From Nevskia sp. (GTDB lineage Bacteria; Pseudomonadota; Gammaproteobacteria; Nevskiales; Nevskiaceae), in NCBI GenBank assembly GCA_031291075.1, contig JARLJS010000151.1, forward strand, positions 124,001 through 188,000: a DNA stretch of 64,000 nucleotides, read 5' to 3'. The translations under genes were made by a program, and so were the position numbers. Positions 1 through 64,000 of the stretch are shown here, piece by piece. Below the pieces are notes generated by a model. That model searched no databases. It saw only the letters and a program-made list of their open reading frames with translations, and was not told the origin of the DNA. How positions within the stretch are numbered: the first letter of the stretch is position 1; every line of letters begins with the position of its first letter.

Positions 1-1
1 T

Positions 2-574
2 CACGTCGCGCGCTGGAACCCGGCGGCGCAGACCAGCGAGGTACTTGCCAGCGGCTTCGACCAGCTCCATGGCGTGGCGGTGGCCGGGGATGGCACCGTA
101 GTCGTGGCGGAGCGCGGCACCGGCCGGGTCCTGGCGGTGCGCGCTGGCCAGGTGGAGAACCTGGCCAGCGGCCTCCGCCAGCCCAGCGGCGTTGCGATCG
201 CGGCGGACGGGACCTGCCTGGTGTCGGAGGGCGCCGGCGGACGTATCGTAAAGCTGTCCGGTGGCCGCGCCGAGACCGTGCTCGACGACCTGGCGCAGCC
301 GCAGGGTCTGGTGGTCTGCGGCTCGCGGCTCTACGTGGTCGCGGCAGGTGCGCGGGAACTGGTCGAGTACGACCTTGCGCGCCGCGTCCGCCGCACAATT
401 GCCAGCGGTCTGCCGATCGGTGCGCCGGAGGGCGTCACGCCTAAATTCCTGCGCGGCGTACCGCCGCTGTCGGGGCCGATGGGCCCGTTTGCCGGCATCG
501 CGGCCGGCCCTGACGGTACGCTCTACGTGTCCGCGGATGCCGAGGGTAGCGTGCTGGCCTTGCGTCCGGTGTAA
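2..574 (+). CDS. NHL/SMP-30-like beta-propeller protein, 3' part
   Basis: The reading frame is open from the window edge, so the N-terminus is missing and the ATG/GTG codons near 69-76 are internal. The visible 190 residues are a run of short repeats of the type SGLxxPxGVAxxxDGTxxVxE, ending with GIAAGPDGTLYVSAD. This is the pattern of NHL or SMP-30/gluconolactonase beta-propellers. Such proteins are lactonases or binding scaffolds, and nothing here fixes the substrate. The next gene starts 58 bases downstream on the same strand. Confidence 0.65.
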   Translation, partial: HVARWNPAAQTSEVLASGFDQLHGVAVAGDGTVVVAERGTGRVLAVRAGQVENLASGLRQPSGVAIAADGTCLVSEGAGGRIVKLSGGRAETVLDDLAQPQGLVVCGSRLYVVAAGARELVEYDLARRVRRTIASGLPIGAPEGVTPKFLRGVPPLSGPMGPFAGIAAGPDGTLYVSADAEGSVLALRPV

Positions 575-632
575 TCGGCCGGAGGTCGGCGCGGGCGCCG
601 GTTCACCCGGGTGTCTGAACCAATATGCGCCG

Positions 633-2537
633 ATGCTTCTGAGAGACCAGAATCTCCGCGATCTTCCCGGTCCGCTGGCGGACATCGCGACCGAGCACCG
701 GATCGCAGCGCGCGTCCTGGCCCTGATCGATCAGCAGGTCGGAGTCCTGGAGAATCGGCGCCGACCTGACCTGCGGCTGCTACGCGAAGCTCTGCATTTC
801 TTCGTGAACGTGCTCGATCGGGTTCACCACCCGCGGGAGGACCTGATCTTCGAGCGGATACAGGGGCGCGGGAATGGCGGCGCCGATGAGGAGATGAACC
901 GGTTTCGTGTCGACCACGAGGAGCTGCGCTTATCCGGCCTGGCGCTTCTGGACCAGATCCACAAGCTCAAGCTGGCGGCGCGCGGTGCGGAGCGGAAGGC
1001 CCTCGGCCAAGACCTCGCTGCCTACAGTGCCAGCATGCGGCACCACATGCGCATGGAGGAGACGCGCATCTATGAACCGGCCCGCAGCCTGCTGTCGGAC
1101 AGCGACTGGTGGGATATCGAAAACCGGCTTGCCAGCCTGCCGCAGCCGATCTGTGGGCTGGACCAGGCGCCGGAGTATCGGTGGCTGCTGGATCGCTATC
1201 TCAATGAGGTCGCCGTGGTCTCGGTGGGAAAACTGCCCTTTGCATGGATCGACCGCGTGGCGTCGTCGGTGGAGCGTGCCGTACACACTGGCGCGGCCGT
1301 GTCCCGGCTCCCCTCGCGCATTCTGCGCCTGGCTGGACGCAGTTCGCGTCACATGGCCAGGACGGTTCTGGCGGTACGCAGCATCCCGACGGCCATTGCT
1401 GCCTGCGAGGCGGTTTCGGCAGAGTGCGTTACCGAGGGAAGGGCGGCTTATGTTCTGCTAAGGGATTCGGTTCGTGCAACGGCGGCGTTTGAATCCCTGC
1501 CGGGTTCTGGCGGCGAGGGTCAAGGCATACGGACGCTCCGCTCGGAAGCTGATCTGCTCGGCTTTGGCGAGTCGCCCGCAGCGCGCGCCGGCAAGGCGTC
1601 GGTCAGCTGGCAGGCGGCATGCGCCAGCCTCGTGTTCCGGGCGGTTCTGAAGCCGCTGCTGGCCGGACCAGCCCTGCGGCTGGCGGCCATGCCGTACCTG
1701 CGGACCCCGGCCAAGGCTCCACGCGGGTTCCAGGTCGTTCCTGTGGAGCAGGCGGGCTTTGTCGGCCGCCGCATCCAGCCATTGCAAGGCGCAGCGGCGA
1801 GCCGGACGATCCTCTACCTTCCCGGGGGAGCGTTCATCTTTCCCGCCTTCAGCGGTCACCTGTATGTTCTGGCCTACCTGAGCAGGAAGTGCGAAGCGCA
1901 GGGCCTGCTGGTGGACTATCGTCTGGCGCCGCAGCATCCGTTTCCCGCCAGCCTCGACGATGCCCTGGCGGCGTACTGTTACTTGCTCGACACGGGCGTT
2001 GAGCCGCAGGACATCGTGGTGGCGGGCGATTCCGCCGGCGGGGGACTGGCGCTGTCGTTGCTGCTGGCGCTGCGTGATCGGAAACTGCCCCTGCCGGCTG
2101 GCGCGGCATGCTTTTCGCCGTTTACCGATCTCAGTCTCTCGTCGCCGTCCCTGCGCTTCAACCGCTGGCGCGACGCTCTTTTACCCACCTCGTCGACGTT
2201 GGCGGAGGCGCTACGGCTCTACGCGGGTGACTACCCGCCGGATCATCCGCTGATATCTCCCGTATACAGCGAGCTGGGCGGGCTGCCGCCCTTGTTCCTG
2301 CAGGTGAGCAGCAGCGAGATTCTGCTCGACGACACCCTCCGGGTTTCGCGCAAGGCGCGCGCCCAGGGCGTCGAGGTCCAGGTCGAGGTATGGGATTCGC
2401 TCCCCCACGCCTGGCAGGTCTTTTCCTATATTCCGGAATCCCGGGCCGCGCTGCGGCGGACGGCCGAGTTCCTGGCCCGACAGCTCAAGCTCTCGGGTAC
2501 ACGGAGCGGCACGGATCAGTTGATCCGGCCGAACTAA
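633..2537 (+). CDS. Hemerythrin-like domain fused to HSL-family alpha/beta hydrolase
   Basis: A 634-residue protein. Residues 15-150 have the HHE cation-binding pattern: H22, H66 with E69, H95, H138 and E142, as in di-iron hemerythrin-like domains. A helical, Ala-rich middle of about 200 residues follows. Residues 390-620 are a hormone-sensitive-lipase-type hydrolase with nucleophile S467 in GDSAGG, an acid at D566/D567 (LLDD) and H592 (LPHAW). The usual HGGG oxyanion motif reads LPGG (396-399), so its His is replaced by Pro. ATG 633 is the first in-frame start after the upstream gene. Both families are well known; the fusion is unusual. The substrate is probably a hydrophobic ester, by inference. 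Confidence 0.75.
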   Translation: MLLRDQNLRDLPGPLADIATEHRIAARVLALIDQQVGVLENRRRPDLRLLREALHFFVNVLDRVHHPREDLIFERIQGRGNGGADEEMNRFRVDHEELRLSGLALLDQIHKLKLAARGAERKALGQDLAAYSASMRHHMRMEETRIYEPARSLLSDSDWWDIENRLASLPQPICGLDQAPEYRWLLDRYLNEVAVVSVGKLPFAWIDRVASSVERAVHTGAAVSRLPSRILRLAGRSSRHMARTVLAVRSIPTAIAACEAVSAECVTEGRAAYVLLRDSVRATAAFESLPGSGGEGQGIRTLRSEADLLGFGESPAARAGKASVSWQAACASLVFRAVLKPLLAGPALRLAAMPYLRTPAKAPRGFQVVPVEQAGFVGRRIQPLQGAAASRTILYLPGGAFIFPAFSGHLYVLAYLSRKCEAQGLLVDYRLAPQHPFPASLDDALAAYCYLLDTGVEPQDIVVAGDSAGGGLALSLLLALRDRKLPLPAGAACFSPFTDLSLSSPSLRFNRWRDALLPTSSTLAEALRLYAGDYPPDHPLISPVYSELGGLPPLFLQVSSSEILLDDTLRVSRKARAQGVEVQVEVWDSLPHAWQVFSYIPESRAALRRTAEFLARQLKLSGTRSGTDQLIRPN

Positions 2538-2773
2538 AGCGCTGCAGCTTCCGGCGAGGTTTGCCCCTGAAGGTCCCAGGAACCGCGGGTCCCGCGCTTG
2601 CCGGGCTTGCTGGTAACGCTCGATTTCGGTGCGGCGGCAGCGCCTGCAGCCGGCGCCGCGGTGCGGCGGCGGCGGGGAAAGAGCTGAATGACTTCCTCGA
2701 CCACCAGGGCCAGGAAGGCGAGACCAAACATCCCGAGGGTGAGCGTTTCAACGACTGCGGCAAACTGATCCAC
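2534..2773 (-). CDS. Small single-pass membrane protein, unknown
   Basis: A possible 79-residue protein starting at GTG 2773, with GGAG about 8 bases upstream. It has one hydrophobic helix near the N-terminus (LTLGMFGLAFLALVVEEV), then an RRRR stop-transfer stretch and an Ala/Pro/Lys-rich tail. Its stop codon overlaps that of the convergent hemerythrin-esterase gene. I recognise no family. It could be a chance open frame; the helix followed by basic residues is the main argument for it. Confidence 0.4.
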   Translation of the reverse strand: MDQFAAVVETLTLGMFGLAFLALVVEEVIQLFPRRRRTAAPAAGAAAAPKSSVTSKPGKRGTRGSWDLQGQTSPEAAAL

Positions 2774-2977
2774 TGCGTGACTCCAGACAGAATATTGCTG
2801 GGTACATTTATAAGGGCGATGTTGCGTTGCAACAAGTGATATATTTTGGCTGGATAGCTTAGAAAAACTAAACAATCCGGGCGGCAGCCGTACCGGCAGC
2901 TTCCAGCGGGGAAACCGGCAGCGAGCCGCTGTCCGGTCGCCCGGCACGGCGTCCGGCGCGTCGTTCCGAGGTATAGA

Positions 2978-2996
2978 TCAACATCAATGTTGACTA
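2978..2996. promoter_or_regulatory. Shared 19-bp operator, site 1
   Basis: TCAACATCAATGTTGACTA. The right half TGTTGACTA matches the consensus exactly, and the inner 16 bp form a perfect inverted repeat. It ends 15 bp before the start of the esterase at 3012, close enough to block transcription or initiation. Confidence 0.75.
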
Positions 2997-3011
2997 TTTA
3001 ATGATTCGTGC

Positions 3012-4052
3012 ATGAAAATGCCCGGGGCCCTGCGGGGCGACAAGGTCGATCCCGGTCCTACGCCGATGAATGCAGAAAACGCGGAGCCCTTCATCACCAG
3101 GCGCGGGCAGCCGGTTGGGCTGCGCAGCAGGATGATCCTGTGGGCGATGCGATGGGTTCTTCGCCCGATGCTGCTGCGGCTCATCGAGGGAAGCCGCAAG
3201 AAGATAGCGCGGACCCAGCTGCGCACGCTGGCGCAGAGGTGTTCCGATTCGGCCGGATTGAACATCGCGTACCGGATGATCGGGCGCGCTCCGGGCCACC
3301 TGATCGGTACCTTCGAGCCTTCCGAGGATCCGTTCGTCCTGTGGCTGCATGGCGGGGCGTTCATACTACCGGCGGCGCCCTCGGTGCACTTTACGGCCAT
3401 CGCGCTATTGTGCCGCGACCTTGGCGCCAGCGCGTTTCTGCCGGACTACCGGCTGGCGCCGGCCAATCCCTTCCCGGCTGGTCTCGACGATTGCGACAGA
3501 GCGTATCGCGCTCTTCTGGCCGGCGGCATTTCCCCGCACCGGATCGTGCTTGGCGGTGATTCGGCCGGTGGCAACCTGGCGTTGGGATTGCTGCAGAGAA
3601 TCCGCAAGGCCGGTCTGCCGAATCCTGCGTGCGCGGTCATGTTATCGCCGGTCACCGACCTGTCCCGCGTCGGCGGACTGCCTTCGCGAACCGGGGTGAT
3701 GAAGAGCGATCCCATCCTGCCGGCCGAAGCGCTCTATCGCATGGACGAACTGTACTCGGGCGGCGCGGACTCCAGCGACCCGGAACTGTCGCCCCTGTTT
3801 GCCGACTGCACCGGCTTTCCGCCGCTCTATCTTATCGCCAGCGACAACGAAGTCCTGCTGGACGATTCCGTGATGTTCGCCAGGCGCGCGCATGCGGACG
3901 GCGTATCGGTGCGCTGTGACATCTGGCCCAAGTTTCCTCACGCTTTCCTGTTGTTCGAGAAACTGTTTCCCGAGGTCGGTCCCGCTCGCGCAGACATCGT
4001 CGAGTTCGCGGAAACCTCGCTCGCCGCGGCACAGGGAGGTTTTCAACCCTGA
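3012..4052 (+). CDS. HSL-family alpha/beta hydrolase (esterase/lipase)
   Basis: A 346-residue serine hydrolase. It has the oxyanion motif HGGA at 113-116, nucleophile S184 in GDSAGG, a late Asp in LLDDS and a catalytic His in FPHAF. No signal peptide is evident, so it is probably cytoplasmic. It resembles the C-terminal half of the hemerythrin fusion upstream (shared DYRLAP and GDSAGG blocks), so the two are paralogous. The first ATG is 3012; ATG 3066 is an alternative, since neither has a strong ribosome site. Operator site 1 lies just upstream. The last 10 bases overlap the convergent regulator gene. Likely role: hydrolysis of esters or lactones of the catabolic substrate. Confidence 0.8.
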   Translation: MKMPGALRGDKVDPGPTPMNAENAEPFITRRGQPVGLRSRMILWAMRWVLRPMLLRLIEGSRKKIARTQLRTLAQRCSDSAGLNIAYRMIGRAPGHLIGTFEPSEDPFVLWLHGGAFILPAAPSVHFTAIALLCRDLGASAFLPDYRLAPANPFPAGLDDCDRAYRALLAGGISPHRIVLGGDSAGGNLALGLLQRIRKAGLPNPACAVMLSPVTDLSRVGGLPSRTGVMKSDPILPAEALYRMDELYSGGADSSDPELSPLFADCTGFPPLYLIASDNEVLLDDSVMFARRAHADGVSVRCDIWPKFPHAFLLFEKLFPEVGPARADIVEFAETSLAAAQGGFQP

Positions 4053-5065
4053 GCTGGCCTCGTGCCGCCGCGGTTCCTCAGGAAAGATCCCGCGAGCAAC
4101 GGCAGCACGACCAGGCGATCGAGTAGTTGGGCAACCTGCTCCGCCGTCTGCCGCTCGGGATTACGCAGCCACCATGCAAGAATCTCCACCGTCGCACTCA
4201 CCCCGTGGGCCGCTCCGAGGTCGACCGGCAGCCAGTCGCTGATCCGCACACGGCTGTGCTCCTGCGCCAGCCGGACGAATTCCTGGCGCAGTGCGCCGGC
4301 GGCGCCGCCGGTCAGAAGGGATGTCCACACCGCACGCTGCTGGCTCACGCACTGGCAGAGCAGTAGGCTCGCCGAGCGAGGGTCCGCTCCTTCCACCGCC
4401 GGCATCAGCATCGCCATCACTCTCCCGACCTGTTCGGCGGCGACTTCGTTGAGCAGGTCCGCCTTGGACGCATGGTGCCGGAAGAACGTCGCATACCCGA
4501 TACCCGCCGCCGCCGCGATGTCGCGTACCGTGATCTGGTCGAACTGCTTGCGCGCGAGCAATGAAACCAGCGCACGGTGCAGCGACCGACGGGTGCGCAA
4601 GGTGCGCGCATCGGTCATGACGTCGCCGCCCTGACTGGCCTGCTGCCGCACGGCAGCAGGCCGCGACCTGGTCGGCAGATCCAGAACCCTGCGGCGCCAG
4701 CGCGAGGCCGTATCGCGGTGAATTCCGCAGCGCTCGGCGGCCCTGCTCAAGGACAGCCCCTCGTGCATCGCCTGTGTGAAGCTGGTCCAAGCGGATTTGC
4801 GGTGAATGCCGTTGAGTGCGGTGCCGGTTGCCGCGCTGAAGGTGCGCTTGCAGGCGCCGCAACGCCAGCGCTGCTGGCCACGCACCCGGCCGTGGCGCGC
4901 CGGATGCTCCACGCCGCAATGCGGACACTCGCCCGGGGCCGCTGCCGGGGTCGATGCATTGGCAGCCACCGGATTCGCCGCCAGCACGTTCCGCAGCTGC
5001 TCGCGCTGCCGCGGCGTCAGTTCCTGCATTCGTTCCAGCAGTTTCGGGAAGGCGTTGGCGTCCAT
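4043..5065 (-). CDS. Zinc-ribbon/HTH (IS1595-type transposase N-terminus) fused to TetR regulator
   Basis: One uninterrupted 340-residue frame. Residues 47-72 form a zinc ribbon (C47-x2-C50, C69-x2-C72), followed by a helix-turn-helix around 100-128 (LSLSRAAERCGIHRDTASRWRRR). This is the layout of the DNA-binding N-terminus of IS1595-family transposases; no DDE catalytic domain follows. Residue 150 is a Met that begins a complete TetR-type protein of 191 residues, with HTH DIAAAAGIGYATFFRHHASK. It may be one fusion protein, or the TetR part may also start at 4618, where the ribosome site is weak. It is divergent from the TonB operon and is the obvious candidate to control it. Confidence 0.75.
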   Translation of the reverse strand: MDANAFPKLLERMQELTPRQREQLRNVLAANPVAANASTPAAAPGECPHCGVEHPARHGRVRGQQRWRCGACKRTFSAATGTALNGIHRKSAWTSFTQAMHEGLSLSRAAERCGIHRDTASRWRRRVLDLPTRSRPAAVRQQASQGGDVMTDARTLRTRRSLHRALVSLLARKQFDQITVRDIAAAAGIGYATFFRHHASKADLLNEVAAEQVGRVMAMLMPAVEGADPRSASLLLCQCVSQQRAVWTSLLTGGAAGALRQEFVRLAQEHSRVRISDWLPVDLGAAHGVSATVEILAWWLRNPERQTAEQVAQLLDRLVVLPLLAGSFLRNRGGTRPAQG

Positions 5066-5119
5066 GGGCAGGCCGGGCCCTGAGGAGGGTTGAACAATAC
5101 AAAAAGCGTAGTCAATACA

Positions 5120-5163
5120 TTATACGGCAGTTCGCTTGACCTGCTCTTCATTTATACGGCAGT
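5120..5163. promoter_or_regulatory. Direct repeat TTATACGGCAGT (two copies), putative operator
   Basis: Identical 12-mers at 5120-5131 and 5152-5163, 32 bp apart (about three helical turns). They sit in the 251-bp gap between the divergent TetR-fusion gene and the TonB receptor. The spacing suits binding of two regulator units to the same DNA face. Function is inferred from position only. Confidence 0.45.
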
Positions 5164-5316
5164 CTTCTGATCCATTGTGAATCATAAAGTGGCGGGCGCG
5201 CCCGCCGGATAGAAACAGCACAACGGAGGAGCGCGCCGGTTGCCAGGCTCACAGGAACGGGGAGGCTCACTCCCGCCGGATGCCTGCGAGTACGGATTGG
5301 CGCGGAGGAGAGGAGT

Positions 5317-7956
5317 ATGAGAAATACACTGATCGCCGTCGCGTTGGCGGCGTATTCCGCCGGCGCCGCCGCTCAAACCGGCGGCACCCAAGCGCCGGCG
5401 GACGATCTCGATACCCTGCTGAGCGGAGCACAGCGCGCGCAGCCGTCCGATGCCAGGCCGCCGGATGCCGCGGCCGCGGACTCCGGCGCACAACACAAGC
5501 AACCGGATCAAGCTGCGCCGTCGCCGTCGCCGTCTCAGCCAGCCTCACCGCCTGCCGAGGCGGTCGCGCCGGATCTGAAGACGATCCCGGTCACGCCGGC
5601 GGCACCACCGTCCACCGCCCCCTCCCACAGCGCGATCGAGGAGATCGTGGTCACGGCCCGGCGCGTGGCGGAAAACCAGCAGGACGTCCCGGTCGCCATC
5701 TCGGCGATGAACGCGGCGGACCTGCAGCGGGAGCAGATCAATTCGCCGCAGGATCTGCAGGGTCGTGTGCCGTCGCTGGTGATCGGAACCGGCAGCCAGA
5801 TGCGCAACACCGAAACGCCGACCATCCGCGGGCAGGGCGCGCAGTACGGCGCGAGCCCCGGCGTGGTCATTTACTACGGCGAGGTGCCGCTGCCGTCCGA
5901 CCCGGTTGCCAACAACCAGGGCGGGCCCGGCAAGTTCTTCGATCTCGCCAACGTGCAGGTCCTCAAGGGCTCGCAAGGCACCCTGTTCGGCCGCAACACC
6001 ACGGGTGGTGCCATGCTGCTGGTGCCGCAGAAGCCGGAAGAGACGTTCTCGGCCACGCTGAAGACCTCAGGATCCACCCTGGCGGGCATCAACTACGAAG
6101 GCGTACTCAACACACCGCTGGTGGATCGGGACCTGCTGCTGCGCGTGGGCGCCCAATACTTCGACCGTGGCGGCTTCACCACCGATGTGAAGACGGGCAA
6201 GGACTATGACAACAAGCACTATTGGACTTCGCGCTTCGGTCTCACCTGGCGTCCCAACGAGCGGGTCGAAAACTATCTGCTCGGCTATTACACCGACAGC
6301 AGCGACAATGGCACCGGATTCGTCATCCAGAAGATCAACCGGCAGGGGTTGAACCAGTCGATTCCCGCGGCGCTCGGGCTTGGAGTGCTGTCGCGCATAC
6401 CCGGGCTGGACCTGACGCAGACCTTGAACCTGGGCTGCCTGCTGCTGGACATCTTCGGGCCGTCCAGCAATTGCGGTCAGGACATCCTGGCCGAACAAAA
6501 TGCCCGGGGGCCGCGCCACGTCCAGCTCAGCGCCGATCCGGACGACGTCATCAAGACCGACGCCGTGGTCGACAACTTCAGCTACAGCCTGGCCGACGAC
6601 CTTACTTTGCGGAACATCGCGAGCTACTCCGCCTTCAAGCACCACTACCGCTGGGACCAGGACGGCTCGCGTGCGACGTTCAACGACTTCGACAATCCCG
6701 ACAGCCTGAACGAGGCCGATCTGCACACCTACACCGAAGAGCTTCAACTGCAGGGCTCCGGGGAAAAAACCGGCCTCCAGTACGCGATCGGCGGCTATTA
6801 CGAATATACCGCCTCGGCCGGCGCGATCAGCGCCAAGGACCTGTTCATCGAGGATGTGACCCAACAGTACCAGCAGAGCAAGAGGTCCTTCGCCCCGTTC
6901 GCCCAGGGCACGTACAGTCTTGGCAGCCTGTACGAGCCTCTCGACGGACTGAGCGCCACGCTCGGGGCGCGTTACACCTCGGACAAGACCTCGGGCTCGG
7001 CGCTGCTGCTGGAAAAAGCGCTCGGACTGATCACCACCGCCGAAGTCAACCACGTCGCCGAGGTCAAGGATTCCGCCCCGACCTATACCTTCGGCCTGGA
7101 CTACAAGTTCGGCACCAACCTGGTCTACGGCAAGCTCAGCCGGGGCTACAAGACTGGCGGCATTTCGGTGGCCGTGGTCAATCCGGCGCACTACACCTAC
7201 AAGCCCGAATATGTCACCAACTACGAGATCGGCCAGAAATCCGACTTCGAGATCGGGGGCATTCCCGCCCGCGTCAATACGGCCGTCTACTACACCAGCT
7301 ACACCGGCCTGCAGAAGGACGCCCCGGACAGCTACGTCCCGCCGCATTCGGTGAGCCCGTTCCCCGAGCTGGGCGACGCCATCTTCAACGTCGGCAGAGC
7401 CTGGGTCGGCGGCTTCGAGTTCGAAGGGACCATCCAGCCGGTCCCCCTGCTGACGCTGGTATCGACCTACGGTTACACGCGCGCGGCATACAGCCAGTTC
7501 AGCGTGCTCTACGAAGGCGCCACCCCTCAGCTCGATTGCAGCGGCAAGCAGATGTACAGCGGCAGCATGCTGCAGCTCAGCTGTGTGCCCTTCCAGTCGA
7601 CGCCGACCAGCCAGTTCAGCCTGTCGGCGCGTGTCGCGGCGCCCATCGACCCGTCCAAGGGCACCATCCTGGGCTCGGTGACCTATGCCTGGACCGACAA
7701 GCAGTACAGCGCCCAGATGACCTTGCCCCAGGATGAGCCGGGAGCCTGGCTGCCCTCGTACGGGCTGCTCGGCGCCAGCGTGATCTGGAGCAAGGTATTC
7801 GGGTCGACCTTCGACGTGCAGTTATACGGCACCAACCTCACCAACAAGCTGTACCGCGTCTCCAACAGCAACCAGTGGCACCTGACGTACTTCCAGAGCT
7901 CGGTCTATTCGGAGCCGCGCATCGTCGGCCTGACGCTTGCCTACGGCTGGGATTGA
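5317..7956 (+). CDS. TonB-dependent outer-membrane receptor
   Basis: An 879-residue outer-membrane receptor. A Sec signal peptide ends near AGAAAQ (about residue 20). A Pro/Ala-rich linker of roughly 85 residues precedes the TonB-box region EEIVVTARR. A plug follows, with LQGRVPSLVIG, TIRGQG and QVLKGSQGTLFGRNTTGGA. The beta-barrel is rich in aromatic strands and closes at GLTLAYGWD. The family imports substrates using the proton-motive force via TonB/ExbBD. It is the first gene of an operon whose other members are membrane proteins, and it probably brings in the hydrophobic substrate handled by the neighbouring enzymes (inference). An AGGAG-like site precedes the ATG. Confidence 0.93.
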   Translation: MRNTLIAVALAAYSAGAAAQTGGTQAPADDLDTLLSGAQRAQPSDARPPDAAAADSGAQHKQPDQAAPSPSPSQPASPPAEAVAPDLKTIPVTPAAPPSTAPSHSAIEEIVVTARRVAENQQDVPVAISAMNAADLQREQINSPQDLQGRVPSLVIGTGSQMRNTETPTIRGQGAQYGASPGVVIYYGEVPLPSDPVANNQGGPGKFFDLANVQVLKGSQGTLFGRNTTGGAMLLVPQKPEETFSATLKTSGSTLAGINYEGVLNTPLVDRDLLLRVGAQYFDRGGFTTDVKTGKDYDNKHYWTSRFGLTWRPNERVENYLLGYYTDSSDNGTGFVIQKINRQGLNQSIPAALGLGVLSRIPGLDLTQTLNLGCLLLDIFGPSSNCGQDILAEQNARGPRHVQLSADPDDVIKTDAVVDNFSYSLADDLTLRNIASYSAFKHHYRWDQDGSRATFNDFDNPDSLNEADLHTYTEELQLQGSGEKTGLQYAIGGYYEYTASAGAISAKDLFIEDVTQQYQQSKRSFAPFAQGTYSLGSLYEPLDGLSATLGARYTSDKTSGSALLLEKALGLITTAEVNHVAEVKDSAPTYTFGLDYKFGTNLVYGKLSRGYKTGGISVAVVNPAHYTYKPEYVTNYEIGQKSDFEIGGIPARVNTAVYYTSYTGLQKDAPDSYVPPHSVSPFPELGDAIFNVGRAWVGGFEFEGTIQPVPLLTLVSTYGYTRAAYSQFSVLYEGATPQLDCSGKQMYSGSMLQLSCVPFQSTPTSQFSLSARVAAPIDPSKGTILGSVTYAWTDKQYSAQMTLPQDEPGAWLPSYGLLGASVIWSKVFGSTFDVQLYGTNLTNKLYRVSNSNQWHLTYFQSSVYSEPRIVGLTLAYGWD

Positions 7957-8688
7957 ATGGAGAACGCAAAGACCATGAGGCGAGGCGACGGCGAGCTGCT
8001 GCTGTTCTGGATGGTGCCCGTGCTGGGGATCACCTGGCTGGTGGCGTTTTTCGTGTTTCCCGGCTTCGTTCAACCGATGTCCCCGACATTGTCCGCGGGG
8101 CAGGTGGCGGCCTTCTATCGCGATCCGGCCAACCTGCCCCGGATCCGCTACAGCATGATCGTGTTCAACTGGTTCGGCATCGGCATGATCCCCTTCCTGA
8201 CCCTGGTCGTCGGACAAATCGGCAGGATGGCGCACCGCACCCCGATCCTGAAGTACTGCTATCTCGGCTGCCTGACGGGTGGGCCGACCCTTTTCTTCAT
8301 CGCCGACCTGTTCTGGCTGCTGGCGGCATTCCGCCCGGACCGGCCACCGGAGCTGACCCAGATGTTCAACGACTTGGCCTGGATCACTTTCATCGGGCAG
8401 GTCGGCTTCCTGATCGCGCAATGCGTCTTCCTGGCGTTGGCGATCTACCTCGACCGGCAGCCGCGGCCGGTATTCAGGATCTGGGTCGCGCACTTCAACC
8501 TGCTCATCGCGGCCGCGCTGGCGCCGGCGTCCTTCGTCGCCCTGGCGATGACCGGCCCCATCGCCTGGGACGGCCTGCTGTCGTTCTGGACCAGGAACGC
8601 GGCGATTGCGCTCTGGATCGTCGTGATGACGATCGTGATGGGCGGCAACATCTATTCGCAACGCCGCCACGAAGGCATCGGCCCATGA
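7957..8688 (+). CDS. Multi-pass inner-membrane protein, unknown (paralogue of next gene)
   Basis: A 243-residue protein with about six hydrophobic helices. It starts directly after the TonB receptor stop codon, so translation is probably coupled; ATG 7975 is an alternative start. I recognise no named family. Residues from about 125 onward (RPDRPPEL, DLAWITFIG, LAIYLDRQPRPVF, GLLSFW) line up with RPERDPRL, DMAFMCFVG, IAILIDRNKVFP and GTIAFW in the next gene, which indicates a duplicated pair. Its stop overlaps the next start (ATGA). Confidence 0.75.
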   Translation: MENAKTMRRGDGELLLFWMVPVLGITWLVAFFVFPGFVQPMSPTLSAGQVAAFYRDPANLPRIRYSMIVFNWFGIGMIPFLTLVVGQIGRMAHRTPILKYCYLGCLTGGPTLFFIADLFWLLAAFRPDRPPELTQMFNDLAWITFIGQVGFLIAQCVFLALAIYLDRQPRPVFRIWVAHFNLLIAAALAPASFVALAMTGPIAWDGLLSFWTRNAAIALWIVVMTIVMGGNIYSQRRHEGIGP

Positions 8689-9515
8689 GCGTTTCGCTGG
8701 AACAGGGCATCCCGTTCCGCCCATCCGGCCCGTTCGGCCGCATCGCATGGCACTGGCGCCACGACCGCAAAGCCGAATTGTGGATGAGCTGGTATGCGAT
8801 GGTCTTCTTTTACAATCTCTTCGGCGTGGTGTTCGTCGGGCTCACCCACGTGATGCCGCCGCCGCAGCCGTACTGGGACGATGCCGAGGTGGCGCAGTGG
8901 TTCAGGCACTACCATTCAGGCTTGCTGGTCGGGTTCGGCATTATCTTTCTGATCTCCGGCCTCGTCGCGGCGTGCAATGCCCTCATCGCCTATTCGATGC
9001 GGCGCATGTCGGTCAGCCGCGCTTTCGCCTATTCGTACATCGCGATCTACTCGCTCAGCGCAACGCCCGGGATGCTGCTCACCGCGATCGTCCTCTCGGT
9101 CGGGGCGATGCGCCCCGAGCGGGACCCGCGGCTGATCCACTGGCTCTACGACATGGCCTTCATGTGCTTCGTCGGCACCATGGGAGTGTTTCTGATCGGG
9201 ACGCTGGTGTGGCTGATCGCTATCCTGATCGACCGCAACAAGGTGTTCCCGAAGTGGTTCGGTTATCTCAATATCTGCAACATGATCACGGAGTTCGTGG
9301 TCGCCCCCGCGTGGATCTTCAAGGCGGGCGTCTTTTCCTGGAACGGGACGATCGCATTCTGGATCGATACGGCTGTGTTCGTCGTCTATACGATCGCCTT
9401 CATTGTCCTGCTCAGGAAAATGATCGAGCGGGAGGATTTCGGCGACGGTCCGCTTCCCGGCAATGGCGCATCACTGTTCCTTGCGCCGGGCTTGCAGGAA
9501 GGGAGCGACCAATGA
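8685..9515 (+). CDS. Multi-pass inner-membrane protein, unknown (paralogue of previous gene)
   Basis: A 276-residue membrane protein with about six or seven helices after a hydrophilic N-terminus of about 30 residues. ATG 8685 overlaps the upstream stop, and its own stop overlaps the start of the COX3-like gene. It shares the RP-R-P-L / D-A-FxG / DR / WNG blocks with the preceding protein. Several His residues (HYHSG, LIHW) lie near helices and could bind haem or metal, but no diagnostic motif is visible. The genetic linkage suggests one membrane complex with the COX3- and COX4-like proteins. Confidence 0.75.
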   Translation: MSVSLEQGIPFRPSGPFGRIAWHWRHDRKAELWMSWYAMVFFYNLFGVVFVGLTHVMPPPQPYWDDAEVAQWFRHYHSGLLVGFGIIFLISGLVAACNALIAYSMRRMSVSRAFAYSYIAIYSLSATPGMLLTAIVLSVGAMRPERDPRLIHWLYDMAFMCFVGTMGVFLIGTLVWLIAILIDRNKVFPKWFGYLNICNMITEFVVAPAWIFKAGVFSWNGTIAFWIDTAVFVVYTIAFIVLLRKMIEREDFGDGPLPGNGASLFLAPGLQEGSDQ

Positions 9516-10105
9516 CGGACGCAGCGGCGACCGGTTCCGGAGCTACCGGCGGAAGGGTGCGCTACGTGCCCGGTCAGCCGGACATGTGGGCGTTCGTGCT
9601 GTTCGAAGCGCTGATTTTCAGCAGCTACTTCATCGTCTACATGATCCGGCGCGGCAGCGATCCGGACCTGTTTCTCGCGTCCCAGGAGCGGCTCAGCCCG
9701 GCTTTCGGCGTGTCGAACACCCTGGTCCTGCTACTCAGTTCCTGGCTGATGGCGCGCTGCGTCCAGGCATCCCGGGAAAAAAAATATGATGTCGCCCTGG
9801 GACAGGTCATCCTGGTCGCTATCTGCGGGTTGCTGTTCGCGGGCCTGAAGCTGTTCGAGTGGTCGCGCGAGATGGGCGAGGGACTGCGGTTTTCGACCAA
9901 TGAGTTCTTCTCCTTTTACTACTTTCTCACCGCGATCCACCTGCTCCACGTGCTGATCGGGTTTGTCGCCCTTGGAGTCGCCGTTTACCAGTTGCGCAGT
10001 CCCTTGAGCCGTTCCCAGGAAATCGTCGAGACCTGCGCCACCTATTGGCATATGGTCGACTTCCTGTGGGTCATCATTTTCGCCTTGCTTTACGTCATGA
10101 GGTGA
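9512..10105 (+). CDS. Cytochrome c oxidase subunit III family protein (NorE-like)
   Basis: A 197-residue protein with about five transmembrane helices and COX3 signatures: PGQPDMWAFVLFEALIFSSYF, EFFSFYYFLTAIHLLHVLIGF and ETCATYWHMVDFLWVIIFALLY. It is shorter than true COX3 (about 260) and matches the NorE-type branch. No subunit I or II gene lies nearby. ATG 9512 overlaps the upstream stop, so it belongs to the TonB operon. Role in electron transfer is uncertain; COX3-like proteins can support an oxidase or reductase complex encoded elsewhere. Confidence 0.85.
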   Translation: MTDAAATGSGATGGRVRYVPGQPDMWAFVLFEALIFSSYFIVYMIRRGSDPDLFLASQERLSPAFGVSNTLVLLLSSWLMARCVQASREKKYDVALGQVILVAICGLLFAGLKLFEWSREMGEGLRFSTNEFFSFYYFLTAIHLLHVLIGFVALGVAVYQLRSPLSRSQEIVETCATYWHMVDFLWVIIFALLYVMR

Positions 10106-10108
10106 TGC

Positions 10109-10405
10109 ATGAGCCCCGGGTCCGAAAAGAGGCTGGGAATCGCCTGGCTCATCCTGTCCGCGATCACCCTGATGTCCTGGTGGATCGGATCGAACCACGG
10201 GCATGCGCTCATGCGCAGCGCGCCCGTCACCTTCTGCGTCATCGCGCTTGCGGCGGTCAAGGTGCGGGTGGTTATCATGGAGTTCATGGAGGCCCGACAC
10301 GCTCCGAGGCTATTGCGGCGGATCACCGATGCCTGGCTTGCGCTTCTTGTCGTGTCCCTGCTCGTCATTTACGTGTTGAGTCGGGACGGCATTCGAGCAG
10401 GCTAG
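10109..10405 (+). CDS. Prokaryotic cytochrome c oxidase subunit IV-like (NorF-like)
   Basis: A 98-residue protein with three hydrophobic helices (IAWLILSAITLMSWW, FCVIALAAVKVRVVI, LALLVVSLLVIYVL). The ALAAVKVRVVIMEFMEARHAP segment matches the small COX4/NorF family, where a Lys-rich loop follows helix 2. GAGGTG sits just upstream of the ATG. NorE/NorF-like proteins often occur in tandem, as here. The 3' end overlaps the convergent CoA-transferase-like gene by 4 bases. Confidence 0.75.
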   Translation: MSPGSEKRLGIAWLILSAITLMSWWIGSNHGHALMRSAPVTFCVIALAAVKVRVVIMEFMEARHAPRLLRRITDAWLALLVVSLLVIYVLSRDGIRAG

Positions 10406-11673
10406 AACCCTCTCTGCCGGATGCCGCGGGCCGCACGCTCCAGTTCCTCGCGGAACGCCGGATGCGCGATGGCGGCTAGGCGGCGGGCGCGCTCGGACAG
10501 CGTCTGGCCCTTCAGTTCCGCGGCACCGAACTCTGTGACGATGACATCGACGTCGGAGCGCGGCGTGGTGACCGGTCCGGCCAGGCTGGCGGTGATGCGG
10601 CTGACTTTGCCGCCTTGCGCGGTGGCCGGAAGCGCGATGATGGCGCGACCGGCAGCTGCTCGGGCCCCGGCGCGTACGAAATCGACCTGGCCGCCGGTCC
10701 CTCCCAGGTAATGCGAACCGCTTTGCTCGGCATTGACCTGGCCGCTCAGGTCGACCTCGACCGCCGAGTTGATCGTGACAAGCTTGGGCAGCTGGGCCAG
10801 GATGGCCGCGTTGTGCGTGTAACGGGTGGCCCGCATGCCGATCTGCGGATTGTCGTGCGCGAAGGAAAACAGGCGCCGCGACCCGATGAGAGTGCCGGTG
10901 ATCGATACGCCCGTGTCGATCGGCTTGAGGGCATTGGTCACCACCCCGGCCTCCACCAGATCCACCACTCCGTCGCCGATCATGCCCGAGTGGACTCCCA
11001 GGTGGCGGCGGTCGCGCAGCAGTCGCAGGATGGCGTCCGGCACCGCACCGAAGCCGATCTGCAGGATTGCGCCGTCCTCGATGTAAGCGGCAACGATGCG
11101 GGCAATCGCATGGTCGGTGTCGCCGATCTGCGCGGGCCGCACCTCCACCGGCATCCGGGCAACGGCGACGGCGCAATCGATGCGGTCCGTCGGCAGCACC
11201 GCATCGCCATGGGTATATGGGACCAGCTCGTTGACCTCGGCGATGACCACGCGAGCCTTGGCCACCATCGACTGCACGAAATCGCCGGCCAGCCCGAAGC
11301 TGTGACGCCCATGGCGATCGGGCGGGCTGACCTGGAGAAAGGCGACGTCGCATCCGATCAGGCCCAGCTCGATCATGGGCCCCACCTGGCTGACATGGCA
11401 GGGCACGATGCCGAGTTTGTGCGCGGCAGCGAGCGTGCGCAACGCGCCGATTGCCCCCATGCTCGAGATGTCGATCTTCTCCGCGGCCCGGTCCAACAGG
11501 CCCGAAAAGCTGGTCGCGGCGAAGGCGGAAATATGGCCGATGTCGCCGGCCTGTGCAATCAGCGCTTCGATCAGCGTGGTTGGCTCCGCGCAGGCCTGTC
11601 CCCAGACGATGCGATCGCCGGCGCGCAGGAAGCGGCGCAGCTCCAGTGCGGCGGCATCCACCGTGGCGGTCAT
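10402..11673 (-). CDS. Acetyl-CoA hydrolase/CoA-transferase family protein
   Basis: A 423-residue member of the acetyl-CoA hydrolase/4-hydroxybutyrate CoA-transferase family. The N-terminal half holds DRIVWGQACAEPTTLIEALI; the C-terminal half holds GDGVVDLVEAGVVTN and IGMRATRYTHNAA. In active relatives the covalent Glu lies in a HTEM/HSEM-type motif before DG; here the motif reads HSGM, so that Glu appears to be Gly. Activity may be lost or altered. The start at 11673 overlaps the stop of the CitE-like gene by 4 bases, so the two are translationally coupled. Confidence 0.8.
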   Translation of the reverse strand: MTATVDAAALELRRFLRAGDRIVWGQACAEPTTLIEALIAQAGDIGHISAFAATSFSGLLDRAAEKIDISSMGAIGALRTLAAAHKLGIVPCHVSQVGPMIELGLIGCDVAFLQVSPPDRHGRHSFGLAGDFVQSMVAKARVVIAEVNELVPYTHGDAVLPTDRIDCAVAVARMPVEVRPAQIGDTDHAIARIVAAYIEDGAILQIGFGAVPDAILRLLRDRRHLGVHSGMIGDGVVDLVEAGVVTNALKPIDTGVSITGTLIGSRRLFSFAHDNPQIGMRATRYTHNAAILAQLPKLVTINSAVEVDLSGQVNAEQSGSHYLGGTGGQVDFVRAGARAAAGRAIIALPATAQGGKVSRITASLAGPVTTPRSDVDVIVTEFGAAELKGQTLSERARRLAAIAHPAFREELERAARGIRQRGF

Positions 11674-12560
11674 TGGCGCCCGGCCAGCGCCAGCAGCGCC
11701 TGTGCGCGTGCAAGATGGGGACGGTCCAGCATGGTCCCCTTGTGGCCGAGCGTTCCGGCGCCGGGGTTGGCGGCGAACAGCTCGACGATCTCCCGGGCCG
11801 CGGCCAGCTCGTCGGCGGTGGGCGAGAAGGCTTCGTTGATCACGTCGGCCTGCGCCGGATGGATGGCCAGCATGCCGCGAAAGCCGGCACGTCGTACCTG
11901 TGCCGCCCGCTGGCGCAGGCCGGCCTCGTCGCGAAAATCGCCGTGGATCGTTTCCACGGCATCCACGCGGGCGCTCGCCGCGCCCAGCAGGCACAAGCTG
12001 CGGGCCAGCTCGTAGGTGAATCCATAAGCGCCGTCCGCGCCGCGGTTTTCGCTCGCGCCCACGGCGTCGGCCAGGTCCTCGGCGCCCCAGGTCATCGCCG
12101 CCAGCCGGGGTGCGCCGGCGTAGGTGCCGGTGGTGAACATGCCCTCCGCGGTTTCGGTCACCAGAACGATGATCCGCGTAGACCCCAGCTCAATCCCGGC
12201 GGAAACCTCCAGGGCGGACAGGTAATGGTCCAGCCGCTCGATGTCCGCGCGGCCCCGCGACTTCGGCAGCATCACGCCGCCCGGTTGGGCGGGCATTACC
12301 GCCGCCAGATCGGCCAGCGCATCCGGTCCTTGCAGGGGGTTGATCCGCACCCACAGGCGCGCGCGATCCCGCGGCTGCGCCCTGAGCAGGTCGGCCACCA
12401 TGGAGCGGGCCTTGGGCCGTTGTTCGGCGGCCACCGCGTCTTCCAGGTCGAGGATGACGATATCCGCGCTGCCGGTGGCGGCCTTCTCCATCTTCTTCTG
12501 GCTGTCGCCCGGCGCAAAAAGCCATGAGCGTGCGCCGAGGCTGGTGCTTGCGCTTTCCAT
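11670..12560 (-). CDS. HpcH/HpaI aldolase family, CitE-like lyase
   Basis: A 296-residue TIM-barrel protein. It shows the CitE landmarks RSWLFAPGDSQKKMEKA, DIVILDLEDAVA, LWVRINP, VTETAEG (Mg-binding Glu) and MTWGAEDLADA. Relatives cleave citramalyl-, malyl- or beta-hydroxyacyl-CoA. No citrate-lyase alpha or gamma subunit is present, so it is probably a free-standing acyl-CoA lyase. GAGGAG precedes the ATG by 6 bases. It lies between the acyl-CoA dehydrogenase and the CoA-transferase-like gene in one minus-strand operon, which fits a beta-oxidation side route. Confidence 0.85.
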   Translation of the reverse strand: MESASTSLGARSWLFAPGDSQKKMEKAATGSADIVILDLEDAVAAEQRPKARSMVADLLRAQPRDRARLWVRINPLQGPDALADLAAVMPAQPGGVMLPKSRGRADIERLDHYLSALEVSAGIELGSTRIIVLVTETAEGMFTTGTYAGAPRLAAMTWGAEDLADAVGASENRGADGAYGFTYELARSLCLLGAASARVDAVETIHGDFRDEAGLRQRAAQVRRAGFRGMLAIHPAQADVINEAFSPTADELAAAREIVELFAANPGAGTLGHKGTMLDRPHLARAQALLALAGRQ

Positions 12561-12580
12561 CGCAGTCTCCTCGCGAAAAA

Positions 12581-13747
12581 TCAATAAGATTTGGGAAGCC
12601 CGAGGACCTTTTCGGCCAGGAAATTGAGAATCATGTGCGGCGTCACCGGCGCGATCCTGGGGATCAGCACTTCGCGCAGCAGGCGCTCCACGTGGAATTC
12701 CTGGGCGTAGCCCATCCCGCCCAGCGTGAGCATCGCGGTGTGACAGGCCTCGAAGGCGAATTCGCCGGCCAGGTACTTGCCCGCGTTGGCCTCCACGCCG
12801 CAATCCAGGCCCTGGTCGAACAGCTGCGCCGCCTTCATCACCATCAGGTTGGCGGCTTCGAGCTGCGCCCAGCACTTGGCCAAGGGATGCTGGATGCCCT
12901 GGTTCATGCCGATGGGGCGGTTGAAGACGATGCGCTCGCGCGCGTAGCTGGCCGCTCGCGTGATGGCGGCACGTCCGATGCCGATGGCCTCGGCGGCGAC
13001 CAGCACGCGCTCCGGGTTCAGGCCGTGGAGCAGCAGGCGGAAGCCCTCTCCCTCGGCGCCGATGCGATCCTCTTCGGGCACCCGCAGGTCCTGGATGAAC
13101 AGCATGTTCGAATCGACGGCGTGCCTGCCCATCTTGTGGATCAGCCGAACCTCCACCTTCGAGCGGTCGAGGCTGGTGTAGAACAGCGACAAGCCGTCGG
13201 TCTTGCGCTTGACCTGGTCCAAGGGGGTGGTGCGCGCCAGCAGCAGCATCTTGTTGGCGACCTGGGCGGTCGAAATCCAGATCTTTTCGCCGTTGACCCG
13301 GTAGCCCCCTTCGCAGCGCTCCGCGCGCGTCTTGATCTCGGTGGTGTTGAGGCCGGCGTTGGGTTCGGTCACGGCAAAGCAGACCCGGTCCTCGCCGCGT
13401 ACCACCGCGGGCAGTATCCGTTCCTTCTGGGCACCGGTGCCGAACAACACCACCGGCTGCACGCTGAACACCGGGATGTGGACGCTCGAGGCCCCGCTCA
13501 TGCCGGCCCCCGATTCGGCGATGGCCTGCATCATCACGGCCGCCTCGGTGATGCCCAGTCCCGAGCCGCCGTAGGCCGCCGGCATGGCGATGCCGAGCCA
13601 CCCGCCGTCGAGCAAGGCGCGGAAGAACTCCTGCGGAAATGCCGCGTCGCGATCGTGCTGCAGCCAATACTCGTCCGGGAAGCCGGCGCACAGCTTGAGG
13701 ATGGCATCCCTGATGCTCTGCTGATCGGCGGTCAATGCATGGTCCAT
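12581..13747 (-). CDS. Acyl-CoA dehydrogenase
   Basis: A 388-residue FAD-dependent acyl-CoA dehydrogenase of normal length. Markers: CFAVTEPNAGLNTTEIKTRA (FAD-binding strand), RYxVNGEKIWIS-type segment, GFRLLLHGLNPERVLVAAEAIGIG, and GGMGYAQEFHVERLLREV near the C-terminus, including the likely base region. It would introduce an alpha,beta double bond in an acyl-CoA. It is first in a three-gene minus-strand operon with the CitE-like and CoA-transferase-like genes. Operator site 2 lies 21 bp upstream of the start. Confidence 0.92.
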   Translation of the reverse strand: MDHALTADQQSIRDAILKLCAGFPDEYWLQHDRDAAFPQEFFRALLDGGWLGIAMPAAYGGSGLGITEAAVMMQAIAESGAGMSGASSVHIPVFSVQPVVLFGTGAQKERILPAVVRGEDRVCFAVTEPNAGLNTTEIKTRAERCEGGYRVNGEKIWISTAQVANKMLLLARTTPLDQVKRKTDGLSLFYTSLDRSKVEVRLIHKMGRHAVDSNMLFIQDLRVPEEDRIGAEGEGFRLLLHGLNPERVLVAAEAIGIGRAAITRAASYARERIVFNRPIGMNQGIQHPLAKCWAQLEAANLMVMKAAQLFDQGLDCGVEANAGKYLAGEFAFEACHTAMLTLGGMGYAQEFHVERLLREVLIPRIAPVTPHMILNFLAEKVLGLPKSY

Positions 13748-13768
13748 GGGGCGGCTGCCGGTAGAGAC

Positions 13769-13787
13769 TGGTCAACACTGCTGTGTA
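13769..13787. promoter_or_regulatory. Shared 19-bp operator, site 2
   Basis: TGGTCAACACTGCTGTGTA, in the divergent gap between the acyl-CoA dehydrogenase operon (21 bp away) and the CaiB-type gene (63 bp away). The core CAACA-C-TGCTG fits the consensus on both halves, so it could control both directions. Confidence 0.7.
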
Positions 13788-13850
13788 GTAATATAGCTGA
13801 AGGCGCTATAGTGACGCACCTCGGCAGGCGTGTTCGGATGGAGGATCACC

Positions 13851-15059
13851 ATGAGTAGGGAGCAGGGCGCAGGGCCGCTGGCCGGCGTGCGCATCGTCGA
13901 TCTGACCGCCATGGTCATGGGGCCGTACTGCACACAGATCCTGGCGGACATGGGGGCCGACGTGATCAAGATCGAGCCGCCGGAAGGCGATGGCGTGCGC
14001 TACATTTCGGTCGGTCCGGTGCGCGGCATGAGTGGCGTGTTCGTCAACGTCAACCGCGGCAAGCGCAGCGTGGTGCTGGATCTGCGCCAGGCCGCCGATG
14101 CGCAGGTCCTGCGCGAGCTGGTCGAGCAGGCCGATGTGTTCATCCATTCGATGCGGGCCAAGGCCATCGCCAAGCTCGGTTTCGCCTATGCCGAGGTCGC
14201 GGCCATCAATCCCACGATCGTCTATACCAATTGCTACGGCTACGGTCGGCGCGGGCCCGACCGGGACCTGACCGCCTACGACGACACGATCCAGGCCGAA
14301 TGCGGCCTGCCCGCGGTGCAGCAGATGCTGACCGGGGAACCCAACTTCGTCGGTTCGATCATCGCGGACAAGGTCGCCGGCCTGATGGCGGTCAACGCCA
14401 CGGTGATGGCGCTGTTCCATCGGTCGCGCACCGGGGAAGGCCAGGAAGTCGAGGTTGGCATGTTCGAAACCATGGCCGCATTCATGCTCGCCGAGCACGC
14501 CAATGGCGCGATGTTCGATCCGCCGCTGGGCACGGCCACCTACCCGCGCGCGGTGGCGCCCAACCGCCGGCCCTACAGGACGCGCGATGGCTATATCGCC
14601 GCCCTGATCTACAACGACAAGCAGTGGACGACATTCGTCGACGCGGTGAAGCCGGCCTGGGCCAGCGATCCCGCCTTCGCCACGCTGGAACAGCGGGCGC
14701 GACAGATCGACTCCATCTACGGACTGATCGCCGGAACCATCCGCGAACGCACCACCCAGGAATGGCTGGGTCTGTTCCGCAAGCTGGATATCCCGGCGGC
14801 GCCGCTGCGCACTCCGGCGGAGCTGTTCGACCATCCCCACCTCAATGCCGTGGGCTTCTTCCAGGTGGTGGATACGCCGCAGGGGCCGGTGCGCTTCCCG
14901 GGCGTGCCGACCTGGTTCTCGCGCACCCCGGGCCGCGTCGCCGGTCCGGCGCCGGGACTGGGCGAGCACACGCAGGAGGTGCTGGCGGAGCTGGGGCTGG
15001 GCGCCGCGGGCAGCCGTCCAGGCGAGAGTGTGACCGCGGGGCGCGCCGGCACGCCGTGA
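13851..15059 (+). CDS. CaiB/BaiF-type (class III) CoA-transferase
   Basis: A 402-residue class III CoA-transferase. Features: the N-terminal block LAGVRIVDLTAMVMGPYCTQILADMGADVIKIEPP, the NRGKRSVVLDL strand, and the likely catalytic Asp D173 in IIADKVAG. ATG 13851 is chosen over GTG 13830 because GGAGGATCACC precedes it at ideal spacing. The family moves CoA between carboxylic acids; bile-acid and carnitine enzymes belong to it. Here it probably activates a substrate or intermediate acid at the expense of another CoA ester. It is divergent from the acyl-CoA dehydrogenase operon, with operator site 2 between. Confidence 0.9.
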   Translation: MSREQGAGPLAGVRIVDLTAMVMGPYCTQILADMGADVIKIEPPEGDGVRYISVGPVRGMSGVFVNVNRGKRSVVLDLRQAADAQVLRELVEQADVFIHSMRAKAIAKLGFAYAEVAAINPTIVYTNCYGYGRRGPDRDLTAYDDTIQAECGLPAVQQMLTGEPNFVGSIIADKVAGLMAVNATVMALFHRSRTGEGQEVEVGMFETMAAFMLAEHANGAMFDPPLGTATYPRAVAPNRRPYRTRDGYIAALIYNDKQWTTFVDAVKPAWASDPAFATLEQRARQIDSIYGLIAGTIRERTTQEWLGLFRKLDIPAAPLRTPAELFDHPHLNAVGFFQVVDTPQGPVRFPGVPTWFSRTPGRVAGPAPGLGEHTQEVLAELGLGAAGSRPGESVTAGRAGTP

Positions 15060-15070
15060 AGTGGGTGCCG

Positions 15071-15086
15071 GCCCGCGGCGGCGGGC
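15071..15086. terminator. GC-rich stem-loop between convergent genes
   Basis: GCCCGC-GGCG-GCGGGC: a 6-bp perfect stem with a 4-base loop in the 28-bp gap between the CaiB-type gene and the convergent DapB-like gene. There is no T-run, so it would be a weak or Rho-assisted bidirectional terminator at most. Confidence 0.35.
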
Positions 15087-15087
15087 G

Positions 15088-16524
15088 TCAGGCCTTGGTC
15101 GCCTTGAACGGATAGCTGCCCATGAAGCCGGCCTTGCACTTTCCGCTCATGCGGTTGCCGTCGATGACGCCGGTGAACTCCACCTTGAGCTTCATCGGCC
15201 TGGTCACGTGATTGATCCAGCGGATCGTATTGTTCTCGATGGCGAGGTCCGTCATCGGCGAGTCCGTCCCTTGCCCGGACTGCACCCCGCTCCAGCGGCC
15301 GTCGATGCGTTGAATCGATAGTTCGGTGGCCTGCTCGCCCGTGGGACCCTTCACCACGAGCTGCCAACGGCCTTCCACCGAGGTCGATGTTTGCGGGGAG
15401 GTGTGCCGCTGCTGTGCCGCGGGCGGATGCGGCGCCGCTGCAAGCGGTATCGCACGCCTGGCCAGCGCCTTGGGGCGAAGCACGGATGTGACCGGCATGA
15501 GGTCGGCATAGGTGACGATACCCGGGCGCGCCGCCACCACCGCGGGTATCGCGTTCACCACCGGCGTCGCCGGAAACATGAAGCCGATCGTCATCAGCTC
15601 CTCGATCGGCAGGCTCAGGTCCTCCGGCAGCACGTCCACGCGCAGCTTCACCTGCGGGACACCGCTGATCTCGATGAGGTAGGCCATGGCGATATCCCAG
15701 GCGGGTTCGAGGTCCGGGGTGATGGTCCACTGCGCGATCAGCTCGATCACCGGTAGTCCGGCGGCAATGCCGAGCCAGCGCGAGAGAATGCCCGCGACGT
15801 GACCCTGCTTGACCGGCCGGCCCGGGATGTCGAGATCCTGGGTGGCGTGGGCGAATTCCACCTCGCAGCGCACGTCGTCGAGGGTGAACGCGAACTCCCT
15901 GGCAATGGCCTCCACCGCGTCTCCGAAGGGCAGCGTCGCCTTCTCGACATCCCTGGGGTGGGTCGGGTCACCGGCCGCCCGGCCCCAGCCCAGCTCGTCC
16001 TGGTTGGCGTCGCCGGCCCACAGTCCGATGTTGAACGATTCGGTGATGCGGATCAGATTGACTTCGCGGCAAAGGCCCGCCGCCGTGGCGGTCAGGTGGT
16101 CGACCCAGCCGGGGTTGATGCCGCTGCCGAAGAGGCTGGCTTGGCCTGCTTGTGCTGCCTCCTCCAGTTTTCGCCGCGCAGCCTCGCCGTAGGCGCGACC
16201 GGTCAGGAAGCTGGCCGTGGTGGCGATATTGATGCCGGCGCGCAGCAGCCGCTCCATGTGCCCGGTGTCCGGGTGCAGTGGCATGTACACCACGCAGTCG
16301 GGCTTGAGTGCGATCAGTTCGTCGATGTCGTTGGTGGCGCGGATGCCAAGCTTGCGGCCGAGCTTGACCAGGTCGCCGACGTCCTGGCCTGCCTTGTCGC
16401 GGCTGTAGGCGTAGACGCCCACCAGCTCAAGGTTCGGCCGTTCGAGCATGGCCTTGATCGCTTCGCGCGCCACCTTGCCCGTGGTCCACTGCACGATGCG
16501 CAGTCGCTTGTCGTTGCTGGTCAT
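15088..16524 (-). CDS. DapB-like NAD(P)-dependent oxidoreductase with C-terminal 97-residue domain
   Basis: A 478-residue protein. Residues 1-350 resemble dihydrodipicolinate-reductase-like/diaminopentanoate-dehydrogenase proteins: Rossmann start LRIVQWTTGKVAREAI, then GSGINPGWVDHLTATAAGLC. A Pro/Gln-rich linker leads to residues 382-478, a beta-rich domain with EGRW, DGRWSG, QSGQGT, IRWINH and MSGKCKAGFMGSYPF. The same domain ends the P450 encoded at 55283-56839; aligned without gaps, about half of the 97 positions are identical by hand count. The catalytic part probably reduces or oxidises an oxo or imine group; substrate unknown. It precedes no obvious operator. Confidence 0.8.
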   Translation of the reverse strand: MTSNDKRLRIVQWTTGKVAREAIKAMLERPNLELVGVYAYSRDKAGQDVGDLVKLGRKLGIRATNDIDELIALKPDCVVYMPLHPDTGHMERLLRAGINIATTASFLTGRAYGEAARRKLEEAAQAGQASLFGSGINPGWVDHLTATAAGLCREVNLIRITESFNIGLWAGDANQDELGWGRAAGDPTHPRDVEKATLPFGDAVEAIAREFAFTLDDVRCEVEFAHATQDLDIPGRPVKQGHVAGILSRWLGIAAGLPVIELIAQWTITPDLEPAWDIAMAYLIEISGVPQVKLRVDVLPEDLSLPIEELMTIGFMFPATPVVNAIPAVVAARPGIVTYADLMPVTSVLRPKALARRAIPLAAAPHPPAAQQRHTSPQTSTSVEGRWQLVVKGPTGEQATELSIQRIDGRWSGVQSGQGTDSPMTDLAIENNTIRWINHVTRPMKLKVEFTGVIDGNRMSGKCKAGFMGSYPFKATKA

Positions 16525-16591
16525 GGATATTCCGGGGTGCGAGGGGAGGGGTAACGGGTGGCTGCGATGCAGCCTGCGGGATGTGGTCGGC

Positions 16592-17353
16592 TCATCCGCG
16601 CCAGCCGCGGATGCGGTTGCCGCCGTCGCAGGAAACGACCTCGCAGGTGATGAAGCGACCTTCCGCCGAGGCCAGGAACAGGCATAGCCCGGCGACGTCG
16701 TCCGCCGCGCCGTGGAGGTTCAGCAGCTGCTGGCCGTGGATGCGTTCGAGCGTCCCCGGGGGGAGCTGCGTCCTGGCGGCCGGTGTCTCCACCAGGCCCG
16801 GCGCGATGGCATTGACGCGGATGCCGTCCGCGGCGAAGGTCTGGGCCATGCCGTAGGTCATCGCATTGAGCGCCGCCTTGGTCACGCCGTAGGCCGTGGC
16901 CGGGGCGTAGCCCGCCATGGAGGAGATGTTGAGCACCACGCCCTTGCTGCGGGCGAGCCCGGGACGCAGCGCCTGGGCGAGCAGCAGCGGCGCCACCGTG
17001 TTGATGGACAGCAGCCTCAGCCATTGCTCCTGCTTCAGCGATCCGAATCCGTACGCCAGGTCGCCGTACGCCAGGCCCGCATTGTTGACGAGCACGTCCA
17101 GCCGGGGATGTTCCCGCCCGATGCGCTCGGCGAACTGCAGGATCTCCGCTTCCACCGCCAGGTCGACGCGATGGGTCCGGCAGGTATGCCCTTGCCCATG
17201 CAATACCGACCCGGTGTTCCGCAGGCCGTCGGCGTCCACGTCGACCAGGATCAGCCGGGCGCCTTCCTGCGCAAAGCGCTGCGCCAGGGCCAGGCCCATG
17301 CCGCCGGCGGCGCCGGTGATCACGACGGTGGTGCCGGCAAAACGCTGGGTCAT
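16592..17353 (-). CDS. Short-chain dehydrogenase/reductase
   Basis: A 253-residue classical SDR. It has cofactor motif TGAAGGMG near residue 14, D in LVDVDADG (suggesting NAD preference), LVNNAG, catalytic Ser in NISSMAGYA, and YGVTK. The C-terminal CDGGNRIRGWRG is typical of the family. The start at 17353 fits the strand beginning TTVVITG; longer in-frame starts would add an unconserved extension. It lies 32 bp downstream of the Rieske oxygenase gene and is probably cotranscribed, oxidising a hydroxyl or diol product. Confidence 0.88.
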   Translation of the reverse strand: MTQRFAGTTVVITGAAGGMGLALAQRFAQEGARLILVDVDADGLRNTGSVLHGQGHTCRTHRVDLAVEAEILQFAERIGREHPRLDVLVNNAGLAYGDLAYGFGSLKQEQWLRLLSINTVAPLLLAQALRPGLARSKGVVLNISSMAGYAPATAYGVTKAALNAMTYGMAQTFAADGIRVNAIAPGLVETPAARTQLPPGTLERIHGQQLLNLHGAADDVAGLCLFLASAEGRFITCEVVSCDGGNRIRGWRG

Positions 17354-17385
17354 GGGATCGCGGTTCCGCGCGCGGGCACCTGGGC

Positions 17386-18765
17386 TCACACAAGCTTGCG
17401 CGGCTGGCCCGCTCCCACGTAGCGCGCCAGGTTGCGATGCAGGTTGCTGACCGATTGCTCGCGGTACGGGTTGGGCAGGGTGCCGCGGAAGCCGCCGGAG
17501 CGCATGCCCTGCTGCACCGCCGCCATGTTGGAGAAGTCCTGGGGCAGCACGCTCAGCCAGCGTGCGTCGCCCAGCGGCGTGTACTCCCACTCGGTCTTCG
17601 GCTCCTGTCCACTGGGGAACAGCTCGTACACCGCGACCTCGAAGATACACTTGTTGGGATCGTAGCCGTGCGGGCGCGCGCTATAGCACAGGGCATTGTT
17701 CACGGCGTGCCCGATCTGGAAATTGGGGAAGATCTGCCAGGCCGTGCCGCTGCTGGCCACGTGTGAAGGTTCCACCGTGGGCCAGATCACCCCGCGCGAG
17801 GCATCGTCACGTCGCGCCGAGTCGAGCCAGTGCTTGAGCACCTGGTCGGCCGGAGTGCCTTCCGGCAGGTCGTCGACCAGCCGCCGCGCCGCGTCCGCCA
17901 GTGTCTGGGTGGTGACGGCGTTGACGTGCTTCATGATGTAGTCCTGCATCTCCGCGGTAGCCACGCGCGGGTCCTTGCCGGAACCCAGACGGAGCTTGGC
18001 CGAGGTCTCCTCCAGCCCCTTCGGCGCGTCGTAGCCGATGTGGCTGTGCTTGTCCTGGGCCCGTGCCCAACCCGTGTAGATGCCGAACTGCATGAACTCG
18101 GGGTGCGTCGCCGGCACGTGGTAGGTCTCGTAAAAGGCCTCCATGGCAACCTTCCAGTTGCAATCGACGTGCAGCCACTTGCGCCACTTGCAGCGCATGT
18201 TCTGCAGCTGGAACGGGTCCAGCATCGAGGCGGCGGGTTCCAGGTAGCTGCGCAGGGGCTCGCTACGTGGATCCAGGTTGATCCAGATCCAGCCGCCCCA
18301 GGTGTCGACCTTGACTTCGCCCAGGCGCGTGCGCTCTTCCGTCAACGCGCCCTTCCAGTCCTCGGCCATCGGCGCGTGGGTGCAGCGGCCCTCGAGGTTG
18401 TAGGTCCAGGCATGGTAGCCGCAGACAAAGCTCCGCTTGCTGCCGCAGGCCCGCTTGTCGCCGGCCGGGGTATCCACCAGCCGGCGGCCGCGATGCGAAC
18501 AGACGTTGTGGAAGGCGCAAAGCCTGTCTGCCGCCGCCCGCACGATGATGACGGAGTCGTCGAGCACCTCGTAGGTCAGGAAGTTTCCGACCTCCGGAAT
18601 CTCCTCGACGCGGCCAACCTGCAGCCACACCTTGCGCCAGAGCCTGTCGCGTTCGGCGCGCAGATAGTCCTCGGAAACGTAAGCCTCCACCCCTACGGTT
18701 ACCGCCTCCGCGAGGTCCTCGGCCGCCTGGACCGGTGCCTGGTTCAACTCTGCAGTTTCGCCCAC
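17386..18765 (-). CDS. Rieske non-haem iron oxygenase, alpha subunit
   Basis: A 459-residue ring-hydroxylating-type oxygenase. Rieske cluster ligands are C89-x-H91 (CSHRG) and C115-x2-H118 (CGYHAW). The mononuclear iron site is in NWKVAMEAFYETYHVPATHP, with H216 and H221. No beta subunit, ferredoxin or reductase is adjacent; the ferredoxin reductase at 36469 could serve, though a ferredoxin gene is not visible in the window. Likely role: monooxygenation or dioxygenation of the catabolic substrate. Operator site 3 lies 61 bp upstream, shared with the divergent IclR gene. Confidence 0.92.
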   Translation of the reverse strand: MGETAELNQAPVQAAEDLAEAVTVGVEAYVSEDYLRAERDRLWRKVWLQVGRVEEIPEVGNFLTYEVLDDSVIIVRAAADRLCAFHNVCSHRGRRLVDTPAGDKRACGSKRSFVCGYHAWTYNLEGRCTHAPMAEDWKGALTEERTRLGEVKVDTWGGWIWINLDPRSEPLRSYLEPAASMLDPFQLQNMRCKWRKWLHVDCNWKVAMEAFYETYHVPATHPEFMQFGIYTGWARAQDKHSHIGYDAPKGLEETSAKLRLGSGKDPRVATAEMQDYIMKHVNAVTTQTLADAARRLVDDLPEGTPADQVLKHWLDSARRDDASRGVIWPTVEPSHVASSGTAWQIFPNFQIGHAVNNALCYSARPHGYDPNKCIFEVAVYELFPSGQEPKTEWEYTPLGDARWLSVLPQDFSNMAAVQQGMRSGGFRGTLPNPYREQSVSNLHRNLARYVGAGQPRKLV

Positions 18766-18826
18766 GATCGCCTCCTCCCGGGGGTAGCGCTGCGCAGGCG
18801 GCTAACTTAGCGCGACCACGTAGTAA

Positions 18827-18845
18827 TAATCAACATGGGTGTCTA
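18827..18845. promoter_or_regulatory. Shared 19-bp operator, site 3
   Basis: TAATCAACATGGGTGTCTA, between the Rieske gene (61 bp) and the IclR gene (72 bp). On the other strand it reads TAGACACCCATGTTGATTA, so the outer TAG and the TGTTGA half are kept while the CANCA half has one change. Confidence 0.65.
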
Positions 18846-18917
18846 GTTACTGGCGCGGGTGCGCCGCCGGAGCGCCGGTGATTGGCCGTATCATGATCGC
18901 CATCACCCATTGATTCG

Positions 18918-19748
18918 ATGAAGGACGCGATGGCACGCAACCCACGTACTCCAAGTCCGACCAGTTCGCATGCCGCCTCGCTTGAGGCCGCGCTGGAGCA
19001 CAGCACCGTTCCCGCGGTGTCGCGTGCGGCGGCGATTCTGCGGCTGCTGGCGCGTGCGCCGGAGGCGTCGGGCATCCAGGCGATCGCCCGCGAGCTGGGG
19101 ATCGTGCCCAGCACCGTCCTGCACATCCTGCGCACCCTGGTGGCGGAGGAGCTGGTCAGCGTCGATCCGGCGACCAAGCTGTACTCGCTCGGTCCCGGCG
19201 TGCTGCTGCTGGCCCGCGCCTGGCTGGGAGCCAACCGCTTCGCCAGTGTCGTGCAGCCGGTGCTGGATGCCATCTCACGGGAGCGCGCCGTCACCGCGAT
19301 GGGGGTGCAGGTGGACGGTGTCGATCACATGGTGGTCGTCGCCATCGCCCGTTCGGAGGGGATGATCCAGCTGCACACGCAGATCGGCAGCCGTTTCCCG
19401 GCGACCATCAGCGCCACCGGCCGCTGCCTGGCGGCCTTCGGTGGGCACGATGCCGAGGAACTGCGGCGCCGCTTCCGCAAGCTGCGCTGGGACAACGCGC
19501 CGTCGTTGACCGAATGGGAGGCCCAGGTCGCCGAGGCGCGAAGCCGGGGCTACGCCATCGACCGCGGCAACTATATCGCGGGCGTCACCATCGTCGCGGC
19601 GCCGGTGTTCGGTCCCGAACGGATCATGACGCACAGCCTGGTCGTGGTGGGCATCAGTGGCCAGATGTCCGATCAGGCGCTGGCGCAGATCGGCCGCGAG
19701 CTGCGTGACAAGGCGGCGCAGCTGTCCAGGGATCTGGGTTCCGGCTGA
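18918..19748 (+). CDS. IclR-family transcriptional regulator
   Basis: A 276-residue regulator. The N-terminal winged HTH spans about residues 40-100 (AVSRAAAILRLLARAPEASGIQAIARELGIVPSTVLHILRTLV). The C-terminal IclR effector domain contains QIGSRFPATISATGRCLAAF and the GYAIDRGNYIAGVTIVAAPVFG block. IclR proteins bind palindromic sites and respond to aromatic or acid ligands. It is divergent from the Rieske-SDR pair and upstream of the acyl-CoA ligase operon, so it may regulate either. ATG 18930 is an alternative start. Confidence 0.9.
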   Translation: MKDAMARNPRTPSPTSSHAASLEAALEHSTVPAVSRAAAILRLLARAPEASGIQAIARELGIVPSTVLHILRTLVAEELVSVDPATKLYSLGPGVLLLARAWLGANRFASVVQPVLDAISRERAVTAMGVQVDGVDHMVVVAIARSEGMIQLHTQIGSRFPATISATGRCLAAFGGHDAEELRRRFRKLRWDNAPSLTEWEAQVAEARSRGYAIDRGNYIAGVTIVAAPVFGPERIMTHSLVVVGISGQMSDQALAQIGRELRDKAAQLSRDLGSG

Positions 19749-19784
19749 GGCCTCGTCGTGTTGTACAGATAAAACAACGATTGC

Positions 19785-19797
19785 GTATTGACAATAC
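19785..19797. promoter_or_regulatory. 13-bp perfect palindrome GTATTGACAATAC
   Basis: Perfect inverted repeat GTATTG-A-CAATAC in the 115-bp gap before the acyl-CoA ligase gene. It includes TTGACA, so it may overlap a -35 element. It could be the site of the IclR regulator encoded just upstream; this is inferred from position alone. It differs from the shared 19-bp operator. Confidence 0.4.
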
Positions 19798-19863
19798 CGG
19801 CGTAGCCTGCTGAGATCAGTGCACCGGTGGCGCTTCGCCACGCCTTTCGTACGCACTCTCTAC

Positions 19864-21423
19864 ATGGCCCAGCTGACGGACCACAAGAGCTACGCCGATG
19901 CGCAGCGGGATTTCTCCATGCCCGCCGTCTGGGCGCTGTTCGACGGCACGCCGGCAAACTTCAACATCGCCGGCGAATGTGTGGACCGGCATGCCGCCAA
20001 TCCGCACAGAATTGCGGTGAGGATCGCCCACGCCGACGGGCGCAACGAGCTGGTGACGTTCCGCGAGCTGTCGTGCTGGTCCAGCCGGTTCGCCCATTGG
20101 TTGCGCGCACAAGGTCTGAAGCCGGGTGACCGGGTCGCCTTCATGCTCGATCCCTCGCTGGCCTTCTACATGGCGATGTTCGGGGCGATGAAAGCCGGCG
20201 CCATCAGCGTGCCCCTGTTCACACTGTTCGGGCCTGAGGGGTTGCAGCTGCGCGTGGCCGACTGCCAGCCGGCCATCCTGGTGACCAACGCGGAAAAGGC
20301 GGCGATGGCGCGCGCCTCGACTGCTGCGCGTGTGGTGGTGGCCGATGAAGCCTTGTTCGCGGAGCTGAAGTCTTATGCGGACAGCTTTGCCACGTGCACC
20401 TCCGGCGACGACCTTGCGGCCTACCAGTACACCTCGGGGACCACGCGGGAGCTGCCGGCCGCGGTCAAGCACACGCATCGCTCCATCGTCGTCCTGGCGC
20501 TGGCGGCCTTGTACGGAACGGGCATTCGCCCGGGCGACCAGTTCTTCTGTCCTTCGTCGCCCGCCTGGGGCCACGGGCTGTGGCACGGCACACTGGCGCC
20601 GCTCTCCCTTGGGGTCACCACCGGCACCATGTCCGGCAAGTTTTCGCCGGTCCGGCTGATGGAAGCCCTGCAGGACTTCGGCATCACCAACCTGTCGGCC
20701 GCTGCGACGCACTATCGGATGATGAAGGCCAGCGGCGAGGCTGGCCGGTTCCGTTTCAACATCCAAAAACTTTCGTATACCGGCGAGCCGATCGATCCGG
20801 CCACGCTGGAATTCGTCGAGCAGCTGTTCAAGCGCCCGGTGTGCAGCATGTACGGCACCACCGAGGTCGGGGTGGTGCTCGTCAACTATCCCGGAGCGCC
20901 GGATTTCAAGGTGAAGCCCGGCTCCCTGGGCAAGGCGATCCCGGGGCAGGTGGTGGCGGTCCACGACGGCGGCGGCAAGCCGTGCGAGCCGCGCCATGTC
21001 GGCGAGATCAGGATATTGCGTCGTGGCGAGTGGATCCCGACCAAGGACCTGGGCTGGATCGACGAGGACGGCTACTTCTATCACGCCGGCCGCGCCGACG
21101 ACGTGATCATTTCCGCCGGCTGGACCATGAGCGCCGTCGAGATCGAAAACGTCCTGCTGAAGCATCCGGATATCCGCGAAGCCGCCGTGATCGGGGTCAA
21201 GGACGCGCTGCGCGGACAGGTCGTCAAGGCCTTCGTGGTGAGTGCACGGCCGCAGGACGAGATCTTTGTCCGCGAGTTGCAGGACTTCACCCGCGAACGC
21301 CTGAGTCAGCACGAGTATCCACGCGTGATCGCGGTGGTCGACGAACTGCCGAAGACCCCCGCTGGAAAAGTCAACCGGAAGGTACTGCGCGATCGCGAAA
21401 GCGCAGTGCCGGCCGCCATTTGA
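19864..21423 (+). CDS. AMP-dependent acyl-CoA synthetase/ligase
   Basis: A 519-residue adenylate-forming ligase. The ATP loop reads YTSGTTRELPAAVKHTH, unlike the usual TSGTTGxPKGV: the Gly after TT is Arg and the PKG is PAA. Other motifs are normal: MYGTTE, DLGWIDEDGYFYHAGRADDVI, EIENVLLKHPDIREAAVIG, and KTPAGKVNRK with the C-terminal catalytic Lys. It should make an acyl- or aryl-CoA from a carboxylic acid and ATP. ATG 19864 starts just before the conserved region; an in-frame upstream start at 19819 lacks support. First gene of a ligase, MaoC, thioesterase and hydrolase run. Confidence 0.88.
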   Translation: MAQLTDHKSYADAQRDFSMPAVWALFDGTPANFNIAGECVDRHAANPHRIAVRIAHADGRNELVTFRELSCWSSRFAHWLRAQGLKPGDRVAFMLDPSLAFYMAMFGAMKAGAISVPLFTLFGPEGLQLRVADCQPAILVTNAEKAAMARASTAARVVVADEALFAELKSYADSFATCTSGDDLAAYQYTSGTTRELPAAVKHTHRSIVVLALAALYGTGIRPGDQFFCPSSPAWGHGLWHGTLAPLSLGVTTGTMSGKFSPVRLMEALQDFGITNLSAAATHYRMMKASGEAGRFRFNIQKLSYTGEPIDPATLEFVEQLFKRPVCSMYGTTEVGVVLVNYPGAPDFKVKPGSLGKAIPGQVVAVHDGGGKPCEPRHVGEIRILRRGEWIPTKDLGWIDEDGYFYHAGRADDVIISAGWTMSAVEIENVLLKHPDIREAAVIGVKDALRGQVVKAFVVSARPQDEIFVRELQDFTRERLSQHEYPRVIAVVDELPKTPAGKVNRKVLRDRESAVPAAI

Positions 21424-21440
21424 ATTCGAGGAGAACCGAT

Positions 21441-22571
21441 ATGTCCCGCGAAGCACCAAGCCTGTTTCCCAAGATCACCGACAAGGGCGTCGACGAACTG
21501 CGGCAGCGGATCGGCGTCGTGATCACCGACACCATCGAGCCGTGGAACTACGAGGCCACGCGCGACGCGATCCGTCACTACGCGCACGGCATCGGCGACG
21601 ATAACCCGTTGTGGTGCGACCCCGAATACGCGGCGAAGGCGCGCTTCGGCGCGCTGACGGCGCTGCCGAGCTTCCTGTTCACCACCAGCCGCATCATCTC
21701 CGGCTATGTGGGCGGCCTGTCGGGCGTTCACGCGATGTGGGCGGGGGCCAACTGGCAGTGGCATCTGCCGGTGCTGCGCAACGACACCATCCGTACCGAG
21801 GCCAGGCTGAAGGACCTGATCGAGCATCAGACCAAGTTCGCCGGCCGCTCCTTCCAGCAGATCTACAACGTCCGTTTCTTCAACCAGAAGGGTGACCTGG
21901 TGGCCGAGGCGGACAGCTGGTGCTTTCGCACCGATCGCGACGTCGCGCGGGAAGAGGGCACCAAGTACAAGGAGGTCAAGGCGCGCGCCCCGCACCAGTA
22001 CACCGACGAGGACTTGGCACGGATCTTCGAGCTGTATGCGAAGGAGCCCGTGCGCGGCGCCACCCCGCGCTACTGGAAGGACGTGCAGGTCGGCGAGAAG
22101 CTGCCGACCATGGCGAAAGGGCCGATGACCGTCACCGGCTTCATCTGCTACGCCCAGGGCTGGGGCGGGCTGTACATCCGCGCCAACAAGCTGGCCTGGC
22201 AGCAGCACCACAAGCATCCGGGGCTCGGCATCAAGAACCGCTTCGGCATCCCCGATTGCCCGGAGCGCGTGCATTGGGAAGAGGAATTCGCGCACAAGGT
22301 GGGCACGCCGGGGGCCTACGACTATGGTCCGGAGCGTTGCTCCTGGCTTACCCACCACCTCACCAACTGGCAGGGCGACGCCGGTTTCCTGCGCAGCAGC
22401 CATTGCAAGATCCGGCGCCACAACCCGGAGGGGGACACGATCCTCATCAACGGCGAAGTGATCCGCAAGTTCGAGGAAGGCGGGCGCAAACTGGTGGAGA
22501 TCCGCCAGGAGGCGAAGACGCACACCGGCGAGCTTTCGGCCGTGGGGGGTGGCGTCGTCGAGCTGCCCTGA
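21441..22571 (+). CDS. MaoC-like double hot-dog dehydratase/hydratase
   Basis: A 376-residue protein. The N-terminal half holds YAHGIGDDNPLWCDPEYAAKARFGALTALPSFLF, a MaoC/FAS1-type dehydratase segment with the D-N-P motif. The C-terminal half (RYWKDVQVGEKLPTMAKGPMTVTGFICYAQGW) is a second hot-dog unit. Relatives hydrate 2-enoyl-CoAs or dehydrate 3-hydroxyacyl thioesters; steroid side-chain pathways use two-hot-dog versions. GAGGAG is placed 7 bases before the ATG. The TGATG junction with the next gene indicates coupled translation. Confidence 0.82.
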   Translation: MSREAPSLFPKITDKGVDELRQRIGVVITDTIEPWNYEATRDAIRHYAHGIGDDNPLWCDPEYAAKARFGALTALPSFLFTTSRIISGYVGGLSGVHAMWAGANWQWHLPVLRNDTIRTEARLKDLIEHQTKFAGRSFQQIYNVRFFNQKGDLVAEADSWCFRTDRDVAREEGTKYKEVKARAPHQYTDEDLARIFELYAKEPVRGATPRYWKDVQVGEKLPTMAKGPMTVTGFICYAQGWGGLYIRANKLAWQQHHKHPGLGIKNRFGIPDCPERVHWEEEFAHKVGTPGAYDYGPERCSWLTHHLTNWQGDAGFLRSSHCKIRRHNPEGDTILINGEVIRKFEEGGRKLVEIRQEAKTHTGELSAVGGGVVELP

Positions 22572-23014
22572 TGAGCGTGCCGGATACGCGGGTCGAGGTC
22601 ATCGACCCGCAAGCACTGGAAGCGGCCGGCTGGCGCAGCAAGGCCGGCCAGGGCTTCAACGTCGCGGTGGGGCCGTTCTGGATGCGCGGCCGGGACGCGG
22701 AGCGCGAGGTCGGGCTGATCGTGAGGGAACAGCACACCAACAACGCCGGCCGCATGCACGGCGGTGCGCTGATGACCTTTGCCGACATCAGCCTTGGGTC
22801 GGGCGCGGGGGACGCGCTGGGCCACAAGTATTGCGTGACGGCGCAGATGAACGTCCAGTTCGTCTCGGGGGCGCATGTCGGCGAGTTCGTCGTCTGCCGC
22901 CCGGAACTCGTGCGCCGCAGCGCCCAGCTGGTGTTCATGCGGGGGCTCATCACCGTTGCCGACCGCGCCATCGCCAGCGCGGAAGGTATCTGGAAGGAAC
23001 TTCAGGCAAAGTAA
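22571..23014 (+). CDS. PaaI-family hot-dog thioesterase
   Basis: A 147-residue single hot-dog protein. It has the PaaI-type motif NNAGRMHGGALMTFADISLG, then VTAQMNVQFVSGAHVGEFV. It probably hydrolyses acyl-CoA or aryl-CoA thioesters, releasing trapped CoA. Its ATG overlaps the stop of the MaoC-like gene. The size and motif order match the family well; the physiological substrate is unknown. Confidence 0.87.
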   Translation: MSVPDTRVEVIDPQALEAAGWRSKAGQGFNVAVGPFWMRGRDAEREVGLIVREQHTNNAGRMHGGALMTFADISLGSGAGDALGHKYCVTAQMNVQFVSGAHVGEFVVCRPELVRRSAQLVFMRGLITVADRAIASAEGIWKELQAK

Positions 23015-23069
23015 GCGGCCAGCGCCTCCGGGGCCGGGTCCCCTTGGCGATCATCGAGCTCGACGACAT

Positions 23070-23822
23070 ATGAAAACGACCTTGCAGGTGCCGTTTCCCC
23101 GGGGAACCTGTGCGATCGAGGTCTTCGGCACGCCCGAGGATCGGGCGGCGCCGGTCGTGCTGCTGTTCATGGACGTGTTCGGGCCGCGGCCCGCCCTGTT
23201 CGGCATCGGCCGGCGTCTGGCGGAGGCCGGCTACCGTGTGCTGCTGCCGGATCTCTTCTACGACCACCAGCCTTTCGCCCCGCTCAACACAGCCGCAGTG
23301 TTCGCAGGCGATCCCGCTGAGCGCAAGAGGATGATGGGCAAGTATCAAAGCCTCGATCAGGCGAGGATCGATGCCGACGTCCGGGCCTTGCTGTCCTGGG
23401 CGGAAGGCGAGCTCGGCCCGCAGGCGCCGGCCGCCGCCGTCGGCTATTGCATGGGCGGCCGCTATGCGCTGACCGCAGCGGCGGAGGCCTCCCGGGTGGT
23501 GCTGGCGGCATCCGTGCACGGCGGCAATCTCGCGCCGGAGAGCGGCGACGGTCCGCATCTGCGCCTCAAGGGCATCGCTGCGCGAGTCTACGTCGGCGTG
23601 GCGGCCATCGATCCCACCTTCGGCGCAGCCGAGGAGGGCCGCCTGGCCTGCGCCCTGCGGGAGGCGGGTGTCGATCACATCATCGAAACCTACGCCGGAG
23701 CGGTGCACGGCTTCGCCATGAACGATCTGCCGACCCACCATGCCGCGGCTTACCAGCGTCACTGGACCCGCCTGTCCGCGCTGCTGGCGGAAGCGTTTCA
23801 ACCCTCGCGTTCGACCTCGTAG
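23070..23822 (+). CDS. Dienelactone hydrolase family protein
   Basis: A 250-residue alpha/beta hydrolase. The nucleophile is C127 in GYCMGG, with a likely Asp in AAIDPTF and His in GAVHGFAM. This Cys-Asp-His triad is the dienelactone-hydrolase signature. It would open a lactone or enol-lactone, such as a product of Baeyer-Villiger oxidation. The start codon is not preceded by a clear ribosome site. The 3' end overlaps the convergent sulfotransferase gene by 25 bases. Confidence 0.87.
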   Translation: MKTTLQVPFPRGTCAIEVFGTPEDRAAPVVLLFMDVFGPRPALFGIGRRLAEAGYRVLLPDLFYDHQPFAPLNTAAVFAGDPAERKRMMGKYQSLDQARIDADVRALLSWAEGELGPQAPAAAVGYCMGGRYALTAAAEASRVVLAASVHGGNLAPESGDGPHLRLKGIAARVYVGVAAIDPTFGAAEEGRLACALREAGVDHIIETYAGAVHGFAMNDLPTHHAAAYQRHWTRLSALLAEAFQPSRSTS

Positions 23823-24952
23823 CGCGACAGGTAGCGCTCGAACAGCGGCGCGAGCTGGTCGACCGACAGGCCGTATTGGGCCAGCTTGTACTCGTGCCTG
23901 CCAAACTTTTCCTGCGGGTTGTCGGCCAGCCAGGCGCGCATGCCCGACTCGGCGGCCACGGTGAACGGATCGCCCAGGGCCACGTAAAGCCTGCGCATGG
24001 TGCCGATGGGGTCGCGCATGAGTTCGCCGTAGTGCACGTCGACGATGCGGTCCTTCCCCAGCTTGTCGCGGGCATCCATGATCCGCTTGGCGTGTTCGGC
24101 CGCCTGGAAGGAGCAGTTCCGGCCCAGCCATTGCGCATCGACCTGTCCCATGAAGGCCTGGTGCGACAGCGACAGCAGGCTGCAGAACGAGCCGGTGGCG
24201 GTATAGGGATCGCGGTGGGTCCACACCAGGCGCGCGTCGGGATAGACCCGCAGCAGGTCCGGCAGCCACAGCGCGTGCGAGGGCATCTTGAGATTCCAGG
24301 TGCCCCGAACATCGGCTTGCAGCAGTTGCAGGAAGCGCTTGTGGTAGCGATAGGTCGAGCCCAGGTCGGCATCCTGGAACAGCCAGTCGCGATAGTTCGG
24401 AAGGAGGCCGCGCGATTCCCAGATCAGCGCCTTGAAGTCATGCATGATGAAGAACATGCATTCGTTCGGATAGATGGCCGAGTTGCGGTAGTACTTGCCC
24501 ATTTCAGGGCGTGCCGCCAGCATTTTCCTTTCCATCTCCAGGCGCGCCAGGGCGCGCGGGTCGCTGTAGAGCGTGTCCGGCGTGGGCGGCGGCACCGGCT
24601 CGTCGATCTCCCAGGTCAGCGGGGAGCGCCGGGCCGGGTCGGCGGCGAGCAGGTTGCTGAGCAGCGTCGTACCGGTACGTGGGACGCCGAAGACGAACAC
24701 GGGCCGCTCGACCGGCCGCGTCAGCAGCTCGGGACGCTGTTCGAGGTAAGCCGTCGTTTTCAGGCGCGCGGCCAGCGCGGCGACGATGCTGCCGCGCAGC
24801 CGTTCCTGGGCCGCTTCGGGGCGCCCGTTGCGGTTGAGGTCCGCCACCAGCACCTGCAGGCCTTCGCGAAAACTGTCGTCGTCGAACCGGCTCAAGCCGG
24901 TGGCCTGCCGGGCTTGTGCGACCAGTTCTTCGGCGACCAGTGCTGCTGACAT
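23798..24952 (-). CDS. Sulfotransferase-fold protein
   Basis: A 384-residue protein with the 5'-phosphosulfate-binding loop FVFGVPRTGTTLLSNLLAADP near residue 85 and RLVWTHRDPYTATGSFCSL, the 3'-phosphate-binding segment. These define the PAPS-dependent sulfotransferase family. Relatives occur in steroid and lipid gene clusters of bacteria, often with unproven activity. It may sulfate a hydroxylated substrate or carry out another group transfer. The AraC gene upstream reads in the same direction, 92 bp away. Confidence 0.8.
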   Translation of the reverse strand: MSAALVAEELVAQARQATGLSRFDDDSFREGLQVLVADLNRNGRPEAAQERLRGSIVAALAARLKTTAYLEQRPELLTRPVERPVFVFGVPRTGTTLLSNLLAADPARRSPLTWEIDEPVPPPTPDTLYSDPRALARLEMERKMLAARPEMGKYYRNSAIYPNECMFFIMHDFKALIWESRGLLPNYRDWLFQDADLGSTYRYHKRFLQLLQADVRGTWNLKMPSHALWLPDLLRVYPDARLVWTHRDPYTATGSFCSLLSLSHQAFMGQVDAQWLGRNCSFQAAEHAKRIMDARDKLGKDRIVDVHYGELMRDPIGTMRRLYVALGDPFTVAAESGMRAWLADNPQEKFGRHEYKLAQYGLSVDQLAPLFERYLSRYEVEREG

Positions 24953-25044
24953 GGCGATCCCCTGTGGCGTGAATCCGGATGGTGATGGGGCGGCTGCGGG
25001 GCGGCAACGAAAAGTGCTTGCCAGGTCGGGCCAAAACGTTTGCT

Positions 25045-25938
25045 TCAGGCCGTGCCGGGGTTCGTCCGTACTGCGCCTGCCGCGTGCTGGCGGCGGAATT
25101 CGCCCGGCGTAAGGCCGGTGCCGCGGCGGAAGGCGAAGCAGAAGCTGGACGGCGTCGCAAAGCCGAGCGAGTAGGCGACGGCCTTGACGCTCTGCTGGTC
25201 GGCCAGCAGCCGCCTGGCGTGCTCGAGGCGGCTCTGCGCCACGTAGTCGCCGATTGAGCAGCCCCGGCTGGCGCGGAAGCCGCGGGTGAGCTGGCGGATC
25301 GACAAGCGGCACAAGCCCGCCAGCTCGGCCAGGGTCGGCGCGGCGAGGGTGTCGCGCAGCCGTTCGTCGATCAGGCGCAGCCGCCACGGCGCCAATCCCC
25401 CGCTACGCTCCTCGTCGACGACGCCGGTGAAGTAGCGCCGCAGCTCGATGCCGAGCTGCGCGCTGATCAGTTCGATCAGGGCCTGGCTGGCGAAGCCGGG
25501 CCGGCGCAGCTCATCGGCCATCCTCAGCAGCAGGTTGCGGACGTGCGGATCCGTAACGTCGAGGCCCGCCTCGAGCTGACGGCTGGTCCACTGGACCTTG
25601 TCGCCGAACCACTGCTGGAGTGCATCCTGCTGCAGGTGGCACAGCACCGAGGTCTGGGATGAGTGGCCGTCGCTTCTGGCGTGCAGGGCTTCGTGGGGCG
25701 GCACGAACAGGATCCTGCCGATGTGGATGAAGCGTCGCGAGGTCCAGCGTTCGCTGAAGCAGCCCCGCGCGTTCCCCGGCCGCGGCGTGAGGCAGAGGTC
25801 CAGCCAGTAGCTGTCCTGCCCGCGCAGGACGTCGTCGTTGGGCCCCTGCATGTCGAAGCGCACCAGCTGCGCAGTCGCCGCGCCCGTGCGCACCTCCGCG
25901 TCGATCGTCATCACGGCCCGGGTCGAGGGGTGGTCCAT
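25045..25938 (-). CDS. AraC-family transcriptional regulator
   Basis: A 297-residue regulator. The N-terminal sensor domain (AraC-binding-like, with GCFSERWTSRRFIHIGRILFVPPHE) precedes two HTH motifs: TLAELAGLCRLSIRQLTRGFRASRG and KAVAYSLGFATPSSFCFAFRRGTGLTPGEFR. ATG 25938 has GGAG at good spacing; ATG 25950, four codons upstream, is an alternative. Operator site 4 lies 23 bp upstream, so the gene itself may belong to the regulon. It is divergent from the SDR/alcohol dehydrogenase/metallo-hydrolase operon, a likely target. Confidence 0.88.
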   Translation of the reverse strand: MDHPSTRAVMTIDAEVRTGAATAQLVRFDMQGPNDDVLRGQDSYWLDLCLTPRPGNARGCFSERWTSRRFIHIGRILFVPPHEALHARSDGHSSQTSVLCHLQQDALQQWFGDKVQWTSRQLEAGLDVTDPHVRNLLLRMADELRRPGFASQALIELISAQLGIELRRYFTGVVDEERSGGLAPWRLRLIDERLRDTLAAPTLAELAGLCRLSIRQLTRGFRASRGCSIGDYVAQSRLEHARRLLADQQSVKAVAYSLGFATPSSFCFAFRRGTGLTPGEFRRQHAAGAVRTNPGTA

Positions 25939-25961
25939 GTCCGTCTCCATACGCGCTAAAA

Positions 25962-25980
25962 CATACAACATTGTTGATAA
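25962..25980. promoter_or_regulatory. Shared 19-bp operator, site 4
   Basis: CATACAACATTGTTGATAA. It contains the perfect CAACA-T-TGTTG core and lies between the AraC gene (23 bp) and the SDR gene (129 bp). Confidence 0.75.
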
Positions 25981-26109
25981 GCTGTGGGCGCCGGTGGCGG
26001 TCCGGGGGGCATGGCCTGGGACGGACGGCGTGGCCGGCCATCGACACACATCGCCATTGATGCGGCGCGGCCCCGGACCGAAAGTAGACGCAGGGCGGCG
26101 GAGAAGACG

Positions 26110-26892
26110 ATGAGCAAGGGTTTGTTCGATCTGCACGGCAAGGTTACGGTGGTCACGGGCGGCAACAGCGGCCTGGGCCTTGGCTTCGCCCGCGGCATCG
26201 CCAAACAGGGCGGCAGTCTCGCCATCTGGGGCCGCAGCGCCGCCAAGAACGCGGCGGCGAAGGAGGAGCTCCAGTCCTACGGCGTGCGCGTGGCGACCCG
26301 CGAGGTCGACGTTTCGTCCGAACAGCAGATCATCGCGGCGTACCAGGCGCTGCGGCTCGAGTTCGGCCGCGTGGACTGCGTATTCGCCAACGCCGGCCTG
26401 CCGCCGGCGTCGAGGTCCACCCTGGAGCTTTCGACGCAGGATTTCAATGCGTTCCTCGACGTGAGTCTGCATGGAGCGTTCTACACGCTGCGTGAGGGCG
26501 CCCGCCTGATGGTGAAGCGGGCCGAGGCCGGCGAGCCGGGCGGCTCGCTGGTGTTCTGCGGCAGCCTGTCGATGTTCAAGGGGCTCGCCGGCAAGCCCCA
26601 GTACGCAGGTTCCAAGGCGGCGATGGGCGCCATCGTCCGCTCCATGGCGGTGGAATTCGGCAAGTACGGCATCCGCGCGAATTCGATCGCACCCGGCTAC
26701 ATCAAGACCGGCATGACGGGCGAGGGCGAGCTCAGCCCGGTCGACAAGTACATGGCGGCGAAAAATCCGATCGCGCGTCCCGGCTATCCGGCCGATTTCG
26801 AGGGCATCGCGGCGTATCTGGCCAGCGATGCGTCATCGTTCCATTCCGGGGACACCCTCGTCATCGACGGCGGCTGCATGGTCAATCTCTAA
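26110..26892 (+). CDS. Short-chain dehydrogenase/reductase
   Basis: A 260-residue classical SDR with TGGNSGLG at the cofactor site, FANAGL, Ser in CGSLSMFKG, and YAGSK. WGRS after the second strand suggests NADP preference. The C-terminus (DTLVIDGGCMVNL) is family-typical. The first gene of an SDR, alcohol dehydrogenase and metallo-hydrolase operon; the next gene begins 15 bases later. Probably interconverts an alcohol and ketone on the carbon skeleton. Confidence 0.88.
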   Translation: MSKGLFDLHGKVTVVTGGNSGLGLGFARGIAKQGGSLAIWGRSAAKNAAAKEELQSYGVRVATREVDVSSEQQIIAAYQALRLEFGRVDCVFANAGLPPASRSTLELSTQDFNAFLDVSLHGAFYTLREGARLMVKRAEAGEPGGSLVFCGSLSMFKGLAGKPQYAGSKAAMGAIVRSMAVEFGKYGIRANSIAPGYIKTGMTGEGELSPVDKYMAAKNPIARPGYPADFEGIAAYLASDASSFHSGDTLVIDGGCMVNL

Positions 26893-26907
26893 AAATGGGG
26901 TGCTGCG

Positions 26908-27930
26908 ATGCACGTGCTCAACATTCACGGCGCCAACGATGTCCGGCTCGATCCGGTCAAGGTGCCCAAGCCAGGGCGCAACGATGTCGTGGTCCGTGTC
27001 CTGGCCTGCGGCATCTGCGGCAGCGACCTGAGCTACATCAAGCTGGGTGGCATTCATCGCAAGCCTGGAGGCGTCACGCCGATCGGTCACGAGGCGGCCG
27101 GCGAGGTGGTCCGGGTGGGTGCGGCGGTGAAGGATGTACACCCCGGGCAACGCGTGGTGATCAACCCGATGATGACGCCGAGCTATATCGGCAGCGGAGG
27201 TCCCGAAGGCGCCTTCACCGAGGAGCTGCTGGTCCGTGAGGCCAGGCTCGGCGACAGCCTGCTGCCTATTCCCGACGATCTGACCTACGAGGTCGCCGCG
27301 TTGACCGAGCCGCTGGCAGTGGCGCTGCACGGAGTGAACCGGGCCGGAGTCGCGGCCAGAGACAAGGTGGTCGTGTTCGGCTGTGGTCCGATCGGCCTGG
27401 GCATGGTGCTGTGGCTGGTCGACCGGGGCGTGACCGACGTGGTTGCACTGGACCTGTCGGCCGAGCGGTTGGTGCGTGCCCAGGCCCTGGGTGCGCGGGC
27501 GGTGATCAATCCTTCCCAGGAGGACGTGCGCGCGCGTCTGCGGGAACTGCACGGATGGGCGCAAGTGTTTGGTCGGGATGCCGTGGGCACCGACGCCTTT
27601 ATCGATGCGGCGGGTGCGCCGAACATCCTTTCGGACGTGGTCCGCATGGCGAAATACCGGTCGCGGATGGTGGTGACGGCGGCCTACCTGAAACCGGTCG
27701 AGCTGGATCTCGGCGCGATGCTCACCACCGAGATGACCATTACCACGGCGGTGGGCTATCCGACCGAGATGGCCGAGGTGATCGCCGCCCTGCCGCGCCT
27801 GCGCGAAAAGGCCGGGTCGTTGATCAGCCATCGCTTTTCCTTCGATCGCGTGCTTGAAGCCTTCGCCGTCGCCGGTACCTTCGCGTCCGCCAAGGTCATG
27901 GTCGAGTTCGCCCAGGAAGCGCCGGCGTGA
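26908..27930 (+). CDS. Zinc-binding (MDR) alcohol dehydrogenase
   Basis: A 340-residue medium-chain dehydrogenase. The catalytic zinc ligands are Cys in CGICGSD and His-Glu in PIGHEAAGEV; the NAD site is VVVFGCGPIGLGMV with an acidic residue in ALDLS, favouring NAD. The four-Cys structural zinc loop is absent (NPMMTPSYIGSGGPEG takes its place), which is seen in some sub-branches. It follows the SDR by 15 bases, and its stop overlaps the GTG of the next gene. Confidence 0.88.
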   Translation: MHVLNIHGANDVRLDPVKVPKPGRNDVVVRVLACGICGSDLSYIKLGGIHRKPGGVTPIGHEAAGEVVRVGAAVKDVHPGQRVVINPMMTPSYIGSGGPEGAFTEELLVREARLGDSLLPIPDDLTYEVAALTEPLAVALHGVNRAGVAARDKVVVFGCGPIGLGMVLWLVDRGVTDVVALDLSAERLVRAQALGARAVINPSQEDVRARLRELHGWAQVFGRDAVGTDAFIDAAGAPNILSDVVRMAKYRSRMVVTAAYLKPVELDLGAMLTTEMTITTAVGYPTEMAEVIAALPRLREKAGSLISHRFSFDRVLEAFAVAGTFASAKVMVEFAQEAPA

Positions 27931-29174
27931 CCGGCACGGCTGCGGGACCGGGAGGCCAGCCGCTGGTCGCCGCCCTGGTGGGCGAGGGCCGGGCGCAGAC
28001 CACGTTGACGGCCGTTGCCGACTTCATTCACATGGTGAAGGACATCTCCAACGCTTACCTGGTGACGACGCGCGACGGCGACGTATTGGTCAACGCCGGG
28101 TTCATGGACACGGCCGAACGCAACCGCTCGCTGTTGGCGGGAGGCCGTGCCGGGCCGTTGCGGTCCATCATCATCACCCAGGGGCATCCCGATCACTATG
28201 GCGGCGTGCCGGTGTTGCGGGAAGCCGGCACCCAGGTGATCGCGGAGCGCCGCTTCGTGGAAACCTGCCGGCACTTCCAGCAGTTGCAGCCCTACTTCGG
28301 GCGGCGTAGCGCCAAGCTGTGGGGCGGCACCATCAGGCGCAGCGCGCCGGTCCCGCCGCCGGAGGTGGTCCCGGACATCGCGGTCGACGGTCGTCATGAG
28401 TTCGAGCAGGGTGGCCGCCGCTTCGAATTGATCTCGACCCCCGGCGGGGAATCGCCGTGCTCGTTGGTGGTCTGGATGCCGGCCGAGCGCGTGGTGTTCA
28501 CCGGCAACCTGTTCGGCCCGGTCTTCCGCTCGATGCCCAACCTGTGCACGATACGCGGCGACAAGCCGCGTTCGGTGCAGCGCTACCTGGACTCGCTGGA
28601 CCGGGTGCGGCAGCTCGGCGCCGAGCTGCTCATCACCGGGCATGGCGAACCGATCCGGGGTGTGGCGGAAATCCGTGCCGACCTGGACCGGATGCATGCG
28701 GCGGTTTCATGGCTGCGCGATGCCGTCGTCGCCGGCATGAACGCCGGCAAGGACGTGCACACCCTGATGCGCGAAGTCCGGCTGCCCGATGCGCTTGTCC
28801 TTGGCGAGCATCACGGCAAGATCTCCTGGGCGGTACGCACCATCTGGGAGGAGTATTCCGGCTGGTTTCACTATGATTCCACCACTTCGCTCTACGCGGT
28901 GCCCCGTTCGGCGGTCGATACGGACCTGGCCGAGCTGGCCGGCGGGGCGCAGGCGCTTGCCGGACGGGCCCGGCTCAAGCTGGACCAGGGCAGGCCGCTG
29001 GAAGCGCTGCACCTGATCGACATCGCCCTGGGTGTCGAGCCCGCACAGCCCCAGGCGCTGGCCGCGAAAAAGGCGGCGCTGGAGCTGCTTCTGCAGCAAT
29101 CCGGCGGCACCAACCTGTCGGAAGTGATGTGGCTCAAATCGGAGTTGTCGGCCATCGGCAAACTGCCTGGCTGA
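27927..29174 (+). CDS. Metallo-beta-lactamase-fold hydrolase with sulfatase-type dimerisation region
   Basis: A 415-residue protein. The metal motif is TQGHPDHYGG, where the first His of HxHxDH is Gln, followed by FTGNLFGP and ITGHGEPI. The C-terminal part (WEEYSGWFHYDSTTSLYAVP, then ELAGGAQALAGRARLKL) resembles the dimerisation region of SdsA-type alkyl sulfatases, but the SCP2-like C-terminal domain and a signal peptide are missing. It could hydrolyse a sulfate ester or lactone in the cytoplasm. GTG 27927 overlaps the upstream stop; no nearby ATG fits better. Confidence 0.8.
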   Translation: MTGTAAGPGGQPLVAALVGEGRAQTTLTAVADFIHMVKDISNAYLVTTRDGDVLVNAGFMDTAERNRSLLAGGRAGPLRSIIITQGHPDHYGGVPVLREAGTQVIAERRFVETCRHFQQLQPYFGRRSAKLWGGTIRRSAPVPPPEVVPDIAVDGRHEFEQGGRRFELISTPGGESPCSLVVWMPAERVVFTGNLFGPVFRSMPNLCTIRGDKPRSVQRYLDSLDRVRQLGAELLITGHGEPIRGVAEIRADLDRMHAAVSWLRDAVVAGMNAGKDVHTLMREVRLPDALVLGEHHGKISWAVRTIWEEYSGWFHYDSTTSLYAVPRSAVDTDLAELAGGAQALAGRARLKLDQGRPLEALHLIDIALGVEPAQPQALAAKKAALELLLQQSGGTNLSEVMWLKSELSAIGKLPG

Positions 29175-29263
29175 ACCGCCGGGGGCGCCTGTCTTCCTTG
29201 ATCTCAAACATCGTGCCTTGCGCCACCAGCGGCTGCCGGTACGACCGTCGCCCGGTCCGCTGA

Positions 29264-29285
29264 TCAGCAACACTGTTGTTGACTA
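29264..29285. promoter_or_regulatory. Shared operator, site 5 (two overlapping registers)
   Basis: 29264-29282 reads TCAGCAACACTGTTGTTGA with a perfect CAACA-C-TGTTG core. Shifted 3 bp, 29277-29285 reads TGTTGACTA, a perfect right half. It lies 162 bp before the SDR that begins the BVMO/ThDP/ALDH operon, in a 270-bp gap. Confidence 0.75.
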
Positions 29286-29444
29286 TATGCTAGGATCAAT
29301 TTAGCTTTGACATCCATATCGACAGAACCGGCCCCCGAGGAGCCCTGACGGGAGGGTCAATTTGTCGGGATCGTCTTCAGGCGGGCTTTGCGAGCGTAAG
29401 CAAGGTCCTATGCGTCGCTGCTGCGAATCTGGGTGAAATCAGCC

Positions 29445-30290
29445 ATGGAAAAAAATATCCCCAAGTTTGACGGCCGCATCGTCGTGGTGACCGGCGCCGC
29501 AGGCGGCGGCATAGGGACGACTCTTGCGCGCATGCTGGCCGGGGCCGGCGCGACCGTGGTCGCGGTGAGCCGTTCACAGGAGAAGATCGACAGGAATATT
29601 GCGCCGCTGGCGGCCAAGGGCTTGTCGATCGTGCCGGTGGTGGCGGACGTGTCGACCGAGGAGGGTGTCGCCGCAACCATGGCACGGGTGCGCGCTACCA
29701 AAGGTGTTTTGTACGGCCTCGCCAATATCGCCGGCGGTGCGGCCGGGTCCACCTGGATGCGTGCCACCCGGGTGACCCGCTCCGACTGGCGGGCGCTGTT
29801 CAACCAGAACCTGGAGACGATGTTCTTCATGAGCCAGGCCATCGCCGCGGAGCTGAAGGAGAAACAACTGCCCGGTTCGATCGTCTCGGTATCCTCGATC
29901 AGCGGCATGAACACCGCGCCTTACCATCTCGCCTATGGCGCCGCCAAGGCCGCGATCGTCGCGGTGACCCGCACCCTGGCGGTCGAGCTGGCGCTCGACA
30001 ACATCCGTGTCAACGCCATCGCTCCCGGGCCGACCGTGACGCCGGGATCCGGCGCCTATGTCGACGACGATGCGGAACGCGACCGCCGGGCCATCGCCAT
30101 GGGGCGGCGCGCCCTTGCCGACGAACAGGCCGGCGCCATCCTGTTCCTGCTGTCGGATCTGTCGAGCTACATCACCGGCCAGACCATACTCGTCGACGGC
30201 GGGCTCAACCTGAAATGGACCCACCTCGGCGCAGACAACACTTCCCTGTTTCTCAAGGACGAGTCCTTCCGCGCGGCCATCAAGCGCTAG
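29445..30290 (+). CDS. Short-chain dehydrogenase/reductase
   Basis: A 281-residue SDR with TGAAGGGIG, LANIAGGAAGSTW, Ser in VSVSSISGMNTAPYH, and YGAAK. The cofactor motif has an extra Gly, and NNAG is replaced by NIAG. ATG 29445 is preferred over GTG 29433, as it directly precedes the conserved start. It is the first gene of a four-gene run (SDR, BVMO, ThDP enzyme, ALDH) controlled by operator site 5. It could oxidise the alcohol to the ketone used by the monooxygenase. Confidence 0.86.
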   Translation: MEKNIPKFDGRIVVVTGAAGGGIGTTLARMLAGAGATVVAVSRSQEKIDRNIAPLAAKGLSIVPVVADVSTEEGVAATMARVRATKGVLYGLANIAGGAAGSTWMRATRVTRSDWRALFNQNLETMFFMSQAIAAELKEKQLPGSIVSVSSISGMNTAPYHLAYGAAKAAIVAVTRTLAVELALDNIRVNAIAPGPTVTPGSGAYVDDDAERDRRAIAMGRRALADEQAGAILFLLSDLSSYITGQTILVDGGLNLKWTHLGADNTSLFLKDESFRAAIKR

Positions 30291-30360
30291 GCCGACCTTG
30301 CCATGACGCTTGTGGCCTTAGCCGATACCAAACCACTACAGTGAACATCCGGACTCGAAC

Positions 30361-32190
30361 ATGACCAAGTGCGAGCCTACACGGACGCCCGACGATGTCG
30401 ACATCCCCGCACTGCGGGAGAAATACCGGCAGGAGCGCAGCAAGCGCATCCGCCGCGAAGGCGGGGCCCAGTACGTGCGGCCGACCGGCGCTTTCGCGGA
30501 AAACTACGAAGCCGATCCCCACCTGCCGGTGGTGCCCCGCGCTCCGCTGCTGGAGGATCTCGACGTCGCCGTGCTGGGAGGCGGCTGGACCGGCATCCTG
30601 TGCGGCTACCACCTGAAGCGGGCAGGTGTCGGCAACTTCCGCATCATCGAACACGGCGGCGACTTCGGCGGGGTGTGGTACTGGAACCGCTATCCCGGCC
30701 TGCAGTGCGACAACGACGCCTATTGCTACCTGCCGCTGCTCGAGGAAACCGGCTTCATGCCGTCCAAGAAATTCGCGGACGGCTGGGAGATCCACGAGTA
30801 TTGTCAGCTCGTCGGCAAGCGCTATGGCCTTTACGACGGCGCGCTGTTCCACACCCGGGTCATCGGCATGCGCTGGGATGCGCAGATCAATCGCTGGCGG
30901 GTGAGCACCAACCGCGGCGACGAGATTCGTGCCCGCTTCGTGGTCATGGCCAGCGGCCTGCTGAACATTCCCAAGCTCCCGGGCGTCCCTGGCATCACGG
31001 ACTTCAAGGGGCGCATGTTCCACACCGCGCGCTGGGACTACGCCTACACCGGCGGAACCCGCAAGAATCCGGTTCTCGACAAGCTTGCCGACCAGCGCGT
31101 CGCCATCGTCGGCACCGGCGCCACCTCGATCCAGGCGGTGCCCTTCCTCGGCCGCTACGCCAGGCAGCTCTATGTGCTGCAGCGCACGCCCTCGACCGTG
31201 GACGAGCGCAGGAACACGCCCACCGATCCCGCCTGGGTGCAGGCCCTCAAGCCCGGCTGGCAGAAGGAACGGCAGGCCAATTTCCACCACGCCGCGATGG
31301 AACGCCTGGCCCGCGGCGAGCCGGACCTGATCTGCGACATCTGGACCGAGCTCAGCCGCAATATCGCGGCGAAGCTGGAAGCCCAGGGCTGGCCCGAGCT
31401 GACGTTCGAGCAGTACATGGCGATGCGCGAGACCGAGGACTACGGGGTCATGGAGCGCCTGCGCCGCCGCGTCGAAAACATGGTGAAGGACCGGGACACG
31501 GCCGAGGTGCTGAAGCCCTGGTACCGTTACCTGTGCAAGCGGCCGTGCTCCAACGACGACTACTATCCGACATTCAACCGCCCGAACGTGAAGCTGATCG
31601 ACGTGTCGGCCACCAAAGGCGTCGAGCGCATGACGGCGAAGGGCTTCGTCGCCGATGGCGTCGAATACGACATCGACTGCATGATCTTCGCCAGCGGCTT
31701 CGAGGTCACCAGCGATCTCGACCGCCGCTGGGGCATCGACGTGATCGAGGGTCGCGACGGCCGCTCGATCTACCGCGAATGGGCCGACGACTGCCGCACC
31801 CTGCACGGCATGATGACCTGCGGCTTCCCCAACCAGTTCTTCACCGGCTTTATCCAGGGCGGCCTGAACTCGTCGACCACCGAGGTGTTCAACAAGCAGG
31901 GCTATCACATCGCCCACATCATCAAGGAAACCCTGGCGCGCGGTGCCGCGGTGGTCGAGCCCAGCCGGGAAGCGCAGGATGCGTGGGTCAAGCACATGCG
32001 GGAGATCGCGATCGATATCTCCTCGTTCCAGCGCGAATGTCCGCCCAGCTATTTCAACAACGAGGGCGACGAGAAGCACAACCGCTGGTACCTGGGCGAG
32101 TCCTATGGGTACGGCTGGGATGCCTTCCAGAAGGTGCTGGAAGACTGGCGCAACAAAGGTGACCTGGCCGGACTGGTGGTCGGAACCTGA
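30361..32190 (+). CDS. Flavin-dependent Baeyer-Villiger-type monooxygenase
   Basis: A 609-residue class B flavoprotein monooxygenase. The FAD motif is GGGWTG (73-78). The BVMO fingerprint FxGxxxHxxxW is present as F215, G217, H221 and W225 (followed by D), and the second Rossmann motif is GTGATS (251-256). An N-terminal extension of about 60 residues precedes the first motif, as in cyclic-ketone and steroid BVMOs. It would insert oxygen beside a ketone to give an ester or lactone. Neighbouring dienelactone hydrolase and esterases could open that product. Confidence 0.92.
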   Translation: MTKCEPTRTPDDVDIPALREKYRQERSKRIRREGGAQYVRPTGAFAENYEADPHLPVVPRAPLLEDLDVAVLGGGWTGILCGYHLKRAGVGNFRIIEHGGDFGGVWYWNRYPGLQCDNDAYCYLPLLEETGFMPSKKFADGWEIHEYCQLVGKRYGLYDGALFHTRVIGMRWDAQINRWRVSTNRGDEIRARFVVMASGLLNIPKLPGVPGITDFKGRMFHTARWDYAYTGGTRKNPVLDKLADQRVAIVGTGATSIQAVPFLGRYARQLYVLQRTPSTVDERRNTPTDPAWVQALKPGWQKERQANFHHAAMERLARGEPDLICDIWTELSRNIAAKLEAQGWPELTFEQYMAMRETEDYGVMERLRRRVENMVKDRDTAEVLKPWYRYLCKRPCSNDDYYPTFNRPNVKLIDVSATKGVERMTAKGFVADGVEYDIDCMIFASGFEVTSDLDRRWGIDVIEGRDGRSIYREWADDCRTLHGMMTCGFPNQFFTGFIQGGLNSSTTEVFNKQGYHIAHIIKETLARGAAVVEPSREAQDAWVKHMREIAIDISSFQRECPPSYFNNEGDEKHNRWYLGESYGYGWDAFQKVLEDWRNKGDLAGLVVGT

Positions 32191-32223
32191 CCGGGTACTT
32201 CCCAAAACCAACCGAGAATCATC

Positions 32224-33948
32224 ATGGCCGTAAAAGTCTACGAGCGTATCCTGCAACTGTTCGAGGCCGAGGGCGTCAAGACGCTCTTCGGCATCCCCGA
32301 TCCGAACTTCGTCCACATGTTCGTCGCCGCCGAAAAGCGCGGCTGGAAGGTCGTGGCGCCCCATCATGAACTTGCCGTCGGCTTCATGGCCGAAGGCTAT
32401 AGCCGCATGATGGGCACGCCGGCCCTGTGCATCGCGACGCTCGGCCCTGGCGTCGCCAACGCGGCCGGCGCGATGATGTGCGCCAGGGTCGAGAATTCGC
32501 CCGTCGTCTTCATCGGTGGCCAGCGCGCGCGCGTGACCGAGCAACGGGTCCGCCGCGGCCGCATCCAGTTCGTCAAGCAGGCTCCGCTGTTCGAGAACTC
32601 GGTGAAGTACAGCGCCAGCATCGAATATGCCGACCAGACGGACGAGATCATCCGCCACGCGCTGCGCGTGTGCCAGTCCGGCACGCCGGGCCCGGTCTAC
32701 ATCGAATACCCCTCGCATGTGATCCAGGCGGACCTGGACGTCCCGGAGCCCCTGCCGCCGGAAGCCTACCGCCTGGTCAAGCCGGGCGCCGACGCCAACA
32801 TGGTGGCGAAGGCCGCCGAACTGATCAAGGCCGCCAGGAGTCCGATCCTGCTCGTGGGCCACGCCGTCCAGACCTCGCGCGGCGGCGATCAGGTGAAGGC
32901 GCTGGCCGAGCTGATGAACTGCCCGGTGATCCAGACCTCGGGCGGCACCGCCTTCATCAAGGGGCTGGAAGACCGCACCTTCCCCTACGGCTTTTCCAAG
33001 GTGGCGAACGAGGCCGTGGCGAAATCGGATCTCTGCCTCGCCATCGGCACCGAGTTGGGCGAGCCGGTGCACTACGGCAAGTGGCGGCACTGGGCCGAGC
33101 ACAATGCGACGCGCAAATGGCTCTATGTCGAGCTCGATCCCGCGGCGATCGGCGTGAACCGTCCAATCGACGTGCCGCTGGTCGGTGATCTCCGCACCGT
33201 TGTGCCGCAACTCACGGAAGCACTGAAGGGCAGTCCGCGCAAGGCTTCGCCCGACTTGGCGAAGTGGGTCGAAGCCGACAGGAAGCGGCTGGCCGAGCTG
33301 GCCGAAAGCGCGCCGAACCTGAACGGGCCGATGCACACCGCGCGCTGGGTGGTCGAAGCGACCAAGGCCTTCCCGGAAAACGGCATCCACGTCCGCGACG
33401 GCGGCGGGACCGTGATCTTCACCTGGACCTACTTGCAGTGCAAACCGCATGACGTGATCTGGAACCAGAATTTCGGCCACCTCGGCACCGGCCTGCCGTA
33501 CGCGATAGGAGCCTCCATCGCGGACGGCGGCAAGCGGCCGGTGCTGTTCACCACCAGCGATTCCGCCTTTCTGTTCCACATCGCCGAGCTGGAGGTGGCT
33601 GCGCGCCTCAACCTGCCAATAGTCACGGTGGTGGGCGTGGACTTCCAGTGGGGCCTCGAGGTGGGGGTGTACAAGCGCACCTTCGGTCACGGCAAGTCGA
33701 CGGAGCCGGGTGTGCACTGGAGCAAGAACGTGCGCTTCGACAGGATCGCCGAAGGACTGGGTTGCGTGGGCATGTACGTCGAGAAGGCCGAGGAGCTCGG
33801 CCCGGCGATCAAGGCGGCGTTCGCCAGCGGCAAGCCGACGGTCATTCACGTGCCGATCGATCCGGTCGCCAACCACGGCGGCAACGAGAACAAGGACACG
33901 CCGAACTACGACGAGTTCCGGACCTGGTACGCCGAGGGCGCCCAGTAG
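32224..33948 (+). CDS. Thiamine-diphosphate-dependent enzyme (acetolactate synthase-like)
   Basis: A 574-residue protein with the three-domain layout of the acetolactate synthase/benzoylformate decarboxylase superfamily. E49 in APHHELAVGF is the cofactor-activating Glu. The C-terminal ThDP/Mg motif, usually GDG followed by NN about 27 residues later, reads SDS then VD (TTSDSAFLFH to VVGVDFQWG), an uncommon variant that keeps the metal-binding Asp. It may ligate or cleave C-C bonds next to a carbonyl, as 2-hydroxyacyl-CoA lyases do. The aldehyde dehydrogenase 22 bases downstream could take its aldehyde product. Confidence 0.82.
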   Translation: MAVKVYERILQLFEAEGVKTLFGIPDPNFVHMFVAAEKRGWKVVAPHHELAVGFMAEGYSRMMGTPALCIATLGPGVANAAGAMMCARVENSPVVFIGGQRARVTEQRVRRGRIQFVKQAPLFENSVKYSASIEYADQTDEIIRHALRVCQSGTPGPVYIEYPSHVIQADLDVPEPLPPEAYRLVKPGADANMVAKAAELIKAARSPILLVGHAVQTSRGGDQVKALAELMNCPVIQTSGGTAFIKGLEDRTFPYGFSKVANEAVAKSDLCLAIGTELGEPVHYGKWRHWAEHNATRKWLYVELDPAAIGVNRPIDVPLVGDLRTVVPQLTEALKGSPRKASPDLAKWVEADRKRLAELAESAPNLNGPMHTARWVVEATKAFPENGIHVRDGGGTVIFTWTYLQCKPHDVIWNQNFGHLGTGLPYAIGASIADGGKRPVLFTTSDSAFLFHIAELEVAARLNLPIVTVVGVDFQWGLEVGVYKRTFGHGKSTEPGVHWSKNVRFDRIAEGLGCVGMYVEKAEELGPAIKAAFASGKPTVIHVPIDPVANHGGNENKDTPNYDEFRTWYAEGAQ

Positions 33949-33970
33949 TCCCCACCTGGAGGATCAGACG

Positions 33971-35401
33971 ATGCGCGAATATCTAAAGTTCTATATCGAC
34001 GGTCAGTGGGTCGACCCGGCCGAGCGCAGGATCGTGGAAACCATAAACCCGGCGACCGAGCAGGTTTCCGGCAGGATCGCTCACGGCTCGGCCGCCGACC
34101 TGGACAAGGCGGTCAAGGCGGCCCGCAAAGCCTTCGCCGGCTGGTCGCAGAGCAGCCGCGAGCAACGGCTCGAAGTACTGCAGCGCATTCTGGCGGAGTA
34201 TGAGAAGCGCTCCGCCGACATCGCCAAGGCGATCACCGAGGAGATGGGCGCGCCGTCCGCTCTCGCCAACGGCTTTCAGGCGGGGCTCGGCCTCGGCCAC
34301 CTCAACACCGTCATCGAGATCCTGAAGACCTTCAAGTTCGAAGAGCAGCGCGGCGCGACCTTGATCGTGAAGGAGCCGATCGGTGTCTGCGGCATGATCA
34401 CGCCGTGGAACTGGCCGGTCAACCAGGTGACCGTCAAGGTCTTCCCGGCGCTGGCTGCCGGCTGCACCATGGTGCTCAAGCCCTCGCAGGAGTCGCACTT
34501 CTCGGCGCACATCCTGGCTGAGATCTTCGACGCCGCGCGGGTCCCCGCCGGCGTATTCAACCTGATCCAGGGCAAGGGCTCGGTGATCGGCGCGGCGATG
34601 TCCGCCCATCCCGGCATCGACATGATCTCCATCACCGGCTCGGAGGCCGCCGGCGTCGAAGTCGCCAGGAACGCTGCGTCGACGGTCAAGCGCGTGTGCC
34701 AGGAGCTGGGCGGCAAGAGCGCGAACATCATCCTCGACGACGCGGCATTTGCGCAAAACGTCGCCAAAGGGGTGGCCGGCATGATGGTCAACTCCGGCCA
34801 GACCTGCAGCGCGACCTCGCGCATGCTCGTGCCCAAGGCCCGCATGAACGAAGCCATCGCCGCCGCCCGTGAAGCTGCGGCCAACGTCACCGTCGGCGAT
34901 CCCAACGGCAACTTTGCCATGGGGCCGGTGGTCACGAAGGCCCAGTTCGAATCGATCCAGGGGTATATCCGCAAGGGGATCGACGAAGGCGCCACGCTCG
35001 TCGCCGGCGGTCTCGGGCGCCCGCAAGGCTTGACCAAGGGCTGGTACGTCAAGCCCACCGTCTTTGCCAACGTCAGCAACGACATGACCATCGCCCGCGA
35101 GGAAATCTTCGGGCCGGTGCTTGCGATCATCGGCTACGACGATATCGATCACGCCGTCCGGATCGCCAACGACTCCGAATTCGGCCTGGCGGGGGCTGTC
35201 GCGGGCGACGACCTAGAGAAGGCGCGTGCCGTGGCGCGACGGTTACGGGCGGGGTGGGTGTCGATCAACGACGGCTTCGATTTCCATGCCGCGTTCGGCG
35301 GCTACAAGAAGAGCGGCAACGGGCGCGAGTGGGGCGAGTTCGGCTTCCACGAATACCTGGAGATCAAGTCGATACTCGGTTACGCGCCGCCGGCCCAGTA
35401 A
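33971..35401 (+). CDS. Aldehyde dehydrogenase
   Basis: A 476-residue NAD(P)-dependent aldehyde dehydrogenase with catalytic C279 (NSGQTCSA) and general base E245 (ELGGKS). Other marks are TPWNWPV, the ITGSEAAG segment and EEIFGPVLAI. ATG 33971 has GGAGGATCAG upstream and is the normal family start. It closes the SDR, BVMO, ThDP enzyme and ALDH operon and probably oxidises the aldehyde released there to an acid ready for CoA activation. Confidence 0.93.
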   Translation: MREYLKFYIDGQWVDPAERRIVETINPATEQVSGRIAHGSAADLDKAVKAARKAFAGWSQSSREQRLEVLQRILAEYEKRSADIAKAITEEMGAPSALANGFQAGLGLGHLNTVIEILKTFKFEEQRGATLIVKEPIGVCGMITPWNWPVNQVTVKVFPALAAGCTMVLKPSQESHFSAHILAEIFDAARVPAGVFNLIQGKGSVIGAAMSAHPGIDMISITGSEAAGVEVARNAASTVKRVCQELGGKSANIILDDAAFAQNVAKGVAGMMVNSGQTCSATSRMLVPKARMNEAIAAAREAAANVTVGDPNGNFAMGPVVTKAQFESIQGYIRKGIDEGATLVAGGLGRPQGLTKGWYVKPTVFANVSNDMTIAREEIFGPVLAIIGYDDIDHAVRIANDSEFGLAGAVAGDDLEKARAVARRLRAGWVSINDGFDFHAAFGGYKKSGNGREWGEFGFHEYLEIKSILGYAPPAQ

Positions 35402-35484
35402 GGCGGATGATCGGGCGGCGATGCGGGCGCCAGCCGGGGGCGGGTGCCGCTTCCGGTTGACGGCGACAACGCCTACGCCGAGAC

Positions 35485-35503
35485 TAGACAGCAGTGTTGA
35501 CTA
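35485..35503. promoter_or_regulatory. Shared 19-bp operator, site 6 (best match)
   Basis: TAGACAGCAGTGTTGACTA, closest to the consensus on both halves. It contains TTGACT, which with TAATGT 18 bp later could be a -35/-10 pair, so binding would block the promoter. It lies 110 bp before the START-protein gene. Confidence 0.8.
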
Positions 35504-35613
35504 ACAACGCGCCGACGGGGTAATGTCGATGCCCTCGACGCGCGGGCACCTGGTCAGGCGGTCCTTTCCCACCAATCCTGGGCGCGTCACGATCATCGGA
35601 TTTTGGAGCCGCC

Positions 35614-36267
35614 ATGTGGCATGCGCGTCGGGTTGTTGCTTCGCTGCTTCTCGTTTTATGGTGGGCCGCGGCCTCCGCGGACGAAGCGTGGCGACTGGAA
35701 AAGGATGAGGACGGCATCCAGATCTATTCGCGGGCGGTCGACGGCTGGGACATCCGCGAGATCCGTGGACTGACGACGTTCCATGGCCGGCTGAGCAGCC
35801 TGGTCGCCGTCATCGACGATCCGGCCACCGGTCCGGCGCTCAACAAGTTTGTGGCGGAATCGACTGTGACGCAGCGTGACAGCGATACCCGCTACAGGCT
35901 GTATAACCTCACCAGGATGCCTTGGCCGCTGTCGGATCGGGATGTGCTGAACCAGCGCGAAATCACCCAGGATACGGCGACGCACGCGGTGACCATCATC
36001 GACAATGCCACGGATGGCTTGTTGCCGCCCAAGAATGGGCTGGTGCGGATCGTCCGCTCGCGCCAACTATGGTCGTTCACGCCGAAAGGCAACGGCGATG
36101 TGCAAGTGGAGTTGCGCTGGCTGTCGGATCCGAACGGTCCGATCCCTTCCACGCTTATCAATGCCCTTTCCGTGAGCACACCTTTCCACACCATCGACCG
36201 GCTCAGGCAGATCGCGCAGCGCCCGCAGTACGCGCAGGCGCGGCTTGCGTTCATCGCGGAGCCGTGA
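35614..36267 (+). CDS. Exported START-domain (lipid-binding) protein
   Basis: A 217-residue protein. A signal peptide (RRVVASLLLVLWWAAASA, cleaved near ASA-DEA) precedes a START-like domain with WRLEKDEDGIQIYSRAVDGWDIREIRG, RYRLYNLTRMPWPLSDRDV and DPNGPIPSTLINAL. START domains hold sterols or other lipids in a hydrophobic cavity. Export to the periplasm, placement in this cluster and operator site 6 suggest a carrier for the hydrophobic substrate between outer and inner membrane (inference). Confidence 0.82.
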   Translation: MWHARRVVASLLLVLWWAAASADEAWRLEKDEDGIQIYSRAVDGWDIREIRGLTTFHGRLSSLVAVIDDPATGPALNKFVAESTVTQRDSDTRYRLYNLTRMPWPLSDRDVLNQREITQDTATHAVTIIDNATDGLLPPKNGLVRIVRSRQLWSFTPKGNGDVQVELRWLSDPNGPIPSTLINALSVSTPFHTIDRLRQIAQRPQYAQARLAFIAEP

Positions 36268-36330
36268 AGCGGGGGCGGCCCGGAGCGCGGTCCGGCGGCA
36301 TTTGCCTTGGGACGTGGGCTCGTACAATAA

Positions 36331-36349
36331 TAAGCAACACTGTTGATTT
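36331..36349. promoter_or_regulatory. Shared 19-bp operator, site 7
   Basis: TAAGCAACACTGTTGATTT with a perfect CAACA-C-TGTTG core, 119 bp before the ferredoxin reductase gene. It follows a TACAAT at 36323-36328 that could be a -10 box, so it would cover the transcription start. Confidence 0.75.
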
Positions 36350-36468
36350 ATGATGTAGTCGAGGACGCGCGCCAGCCGCGCCGCTGCGGAAGGACGAATG
36401 GTTCCAGTGATCTCCATCAACCACGAGCACGAGCTGCGCCGTGCGGTGCGGCTCGCCGGGCGGCGTAC

Positions 36469-37686
36469 ATGACGGAAACGACCGTCATCGTCGGCGCCGG
36501 GCAGGCCGGCAGCGAGCTCGCCTCCGAACTGCATATGGCCGGTTACGCCGGACGCATCGTGCTGATCGGCGAAGAGGATGCGATCCCCTACCGGCGGCCG
36601 CCTCTGTCCAAGACCTTCCTGTCCGGTGAGGTCGCGGAGGAGTCGCTGTACATCAAGAGCCGTGAGACTTACGCAAAGCAGCACATCGAGCTGCGATGCG
36701 GCGTGCGGGTCGAGGCCATCGACCGGGCGGCGCATGAGGTCGTGCTGGCCGGTGGCGAGCGGCTGCGGTACGACAAGCTCGCCCTGACCACCGGCGGGCG
36801 CCCGCGGCGCCTGAACCTTCCAGGCGCGGAAAGCCCGAACGTGCATTACGTCCGCACCATCGAGGATATCCGCCGCCTGCGCGAGCAATTCCTGGCCGGC
36901 AAACGTCTGGTCATCATCGGTGGAGGCTACATCGGACTCGAAGCCGCTTCCGTCGGCATCAAGAAGGGTCTGCAGGTGACCCTGGTCGAGGCCTTGCCGC
37001 GCCTGCTGGCCCGGGTCACCGGTGTGGAACTGTCAAGCTACTACGAGCAGGTCCACCGGCGTCACGGGGTGGACATTCGTCTGGGTGCGGCCGTCCAGGC
37101 GCTCGAGGGTCGCGGCCAGGTCGAAACGGTGGTTCTGCAGGACGGCAGCCGGATCGCCGCGGACCTGGTTATCGTCGGCATCGGCATGATCCCGAACACC
37201 GAGCTGGCGGAACAGATCGGGCTCGCGGTCGACAACGGCATCGTGGTGGACCTGTTTGCGCAGACGGACGACCCGGACATCGTGGCGGCGGGTGACTGCG
37301 CCAATCATTACAGCGACTTCTGCGGCCGCCACCTGCGCCTGGAGTCCGTGCCGAACGCCACCGAACAGGCCCGCGTCGCCGCGGCGAGTATCCGTGGCGA
37401 GCGCATTCCGCACACGAGCCTGCCGTGGTTCTGGTCCGACCAGTACAACCTGAAGCTCCAGATGGCCGGCCTGTCGCAGGATCATGACCAGGTGGTGCTG
37501 CGCGGGTCCATGGCGGCGGACAGCTTCATCGTCTTCTATTTGCGGAACGGAGTGGTGATCGCCCTGGATTCGGTGAACCGGCCAGCGGAGTTCATGTTCG
37601 GGAAGAAGTTGGTCAACGGACGCATGCGGTCCGAACCCTCGGTTCTGGCTGATGAACGTGTGCCGCTTAAATCCCTGCTGGGCTAG
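36469..37686 (+). CDS. FAD-dependent ferredoxin reductase
   Basis: A 405-residue NADH:ferredoxin reductase of the putidaredoxin/rubredoxin reductase type. FAD motif VIVGAGQAGSELASELH starts at residue 5; NAD motif VIIGGGYIGLEAAS; second FAD segment DIVAAGDCANH; C-terminal LPWFWSDQYNLKLQMAG. It would pass electrons through a small ferredoxin to the P450 or the Rieske oxygenases; no ferredoxin gene is visible in the window. ATG 36469 gives the standard N-terminus; an upstream in-frame start adds 42 unconserved residues. Confidence 0.9.
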   Translation: MTETTVIVGAGQAGSELASELHMAGYAGRIVLIGEEDAIPYRRPPLSKTFLSGEVAEESLYIKSRETYAKQHIELRCGVRVEAIDRAAHEVVLAGGERLRYDKLALTTGGRPRRLNLPGAESPNVHYVRTIEDIRRLREQFLAGKRLVIIGGGYIGLEAASVGIKKGLQVTLVEALPRLLARVTGVELSSYYEQVHRRHGVDIRLGAAVQALEGRGQVETVVLQDGSRIAADLVIVGIGMIPNTELAEQIGLAVDNGIVVDLFAQTDDPDIVAAGDCANHYSDFCGRHLRLESVPNATEQARVAAASIRGERIPHTSLPWFWSDQYNLKLQMAGLSQDHDQVVLRGSMAADSFIVFYLRNGVVIALDSVNRPAEFMFGKKLVNGRMRSEPSVLADERVPLKSLLG

Positions 37687-37709
37687 GGAACCTGGGACTG
37701 GAGAGGGCG

Positions 37710-38726
37710 ATGGAGACAATGCTCGCTGGCGGCAAACACGACTATCCGCTGTCCCGCGACGCCCTGCACGGCCCGCATGGTCGAGCGTACTTTGCCGCTG
37801 ACTGCTCGATCGACCCCGGTCAAATGGCTGATGTCCGGGCGGGGCACAAGGCTGTCGGCCCGTGCTCCATCACGCACCTGCGTTCGCGCTTCCCGCAGTC
37901 CTTCAACCGCTCCTGGAGCCATATCCGCGAGGATGCCGCCGACGTGGCGATCCTATGCTTCCTCAAGCGGGGCACCCTGTGCCTGTCCTGCCCGGGCGGC
38001 CAGAGCGTAGCCAATGCCGGCGACGTCATCATCGCGCGTTCAATGACGCCGTACGTTCTGGAAAGCAAGCCCGATGAGGGCGGTCTGTGCGAGGTGCTTC
38101 AACTCGTCGTGCCGACGCACATGCTCCGACGCATTCTTGGCCTCGATGTGAGGTCCGGCTTTCGCATGCCCGCCGTCGGGCGCCGTTTCGCCATCGCGGA
38201 GCGGATCCTGGCCGATCTGTTCGAGGATACCGGCGAGTTGCATGGGCACGCCGTCAATCTGCTGATCGAAAGCGCGCTTTGCGTCCTGGGTGACGCCATC
38301 AAGGGCCATGCATCCTGCACGTCGGCCCGGCGGACCCTGGCGGACAAGCGTCTGCAGGACGTGCTGCGCTTCATCGAGACGCACTTGTCGGATCCCAAGC
38401 TGAGCGTGGCGCAGGTGGCGAAGAACTGTGGCATCTCCTCGCGTTACCTGTCCCTGCTGCTGATGCAGAACGGCACGCCATTCTCGGCCCTGGTCTGGAA
38501 CAAGCGGTTGAACGCGGCAGTGCAGTGGCTGTCGGCTTCACGTCCGGGCGAAGCGACCATCAGCGAAATCGCCTATGGCGTCGGCTTCAAGAGTGCCGCG
38601 CATTTCAGCCGCATGTTCAAGCGCGAGTACAAGGTAAGCCCCCGGCAGTACCGTGCCGTCGTTCCGCCTGCCGCCGCCGCGGAGCCGCAGCCATGCGTGA
38701 CCGACGGCGGCGCGCCCCGGCACTGA
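37710..38726 (+). CDS. AraC-family transcriptional regulator
   Basis: A 338-residue regulator. An AraC-binding-like sensor (residues 40-190) precedes the C-terminal HTH pair: LSVAQVAKNCGISSRYLSLLLMQNG and ISEIAYGVGFKSAAHFSRMFKREYKVSPRQYR. It lies 23 bases after the ferredoxin reductase and may be cotranscribed. Likely controls nearby oxygenase genes, probably by binding a pathway compound. Confidence 0.9.
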   Translation: METMLAGGKHDYPLSRDALHGPHGRAYFAADCSIDPGQMADVRAGHKAVGPCSITHLRSRFPQSFNRSWSHIREDAADVAILCFLKRGTLCLSCPGGQSVANAGDVIIARSMTPYVLESKPDEGGLCEVLQLVVPTHMLRRILGLDVRSGFRMPAVGRRFAIAERILADLFEDTGELHGHAVNLLIESALCVLGDAIKGHASCTSARRTLADKRLQDVLRFIETHLSDPKLSVAQVAKNCGISSRYLSLLLMQNGTPFSALVWNKRLNAAVQWLSASRPGEATISEIAYGVGFKSAAHFSRMFKREYKVSPRQYRAVVPPAAAAEPQPCVTDGGAPRH

Positions 38727-38799
38727 TATGGCCCGAGCGGTAATGGCGTGAGTCCCGGAATTGTTCGTCGATGGCCGCCCTCAAGGCGGGAGGTTCGCA

Positions 38800-39036
38800 A
38801 TGATAGGTATGGATGGGAAGTGTCCGTTCGAGTTCAACTTCGATCCCGCCGCCTTCAAGGTGGGCGATACCGTGAGCTATCGCGTGCCCCGGCTGGGCGA
38901 TTTTCCCTTCGTCGCGCAGATTGTCACGGTCCACGCGAAGTACATCGACATTGTCGATCCCGGGGAGCCGGGAAAAGTGCTGCGCGCAACGCGTGAAAGT
39001 CGCCCCGTGGTGAGCGACGAACAGGCGCTGGGCTGA
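38800..39036 (+). CDS. Small conserved-looking protein, unknown
   Basis: A 78-residue soluble protein starting at ATG 38800, with GGGAGG 6 bases upstream. It contains an NFDPAAFKVGDTVSYRVPRLGDFPFVAQIVTV stretch that alternates polar and hydrophobic residues, suggesting a small beta-barrel. No family recognised. It sits between the AraC gene and operator site 8 and is codon-biased like its neighbours, so it is probably real. Confidence 0.6.
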   Translation: MIGMDGKCPFEFNFDPAAFKVGDTVSYRVPRLGDFPFVAQIVTVHAKYIDIVDPGEPGKVLRATRESRPVVSDEQALG

Positions 39037-39137
39037 ATCGAGCCGCACCACGGCGTCGCATCCCGACGGGGGGCTGCGCCAGGCGTGCCGCCGGGCCGGC
39101 GCGGTGTCTTTACAGCGGCACGAGCCGGGTGTGAAAA

Positions 39138-39156
39138 TAGACAGCACTGTTGTATA
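39138..39156. promoter_or_regulatory. Shared 19-bp operator, site 8
   Basis: TAGACAGCACTGTTGTATA, 31 bp before the E1 alpha gene. It overlaps TATAAC (39153-39158), a plausible -10 box, so binding should repress. Confidence 0.78.
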
Positions 39157-39187
39157 ACACGTTCGACGTGCAGGACAGGACCATCGC

Positions 39188-40168
39188 ATGAGCGCAAGCC
39201 AAACCTTCACCCCGGCCGCACTGCTTGCCGTCTATCGCAAGGCGCGGCTCATCAACCTGGTGGATGAGCGGTTCCGCGTGCTGCTGCGCTCGGGTCGCCT
39301 GGCGGCGGTCTATTACTCGCCGCGTGGCCAGGAAATACTGGCGGCGGCGATGGGTGTGCACCTGGAGGCGCGCGACTACCTGGTCACGACCTACCGGGGC
39401 ATCCACGACCAGCTGGCCAAGGGCATTCCGCTGCGGCCGCTGTTTGCCGAGTACTACGCCAAGGCGACCGGCGCGTGCAAGGGTAAAGGCGGGCCGATGC
39501 ACATCACGCACCCGGAGACCGGCGTGATGGTGACGACGGGTGTGGTCGGCAGCGGTCTGCCCATTGCCAACGGCCTGGCCTGGGCCTCACAGCTCAAGCG
39601 GGACGGCCGCGTGACACTGGTCACCTTCGGCGACGGCGCGTCCAACATCGGCGCCTTCCACGAGGCCTTGAACCTGGCCGCGCTGTGGAAGCTGCCGGTG
39701 ATCTTCCTGTGCCAGAACAACCTGTACGGCGAGTGCACCAAGTATGAAAAGGCGACCTCGGTGGCCAACGTCGCCGAACGCGCCGCTGCCTACAGCATGG
39801 CCGGCGTCACCGTGAACGGCAACGATCCGGAGGCGATGTGGCTGGCCTCCGGCGCGGCGGTGGCGCGGGCGCGGGCCGGCGAAGGGCCGACCCTGATCGA
39901 AGCGAAGACCTTTCGTTTCATGGGGCACTATTTCGGAGATCCGGGCGCCTACATTCCCAAAGCGGAGTATCAGGCCGCGCTGGAACGCGACCCGATGCCG
40001 GCCTGCCGCGCCGCGGTGCTCGTCAGCGGCGCATCCACCGAAGCGGAGCTGGCTGCCTACGACGCCGAGATTGAAGCCCGCATCGACGACGCCCTGCAAT
40101 ACGCCGCCGACAGTCCGCCGCCGGAAGCGCAGGAAATCGAGCGGGACATCTATGGAGCCGCCGCATGA
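39188..40168 (+). CDS. ThDP-dependent dehydrogenase E1 component, alpha subunit
   Basis: A 326-residue E1 alpha of the acetoin/2-oxoacid dehydrogenase type. The ThDP motif is complete: GDG at 148-150 to NN at 177-178 (TFGDGASNIG to LCQNNLYG). It is followed by KTFRFMGHYFGDPGAY, the segment that in regulated complexes carries a phosphorylation loop. With the beta subunit it would decarboxylate a 2-oxoacid or cleave an acetoin-like diketone and pass the acyl group to a lipoyl arm. The stop overlaps the beta-subunit start. Confidence 0.92.
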   Translation: MSASQTFTPAALLAVYRKARLINLVDERFRVLLRSGRLAAVYYSPRGQEILAAAMGVHLEARDYLVTTYRGIHDQLAKGIPLRPLFAEYYAKATGACKGKGGPMHITHPETGVMVTTGVVGSGLPIANGLAWASQLKRDGRVTLVTFGDGASNIGAFHEALNLAALWKLPVIFLCQNNLYGECTKYEKATSVANVAERAAAYSMAGVTVNGNDPEAMWLASGAAVARARAGEGPTLIEAKTFRFMGHYFGDPGAYIPKAEYQAALERDPMPACRAAVLVSGASTEAELAAYDAEIEARIDDALQYAADSPPPEAQEIERDIYGAAA

Positions 40169-41181
40169 GTGCCGCCGCCGCGCCCAATGCAGAGGTCATC
40201 ACCTTCACCGAAGCGTATTCGCGTGCCTTGCACGACGCGATGGAGATGGATTCCAGCGTCATCATGCTGGGCGAGGACATCGCCGATGAGGAAGGTGGCG
40301 GCGTATTCAAGGTCACCAAGGGCCTGTCGACCAAGTTCGGCAATCGGGTACGGACCACCCCGATCTCCGAGCAGGCCATCGTCGGCGCCGCCGTGGGGGC
40401 GTCGCTGGCGGGGTTCCGGCCGGTGGCCGAGATCATGCTGATGAATTTCATCACGGTGCCGATGGACCAGATCGTCAACCACGCCGCCAAGCTGCGCTTC
40501 ATGTCCGGCGGCCAGACCCATGTGCCGATCACCATCCGTACGCGAACCGGCGCCGGTGCGGGTACGGGCGGCCAGCATTCGGACATGCTTGAGGCCTGGT
40601 TCGCCCATGTCGCCGGCATCAAGGTGGTGGTGCCGTCGACGCCGGCGGATGCCTATGGGCTGCTGCTGTCCTGCATCTTCGACGACGATCCCTGCCTGTT
40701 CATCGAAGACCAGCTTACCCGCACGCAGACCGGGCCGGTGCCGGAAAAGGGACTGCGCGTCCCGCTAGGCAAGGCCCACGTCGCCCGGTCCGGCACCGAT
40801 GTCTCCGTGGTGGGCTACGGCCGGCCGATCCGTGATGCGATGGTGCTGGCGGACAAGCTGTCCGGCGAGGGGATTTCGGTGGAAGTGGTGGATCTGCGCA
40901 CGGTTTCGCCACTGGATGCAGAAACGGTGCTGAAGTCGGTGGCCAAGACCGGGCGGGCGGTGGTGGTGCACGAAGCGCCACGCAGCTTCGGCGCCGGCGC
41001 CGAGATCGTCGCGCGAATCCAGGAGCACCTGTTCGGCCAGCTCAGGGCACCCGTGTTGCGGGTGGCGTCGCGGGACGTGACCGTACCGTTCGCGCGCGTG
41101 CTGGAACAGGAATACCTGTACAAGGCCAGCGGGATCGAGGCCGCGATTCGACAGACGCTGGAATGGAGAGCACCACGATGA
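40165..41181 (+). CDS. ThDP-dependent dehydrogenase E1 component, beta subunit
   Basis: A 338-residue transketolase-like E1 beta. It shows the activating Glu in TTPISEQAIVGAAVGASLAG, IRTRTGAGAGTGGQHSDMLEAWFAHVAGIKVVVPSTPADA and the C-terminal VEVVDLRTVSPLDAETVLKSVAKTGRAVVVHEA. It forms the active site with the alpha subunit. The ATG overlaps the alpha stop, and its own stop overlaps the lipoyl gene, so the three are coupled. Confidence 0.92.
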   Translation: MSAAAAPNAEVITFTEAYSRALHDAMEMDSSVIMLGEDIADEEGGGVFKVTKGLSTKFGNRVRTTPISEQAIVGAAVGASLAGFRPVAEIMLMNFITVPMDQIVNHAAKLRFMSGGQTHVPITIRTRTGAGAGTGGQHSDMLEAWFAHVAGIKVVVPSTPADAYGLLLSCIFDDDPCLFIEDQLTRTQTGPVPEKGLRVPLGKAHVARSGTDVSVVGYGRPIRDAMVLADKLSGEGISVEVVDLRTVSPLDAETVLKSVAKTGRAVVVHEAPRSFGAGAEIVARIQEHLFGQLRAPVLRVASRDVTVPFARVLEQEYLYKASGIEAAIRQTLEWRAPR

Positions 41182-41408
41182 GCGTAGAAGTGCGCATCCC
41201 TCAGATCGGCTTTTCGGCGGAGGAGGGCATACTGACGGAATGGCTGGTGGCCGACGGCGCGCGCGTCGAGGCCGGCAAGCCCTTGTATACGCTGGAGCTC
41301 GACAAATCGGTGCAGGAAGTGGAGGCACCCGCCTCGGGTACGCTGAAGATTCATGCCGTCACGGGTGAAACGTATCGGGTGGGCGCGCTGGTCGCGGAGA
41401 TCGTTTGA
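41178..41408 (+). CDS. Free-standing lipoyl/biotinyl carrier domain
   Basis: A 76-residue protein that is only a lipoyl domain. The modified lysine is K43 in LELDKSVQEVEAP, where DK(A/S) is the lipoylation signature, and ETYRVGALVAEIV closes the fold. A normal E2 adds a subunit-binding domain and a catalytic acyltransferase core of over 300 residues; none is present here. ATG 41178 overlaps the E1 beta stop. It could be a mobile acceptor arm for E1, with reoxidation by an E3 encoded elsewhere. Confidence 0.88.
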   Translation: MSVEVRIPQIGFSAEEGILTEWLVADGARVEAGKPLYTLELDKSVQEVEAPASGTLKIHAVTGETYRVGALVAEIV

Positions 41409-41431
41409 GCCTGAGGGTGGGAGGATAGGTC

Positions 41432-42859
41432 ATGAACGGCATTGCGCAGTCCCCCTGGCCGGAGAGCTGGAGCGTTCTCGATCACGGCATTCGCAGCGGA
41501 CGCTACACGGATCCAGCGTTTGCGCGGCTGGAACACAATAAGCTGTGGAGCCGGACCTGGCAGGCCGCCGCGAGGCTCGACGAGATTCCGGGGGTGGGCG
41601 ACTTCACCACCTACGACATCGGCGACCAGTCGGTTATCGTCGTGCGGGCCGACGCCGAAACCGTCAAGGTCTACCACAACGTCTGCCCGCACCGGGGCAC
41701 GGCCCTGTCGGCCGGCGGCTGCGGGCATTTCAAGGACGGCAGGATCATCTGTCCGTTCCATGGCTGGCGCTGGGACCTGGGCGGCCGCAATCAGTACGTG
41801 CTCGAACGCGAGCAGTTCCGCGGCGGTCAGTTGCGCGACAGCGACGTGGCCCTGCGCGAAGTCCGGCACGAGGTGTTCGCCGGCTTCGTCTTCATCAATT
41901 TCGACCGCGACGCCATACCGTTCGCTGACTTCATCGCGCCAGTGCGCCAGCTGATCGAGGACCTGGCAATCGGGGAGATGCACCACTACTGGTGGAAGGC
42001 CCTGCCGGTGCCGGCCAACTGGAAGGTGGCGCAGGAAGCCTTCTTCGAGGGCTACCATGTCCCGGCGACGCACCCCCAGCTTGAGCCCTCCGCGGCCGAA
42101 ATCATCTACGACGGCATTCCCGGTCCCGACAGCGAGGCGGGGTTCCAGCATCGCAACGTCGTCTACGAGGTGTTCGAGCACGGCCACGGCCGCTTCTACG
42201 GCGGCAAGAAGACGCCTATGGCCGGCCACGTCAAGCGCCAGGACGACATCGACCCGGTGGACGCCATGGCCGCGCGACTCAACCTCCTGGTGGAGGGTAT
42301 GGACGCGATGGTGCTGAAGGAGGACGTGGACCTGGTCCGGTCGCTCAAGGGCAGGCCGATCCCGGAAGGCTCCAACCTCGGCGCCGAATACGTCAAGGCG
42401 CTGTACGGCACCGCCATGGCCGAACGACGTCCCATGCCCAAGCCCGTGCCCGAGATCCTCGGCATGTGGGGCGGCGAAATCTACATCTTTCCCAACCTGA
42501 TGATCCTGCCCCAGGCAGGCAACGCCATGATCTACCGTGTGCGGCCGGACGGCTTCGATCCGGATCGCTGCATTTTCGAGATCTTTTCGACCAGGACTTA
42601 CCCGGCGGCGGCCAAGCCGCCGCGGGCGGTGGTACAGACGGTCACCGACATCCGCGATCCGGAGCAGGTGCTACTGATCCCGCGCCAGGATCTCAACAAC
42701 ATCCCCCGGATGCAGAAGGGTCTGCACTCAAGGGGCTGCAAGCAGATCTGGCTTGCCGCCCAGGAGGAAAAGCTGATCCTCAACATGCACCAGGAGCTGG
42801 ACCGCTATCTGCGGGAAGGCGCGGCGCCGGTGTCCGCGGCTGCAACAGTTGCCGCCTGA
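41432..42859 (+). CDS. Rieske non-haem iron oxygenase, alpha subunit
   Basis: A 475-residue oxygenase. Rieske ligands C85-x-H87 (CPHRG) and C107-x2-H110 (CPFHGW); mononuclear iron His H209 and H214 in NWKVAQEAFFEGYHVPATHP. GGGAGG lies 10 bases before the ATG. It has the same architecture as the oxygenase at 17386-18765 but differs substantially in sequence, so the two probably act on different intermediates. It follows the lipoyl gene by 23 bases and should be transcribed from the site 8 promoter. Confidence 0.92.
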   Translation: MNGIAQSPWPESWSVLDHGIRSGRYTDPAFARLEHNKLWSRTWQAAARLDEIPGVGDFTTYDIGDQSVIVVRADAETVKVYHNVCPHRGTALSAGGCGHFKDGRIICPFHGWRWDLGGRNQYVLEREQFRGGQLRDSDVALREVRHEVFAGFVFINFDRDAIPFADFIAPVRQLIEDLAIGEMHHYWWKALPVPANWKVAQEAFFEGYHVPATHPQLEPSAAEIIYDGIPGPDSEAGFQHRNVVYEVFEHGHGRFYGGKKTPMAGHVKRQDDIDPVDAMAARLNLLVEGMDAMVLKEDVDLVRSLKGRPIPEGSNLGAEYVKALYGTAMAERRPMPKPVPEILGMWGGEIYIFPNLMILPQAGNAMIYRVRPDGFDPDRCIFEIFSTRTYPAAAKPPRAVVQTVTDIRDPEQVLLIPRQDLNNIPRMQKGLHSRGCKQIWLAAQEEKLILNMHQELDRYLREGAAPVSAAATVAA

Positions 42860-42872
42860 GGCGCCGTCCGGA

Positions 42873-43244
42873 TCAGCCGTCGCGGCCGGACAAGCCCAGC
42901 TGCTGCCTCAACGCGGTGAGGTCAGGGTTCGAGGGGCAGAAGGCGTGATCGCTGCACTCGGACGAGCGCAGGACGGCATCGCACTTGGGCTTTGACGGAC
43001 AGGTTTCACAAGTCCGGATCTGCGCGGCGATCTGTCGCCGCGAGGTCATGCGCAGATAAGTCTCCACGCCGATGCCGCGCCGGCGAAGCATCTCCTGCAG
43101 GCGCACCAGCGCGAGCGGGCTGAGCAGGTCGCTGCGCAGCGGGAAGACATCCCGGATCGCGTCGGCTGCGGCGATGCCGATCAGGGGCGCGAGCGCTGCC
43201 GCGCAGATCAGTGCAAGGGTCGTGTCGGAAAGCATGGTCGTCAT
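42873..43244 (-). CDS. Cys-rich small membrane-anchored protein (DUF6455-like)
   Basis: A 123-residue protein. The N-terminus is one hydrophobic helix (TTLALICAAALAPLIGIAAA). The rest carries five Cys (CETCPSKPKCDAVLRSSECSDHAFCPS), which could bind metal or an Fe-S centre. This resembles DUF6455-type proteins; the assignment is tentative. AGGAGATTGCACC precedes the ATG. A perfect FNR/Anr-type box lies 54 bp upstream, so expression probably rises when oxygen is low. Confidence 0.6.
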   Translation of the reverse strand: MTTMLSDTTLALICAAALAPLIGIAAADAIRDVFPLRSDLLSPLALVRLQEMLRRRGIGVETYLRMTSRRQIAAQIRTCETCPSKPKCDAVLRSSECSDHAFCPSNPDLTALRQQLGLSGRDG

Positions 43245-43297
43245 GGTGCAATCTCCTGGTTAGGGGTGATGGTCGGCCAGCCGGTCACGCAGCGTCA

Positions 43298-43311
43298 TTG
43301 ATCTGGATCAA
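43298..43311. promoter_or_regulatory. FNR/Anr-type box
   Basis: TTGATCTGGATCAA matches the TTGAT-N4-ATCAA consensus exactly. It lies 54 bp upstream of the Cys-rich protein start on the minus strand, and 134 bp before the wax ester synthase gene. Its position suits activation of the Cys-rich gene; no clear -10 box is visible. Confidence 0.7.
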
Positions 43312-43327
43312 CGACACCGGCGATAAC

Positions 43328-43346
43328 TAATCATCAGTGTTGTCGT
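43328..43346. promoter_or_regulatory. Shared 19-bp operator, site 9
   Basis: TAATCATCAGTGTTGTCGT, core CATCA-G-TGTTG. It lies 98 bp before the wax ester synthase gene and 17 bp from the FNR-type box, so the two signals share one divergent promoter region. Confidence 0.72.
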
Positions 43347-43444
43347 GTATGCCGTTTTTGTGCCATAAAGGCGCGGGCGGGAGGAGGTCCGGCCGCGTCG
43401 CCGGGCGGCGGTTGTGGCCTAAACCAGCGGCTTGAGAGTCCATA

Positions 43445-44815
43445 ATGAAACGACTGTCTCTCATCGACGATATGTTCCTGCGGGTGGAAAGCCGCAGGCA
43501 GCCCCTGCACATCGGCACGCTCATGCTGTTCGAGCTGCCGCAGAACGCGCCGAAGGATTTCACGGCGAAGCTGGCGGAGCGTCTGCGGCAGTCGACGCAT
43601 GCGGCGTCGCCGTTCAACTGGCGGCTGGTGCGCCGCCGCGGCCTGCATTACTGGACCGAGGACGAGCATTTCGATCTCGGCCAGCACTTTGTGCACACCT
43701 GCCTGCCCAGTCCCGGCCGTATCCGCGAGCTGCTGTCCCTGATCTCGCGCGTGCACTCCGGGCACCTCGACCGGGAATATCCGCTGTGGCGGATGTACCT
43801 GATCGAAGGCATCGAAGGCGGGCGCATCGCGCTCTACCTGAAGATCCACCACGCGGTGACCGATGGCGTGGCCGGCATGCGCATGGTGTCGGAAATGATG
43901 GCGGGCAGCGCCGAGGAATCGGTGAAGCTGCCGCCGCCCTGGGAGATCAGTCGCAGGAAATCGAACGCCCAGCCGTTGCCGGTCCCCACCCCAGCCGCAG
44001 GAATCCTGCCGGCCCTGCAGGCCGTTGCGCGCGAAGGACTGGCCTCGGTCAGCCCGCTGCTGCGGGAGTTGCGCGGCACGCTACAGGACGCCCGTGCCGC
44101 CCACCCCCACCTGGTGCTCGCCGGGCAGGCGCCGCGAACCGTATTCAATCAAAAGGTAAGCGCCACCCGTCGCTTCGCGGCGCAGTCGTATGCGACATCA
44201 CGCATCCGGGCGGTGGCGAACGCCCTGGGCGCCTCGCTCAACGACGTCATCCTGGCCATGTGCGGCGGAGCCTTGCGCAGCTATCTCAAGGCCGCAGGCA
44301 GCCTGCCGCGCCAATCCCTGGTGGCTGCGGTGCCGGTGTCCATACGACGGGGAGGCGGCGGCCTGGGAAACAAGGTGTCGTTCACCATGACGACCCTCGC
44401 CACCGATCTCGACGATCCGGCGCGGCGCCTGTGTGTCATCAAGGAGTGCATGGACTACAACAAGCAGCGCATGCGGGAGCTGGAGGCCACCCAGGTCCAG
44501 GCCTATGCCGCGCTGGTGCTGCTGCCGGGAGCGATCAAGGCGATGCTCGGCCTGAACCCGGAGATGGCCTTGGCCAGCGTGGTCATCTCGCATGTGCCGG
44601 GGCCTCGCCAGGACATGTATTGGCAGGGCGCCCGCCTGACGGGCCTTTATCCGGTCTCGCTCGTCACCGACAGCGGGGCGCTGAACATCACGGTGGTCAG
44701 CCGGCATGACTTCGTCGACTTCGGCCTGATCGCCTGCCGCAAGAGCGTGCCGCACATGCAGCGGCTGCTGGAAGACCTGGAGTCGGCGCTGAAGGAACTG
44801 GAAGCCTGCGTATGA
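43445..44815 (+). CDS. Wax ester synthase/diacylglycerol acyltransferase (WS/DGAT)
   Basis: A 456-residue bifunctional acyltransferase. The active site HHxxxDG is present as H135, H136, D140, G141 (IHHAVTDG). C-terminal conserved blocks include LGASLNDVILAMCGGALR, NKVSFTMTTLATD and ASVVISHVPGPRQDMYWQGARL. It makes wax esters or triacylglycerol from acyl-CoA for storage. Position under operator site 9 suggests coupling of storage to substrate breakdown, or esterification of the substrate itself (inference). Confidence 0.92.
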   Translation: MKRLSLIDDMFLRVESRRQPLHIGTLMLFELPQNAPKDFTAKLAERLRQSTHAASPFNWRLVRRRGLHYWTEDEHFDLGQHFVHTCLPSPGRIRELLSLISRVHSGHLDREYPLWRMYLIEGIEGGRIALYLKIHHAVTDGVAGMRMVSEMMAGSAEESVKLPPPWEISRRKSNAQPLPVPTPAAGILPALQAVAREGLASVSPLLRELRGTLQDARAAHPHLVLAGQAPRTVFNQKVSATRRFAAQSYATSRIRAVANALGASLNDVILAMCGGALRSYLKAAGSLPRQSLVAAVPVSIRRGGGGLGNKVSFTMTTLATDLDDPARRLCVIKECMDYNKQRMRELEATQVQAYAALVLLPGAIKAMLGLNPEMALASVVISHVPGPRQDMYWQGARLTGLYPVSLVTDSGALNITVVSRHDFVDFGLIACRKSVPHMQRLLEDLESALKELEACV

Positions 44816-44842
44816 GGGCGTCCCGGTCCGCCGCGTGCCCCG

Positions 44843-45751
44843 TCAGGCACCCGCAAAACAATACCGTGCCGCCGCTTGTGCCTGCCCGCTGCGGCCGCCC
44901 AGCTCGGACAGCAGCGCCTTGACCCGGTAGGTCCACAGATGCAGTGGATGCTCGAGGGTCATGCCCATGGCGCCGAGCATCTGGTGCAGGTCGTAGACGA
45001 TGCGCGTTGCGCTGTCCTGCGCATGCAGGGCCGCCAGCGCCGCATCGCCATCCTCGGCGGTAGCCGCTGCCTTCAAGGTCAACCAGCGTACGCCGCCGGC
45101 CAGAACGGCACACTCGGCCATGCGATGGCGCAGCGCCTGGAACGTGCCGAGCTGTCGCCCGAACTGCTTGCGCAAGCTCAGGTGCTCCACCGTCGAGGCG
45201 ATCGCGGCATGGAGCAGGCCGCTGATTTCCGCGGCCAGGGCGATACGCAGCCATTTGCGGAGCTTGGCCGCGTCCGTCGCGGAGCATGCGGTTACCTGAG
45301 GAGTGCGGCTGAAGCGGCCCATCGGATAGGCGAAGATGGAGTCCACCGGCACGACCTCGCCCGCGGCGACCCTGGCGAGGCCGATATGATCGCCGTCGAC
45401 AACCAGGGCCGTCCTGGCCGTCGCCAGGAAGCGTCCCGGGCGGCCGTTCTCGACCAGTGCCAGGGGGCGCTGCCATTCGTCGCCCAGCTGCGGGTGCACC
45501 AGCATCGATAGCGCGATCTCGACCGAGTACGGCAGCCACGCCAGCCGCTCCACGGCCATCGCGGCGGTCAGGGCGCCGAGCTCCGGAATCCGCGCGATGC
45601 CGAAATACTCGCCGTTCTCCAGCTCCTGTTCGAGCCTGGGCCCGGCCAGCGCGAAGCCGTGGAAATCGGTGGGCTTTTGCTCGAACGGCGCGGCCAGGCG
45701 ATCGAGCGCGCTCATCAGCGCGGACTGGTCTGAGCTGAGCGTGAAGTCCAT
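44843..45751 (-). CDS. Short acyl-CoA dehydrogenase-like subunit
   Basis: A 302-residue acyl-CoA dehydrogenase homologue, about 80 residues shorter than usual. The TEPxAGSD flavin motif is missing, while the C-terminal four-helix part (LSLRKQFGRQLGTFQALRHRMAE, YDLHQMLGAMGMTLEHPLHLWTYRVKALL) is kept. It overlaps the full-length dehydrogenase gene (ATGA junction). Such short/long pairs form alpha2beta2 enzymes in steroid side-chain degradation, as in ChsE1-ChsE2 and related FadE pairs. It probably supplies half of a mixed active site. Confidence 0.85.
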   Translation of the reverse strand: MDFTLSSDQSALMSALDRLAAPFEQKPTDFHGFALAGPRLEQELENGEYFGIARIPELGALTAAMAVERLAWLPYSVEIALSMLVHPQLGDEWQRPLALVENGRPGRFLATARTALVVDGDHIGLARVAAGEVVPVDSIFAYPMGRFSRTPQVTACSATDAAKLRKWLRIALAAEISGLLHAAIASTVEHLSLRKQFGRQLGTFQALRHRMAECAVLAGGVRWLTLKAAATAEDGDAALAALHAQDSATRIVYDLHQMLGAMGMTLEHPLHLWTYRVKALLSELGGRSGQAQAAARYCFAGA

Positions 45752-46887
45752 CAGCGGGGTTCTCGCGGCAATCGCAGCAGCTCGCTGGCGATCAGGTTGA
45801 GCTGGATCTCGGCGGCGCCCGAGGCGATGCCGGCGACGATCGCGCGCTGGTGATGCGCCAGCAGCAGCGGATCGCTGCCGGCGAGCGCGTCGGGACAGTG
45901 TTCGACCACGAAGTCGCCGGCCAGCCGTTCCGCCATGACGGTGGCGTATCGCGCCGCGCTGGCCTCGGGCCCGGTGGGTGCGCCATGCTGTCGCTGATCG
46001 ACGATGTGGTAGCTGTACAGCCGCGCCGCCTCGCAGGCGGCGAGGGCGCGGGCGGATTGCTCCATGGCGCCCTGGCCCAGGCGGCCGGCGCGCTGCAGCG
46101 CACTCACGGCCCGGCGCAGTGAACACGCGGCCAGCGCGAAGCGTGGAATGCCCACGCGTTCGAGCGATAGAGCATTGCGGGCGATCTCCCACGCCTGTCC
46201 CTCGGCGCCCAGCAAGGCGCCGGCCGGCACCCGCACGTCGTCGAAAAAGACCTCGTGGATGTCGCCTTCGCCGATAATGCTGGGGATCTGGCGCACGGTG
46301 ATGCCCGGAGTGTCCATCGGCACCAGGAAGATCGACATCCCGGTCTTGCCCGGCGCCGTCCGCGCCAGCAGGAAGCAGGTGTCCGCGTGGCCTGCGTACG
46401 AGGTCCAGATCTTCTGGCCGTTGATGCGATAAGCGGCGCCGTCACGTTCTGCGCGCGTGCGCAGCGAAGCCAGGTCGGAGCCGGCTTCAGGTTCGGAGAA
46501 GCCCTGGCACCAGATGGTTTGCCCGCCCGCCATGGGCGGGATGTAGGTGGCCTGCTGCTCGTCGGTGCCGAACCGCATCAGCGTCGGCCCGATCCAGTTG
46601 ACGTTCATGTACTGCCCACCGCGCGGCTCGCCGACCGCCCACATTTCCTCGGCGAGAATGAACGCGGTCCAGGCATCTGCGTCGCGCCCCCCCCAGCGGC
46701 TGGGCCAGTGCGGAACCAGCAGGCCGGCTTGCGCCAGCTGGGCGCAAAACCTCTTTGAAAACGTGCTCTGGGTTTCCGAGCCCGGGCCGTGAGCGAGCGA
46801 CTCCCAGTCGGCGGGCAGATGCTGCTCCAGAAAAGTCCGGACCGTGGTGCGGAACTCCTGTTGCGCGGCATCCCATTGAAAGTCCAT
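45751..46887 (-). CDS. Acyl-CoA dehydrogenase (large partner subunit)
   Basis: A 378-residue dehydrogenase with GFSEPEAGSDLASLRTRA, RINGQKIWTSYAGHADTCFLLART, FFDDVRVPAGALLG and C-terminal AAEIQLNLIASELLRLP. It is read with the short homologue downstream, consistent with a heterotetramer. The gene starts only 5 bases after the AraC gene ends, so all three form one operon. In steroid degraders such pairs desaturate CoA esters of steroid side chains or ring fragments. Confidence 0.9.
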   Translation of the reverse strand: MDFQWDAAQQEFRTTVRTFLEQHLPADWESLAHGPGSETQSTFSKRFCAQLAQAGLLVPHWPSRWGGRDADAWTAFILAEEMWAVGEPRGGQYMNVNWIGPTLMRFGTDEQQATYIPPMAGGQTIWCQGFSEPEAGSDLASLRTRAERDGAAYRINGQKIWTSYAGHADTCFLLARTAPGKTGMSIFLVPMDTPGITVRQIPSIIGEGDIHEVFFDDVRVPAGALLGAEGQAWEIARNALSLERVGIPRFALAACSLRRAVSALQRAGRLGQGAMEQSARALAACEAARLYSYHIVDQRQHGAPTGPEASAARYATVMAERLAGDFVVEHCPDALAGSDPLLLAHHQRAIVAGIASGAAEIQLNLIASELLRLPREPR

Positions 46888-46892
46888 CCGTC

Positions 46893-47954
46893 TCACGCCG
46901 CCTTGGGCAGGGTGTGCCGGTAACGTTGAGGCGTCGACCCGGTCCAGCGCTTGAAGGCGCGTCCGAAGCTGGACTGCTCCGCATAACCCAGCATCACCGC
47001 CACATCGTCGAGCTTGATTTCCCCTTGCTCGAGGTACGCTTTCGCCAGCTCGATGCGCTGCCGCTCCAGGATGTCGGAAAAGCGCAGGTCGTGTTCGCTC
47101 AGCGTGGCCTGCAGCGTTCGCACCGAGCGCCCCAGCTTCTTTGCGCAGTGCTCGATCGAGCAGGTCCCCGCAGGCAGGGCGCCACGGACGTAGTCCTCGA
47201 CCCGTTCCACGATGCTCCGGCGCGAGGCGGTCCTGACCCGTTCCAGATAGCCGCCGAGCAACCTGAACAGCAGGCGGTTGGCGCTTGCGATGCTGCAGTT
47301 CATCGCGGCCGCCGGGAAAGCGATGGCGTTGACGGGCGACTTGGCGCGGAAGGCGCATCCCAGGAGCGTGCCGATCTCGCCAAGCCCCTTTTGACGAACG
47401 CTCGCGGTGAGACTCACGGAGCTGGGCTTGAAGGCCTTGCCGCCTAGCTGGCGCAGCAGCTTGAGAATCATCAGCGCGCCCTTGAGCTGGGCCTGATCGG
47501 ACCGGCCCAGGTCCGCTTCGACCCGCCAGCGCAGCTCGGCAGTGTCGCAACCCTCAGCCACTTCCATGACCACCAGCGGGCAATGCACAACGGGCAGGAA
47601 GTCGGCGTAGCACTGCAGCGCATCGCGCAGGGTCGCCGCCGAGCGGCACAGCGTGGTGATCGAGCCGAACACGTCGGGGTTCTGCAGCGCACCCAGGTGC
47701 AGGCCGAACAAGGGGTCATTGAAGGCATGGCTGCATTCCTCCAGCAGCGCCGCCACCGCCTTGGAGTCGACGAACAGGTCGGGATCGCGCAACGCAAGGG
47801 GGTCGATAGCGTGCCTTTCAAGAAGGCCGCGCGGCTCGGCGCCGCGGGCGCGGACCAGCTCGCCGAAGCCGCTGAGGTTGCCCGCGCGCATCTGTCTCTC
47901 GACCGGCATCGAGTCCAGCGGGCCTTCCAGGGTGAAGAAATGTCCGTCGCGCAT
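46893..47954 (-). CDS. AraC-family regulator (OruR-like)
   Basis: A 353-residue regulator. A long N-terminal ligand domain of the type found in OruR-like proteins (LFGLHLGALQNPDVFGSITTLCRSAATLRDALQCYADFLP) precedes the HTH pair SIEHCAKKLGRSVRTLQATLSEHDLRF and LDDVAVMLGYAEQSSFGRAFKRWTGSTPQRYR. It heads the acyl-CoA dehydrogenase pair operon and is divergent from the DUF35/thiolase operon. Two shared operators lie in the gap. GAGAG precedes the ATG. Confidence 0.9.
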   Translation of the reverse strand: MRDGHFFTLEGPLDSMPVERQMRAGNLSGFGELVRARGAEPRGLLERHAIDPLALRDPDLFVDSKAVAALLEECSHAFNDPLFGLHLGALQNPDVFGSITTLCRSAATLRDALQCYADFLPVVHCPLVVMEVAEGCDTAELRWRVEADLGRSDQAQLKGALMILKLLRQLGGKAFKPSSVSLTASVRQKGLGEIGTLLGCAFRAKSPVNAIAFPAAAMNCSIASANRLLFRLLGGYLERVRTASRRSIVERVEDYVRGALPAGTCSIEHCAKKLGRSVRTLQATLSEHDLRFSDILERQRIELAKAYLEQGEIKLDDVAVMLGYAEQSSFGRAFKRWTGSTPQRYRHTLPKAA

Positions 47955-48090
47955 CGTCTTGATCTCTCATGGATGACCCGGGCGGCGGCACGCCGCTTCG
48001 ACGGCGCATGTCGCCACAGGGCCAGGGCCGACACGGTCCCGCGGCTGCTGCATACCGGGGACGACAGATGGTACGCCCGGCGTCATGACT

Positions 48091-48109
48091 AATCAACAGC
48101 GTTGACCGA
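48091..48109. promoter_or_regulatory. Shared 19-bp operator, site 10
   Basis: TAATCAACAGCGTTGACCG, core CAACA-G-CGTTG. It is in the divergent gap, 136 bp from the AraC gene and 123 bp from the DUF35 gene. Confidence 0.68.
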
Positions 48110-48138
48110 ACAAGGGAGGCGCCGCGGCGCCCCATTTA

Positions 48139-48157
48139 TAAACACCACTGTTGTATG
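48139..48157. promoter_or_regulatory. Shared 19-bp operator, site 11
   Basis: TAAACACCACTGTTGTATG, core CACCA-C-TGTTG, 75 bp before the DUF35 gene and 48 bp centre-to-centre from site 10. One site may serve each divergent promoter. Confidence 0.72.
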
Positions 48158-48232
48158 ATAATCACGTTTATGCGATAAAGGCGCGACGCCGGCCCGATTG
48201 GACGTGCTCGTGCCGGGCGCCTGGAAGGGATC

Positions 48233-48655
48233 ATGAAAAAGGTGGAGGCCATGACGGTGTCGCGTGCCCTGCCGCGGCTGGACGCTGACAACCGCAGCTT
48301 CTGGACCGGCGGCAAGGATGGTCAGCTCAGGCTCATGCAGTGCCAGGACTGCCGGACGTTCATTCATCCGCCGCGTCCAGTCTGCCGCAGCTGCCTGTCG
48401 GAACGGGTGGAGTCCGTGGCGGTGGCGGGAACCGGTGTCGTCGATACCTTTACGGTGAACCACCAGAAGTGGCACAAAGCCATGGAGGTGCCGTACGTCA
48501 TCGCCCGCGTCGCGCTGGACGGCGCGCCGGGCGTGTTCCTGACCACCAACATCGTCGGCTGCCCCGTCGACTCGGTCGACGTCGGCGACCGCGTGCGGGT
48601 GAAGTTCGAGCAGCAGGACGACGTGTTCCTGCCCCTGTTCGAGAAGATCGGTTGA
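48233..48655 (+). CDS. DUF35 OB-fold protein with zinc ribbon (ChsH2-like)
   Basis: A 140-residue protein. The N-terminal zinc ribbon has C37, C40, C51 and C54; an OB-fold follows (GTGVVDTFTVNHQKWHKAMEVPYVIARVALDGAPGVFLTTNIV). In steroid side-chain pathways DUF35 proteins pair with Ltp2-like thiolase-fold proteins to form retro-aldolases. The next gene encodes exactly such a partner and overlaps its stop. GGAAGG precedes ATG 48233; ATG 48251 is a possible alternative. Confidence 0.88.
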   Translation: MKKVEAMTVSRALPRLDADNRSFWTGGKDGQLRLMQCQDCRTFIHPPRPVCRSCLSERVESVAVAGTGVVDTFTVNHQKWHKAMEVPYVIARVALDGAPGVFLTTNIVGCPVDSVDVGDRVRVKFEQQDDVFLPLFEKIG

Positions 48656-49815
48656 TGGCGGCGGCCGAGGCCTACATCACCGGTGTCGGCCAGTCGGCCG
48701 TCGGCGCGGGTCAGACCCGGCACCCCCTGTTGTTGACGCTCGACGCGACGCGGGAGGCCTTGGACGAAGCCGGGTTGACGATCGCGCAGATCGACGGCGT
48801 CTCCACTTATCCCGGCCGCGCTCAAGGCTACCTGGGCTTCTCGCCGGTGGGCGCGGACGAGCTGATCGATGCGTTGGGGATCCGGGCGACCTGGTACGCG
48901 GGCGGCAGCGAAATCAGTTCGCAGTTGGGCGCTGTGGTGGCAGCGGCCGCCGCCGTGCGCGCCGGGTTGGCCCGGCACGTCCTCTGTTTTCGGACGGTTT
49001 ACGAGGCGGCGGCGCTGGCCCGTCCGGAGGAGTATCCGCCGCTGCGGCGTGAGCGAGTCGACGGTCAGGCGCAGTGGTTCGCGCCGTTCAACGCCACCTC
49101 GCCTGCGAACTGGACCGCCCAGTACGCGATGCGCCACGTCAAGCGTTACGGGTTGACGCGCGAGCAGCTGGCACAGATCGCGTTGACCGCGCGCGCCAAT
49201 GCGATGCTCAACCCGCGGGCCCTGGTCAGGCAGCCGCTGACCATGGATGAGTACCTGGCCGGGCGCATGATTTCGACCCCGCTGTGCGTCTACGACTGCG
49301 ACCGGTTTACCGATGCGTCGACCGTGCTCATCGTCTCCGCCGGCGCCGCGCTCGACGAGGTTCGCTGTCAACCCGTCCGCATCGCGGCGATGGCGGGCAC
49401 GGTGGAACGCCATAGCTGGGACCAGGCGGAGTGGATGGCGTCTTACCCGACCGGCCGCGATCTGTGGAAACGCACGGACTACCGCGTCGAGGACGTCGAT
49501 ACGGTTCAGCTCTACGATGGTTTCAGCTTTTTCGTGCTGACCTGGCTGGAAGCCCTCGGTTTCTGCGATGTGGGAAGTGGGGGACGCTTCGTCGAAGGCG
49601 GCAAACGGATTGCCCGCGACGGGGAGCTGCCGCTCAACACCTTCGGCGGCCAGATCGGGGCCGGCCGCCTGCACGGCTTCGGTTTCGCCCACGAAGCCGT
49701 CGTCCAGCTGCGGGGGCGGGCGGGCGAGCGCCAGATCGGGGGCGATCCGCGTGTTGCGGTCTGCACCTCCGGTGGCGGACCACTGGCCACGGCGCTGCTG
49801 CTGGCGCGGGACTGA
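48655..49815 (+). CDS. Ltp2-like thiolase-fold protein (probable aldolase)
   Basis: A 386-residue thiolase-fold protein. The usual nucleophile motif (CSTG/CSSG) is replaced by GGSEISSQ (83-90), so the catalytic Cys is missing. The C-terminal motif NTFGGQIGAGRLHGFGFAHE matches the lipid-transfer/Ltp2 branch (NTHGGQ-type). Together with the DUF35 partner it probably cleaves a beta-hydroxyacyl-CoA by retro-aldol reaction rather than thiolysis. Coupled to DUF35 by overlapping stop and start. Confidence 0.86.
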   Translation: MAAAEAYITGVGQSAVGAGQTRHPLLLTLDATREALDEAGLTIAQIDGVSTYPGRAQGYLGFSPVGADELIDALGIRATWYAGGSEISSQLGAVVAAAAAVRAGLARHVLCFRTVYEAAALARPEEYPPLRRERVDGQAQWFAPFNATSPANWTAQYAMRHVKRYGLTREQLAQIALTARANAMLNPRALVRQPLTMDEYLAGRMISTPLCVYDCDRFTDASTVLIVSAGAALDEVRCQPVRIAAMAGTVERHSWDQAEWMASYPTGRDLWKRTDYRVEDVDTVQLYDGFSFFVLTWLEALGFCDVGSGGRFVEGGKRIARDGELPLNTFGGQIGAGRLHGFGFAHEAVVQLRGRAGERQIGGDPRVAVCTSGGGPLATALLLARD

Positions 49816-49820
49816 GACTG

Positions 49821-50570
49821 ATGACGACCATCGAGCAGCTACCCGGGTTCCGACGGCGCATCCGCATCACTGCGGGAGCCGGATGGGTGCGCGGCGAGGT
49901 GGAGGACGACTTCCACTGCATGCAGGTGACGCTGCGTCACGCCCAGGGCGTCGTCACGGCGATGGAGCCGGTGATGGAGCGTGCACCGTGGACCACCTGC
50001 CCGGGAGCGGTGGCGCAGCTGAGCGCGACCTTTGCCGGCATTGAGCTGGACCGCTTCGCCTTGCGCGGGGCAAAGTCGGAGAACTGCACCCATCTGCATG
50101 ACCTGGCACTGCTTGCGGTAGCGCACGCGGGGGACATCGAGCCCATCGTCTACGACATCCTGGTGTCGGATCCTGTCGATGGTTGGCGCGATATCGAACT
50201 GCGCCGCAACGGCGTGCCGCTGCTGGGCTGGATCGAGCGGAACGGCGTCATCACCGAGCCGGCCGAACTGTCGGGCCGGAGGCTCGACCAGTTGCGCCCG
50301 TGGATCGAGTCCCTGGATCCGGCGCGGCAGGAGGCGGCGCGGCTGCTGCGCTGGGGCGCCATTCTCGGCCACGGGCGTACCATTCCGATGGAGCGGCAAT
50401 CGGATGCGCGCCGCATGCCTCCCAATTGCTACACCTTCCAGCCGCAGCGCGTGGCGGCTGCCACGCGCTGCGGCGCCATACGCGACTTCAGTCGGGGGCC
50501 GGCCAAGCCCCTGGACCGCGCTCCCTACACCGGCGGCCACGACCGAGCGATTCCATACCTTATTACATGA
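49821..50570 (+). CDS. DUF2889-family protein
   Basis: A 249-residue protein of the DUF2889 type. It has an N-terminal beta-rich half (RRRIRITAGAGWVRGEVEDDFHCMQVTLRHAQG), the CTHLHDLALLAVAHA motif and a C-terminal MPPNCYTFQP segment. The Cys-x2-His-x2-Asp group suggests a metal site, but no activity is established to my knowledge. It directly follows the Ltp2-like gene, so it may act in the same acyl-CoA step. Confidence 0.72.
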   Translation: MTTIEQLPGFRRRIRITAGAGWVRGEVEDDFHCMQVTLRHAQGVVTAMEPVMERAPWTTCPGAVAQLSATFAGIELDRFALRGAKSENCTHLHDLALLAVAHAGDIEPIVYDILVSDPVDGWRDIELRRNGVPLLGWIERNGVITEPAELSGRRLDQLRPWIESLDPARQEAARLLRWGAILGHGRTIPMERQSDARRMPPNCYTFQPQRVAAATRCGAIRDFSRGPAKPLDRAPYTGGHDRAIPYLIT

Positions 50571-50647
50571 GGTTTGCACCGTGAACATGAACGACGGCTT
50601 GATGATGACATCCCGCAACTGCGTCAGCGCTGCCCGAGGAGAGCGGC

Positions 50648-52171
50648 ATGCTTAATTCCGCGCGGGAACCTGCGGCCGTGCCGACGGTGTGCCACTGGGT
50701 TGGCGGCAAGGCGCAGGGCGGGACAGCGGATCGTGGCGGCGACGTTTTCAATCCGAGCACCGGTCGGGTCACCGCTCGCGTGCCGTTCGCCTCGGCCGAG
50801 GAACTGAATGCCTGCGTGGCGGTGGCCCAGGCCGCCTTCGCGGGCTGGGCGGGCACGCCGCCGCTGCGCCGCTCGCGGATCTTGTTCCGCTTCCGCCAGC
50901 TGCTGGAGGAAGCCGGCGACCAGCTAGCGGCGGTGATCTCCCGCGAACACGGCAAGACGCTGAGCGACGCGCGCGGCGAGATCGTGCGCGGCCTGGAGGT
51001 GGTCGAGTTCGCCTGCGGGATTCCCGATCTGATCAAGGGCGAATACAACGAGAACGTCGGCACCGGCGTCGACGCCTACAGCATCCGCCAGCCATTGGGC
51101 GTCGTCGCGGGCATCACGCCGTTCAACTTCCCGGCGATGGTGCCGCTGTGGATGTTTCCGGTGGCGCTGGCCTGCGGCAACACCTTCATTCTCAAGCCGT
51201 CCGAACGGGATCCTTCCGCCTCCGCCCTGATGGCGGAGCTGCTGCAGAAGGCGGGCCTGCCCGACGGTGTCTTCAACGTCCTGCACGGCGACCGGGCGGC
51301 GGTCGAGGGCCTGCTGCAGCATCCGGACATCGCCGCCATCAGCTTTGTCGGATCCACGCCGGTGGCGCGCGTCGTGCACCGGGAGGGTACGCTGCACGGC
51401 AAGCGCGTCCAGGCCCTGGGCGGCGCCAAGAACCACATGGTCATCCTGCCCGACGCCGATCTGGACGATGCGGTTGAAGCCCTGCTTGGAGCGGCCTACG
51501 GTTCCGCCGGCGAGCGTTGCATGGCGATCTCCGTGGCCGTGGCGGTCGGTGACGCCTGTGCCGACCGGCTGATCGAGCGCCTGGCGCCCAGGGTGACGGC
51601 CTTGCGCGTCGGCCCGCCTACCGATGCCGGCACCGAGATGGGGCCGTTGATCACCGGCGAGCACCGCCGCAAGGTCTGCGACTACATTGCCGGCGGCGTC
51701 GACGAGGGAGCCCGCTTGCTGGTGGACGGCCGGCCCGGGTACCAGGACGCACCGGGCGGGTTTTTCCTGGGAGGCTCGCTGTTCGACCGGGTCCAGCCGC
51801 AGATGCGGATCTACAAGGAGGAGATCTTCGGCCCGGTGCTCGGCATCGTGCGCGTGCCGGATCTCGATGCAGCGATCCGCTTGATCAATACCCACCCCTA
51901 TGCCAACGGCACCGCCGTATTCACCCGCAGCGGCGCCGCGGCACGGGCATTCACCTCCGCCATCGAGGTGGGCATGGTGGGCGTCAACGTGCCTTTGCCG
52001 GTGCCGGTCGCGTTTCACAGCTTTGGCGGGTGGCGAAACTCCCTCTTCGGCGACCATCACATCTATGGGCGGGAGGGCGTGCGTTTCTATACACGCCTGA
52101 AAGCGATTACCCAGCGTTGGCCGCGCGAGCTCGACAAGAAGGCCGAGTTCGCGATGCCGACGATGAAGTGA
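50648..52171 (+). CDS. mmsA: Methylmalonate-semialdehyde dehydrogenase (CoA-acylating)
   Basis: A 507-residue aldehyde dehydrogenase of the MmsA/IolA type. The catalytic Cys is C291 in AGERCMAIS. The usual general-base Glu is Asn (N262 in GGAKNHMVI), a hallmark of CoA-acylating members. GITPFNFPAMVPLWMFPVALACGN is also diagnostic. It converts methylmalonate or malonate semialdehyde to propionyl- or acetyl-CoA. Here it may process a C3 unit from side-chain cleavage, or serve general valine metabolism. GAGGAG lies 7 bases before the ATG. Confidence 0.92.
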   Translation: MLNSAREPAAVPTVCHWVGGKAQGGTADRGGDVFNPSTGRVTARVPFASAEELNACVAVAQAAFAGWAGTPPLRRSRILFRFRQLLEEAGDQLAAVISREHGKTLSDARGEIVRGLEVVEFACGIPDLIKGEYNENVGTGVDAYSIRQPLGVVAGITPFNFPAMVPLWMFPVALACGNTFILKPSERDPSASALMAELLQKAGLPDGVFNVLHGDRAAVEGLLQHPDIAAISFVGSTPVARVVHREGTLHGKRVQALGGAKNHMVILPDADLDDAVEALLGAAYGSAGERCMAISVAVAVGDACADRLIERLAPRVTALRVGPPTDAGTEMGPLITGEHRRKVCDYIAGGVDEGARLLVDGRPGYQDAPGGFFLGGSLFDRVQPQMRIYKEEIFGPVLGIVRVPDLDAAIRLINTHPYANGTAVFTRSGAAARAFTSAIEVGMVGVNVPLPVPVAFHSFGGWRNSLFGDHHIYGREGVRFYTRLKAITQRWPRELDKKAEFAMPTMK

Positions 52172-52200
52172 CGTGGCAGTCGTAAACTGAACATGGCCGA

Positions 52201-52923
52201 GTGGCGGATATGCCAGACCAAACAACGCAAATGACGGGCCGGAAGACGCAGCGGCGCCGACCGGAACCCGAGCGGACCAGGACCGCGATTCTCGATGCGG
52301 CGTGTACGCTGCTCGCCAAGGATGGACCGGAAGGCTTGAGCGTGTCCCAGGTGGCGCGGCTGGCCAAGGTCAACCGGGGCACGGCGTATCAGCACTTCCA
52401 GACGCGCGAGCAACTGCTGGACGCCACCACGACCTGGGTGAGCGAAAAGCTGCGGCGCTCCGTCTTCGGCGGATCCTCCAGCGGCGAGCCGCCGGTGCTG
52501 CTGGACGATGCGCAGGGCGTCGCGCGGCGCATGGCCGAGTTCGCCATGGAAAACCCGGAGCTGGGGCGCGTCTGGTTGTTCGAGGTGCTCAATTCGAACC
52601 GGCCGGGCAGTGATCCGTTCTGGAACCAGTTCAAGGGCTCGCTGGAGAAGTTTGCGGGCTCCGGGCACGCGCAGCCCGGCATCGATGTCGAAGTGCATGC
52701 CATGATCATGCTGATCGGGACCTTGCTGTGGCCGATCTTCGTCCGCGCCGATGCCCGCACCGCCAAGGACCGCAGCAGGCTGGTCGAGCGCTTTTCAAAC
52801 GAGATGCTGCGCCTGAGCTTCTTCGGCACGATGCGGCCTGAGCGGTTTCCGGAGCTGGAGGCCACGCTGCGGACGGGGCCCAAAGTGGGCGCGGTATCTG
52901 GCGGCTCGCCGGACAAGCCGTGA
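52201..52923 (+). CDS. TetR-family transcriptional regulator
   Basis: A 240-residue TetR regulator. The N-terminal HTH (residues 28-70) reads ILDAACTLLAKDGPEGLSVSQVARLAKVNRGTAYQHFQTREQLLDA. The C-terminal ligand domain contains HAMIMLIGTLLWPIFVRADART. GTG 52201 opens the frame and ATG 52210 is equally possible. It is the only stand-alone TetR in the window. TetR operators are often 15-20 bp palindromes, so it is a prime candidate for the shared 19-bp operator, though no copy lies by its own promoter. Confidence 0.9.
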   Translation: MADMPDQTTQMTGRKTQRRRPEPERTRTAILDAACTLLAKDGPEGLSVSQVARLAKVNRGTAYQHFQTREQLLDATTTWVSEKLRRSVFGGSSSGEPPVLLDDAQGVARRMAEFAMENPELGRVWLFEVLNSNRPGSDPFWNQFKGSLEKFAGSGHAQPGIDVEVHAMIMLIGTLLWPIFVRADARTAKDRSRLVERFSNEMLRLSFFGTMRPERFPELEATLRTGPKVGAVSGGSPDKP

Positions 52924-52996
52924 CCATGCGCCATGGAAGCGGCCGCCGATCCGGCAACGTGGTATTGCCGGCGGCCGCGTGAGTGGTGCCGCGACG

Positions 52997-55237
52997 ATGA
53001 AAAGCCCCGCTCTGCGCTGGTTGGCCGGCTTGGCTGTGCTGGTGCTGCTGCCGGGGTTGGCCTATGCGGAGGCCGGGACGACCGGCGCGGAGGAGGCACC
53101 TAACCCTCCCGGAATCGAAGATCTCAAGCAGGCGATGCTGGAGCTGGGCGTGGACCATGTGCAGGCCGTCGAGCCGCCCGCTGCGGCCGGCAGCGCTCTG
53201 CTCCAGCTGTTCATCGGCCCGGGCGCATCGGGTGTACGGGTGCTGTCGGCCTCGCTGACGATCGATGATCAATCGCCCACCGGGCACGACTTCACCCCTT
53301 CCGAATCGGCGGCGCTGGACCGCATTGGCTTGTATCGGCTGACGCGCCAGGAACTCGTCCCAGGGGACCACCGGCTACGCGCCAAGCTGGTTCTGCGGCC
53401 CGCCGATGCCGCAGACTCCGTGGAGTCCACGACGCTGGATCTGGATCAGGCCGTCGGGCTGGGGGCGGGCACCACGGAGATCGAGTTGCAGCCCGATCGC
53501 GAAAGCCCGCTTGGTGCCGCGCAGTTGAAGCTCAGCAGCCTGGTCAGGCAGCCGTTCGGTGCGGACCAGGGCTGGTTCCTGAGCCGCTTGTTGGCGTCCG
53601 TGCTGGGAGAGCCGTCGGGCCAGCGCCATGTGGTCGCAGGCAGCGACGACGATCCGGCGGTGCGCTACGCGCGCTTTCTCGCCGCGAATGCCCAATACCT
53701 GGATGCGGCCGTGGCCCTTGAGCGGCTCCCGCGCCAGGTTCCCGGGATGGCTCTGGCACCGGCGTACAGCCTGGCGCGATGTCGCGTGCTGGTGCAATAC
53801 GGGCTGCTGGAGCATGCGCGCGCCGCCGGGTGCCTAGCCCTGCCCGAAGGCGTGGGCGTCGACAATGCCTGGGATGTGCGGCTGGGCTTGGCCGAGGCGT
53901 ACCTGCAGCGTGGCGCTTACGCCGCGGCCGACGAGGTGTTGGAGGCACCGCCGGCTCGTCGGGAAAAAGCGGTCCAGAGCCGGTGGCAGGACCTCAAGTC
54001 GCGCATCCTGATCGCACAGGGGCAACTCGGTGTAGCCGCCGATGTACTGCAGGGTAACTCCGCCGCGGCCGACTACGATTCCTACGTGCGCTATTACAAC
54101 CTGGCCGTCGCCTACGTCGCCGCTGGCCGGGTCGATCAGGGGCTGACGATCCTCGATCGTGTCGGGCAGTTGCATGGCGCCAGTCCGGCGCTGCAGGCCC
54201 TGGTCGACCGCGCCAATCTCGCCCTGGGGGCCTATTTCCTGCGCGATGGCCAGGGCGGAACCGCGATTCCGATCCTCGAGCGCATCGGTACGACGGGTCG
54301 GTATGCGAACCGGGCGTTCCTGGACCTGGGATGGGCGTGGCTGGCCCCGGAAGGCGTCGTACATGAAAGAACAGAGATCGGCGACGAGCGGACGGTCGGT
54401 GTGCCACCCGAATCCGCGGGCAAGGGTTCCGGTCGGGCGTATGACCAGAACGTCTACCAGCGTTACGACCTGACTCCATTCACGCGCGTGCACGCAAGCG
54501 ACGACCGTGAGGCCAGGCTCAAGCGCGCGCTTGCCGTATGGAGCCAGATCCTGGATCGTGATCCGGAGGACGAAGCGGTGCAGGAAACCCTGCTCGCCGT
54601 CGCCTACGCGCTGGATCAACTCGATGCACATGAGGAATCCGTCAAGTACCTGGAAAAAGCCCGGGTGGAGCTCGACCTGTCCCTGAGGGGACTGGGTGAC
54701 ACGGTGAAGTACGTCGACGGGAGCCGCTTCGTCGAAGACCTGCTGCGTGACCCGTCGCAGTCAAACCGGTTCGAGCGAGGCCTGGGCCATTTGCCACCGC
54801 CCGCGGAAGCGCAGTACGTTTTCGAAACGCTCGCGGGACCCAGGTTTCAGAGCCTTCTGGCCGATTATCGCGACCTGCAGGTCATGGCGGGACAGCTGAG
54901 CCGCTGGGCCCCGCAATCCTTCACTATGGAAGCCTCGACTGACGGGGCGGGGGCTGCCGCGCCGGCCCAGCCCGTGCCGGATGCGCCCGCCGATGTCGCT
55001 GATGGCGGGTCGCCCGGGCCGGACTGCCGAGCCCCCTGCGCGGGCATCCTTGCCGGACGCATCGCGGATTTGCGGGAACAGGTTGACGCGGCCCAGGCGG
55101 TGCACCTGGCCCGCATGCGCCAACAGGTCACCAGCGATCTGGATGCGCAGATCCGCTGGCGCCTTCATCTGCTGGAAGTCACCCGCTTCCAGCTCGCGCG
55201 CACCTATGACGACTCATCCGGAGGCGCCAGCCCCTGA
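52997..55237 (+). CDS. Exported repeat-containing protein (TPR-like), unknown
   Basis: A 746-residue protein. ATG 52997 begins a clear signal peptide (LRWLAGLAVLVLLPGLAYA, cleaved near AYA-EAG). The body has many alanine-rich helical pairs of TPR-like spacing, e.g. ALAPAYSLARCRVLVQYGLLEHARAAGCLAL, RLGLAEAYLQRGAYAAADEVL and YYNLAVAYVAAGRVDQGLTIL. It ends in a Pro/Ala-rich linker with CRAPCAG and a coiled-coil-like segment. Likely periplasmic scaffold. No enzyme motif seen. Confidence 0.7.
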   Translation: MKSPALRWLAGLAVLVLLPGLAYAEAGTTGAEEAPNPPGIEDLKQAMLELGVDHVQAVEPPAAAGSALLQLFIGPGASGVRVLSASLTIDDQSPTGHDFTPSESAALDRIGLYRLTRQELVPGDHRLRAKLVLRPADAADSVESTTLDLDQAVGLGAGTTEIELQPDRESPLGAAQLKLSSLVRQPFGADQGWFLSRLLASVLGEPSGQRHVVAGSDDDPAVRYARFLAANAQYLDAAVALERLPRQVPGMALAPAYSLARCRVLVQYGLLEHARAAGCLALPEGVGVDNAWDVRLGLAEAYLQRGAYAAADEVLEAPPARREKAVQSRWQDLKSRILIAQGQLGVAADVLQGNSAAADYDSYVRYYNLAVAYVAAGRVDQGLTILDRVGQLHGASPALQALVDRANLALGAYFLRDGQGGTAIPILERIGTTGRYANRAFLDLGWAWLAPEGVVHERTEIGDERTVGVPPESAGKGSGRAYDQNVYQRYDLTPFTRVHASDDREARLKRALAVWSQILDRDPEDEAVQETLLAVAYALDQLDAHEESVKYLEKARVELDLSLRGLGDTVKYVDGSRFVEDLLRDPSQSNRFERGLGHLPPPAEAQYVFETLAGPRFQSLLADYRDLQVMAGQLSRWAPQSFTMEASTDGAGAAAPAQPVPDAPADVADGGSPGPDCRAPCAGILAGRIADLREQVDAAQAVHLARMRQQVTSDLDAQIRWRLHLLEVTRFQLARTYDDSSGGASP

Positions 55238-55251
55238 GCCCGACCTGCCGT

Positions 55252-55265
55252 CGCCACCGGTGGCG
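55252..55265. terminator. Palindrome CGCCACCGGTGGCG between convergent genes
   Basis: A 14-bp perfect inverted repeat without a loop or T-run, in the 45-bp gap between the repeat-protein gene and the convergent P450 gene. It could act as a weak bidirectional terminator. Confidence 0.3.
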
Positions 55266-55282
55266 TTCGCCGCGGAGGCCGA

Positions 55283-56839
55283 TCAGGCCTTGACGCCGGT
55301 GAACTGGAATGAACCCATGAACCCGGCCTTGACCTTGCCGCTCATCTCCTTGCCGCTGACGGTGCCGCTGAAGGTCAGCTTCATTTTCATCGGCTTGGAG
55401 ATGTGGTTGATCCAGGTGATTTGATTGCCGTCGATCTGGATGTCGCTGATTGGCGTGGTGGTCCCCTGGCCGGACTGGGTTCCGGTCAGCCGGCCATCGA
55501 CATATTCCAGCGCCAGCACGGTGGCCATCGGGCCGGTCGGGCTCTTCACGGTCACATTCCAGGTGCCGTCGAGGGTAACCGGTTGTTGGTTGTCTTGAAC
55601 GGCCGTTTCGGGCCTTGCCTTGGATGTGCTGGGACGGATGCCCGGGCGCGTATAGATGGGCAGGGTTTCCCATCCGCGCACGGTCGACGTCGGCGAGAGC
55701 CTGGCGCGATCCAGGTCGACGTCCCAGTACGGAAAGCGCTTGAGTAGTTCCTCCAGCGCGACGCGCCCTTCCAGCCGTGCCAGTACGGCACCCAGGCAGG
55801 TGTGTACACCGTAGCCGAAGGTGAGGTGCCGCTTCGTCAGCGTGCGATTGATGTCGAAGCGGTCGCCGTCGGGAAAGCAACGCTCGTCCCGATTGGCGGA
55901 GCCGACCAGGAACATCATCACGCTGCCCTTGGGAATGGTCTGCCCACGCACTTCGACGTCGCGATTGACGTAGCGCGCGATGTGCGGCGGCGGCGGTTCG
56001 AAGCGCAGGATTTCCTCGATGCCCTGTGGAATCAGCGTGGGGTCCTCCACCAGCTGCCGGCGCTGATCGGGGTGCTCGGCCAGCACCTTGCCGGTCCAGC
56101 CGATCAGGCGCGTGGTGGTTTCGTTGCCGGCCCCGGCAAGGACGTTGATCAGGGTCAGCATCTCCTGGCGGGCGAGCTTGCGGACGGTGCCGGTCTCGTC
56201 CTTGAACTCGGCGTTCAGCATCTCGGTCATCACGTCGTCGGACGGATGCTTGGCCCGCCAGTCGATGTAGTCCTCGAAGGCTTCGCCGGAGTAGTTGCTC
56301 AGCACGAACTCCATCGGCTTGCCGGACTCGGTGCGTATGCTGTCGTCGACGAGGTTCTTGACCGCCGCCTGATCCTCTTCCGGGATGCCCAGCAGCATGC
56401 CGATCACGCGCATCGGCATCTTGCCCCCCAGTTCGGCGATCAGGTCGAAGTTGTCCGAGCCGACCAGCGGATCCAGGCACTGCGCACAATAGTCACGCAC
56501 CTTGGCCTCGAGCCCGTTGAGCCGCTTGGGCGTGAACATGCGGGCCAGCATTGCGCGATGCGCGGTGTGGATGGGCGGATCCTCGAAGATCAGGATGCCC
56601 GGGGGGAACTCGGCGTTGGCCTTGATCAGTTCCAGGATGGCTCCGCGTCCCGAGATGAAGGTCTCGCGGTCGAACAGGCCGCGCTCCACGTCCTCGTAGA
56701 GGCTCACCGCGTAAAAGTCATGTTCCTTGTTGTAGTAGAGCGGGGCCTCCTCGCGCAGGCGCCGGAACACCGGATAGGGATTGGCGCTGATCTCGGGGCT
56801 GTAGGGGTCGTAATAAACGCTGCTGGCGTGGGTATTCAT
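55283..56839 (-). CDS. Cytochrome P450 with C-terminal 97-residue domain
   Basis: A 518-residue protein. Residues 1-400 are a bacterial class I P450: I-helix AGAGNETT (235-242), ExxR as E276-R279 (EILR), and haem ligand C348 in FGYGVHTCLG. A linker (401-420) leads to residues 422-518, which match the C-terminal domain of the DapB-like protein at 15088-16524 (DGTW, QSGQGT, ITWINH, MSGKVKAGFMGSF). Bacterial P450s of this group seldom carry such a tail. It probably hydroxylates the substrate using electrons from the ferredoxin reductase at 36469. Divergent from the FadE gene with operator site 12 between. Confidence 0.92.
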   Translation of the reverse strand: MNTHASSVYYDPYSPEISANPYPVFRRLREEAPLYYNKEHDFYAVSLYEDVERGLFDRETFISGRGAILELIKANAEFPPGILIFEDPPIHTAHRAMLARMFTPKRLNGLEAKVRDYCAQCLDPLVGSDNFDLIAELGGKMPMRVIGMLLGIPEEDQAAVKNLVDDSIRTESGKPMEFVLSNYSGEAFEDYIDWRAKHPSDDVMTEMLNAEFKDETGTVRKLARQEMLTLINVLAGAGNETTTRLIGWTGKVLAEHPDQRRQLVEDPTLIPQGIEEILRFEPPPPHIARYVNRDVEVRGQTIPKGSVMMFLVGSANRDERCFPDGDRFDINRTLTKRHLTFGYGVHTCLGAVLARLEGRVALEELLKRFPYWDVDLDRARLSPTSTVRGWETLPIYTRPGIRPSTSKARPETAVQDNQQPVTLDGTWNVTVKSPTGPMATVLALEYVDGRLTGTQSGQGTTTPISDIQIDGNQITWINHISKPMKMKLTFSGTVSGKEMSGKVKAGFMGSFQFTGVKA

Positions 56840-57162
56840 CGGGATCCGGGGCCGGAAGGAGGACGGTGCGCCGCTCTAAAATTCACGTCAGAATAGTGAC
56901 ATGAAATTTTTTTGGCCGTCAAGCCGTACCGCCCGATCTTTTTTTTGTGGTCAACAACGATGTTGACTACGAGCGGGGCAGCCGTTAGCTTAGCAGTGTC
57001 CAGCCGTCCAGGCAGGCCGCCGGTAGCCGGATGCGCCGGCGAGGCTTCCGGCGACTTTGGAGCTCGTGAAATGACGGGCCAGCGGCTGCGAGGGCCGGAG
57101 GGGCGTCCACGCACCTCCGTTGTGCGCGTGAATCAATCACAGTATCTGGCAGTCACCTCACA
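56840..57162. other. Intergenic region between divergent P450 and FadE genes (323 bases)
   Basis: Low-GC patches at 56880-56950 (including a TTTTTTT run near 56940) flank operator site 12. TTGACT at 56964-56969 with TAGCTT 17 bp later could be a plus-strand promoter for the FadE gene. The rest shows no gene, RNA or repeat that I can support. Confidence 0.6.
56951..56969. promoter_or_regulatory. Shared 19-bp operator, site 12
   Basis: TCAACAACGATGTTGACTA, perfect right half TGTTGACTA. It lies 111 bp from the P450 start and 193 bp from the FadE start, and overlaps the possible -35 TTGACT. Confidence 0.75.
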
Positions 57163-59370
57163 ATGAACTTCGATCTTTCCGAAGATCAGCAAATCATGCG
57201 CGAGAATTTTTCGCGCTTCCTGTCGGAACAGAGCAGCATCCCGCGGGTGCGGGCCGCGGCTCTTGCCACCGGCTTCGATCGGCAGCTGTGGACCGGCCTG
57301 GCGGAGCTCGGTGCATTTTCGTTGCGCGTGCCGGAAGCGGCGGGAGGCCTGGGCCTGGGTCTGCTCGATGCCTTGGTGCTGATGGAGGAAGTGGGTCGCA
57401 CGCTGGCTTCCGGGCCGATCGCGGAAGCGCTGATTGCCACGCGGCTGCTGGCCCTGTTCGACGGCGAGGGCGAGCTGCTGCAACGGGCGCTTGCCGCGCA
57501 AACGGTGGTGAGCGTGGCGTTTCACGACGTCACCATGGCACCCATGCAGTGGGTGTCGGGCGGGGCGGTGGCCGATGTCGTTATCGCGCGCGAGGGCGAC
57601 GGTATCGTGCTCATCAGCGTCGCTGACGGCGGCGGCCGCAACGGTGAGCCGAACCTGGCTTCCACGGCCATTGCCGAGCTGGATCTTGCAGGCAGGCCGC
57701 GTAAGGTGCTGGCCACGGGCCTGGCGGCCTGCGCAGCCTTTGGGCAGGCCATCGAGGAGTGGAAGCTGCTGACCGCCGCCGCATTGGCCGGCCTGTCGCG
57801 GGAAGCGCTGCGGCTGGCCGCGGCCTATGCCTGCGAGCGCAAGGCCTTCGGACAGCCGATCGGCATGTACCAGGGCATCTCGCACCCCCTGGCCGATCTG
57901 GCCACCGACGTCGACGGCGGAAAATACCTGGTCTGGAAGACCGTCCGCGACCTCGCCGACGGCCAGCGGCAGGCCGGCGCCCAGATTTCGCTTTCGCTCT
58001 GGTGGACCGCGGACACCGCCTCCCGCGCGGTGTCCCAGGCCCTGCATACTTTCGGCGGTTATGGCCTGACCACCGAGTACGACATCCACCTGTACAATCT
58101 GCGCGCCAAGGCCTGGCCGCTGGTGTTCGGCGATCCCGCGCGCCTGCTCGAGGAAGCCGGACGCCGCTTGTACGCCGGTGAGAACGTCGACCTGCCCGCG
58201 GCGGGCGAGGTGTCGATCGACTTCGACCTGGGGGTGGAGGCCCGTGCGCTGGCCGTAGAGCTCAACCGCTTTTTCGAAGAAACGCTCACGCCGGAGTTGC
58301 GCGCGAAGGCGCATTACTCGTTCGACGGCTTCGACGCCGACGTGCACAGGAAGATGGCCGCCGCCAGGCTGCTGTTCCCGGCGTGGCCGAAGGAGCTGGG
58401 TGGACGGGATGCGCCGCCCTATGCGATCAGCGCCGTCTATCGCGTCTACGAGGAGCAGGGCTGGACCAGCCATGCCATGAGTACAACCTCGATGGTGGGT
58501 ACCATGATCCGGCGCTTCGGCAGCGAGGAGATCAAGCGCGAGGCGCTGAGCAGGATCGTGGCCGGCGAGGCGATCTGCAGCCTGGGCTATTCCGAGCCGT
58601 CCTGCGGCTCCGACGTATTCGCCGCACAAACGCGGGCCGTGCGGGACGGCGACGGGTGGCGCATCGATGGATCCAAGATGTTCACCAGCGGCGCCAACAT
58701 CGCCGAATATGTCCTCATGCTCACGCGCACGAATCCCGATGTGCCGAAGCACAAGGGATTGACGATGTTCATCGTGCCGTTGAAGACGGCGGGTGCGACG
58801 ATCCAGCCGGTCTATACGTTTCAGGACGAACGCACCAACATCACCTACTACGACGGGGTCAAAGTCAAGGACTCCTATCGTCTGGGGGAAGTGGATGAAG
58901 GCGTGAAGGTCATGGCCAGCGCTCTGGAACTGGAGCACGGCGGCGGCTTTACCAAGGTGCAGCGCGCCATGGCCCATGCGGCCGAGACGCTTTGCCGCGA
59001 GATCCGCTACCAGGGCCGTCCCTTGATCGAGGAGCCGGCGGCGCAGGTGCGCCTTGCACGCGCCACGGCGCACTGCCTCATCTCCGAGGTGCTCGGCCAT
59101 CGCGCACTCTGGTGGGGCGCGCAGAAGAAGCCGAACATGGGCTATGGGCCGATGATCAAGCTGTTCTCTTCCGAGAAGTTCCTCAAGGATTCCGCCGACT
59201 TGTTGGACCTGACGGCGCCGTATTCGCTGGCCAAGCGCAGCGGCCCCGCCGGGTTTCTCAACCAGTGCTATCGCCATGCCCAGGGGACGACCATCTACGG
59301 TGGCACCAGCGAGGTGCACCGCAGCCAGATTGCCGAGCGCGCGCTGGGTTTGCCGAGGACGCGCACCTGA
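57163..59370 (+). CDS. Two-domain fused acyl-CoA dehydrogenase (FadE34/ChsE3-like)
   Basis: A 735-residue protein made of two acyl-CoA dehydrogenase units. The first (1-340) begins MNFDLSEDQQIMRENFSRFL, has a C-terminal four-helix part (AFGQPIGMYQGISHPLADLATDV) and lacks the TEPxxGSD motif. The second (about 365-735) has LGYSEPSCGSDVFAAQTRAVRDGDGWRIDGSKMFTSG and the C-terminal GGTSEVHRSQIAERALGLP. Single-chain doubles of this size include mycobacterial FadE34, which acts on steroid side chains. So it replaces the alpha2beta2 pair in one chain. Next gene follows by 11 bases. Confidence 0.9.
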   Translation: MNFDLSEDQQIMRENFSRFLSEQSSIPRVRAAALATGFDRQLWTGLAELGAFSLRVPEAAGGLGLGLLDALVLMEEVGRTLASGPIAEALIATRLLALFDGEGELLQRALAAQTVVSVAFHDVTMAPMQWVSGGAVADVVIAREGDGIVLISVADGGGRNGEPNLASTAIAELDLAGRPRKVLATGLAACAAFGQAIEEWKLLTAAALAGLSREALRLAAAYACERKAFGQPIGMYQGISHPLADLATDVDGGKYLVWKTVRDLADGQRQAGAQISLSLWWTADTASRAVSQALHTFGGYGLTTEYDIHLYNLRAKAWPLVFGDPARLLEEAGRRLYAGENVDLPAAGEVSIDFDLGVEARALAVELNRFFEETLTPELRAKAHYSFDGFDADVHRKMAAARLLFPAWPKELGGRDAPPYAISAVYRVYEEQGWTSHAMSTTSMVGTMIRRFGSEEIKREALSRIVAGEAICSLGYSEPSCGSDVFAAQTRAVRDGDGWRIDGSKMFTSGANIAEYVLMLTRTNPDVPKHKGLTMFIVPLKTAGATIQPVYTFQDERTNITYYDGVKVKDSYRLGEVDEGVKVMASALELEHGGGFTKVQRAMAHAAETLCREIRYQGRPLIEEPAAQVRLARATAHCLISEVLGHRALWWGAQKKPNMGYGPMIKLFSSEKFLKDSADLLDLTAPYSLAKRSGPAGFLNQCYRHAQGTTIYGGTSEVHRSQIAERALGLPRTRT

Positions 59371-59381
59371 CGGAGGATGAC

Positions 59382-60188
59382 ATGACGGAGAAAGCCCCGC
59401 ACTTGCTGGAGGCGGAAGACGGCCCGATTCTGATCGCCACGCTCAACCGGCCCGACAAGCTCAACGCCCTCGACGCCGAAACGATGTCGCTGTTCGAGGC
59501 GGCGTTGCACCGGTTCCGCGACACCCCGGCGCTCAAGGTGATGCTGGTCAGGGCCAACGGGCGCTACTTCTGCGCCGGGGCCGATCTGCGCAGCGGCGGC
59601 GCCGGCAGGATGCCGCGCACCGCCTCGGAGATCAGGGAAAACCATCGCCTGCGGCTGCACGGGATGCACCGCATCTATGACGAGATGGAGCGGATCGAAA
59701 AGCCCATCGTCGTGGCGCATCATGCGATGTGCGTCGGCGGCGGACTAGAGTTGTCCTTGTCGTGCGACTTCCGCCTTGCAGCCAGGAGCGCGGCCTACGC
59801 GTTTCCGGAAGGAAAGATGGGGGTGCTTCCGGCATCCAACGGCGTCAGCCGCCTGGCGCGCATCATCGGGACGCACTGGACACGCTACCTGATCATGGCC
59901 AATCTCTCCGTCAGCGCGGAAAAGGCAATGATGATGGGGCTCGTGCACGAGGTGTTCCCCGACGAAACCTTCGAGGCCGATGTGATGCGCTTTTGCCGCC
60001 ACCTGGCCGAACAGAACGCCGAGCAGATGGCGGCTGCCAAGATCGCCATCGAGCTGGCCCACGACGTGGGTCTTGCCCAGGCGCGAAACGTCGAGCGCCT
60101 GGCCAACAGCGCGCTGATGCTCAACCCCGACTACCAGGCCGGGCTCGAGCGCTACATCAAGGGGGTCGGCAACAAGGGCGGCAGTTAG
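59382..60188 (+). CDS. Enoyl-CoA hydratase/isomerase
   Basis: A 268-residue crotonase-fold protein. Oxyanion segments CAGADLRSGG and CVGGGLELSLSCD are present. The first catalytic Glu lies in GGLEL, and the second in FPEGKMGVLPASNGVSRL, where PGxGGTQRL is altered but PE is kept. It would hydrate the enoyl-CoA made by the preceding dehydrogenase. CGGAGG lies 6 bases before the ATG, and the pair is cotranscribed. Confidence 0.9.
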   Translation: MTEKAPHLLEAEDGPILIATLNRPDKLNALDAETMSLFEAALHRFRDTPALKVMLVRANGRYFCAGADLRSGGAGRMPRTASEIRENHRLRLHGMHRIYDEMERIEKPIVVAHHAMCVGGGLELSLSCDFRLAARSAAYAFPEGKMGVLPASNGVSRLARIIGTHWTRYLIMANLSVSAEKAMMMGLVHEVFPDETFEADVMRFCRHLAEQNAEQMAAAKIAIELAHDVGLAQARNVERLANSALMLNPDYQAGLERYIKGVGNKGGS

Positions 60189-60325
60189 CCCTCTTCCCGG
60201 TGCCAGTCCTCGAACAGCATTTGGGGAGCGCGCCAGCGACGCCTGGAAGAGCCTCGGCAAGTCCCGGAAAGGTATGCTATGCAGATCAATAAGTGATGAC
60301 CTGAGCCTGGGCGGTCCGATCGCAT

Positions 60326-61462
60326 ATGCCTGCAGCAGCAAGAACCTTCGCCTTGTCCAGGCGGCATACCATCCAGTGCCTCCTTGCGGCCTGCTGGTTG
60401 ACCGGCAAGGCGACGGCCCAGGTACCGGCGCGGTCACGCGCGCCGACCGATGCCGAAATCCGCGGCCTGCTTGCCGAGCAGGTCGAAGTACGCAAGCTCA
60501 GCGTCGGCGTCGTAGCGGGAGTGGTCGACGGTAGTGGGCGCCGGGTGTTCGCCGCGGGGGGCTATGGGCAGGGCGATGCACGCCGCCTCGGCGGCGACAC
60601 GCTGTTCGAGATCGGTTCGGTCACGAAGGTGTTCACCGCGCTGCTGTTGACCGATATGGCGCAACGCGGCGAGCTGCGGATCGACGATCCGATCCAGAAC
60701 TATCTGCCCGACGGAGTGCGTGCACCCGAGCGCCAGGGGCGCGCGATCACGCTGGCGGACCTGGCGACGCACACTTCGGGGTTGCCGCGCATGCCGGACA
60801 ACAACCGGCCGAAGGATCCCGCCTATCCGTTCGCCGACTACGGCGTGGACCGCCTCTACGAATACCTGTCGTCGTACCAGCTGGGCCACCAGCCCGGCAC
60901 GCAGTACCTGTATTCGAATCTTGGCTACGCCCTGCTCGGCAACCTGCTTGCGCGCCGCGCGGGCATCGACTACGAGGCCCTGGTGGCAACACGTGTCTGT
61001 GCGCCACTGGCGATGACATCCACTCGCATCAGTTTGACGCCGGTGATGCGCGAACGGCTTGCACCAGGACACGCGGCCGATCTTGCGCCGATGTCGCGGC
61101 CGGACAACCCGACATTCGCCGGGAGCGGGGCGCTCAAGTCGAACGTCAACGATCTGCTCAATTTGCTGGCGGCGAGCCTGGGCTATGTGCACACGCCGCT
61201 GGCGCCGGCACTGGCGGCGCTGCTGTCGGTCCGGCGTCCGACCGGTGAGGCGGGAGCCCATACCGCGCTGGGTTGGGAGATTGCGACTCGCGGCGGCAAT
61301 GATGTGGTTTGGAAGGCTGGCTCGACCAGCGGCTACAAGAGCTTTACCGGTTACGTGCCCGCGAACGGCATCGGCGTCGTGGTGCTGTCGAATACGAACG
61401 CCGAGCGCGGCGTCGATGAGATCGGCTTTCGCATGCTGGGAGTGCGTCAAGACGGCGCTTGA
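60326..61462 (+). CDS. Serine beta-lactamase-fold hydrolase (class C-like)
   Basis: A 378-residue exported hydrolase. The N-terminus (SRRHTIQCLLAACWLTGKATAQ) looks like a signal peptide, with an RR that hints at Tat but lacks the full motif. Active site S98-VTK101 (IGSVTKVF), Tyr in YLYSNLGY, and a KAG in place of KTG (VWKAGSTSGYKS). Such proteins are esterases, transpeptidase-like or beta-lactamases. No ampR regulator is adjacent, so a general esterase/peptidase role is as likely as beta-lactam resistance. Confidence 0.88.
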   Translation: MPAAARTFALSRRHTIQCLLAACWLTGKATAQVPARSRAPTDAEIRGLLAEQVEVRKLSVGVVAGVVDGSGRRVFAAGGYGQGDARRLGGDTLFEIGSVTKVFTALLLTDMAQRGELRIDDPIQNYLPDGVRAPERQGRAITLADLATHTSGLPRMPDNNRPKDPAYPFADYGVDRLYEYLSSYQLGHQPGTQYLYSNLGYALLGNLLARRAGIDYEALVATRVCAPLAMTSTRISLTPVMRERLAPGHAADLAPMSRPDNPTFAGSGALKSNVNDLLNLLAASLGYVHTPLAPALAALLSVRRPTGEAGAHTALGWEIATRGGNDVVWKAGSTSGYKSFTGYVPANGIGVVVLSNTNAERGVDEIGFRMLGVRQDGA

Positions 61463-61606
61463 GCTATCGAATGCGTAAGCTCGGGCGCGGCAGCGCGCAG
61501 CTTGGCATTCCCGTAAAAATGGTTTCCCATCAATCCCGCGATGGAAAGAAGTACCCGAATCCATCAATACTGTCGTATACAGACACTTAGGGACCTGAAC
61601 AACTCC

Positions 61607-62089
61607 ATGCCCTCCTTCGATATCGTCTCCAAAGCCGACAAGCACGAGCTCAGCAACGCCGTCGACCAGGCCAAACGCGACCTGGAGAACCGCTACGACC
61701 TGCGCGGGACCAATGCGCGCTTCGAGCTGGACGACTTCGTGGTCATGCAGTTCGCGCCTAGCGAGTACCAGCTCGACCAGCTCCTCGAAATCCTGCGCAT
61801 GCGCCTGTCCAAGCGCGGTATCGACCTGCGCAGCCTGGAACTCGGTGACGTGGAGAGCAACCTGGCCGAGGCGCGGCGCAAGATCACCATCAAGCAGGGT
61901 ATCGAGCAGACGCAGGCCAAGGCCATCATCGCCAGGCTCAAGGAAGCCAAACTCAAGGTGGATACCCAGATCAACGGCGACAAGCTGCGCGTCAGCGGAA
62001 AGAAGCGCGATGACCTGCAAGCCGCCATCGCCTTGCTGCGCAAGGCGGAGCTTGAGGTGCCGCTGCAATTCGAGAATTTTCGGGATTAA
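61607..62089 (+). CDS. yajQ: YajQ-family nucleotide-binding protein
   Basis: A 160-residue protein matching the YajQ/UPF0234 family from end to end: MPSFDIVSKADKHELSNAVDQ, LENRYDLRGTNARFEL, RRKITIKQGIEQTQAKAI and the C-terminal LPLQFENFRD-type ending. Relatives bind cyclic di-GMP or nucleic acids. ATG 61607 is the family start; an in-frame upstream start at 61541 lacks support. It is a housekeeping-type gene and marks the end of the catabolic region. Confidence 0.95.
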   Translation: MPSFDIVSKADKHELSNAVDQAKRDLENRYDLRGTNARFELDDFVVMQFAPSEYQLDQLLEILRMRLSKRGIDLRSLELGDVESNLAEARRKITIKQGIEQTQAKAIIARLKEAKLKVDTQINGDKLRVSGKKRDDLQAAIALLRKAELEVPLQFENFRD

Positions 62090-62167
62090 CCTATAGAACT
62101 GGCTCTGGCAAGCCGGGTCGTGCACTGGCTGTCCGCGGCCGCAGGCGTATCCCGCGCCAAGCGGCGT

Positions 62168-62887
62168 TCAGCTGGCAAGCCGCGTGACAAGGTAGAGCGT
62201 AACGATCCCCAGTATCGACGACAGCGTCGTCAGCCGCGTCGGATGGTCGTGGTAACTCTCCGGCAGCAGGTCGCTGGCGGACATGTAGATGAAGCAGCCG
62301 CCGCATACGGCCAGCAGCAGGCCCAGCACCTCCGGGCGGGCGGTCAGCATCAGGGTCGAAGCCGCGCCGAGCACGGGGGCGATGGCGTCGAGCAGCAGCC
62401 ATCCCACGGCGGCGCGGCTGCCGCCTTGTTTCCCCAGGACCGCGCCGACGGTGTTGATGCCGTCGGAAAAATCGTGGGTCAGGATCGCCGCCGAGACCAC
62501 CACGCCCACCGACGGCGACACACGGAAGGCGAGGCCGATGACGAAGCCGTCGATAAAGCTGTGGACCGACAGGCTGGCGGCGCCGAGCGCACCCCGCTGC
62601 CAGCGCTTGCGGATCGCCTCGTCTTCGGCGCGGCCGGGCGATAGCGAGCGATCGAGCACCAGGTAGCCGACAAAGCCCGCCATCACCACCGTCAGCACGG
62701 CGGTCGCGCTCCATGCCGGCGCCGCCAGAACGATGGCTTCCGGCACCAGGTCGAAGAAGGCCACGCTCAGCAGTGCGCCGGCGCTGAATCCCAGCACCAG
62801 GTGCAGGCGGTCCTTGAAGCGCAGGGCGAACAGGCCGCCGAGGAGCGTCATGACAAAGGTGGCCAGGCTGACTGCGATTGCCGTCAT
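62168..62887 (-). CDS. ZIP-family metal transporter
   Basis: A 239-residue inner-membrane protein with about seven or eight helices. Metal-site motifs are HSFIDGFVIG and HDFSDGINTVG, typical of ZIP helices IV and V, plus FDLVPEA and ASDLLPESYHDH. It probably imports zinc or another divalent metal. ATG 62887 is chosen; TTG 62893 is two codons upstream. No clear ribosome site. Convergent with yajQ. Confidence 0.9.
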   Translation of the reverse strand: MTAIAVSLATFVMTLLGGLFALRFKDRLHLVLGFSAGALLSVAFFDLVPEAIVLAAPAWSATAVLTVVMAGFVGYLVLDRSLSPGRAEDEAIRKRWQRGALGAASLSVHSFIDGFVIGLAFRVSPSVGVVVSAAILTHDFSDGINTVGAVLGKQGGSRAAVGWLLLDAIAPVLGAASTLMLTARPEVLGLLLAVCGGCFIYMSASDLLPESYHDHPTRLTTLSSILGIVTLYLVTRLAS

Positions 62888-63062
62888 GTTCAAAAGTCTT
62901 GTCAGGGTTTCTTGTGCTCCTGCGGAACTCGGCAGTCCGTCGCAAGGTCTGCAGGAGGGACAAGTTTAATGCAGGAAGCCGATCGGGCCGTCGTCGGGCG
63001 CGCGTTTGAGCGCCCGCGAGGAATGGAATGTGCCCGGCACGAAAAGCCAAGGGAGCGCAGGG

Positions 63063-64000
63063 ATGCGGCTCAGGATCATACATGTGTTGCTGGCCCTCGC
63101 GGTGTTCGGCCTGGTGCCGGTCTTCTGCCGGGCGGCCGTTACCGATGCGGCGGCAAAATGCGATGCTGATTACGGCGACCCGCCGCGTATGGCGCCGTCG
63201 CTGTTGTCCCTCGACGGCGACGTCGGCCTGCTGCTGAACCTGTTCAACGATTGCCTGTTCAACGGCGGTAGCGTGCTCGACTGGATCGATGCCCGTCATG
63301 AGCGGCGGCGGGCCTGTCTGTTCGTGCCGCCGCAGGCATCGCCTCAGGTGCCGCTGCCGCTGGTGGTATTTCTGCAGGGTTCGCTGATCCCGGCACCGCC
63401 ACAGCTCCTCCTGACCGACTGGATCCCGCAAAGCACCACCGCGGACCTGAGCGGCGATCCGCAGCGGCCAGGCTTCATCCTGTTGGTGCCGATCGGGCGC
63501 AACACGACCCATATCTATCCGTTCCCCGACAATGCCGGGCTGGGTTGGGACAACTGGTACCGCAACCTCGATCGCGGCAGCCCCGATCTCAACCCGGACG
63601 TGGCGGCGATCGATCACTTCATCGCCGCGGTGGAGTCGCGCGGCATCGTGGACGGCGACCGCGTGTACATGGCGGGCTGGTCCAACGGCGCCGCGATGGC
63701 GCAGCTCTATGCGCTCAATACGCCCTCCGTTGCGGCGGCGGCGGTGTATTCCTCCCCGGACCCGTTCAGCGACATCCTGGATCCCTGCGCGCAGAAGCCA
63801 TTCGCCAGCACCATGACGCCGCTGATGGAGGTCCACAACGCCTGCGACATCTCCGGCATCTGCCAGACCGGGATGAGGTTCCACCAGGAACTGGCGCAGC
63901 TTTTCCCCACCCTGCCGCAGAGCGTGACGACGCTGGACGCCGTCGGGAAGCCGGTGCTGGCCTGCGTGGCGAGCTGCGCTTCCCAGGCCTATGCGGGTCC
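63063..64000 (+). CDS. Exported PHB-depolymerase/feruloyl-esterase-like hydrolase, 5' part
   Basis: The frame from ATG 63063 stays open to the window edge (312 codons seen). A signal peptide (IIHVLLALAVFGLVPVFCRA) is followed by an alpha/beta hydrolase: LPLVVFLQGS, FILLVPIGRN, DVAAIDHFIAAVESRGIVDGDRVYMAGWSNGAAMAQLYAL. The nucleophile motif GWSNGA is that of LpqC/PHB-depolymerase-type esterases. Several Cys may form disulfides, as expected for an exported protein. The C-terminus lies outside the window. GGGAGCGCAGGG upstream could hold the ribosome site. Confidence 0.82.
   Translation, partial: MRLRIIHVLLALAVFGLVPVFCRAAVTDAAAKCDADYGDPPRMAPSLLSLDGDVGLLLNLFNDCLFNGGSVLDWIDARHERRRACLFVPPQASPQVPLPLVVFLQGSLIPAPPQLLLTDWIPQSTTADLSGDPQRPGFILLVPIGRNTTHIYPFPDNAGLGWDNWYRNLDRGSPDLNPDVAAIDHFIAAVESRGIVDGDRVYMAGWSNGAAMAQLYALNTPSVAAAAVYSSPDPFSDILDPCAQKPFASTMTPLMEVHNACDISGICQTGMRFHQELAQLFPTLPQSVTTLDAVGKPVLACVASCASQAYAG

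Follow-up and report, generated by a model that had tools for sequence, protein, structure and literature searches.

The window, i.e., the whole stretch of 64,000 nucleotides of Nevskia sp. analysed here, contains twelve copies of an imperfect palindrome in the gaps between called genes, together with several regulator genes (Table 1). It is part of a contig of 195,082 bp (G000:C28, in the following C28).

Table 1. Palindromic sites of the window, genes faced by them, and regulator genes discussed in the text (window positions)
Feature	Position	Strand	Genes faced or description	Score
Site 1	2976..2998		before esterase 3012 (+)	30.2 bits
Site 2	13767..13789		between acyl-CoA dehydrogenase 12581-13747 (-) and CoA-transferase (+)	25.1 bits
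Site 3	18825..18847		between Rieske oxygenase 17386-18765 (-) and IclR 18918 (+)	28.3 bits
Site 4	25960..25982		between AraC (-) and short-chain dehydrogenase (+)	27.0 bits
Site 5	29262..29284		before short-chain dehydrogenase 29433/29445 (+) and the genes behind it	26.6 bits
Site 6	35483..35505		before START-domain protein 35614 (+)	29.7 bits
Site 7	36329..36351		before ferredoxin-reductase-like gene	32.1 bits
Site 8	39136..39158		before E1 alpha/beta, lipoyl and Rieske genes 39188-42859	30.3 bits
Site 9	43326..43348		between small gene (-) and wax ester synthase/DGAT (+)	27.5 bits
Site 10	48088..48110		first of double site, AraC 46893-47954 (-) / 48233 (+)	22.0 bits
Site 11	48137..48159		second of double site, AraC 46893-47954 (-) / 48233 (+)	26.9 bits
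Site 12	56949..56971		between P450 55283-56839 (-) and fused acyl-CoA dehydrogenase 57163 (+)	20.1 bits
TetRF, window paralogue	52201..52923	+	proposed reader of the palindrome	PF00440 47.3 bits (cut-off 24)
Likely operon	48233..52923	+	ChsH2-like OB protein, thiolase-like, unknown, aldehyde dehydrogenase, TetRF	
Zinc-ribbon/HTH/TetR fusion	4043..5065	-	not TetRF	
IclR regulator	18918..19748	+	rejected as general reader; probable target in clade A	

All twelve palindrome copies described in an earlier note were found in the sequence. The string given there matched with up to three mismatches at eight of the twelve places, the sites 25962, 29264, 48091 and 56951 deviating from it by more than three; this search yielded 12 strand-matches against 0.11 expected, a number reached by none of 100 shuffled controls. 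A symmetric 23-bp matrix trained on the twelve window sites ranks them at the top (20.1-32.1 bits), and the next match in the window, shifted copies of the sites aside, has 12.3 bits. When each site is left out in turn, at most 11 positions score higher than it. The consensus in its fuller form is about AATAAWCAACAnTGTTGWTTATT, with C at position -5 in 97%; the correct register of the site listed as 48091 is 48090.

All twelve window sites are situated outside genes in the gene list of the matrix test. For two of them, this placement depends on which start codon is chosen: site 25962 would fall within the AraC frame in its longest form (25045-26472), and site 36331 would contain the TTG start (36343) of the longest frame. 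The codon-score gene calls, with starts at 25950 (AraC) and 36469, leave both sites in gaps, site 4 being situated 21 bp before the called AraC start. The earlier description of the sites as lying throughout in gaps of catabolic genes holds concerning the gaps, but not all genes faced are catabolic: one codes for IclR and two for AraC regulators. Concerning the overlap with -10 or -35 boxes, from which the earlier note expected repression, a fixed spacing between the sites and a -10 box was not found at 33 TetR promoters and 12 one-way promoters of the island.

Over the whole contig, the matrix finds 25 sites above 15 bits (27,055 to 180,960), i.e., an island of 155 kb, whereas none of ten dinucleotide shuffles of C28 contained a matrix site. 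None of the 25 lies within a called gene, although called coding sequence makes up 91% of the span, and each is faced by the 5' end of some gene (33 called genes in the island). In the 5.65-Mb draft genome, the eight exact occurrences of CAACANTGTTG are all found on C28, one of them inside a called gene (C28:95,046, 10.9 bits). With one mismatch, this short core occurs at 54 places of the genome vs 23 for the reversed pattern, and it is not confined to C28 (24 on C28 and 26 elsewhere among the 50 matches listed of the 54). The longer pattern TANNCAACANTGTTGNNTA, with two mismatches, has all 20 genome matches on C28 (control: 3). The palindrome set is thus real and larger than described in the earlier note: the proposed regulon of twelve sites stands as one regulon, but the twelve are about half of its 25 sites.

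The TetR protein encoded at 52201 had been considered the best candidate for the regulator, and upstream regions of homologous loci indeed carry the motif. Its family, here called TetRF, has two paralogues in the genome, the second being situated upstream (C28:102,969-103,649; 64% to the window copy). The window copy matches the helix-turn-helix model PF00440, and its modelled monomer has ten helices (mean pLDDT 85.6, pTM 0.77) and is all-helical except for two single-residue bridges. In a Foldseek search against the PDB, the best 50 of 355 matches (E <=0.001) are mostly named TetR-type regulators, with E from 2.5e-06 to 3.0e-05 and query TM of 0.37-0.60. All 52 aligned TetRF sequences have the same recognition-helix residues, VNRGTAY.HF. 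No site is found directly upstream of the window copy; it closes a series of five genes on one strand that follows the double site 48091/48139. If the GTG at 52201 is taken as the start of TetRF, the gaps in this likely operon are 72, 78 and 30 bp; the start preferred by the gene caller (52342) gives a gap of 171 bp. In Sinimarinibacterium (L169), the double site is kept before a longer run of such genes with TetRF at its end.

The TetR fusion at 4043, formerly named as second candidate, was discarded. Its subfamily among the TetR proteins is a different one (55% to TetR-B, C28:70483; 46% to TetR-D, C28:112071); it resembles TetRF at only 30% over 63 residues, and has no site above 15 bits in front of it in the matrix scan of C28.

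Across genomes, the motif is closely associated with TetRF. Within the order, 11 of 85 genomes are motif-rich (at least nine matches), all of them with TetRF, which is found in two of the remaining 74. A class-wide search of 369 genomes (up to seven candidates scored per listed genome) found TetRF in none besides the own genome, and therefore named loci were used for the comparison. Among 80 such loci, the window-derived matrix finds a site within 300 bp upstream of TetRF at 40; the density is 0.50 matches per 250 bp upstream of TetRF vs 0.017 elsewhere (about 29-fold), and the loci contain 132 matches vs 2 in the reversed sequence. The other 40 loci have no site within this distance, some TetRF copies are later genes of operons, and Solimonas marina possesses TetRF with no site above 14 bits in 100 kb. 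When 58 non-redundant regions upstream of TetRF, from loci outside named Nevskiales, were searched de novo without any window sequence, the palindrome aaTnanCAaCAnTGtTGntnAtt emerged, present in about half of them; by sequence comparison, it is the palindrome of the window. Control regions at least 1 kb away from TetRF gave other, lower-scoring patterns; since reversed sequence is no valid control in a search for palindromes, only these shifted regions count as control. Holders of TetRF comprise many sphingomonad, Steroidobacter, Zhongshania and Halieaceae genomes, and some of these groups are known for steroid degradation.

Sites also stand before the MarR gene (C28:78530), TetR-A and two AraC genes, and one might suppose that one of these or another island regulator (TetR A-E) reads the palindrome. 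With 33 called genes faced by sites, however, some regulators are to be expected among the targets, and relatives of these proteins are far less regular at the 80 TetRF loci, which reach up to 10 kb to either side (AraC-1 17, MarR 9, TetR-C 3, TetR-D, TetR-E and AraC-3 2 each, AraC-2 1, TetR-A and TetR-B 0), than is the site before TetRF (40 of 80). Such a reader appears extremely improbable.

The IclR regulator might likewise read the palindrome, with TetRF merely one of its targets. Its co-occurrence with the motif is as tight as that of TetRF: of the 85 genomes, the 11 motif-rich ones and no others have an orthologue (at least 52%), and at 47% or more, orthologues exist in 43 of the 50 TetRF genomes examined. 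A site precedes IclR in all six genomes of clade A, the window's included, and in genome G047, without a TetRF match, a 26-bit site is situated beside a distant (33%) IclR (locus L017). According to the accessible part of the source, group-2 operators of the IclR family (TGRAACAN1-2TGTTYCA) have the inner AACAnTGTT in common with the palindrome, whereas at position -5 they show a purine instead of the predominant C (PMC8222616). The de novo search upstream of IclR orthologues, however, yielded a different palindrome, aATATaGAATantATTCtATATt (also written AATATAGAATnnTATTCTATATA), with G and not C at this position. Its matrix finds a site before IclR at 26 of 26 training loci. Of five clade-B Nevskiales that did not contribute to the matrix, four have such a site as well (G073 among these four had entered the de novo search), and these clade-B genomes with their own IclR operator are also rich in the CAACA motif. 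Only three of 30 IclR upstream regions contain a CAACA site of at least 15 bits; it is in clade A alone that IclR promoters carry it consistently (6/6). Conversely, of seven TetRF genomes where the search detected no IclR orthologue, six still have the site in front of TetRF, in one case at a distance of 340 bp, and in Solimonas soli, likewise without a detected IclR, just two sites exceed 14 bits within 140 kb, situated 0.2 and 2 kb upstream of TetRF. Among more distant IclR relatives (up to 49%; six loci from one family and a phylum sample with up to six candidates scored per listed genome), the best matrix match has 13.0 bits (L246). IclR as general reader is thus very unlikely and was dropped, since its orthologues own another operator and the CAACA site persists without it.

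A variant compatible with TetRF as reader is that the IclR of clade A has drifted in specificity and shares the CAACA operators. The six clade-A IclR promoters all lack the other IclR operator and all have a CAACA site, and the single IclR-motif match above 11 bits on C28 is itself a CAACA site. The DNA-binding part of clade-A IclR exhibits LRTL and TKLY vs LRAL and TKRY, and both palindromes share the outer AATA/TATT and the inner AA/TT. However, clade B and other classes in which IclR possesses an operator of its own have the CAACA regulon in unchanged form. IclR is therefore not needed to explain this regulon, and the Y to H helix change is also found in an IclR of a Steroidobacter genome (L252) which keeps the other operator. 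This sharing is considered unlikely; from its promoter, the IclR gene is a probable target of TetRF in clade A.

Concerning the targets, a site is likewise found at the orthologous E1 genes (site 8) of Zhongshania (L234) and Steroidobacter (L182), and at a relative of the wax ester synthase/DGAT gene (site 9) in Zhongshania L234. Within Nevskiales, site-led genes are conserved as targets with odds of 5.5 (p 0.0001); with operon members included, the odds are 2.0 (p 0.19) at 60-bp gaps and 16 (p 0.0005) at 120-bp gaps. Outside Nevskiales, target conservation is mixed and depends on the definition: odds are 1.66 (p 0.20) overall and 2.7 (p 0.02) in the non-alpha subset, led orthologues number 0 of 131 at alpha loci, and versions with operon members gave p of 0.14, 0.21 and 1.0, a further one being reversed in direction (odds 0.25, p 0.007). 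A comparison with the 9,10-seco steroid degradation cluster considered a KstD-type dehydrogenase, the KshA oxygenase and HsaA-D ring cleavage. Three KstD-like proteins on C28 all score under the NCBIfam cut-offs, and the two Rieske proteins of the window match PF00848 and no KshA-specific model, part of the C28 genes having been scanned. PDB searches of two P450s, one Rieske and one KstD-like protein did not fix the substrate.

The earlier note did not recognise the motif as a named operator, and no named regulator with this operator was found among the open-access papers listed in the searches. As far as known, the KstR motif is not CAACAnTGTTG; KstR and KstR2 belong to another phylum and have another operator than TetRF, for which one or more paralogues per genome may be set against them. 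Compared by description, they resemble the TetRF regulon in being TetR-type regulators of catabolic genes with palindromic operators. The accessible part of the EdcR paper describes them as actinobacterial repressors of steroid-catabolic genes, KstR with autoregulation, and EdcR of Caenibius tardaugens as a proteobacterial TetR repressor whose palindromic operators stand at no fewer than four promoters within a catabolic cluster (PMC8700777). The EdcR operator, TnnCnnTACnAnTnGTAnnGnnA, differs from the consensus of the window sites, which does not conform to it. Another Caenibius TetR, EGO55_16300 of the bile-salt cluster bsd I, adjoins side-chain degradation genes, and its proposed palindromes, ATAGGGCCATTG and GCATGCGGGATGC, are unlike the CAACA motif (PMC12882949, accessible part). 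In the accessible part of a further study, the Desulfovibrio Zur site ATGCAACagtGTTGCAT shares the core CAACagtGTTG, but belongs to a zinc regulon and has different flanks, ATG/CAT (PMC545781).

With a rough probability of 0.86, the palindromes are operators of TetRF, which is the best-assigned reader because the sites lie in promoter gaps of the island and the motif is tied to TetRF genes in other classes. A TetRF dimer would directly bind the palindrome of 23 bp at no fewer than 25 promoters across the catabolic island, among them those of an IclR and two AraC genes as secondary regulators, and would presumably repress rather than activate them. Binding of a pathway intermediate, perhaps an acyl-CoA or steroid-like compound, would release TetRF from the DNA, such that the whole island would be switched on together. 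The two paralogues may divide the labour, and the substrates of the island are probably complex carbon compounds. Tentatively, and with the odds somewhat against it, a pattern across classes may be proposed: several TetRF paralogues, alike in the recognition helix but diverged in their ligand domains, would read common operators and so allow several inducers per island, and the clade-A IclR, elsewhere apparently self-regulated, would have been captured, its own operator gone and a TetRF operator in place, either by coming under TetRF or by a shift of its own specificity to the shared palindrome.

Regulators with a link to steroid degradation form a "very short list" according to the EdcR paper (PMC8700777). 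The system described here is judged a new TetR regulon without an existing name, KstR-like in style. For this large, hitherto uncharacterised island, and likewise for the numerous genomes holding TetRF, it would provide an operator-regulator pair that can be tested, and the motif may help to mark the extent of the pathway and to find its genes. The promoter exchange of IclR would constitute a clear case of regulatory rewiring.

The CAACA sites, 23-bp palindromes, constitute a real, large and local regulon. All 12 palindromes claimed in the earlier note are present where it placed them, and they take the top ranks of the window under a symmetric 23-bp matrix trained on these same sites; the string it proposed matches eight of the 12 places with up to three mismatches (12 strand-matches vs. 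0.11 expected). That they form one regulon is upheld, but the count was low: contig C28, which contains the window, carries 25 sites above 15 bits with the window matrix, and its dinucleotide shuffles gave none in 10. All 25 lie in gaps between called genes (our own codon-score calls), although coding sequence takes up 91% of the stretch, and none lacks a gene start facing it. Within the window, the intergenic position holds for 12/12 sites in the gene list used, except that two of these gaps hinge on the choice of start codon. Concerning the 5.65-Mb draft genome, all 20 matches to the longer pattern with two mismatches fall on C28 (control 3), whereas the 11-bp core with one mismatch occurs 54 times (23 in the control); among the 50 occurrences listed, 26 are off C28, such that of the two only the longer pattern is confined to this contig. 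Promoter geometry revealed no overlap with -10 or -35 boxes beyond the motif's own TTG.

Coordinates of the features discussed
Sequence	Coordinates	Strand	Feature
Window	261-2537		Hormone-sensitive-lipase-type esterase fused to a hemerythrin-like domain
Window	2978-56951		Positions given in the earlier note for the first and last of its 12 sites
Window	4043-5065	-	TetR domain fused to an HTH and to a zinc ribbon resembling that of IS1-type transposases; the TetR part is kin to TetR-B and TetR-D of C28
Window	18918-19748	+	IclR
Window	48091, 48139		Double site
Window	52201-52923		TetRF
Window	57163-59370		735-residue protein of two acyl-CoA dehydrogenase units, the first resembling IpdE2
C28	27,055-180,960		Range of the 25 sites
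C28	102,969		TetRF paralogue (64%)
L216, L230 (Halieaceae)	9205-10624, 2308-3744		TetRF paralogues in tandem, site in the gap between the pair
C471 of G001 (L106)	563-1189, with upstream frame	-	568-residue open frame ending in a TetRF domain; start seems, by eye, a transposase-like HTH
L017 (G047)	2138		26-bit CAACA-type palindrome adjoining a distant (33%) IclR

The regulon's reader is predicted, from comparative evidence, to be a TetR-family protein (probability about 0.86), namely TetRF, the family of the window's TetR and its C28 paralogue. Named genomes were scanned once for TetRF, and the best 80 of 139 loci were used; they come from Solimonas, Sinimarinibacterium, Steroidobacter, Zhongshania, Halieaceae, Sphingobium, Novosphingobium and others. 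Of these 80, 40 possess a site above 14 bits (window's matrix) in the 300 bp ahead of TetRF, where matches number 0.50 per 250 bp vs. 0.017 elsewhere; the other half are without a nearby site. The 40 include 22 of the 38 alphaproteobacterial loci, and in many sphingomonad loci the upstream site is the sole match. A de novo palindrome search without window input, in 58 non-redundant TetRF upstream regions (loci named as Nevskiales relatives dropped), returned aaTnanCAaCAnTGtTGntnAtt in about half of them, with a likelihood of 285 vs. 214 and 137 for the different patterns of control regions. Site position and de novo palindrome both back the earlier preference for the TetR at 52201, at the level of its family. 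Against this assignment, besides the half of the loci without a nearby site, Solimonas marina possesses TetRF, yet no site in 100 kb. The regulator is not EdcR, whose operator as described in PMC8700777 differs from the CAACA palindrome. One record (CAJCJI; L165, L197, L241) is titled Verrucomicrobia bacterium, which looks wrong; its contigs match G001, placed in the window's genus.

The recognition-helix residues are invariant in 52/52 TetRF, so all copies should, as predicted from sequence, read one operator. In a quick tree, the window copy groups with one Sinimarinibacterium copy (L169) and two Solimonas copies in a paralogous clade, and the C28 paralogue pairs with the second Sinimarinibacterium copy (L162; support 89). 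The predicted structure of the window TetRF has a TetR-like helical fold; its closest PDB matches include HapR, RutR and AvaR1 with modest TM-scores, and the modelled fold suggests nothing firm on the ligand. Given a GTG start at 52201, the double site is followed by five genes on one strand, of which TetRF is the last. Sinimarinibacterium also has a double site, ahead of a longer version of this run, TetRF again being last; autoregulation via the operon is likely.

A rival reader is the window IclR. Group-2 IclR sites, given as TGRAACAN1-2TGTTYCA in a published survey (PMC8222616), have their core in common with the CAACA palindrome, and this rival was therefore tested further. Eleven of 85 genomes of the order are motif-rich (at least 9 matches), the remainder having at most 6, similar to the control range of 0-8. 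IclR orthologues of at least 52% identity occur in exactly these 11, TetRF in all 11 and two more; a 45% IclR relative in G006, resembling a second copy in G073 in alignment, is taken as a probable paralogue. Co-occurrence alone does not choose between the two, and slightly favours IclR. However, among 50 chosen TetRF genomes (37 with site, 13 without), 43 possess an IclR orthologue of at least 47%, and none was found in seven, several of them metagenome-assembled and possibly incomplete (named strains: Solimonas soli, Spongiibacter pelagi, Sphingomonas sp. OK281). In six of the seven, TetRF is still preceded by a CAACA site of 18-32 bits, in one case 340 bp away, OK281 being the one without. 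Moreover, just 3 of the 30 IclR orthologues with upstream sequence at hand, of 43, have a CAACA site of at least 15 bits upstream, and a de novo search in 23 non-redundant IclR upstream regions gave a different palindrome, aATATaGAATantATTCtATATt. Against TetRF stands G047, which has the strong L017 site beside a distant IclR but no TetRF match at E 1e-30.

IclR orthologues possess a 23-bp operator of their own near AATATAGAATnnTATTCTATATA (upstream regions in L251-L262, L264-L277, L140, L012, L013, L014). With a matrix of it (26 training loci), the region ahead of IclR reaches 22.9-42.5 bits in four of five clade-B genomes (other Nevskiales, IclR 52-56% to the window's); one of the four, G073, belonged to the de novo set, and the fifth, G066, reaches 5.5 bits at best. 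This conservation implies that IclR would in general have its own operator. In all six clade-A genomes (the window and genomes with IclR of 66-72%), nothing above 8 bits by this matrix precedes IclR, and a CAACA site is situated 82-195 bp before the match instead. The clade-A IclR promoter has thus apparently been exchanged, its own operator gone and a TetRF site in place, and IclR there is best read as a predicted TetRF target.

Within Nevskiales, site-led C28 genes more often have site-led orthologues (odds 5.5, p 0.0001; with operon members included, p ranges from 0.0005 to 0.19); outside, the result shifts with the definition used and cannot be relied on. Window sites precede genes for, among others, an esterase, acyl-CoA dehydrogenases, a CoA-transferase, Rieske oxygenases, short-chain dehydrogenases, a 2-oxoacid dehydrogenase E1 pair, a wax ester synthase, a ChsH2-like/thiolase pair and a P450. 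Upstream of the window, C28 contains three KstD-like flavoproteins scoring below their NCBIfam cut-offs, an acrylyl-CoA reductase above its cut-off, three further P450s, a thiolase and a TonB receptor. In its mode of working, the regulon may be likened, by inference, to KstR-type control, and the island's gene content is consistent with a bulky alicyclic or steroid-like compound as candidate substrate for degradation.
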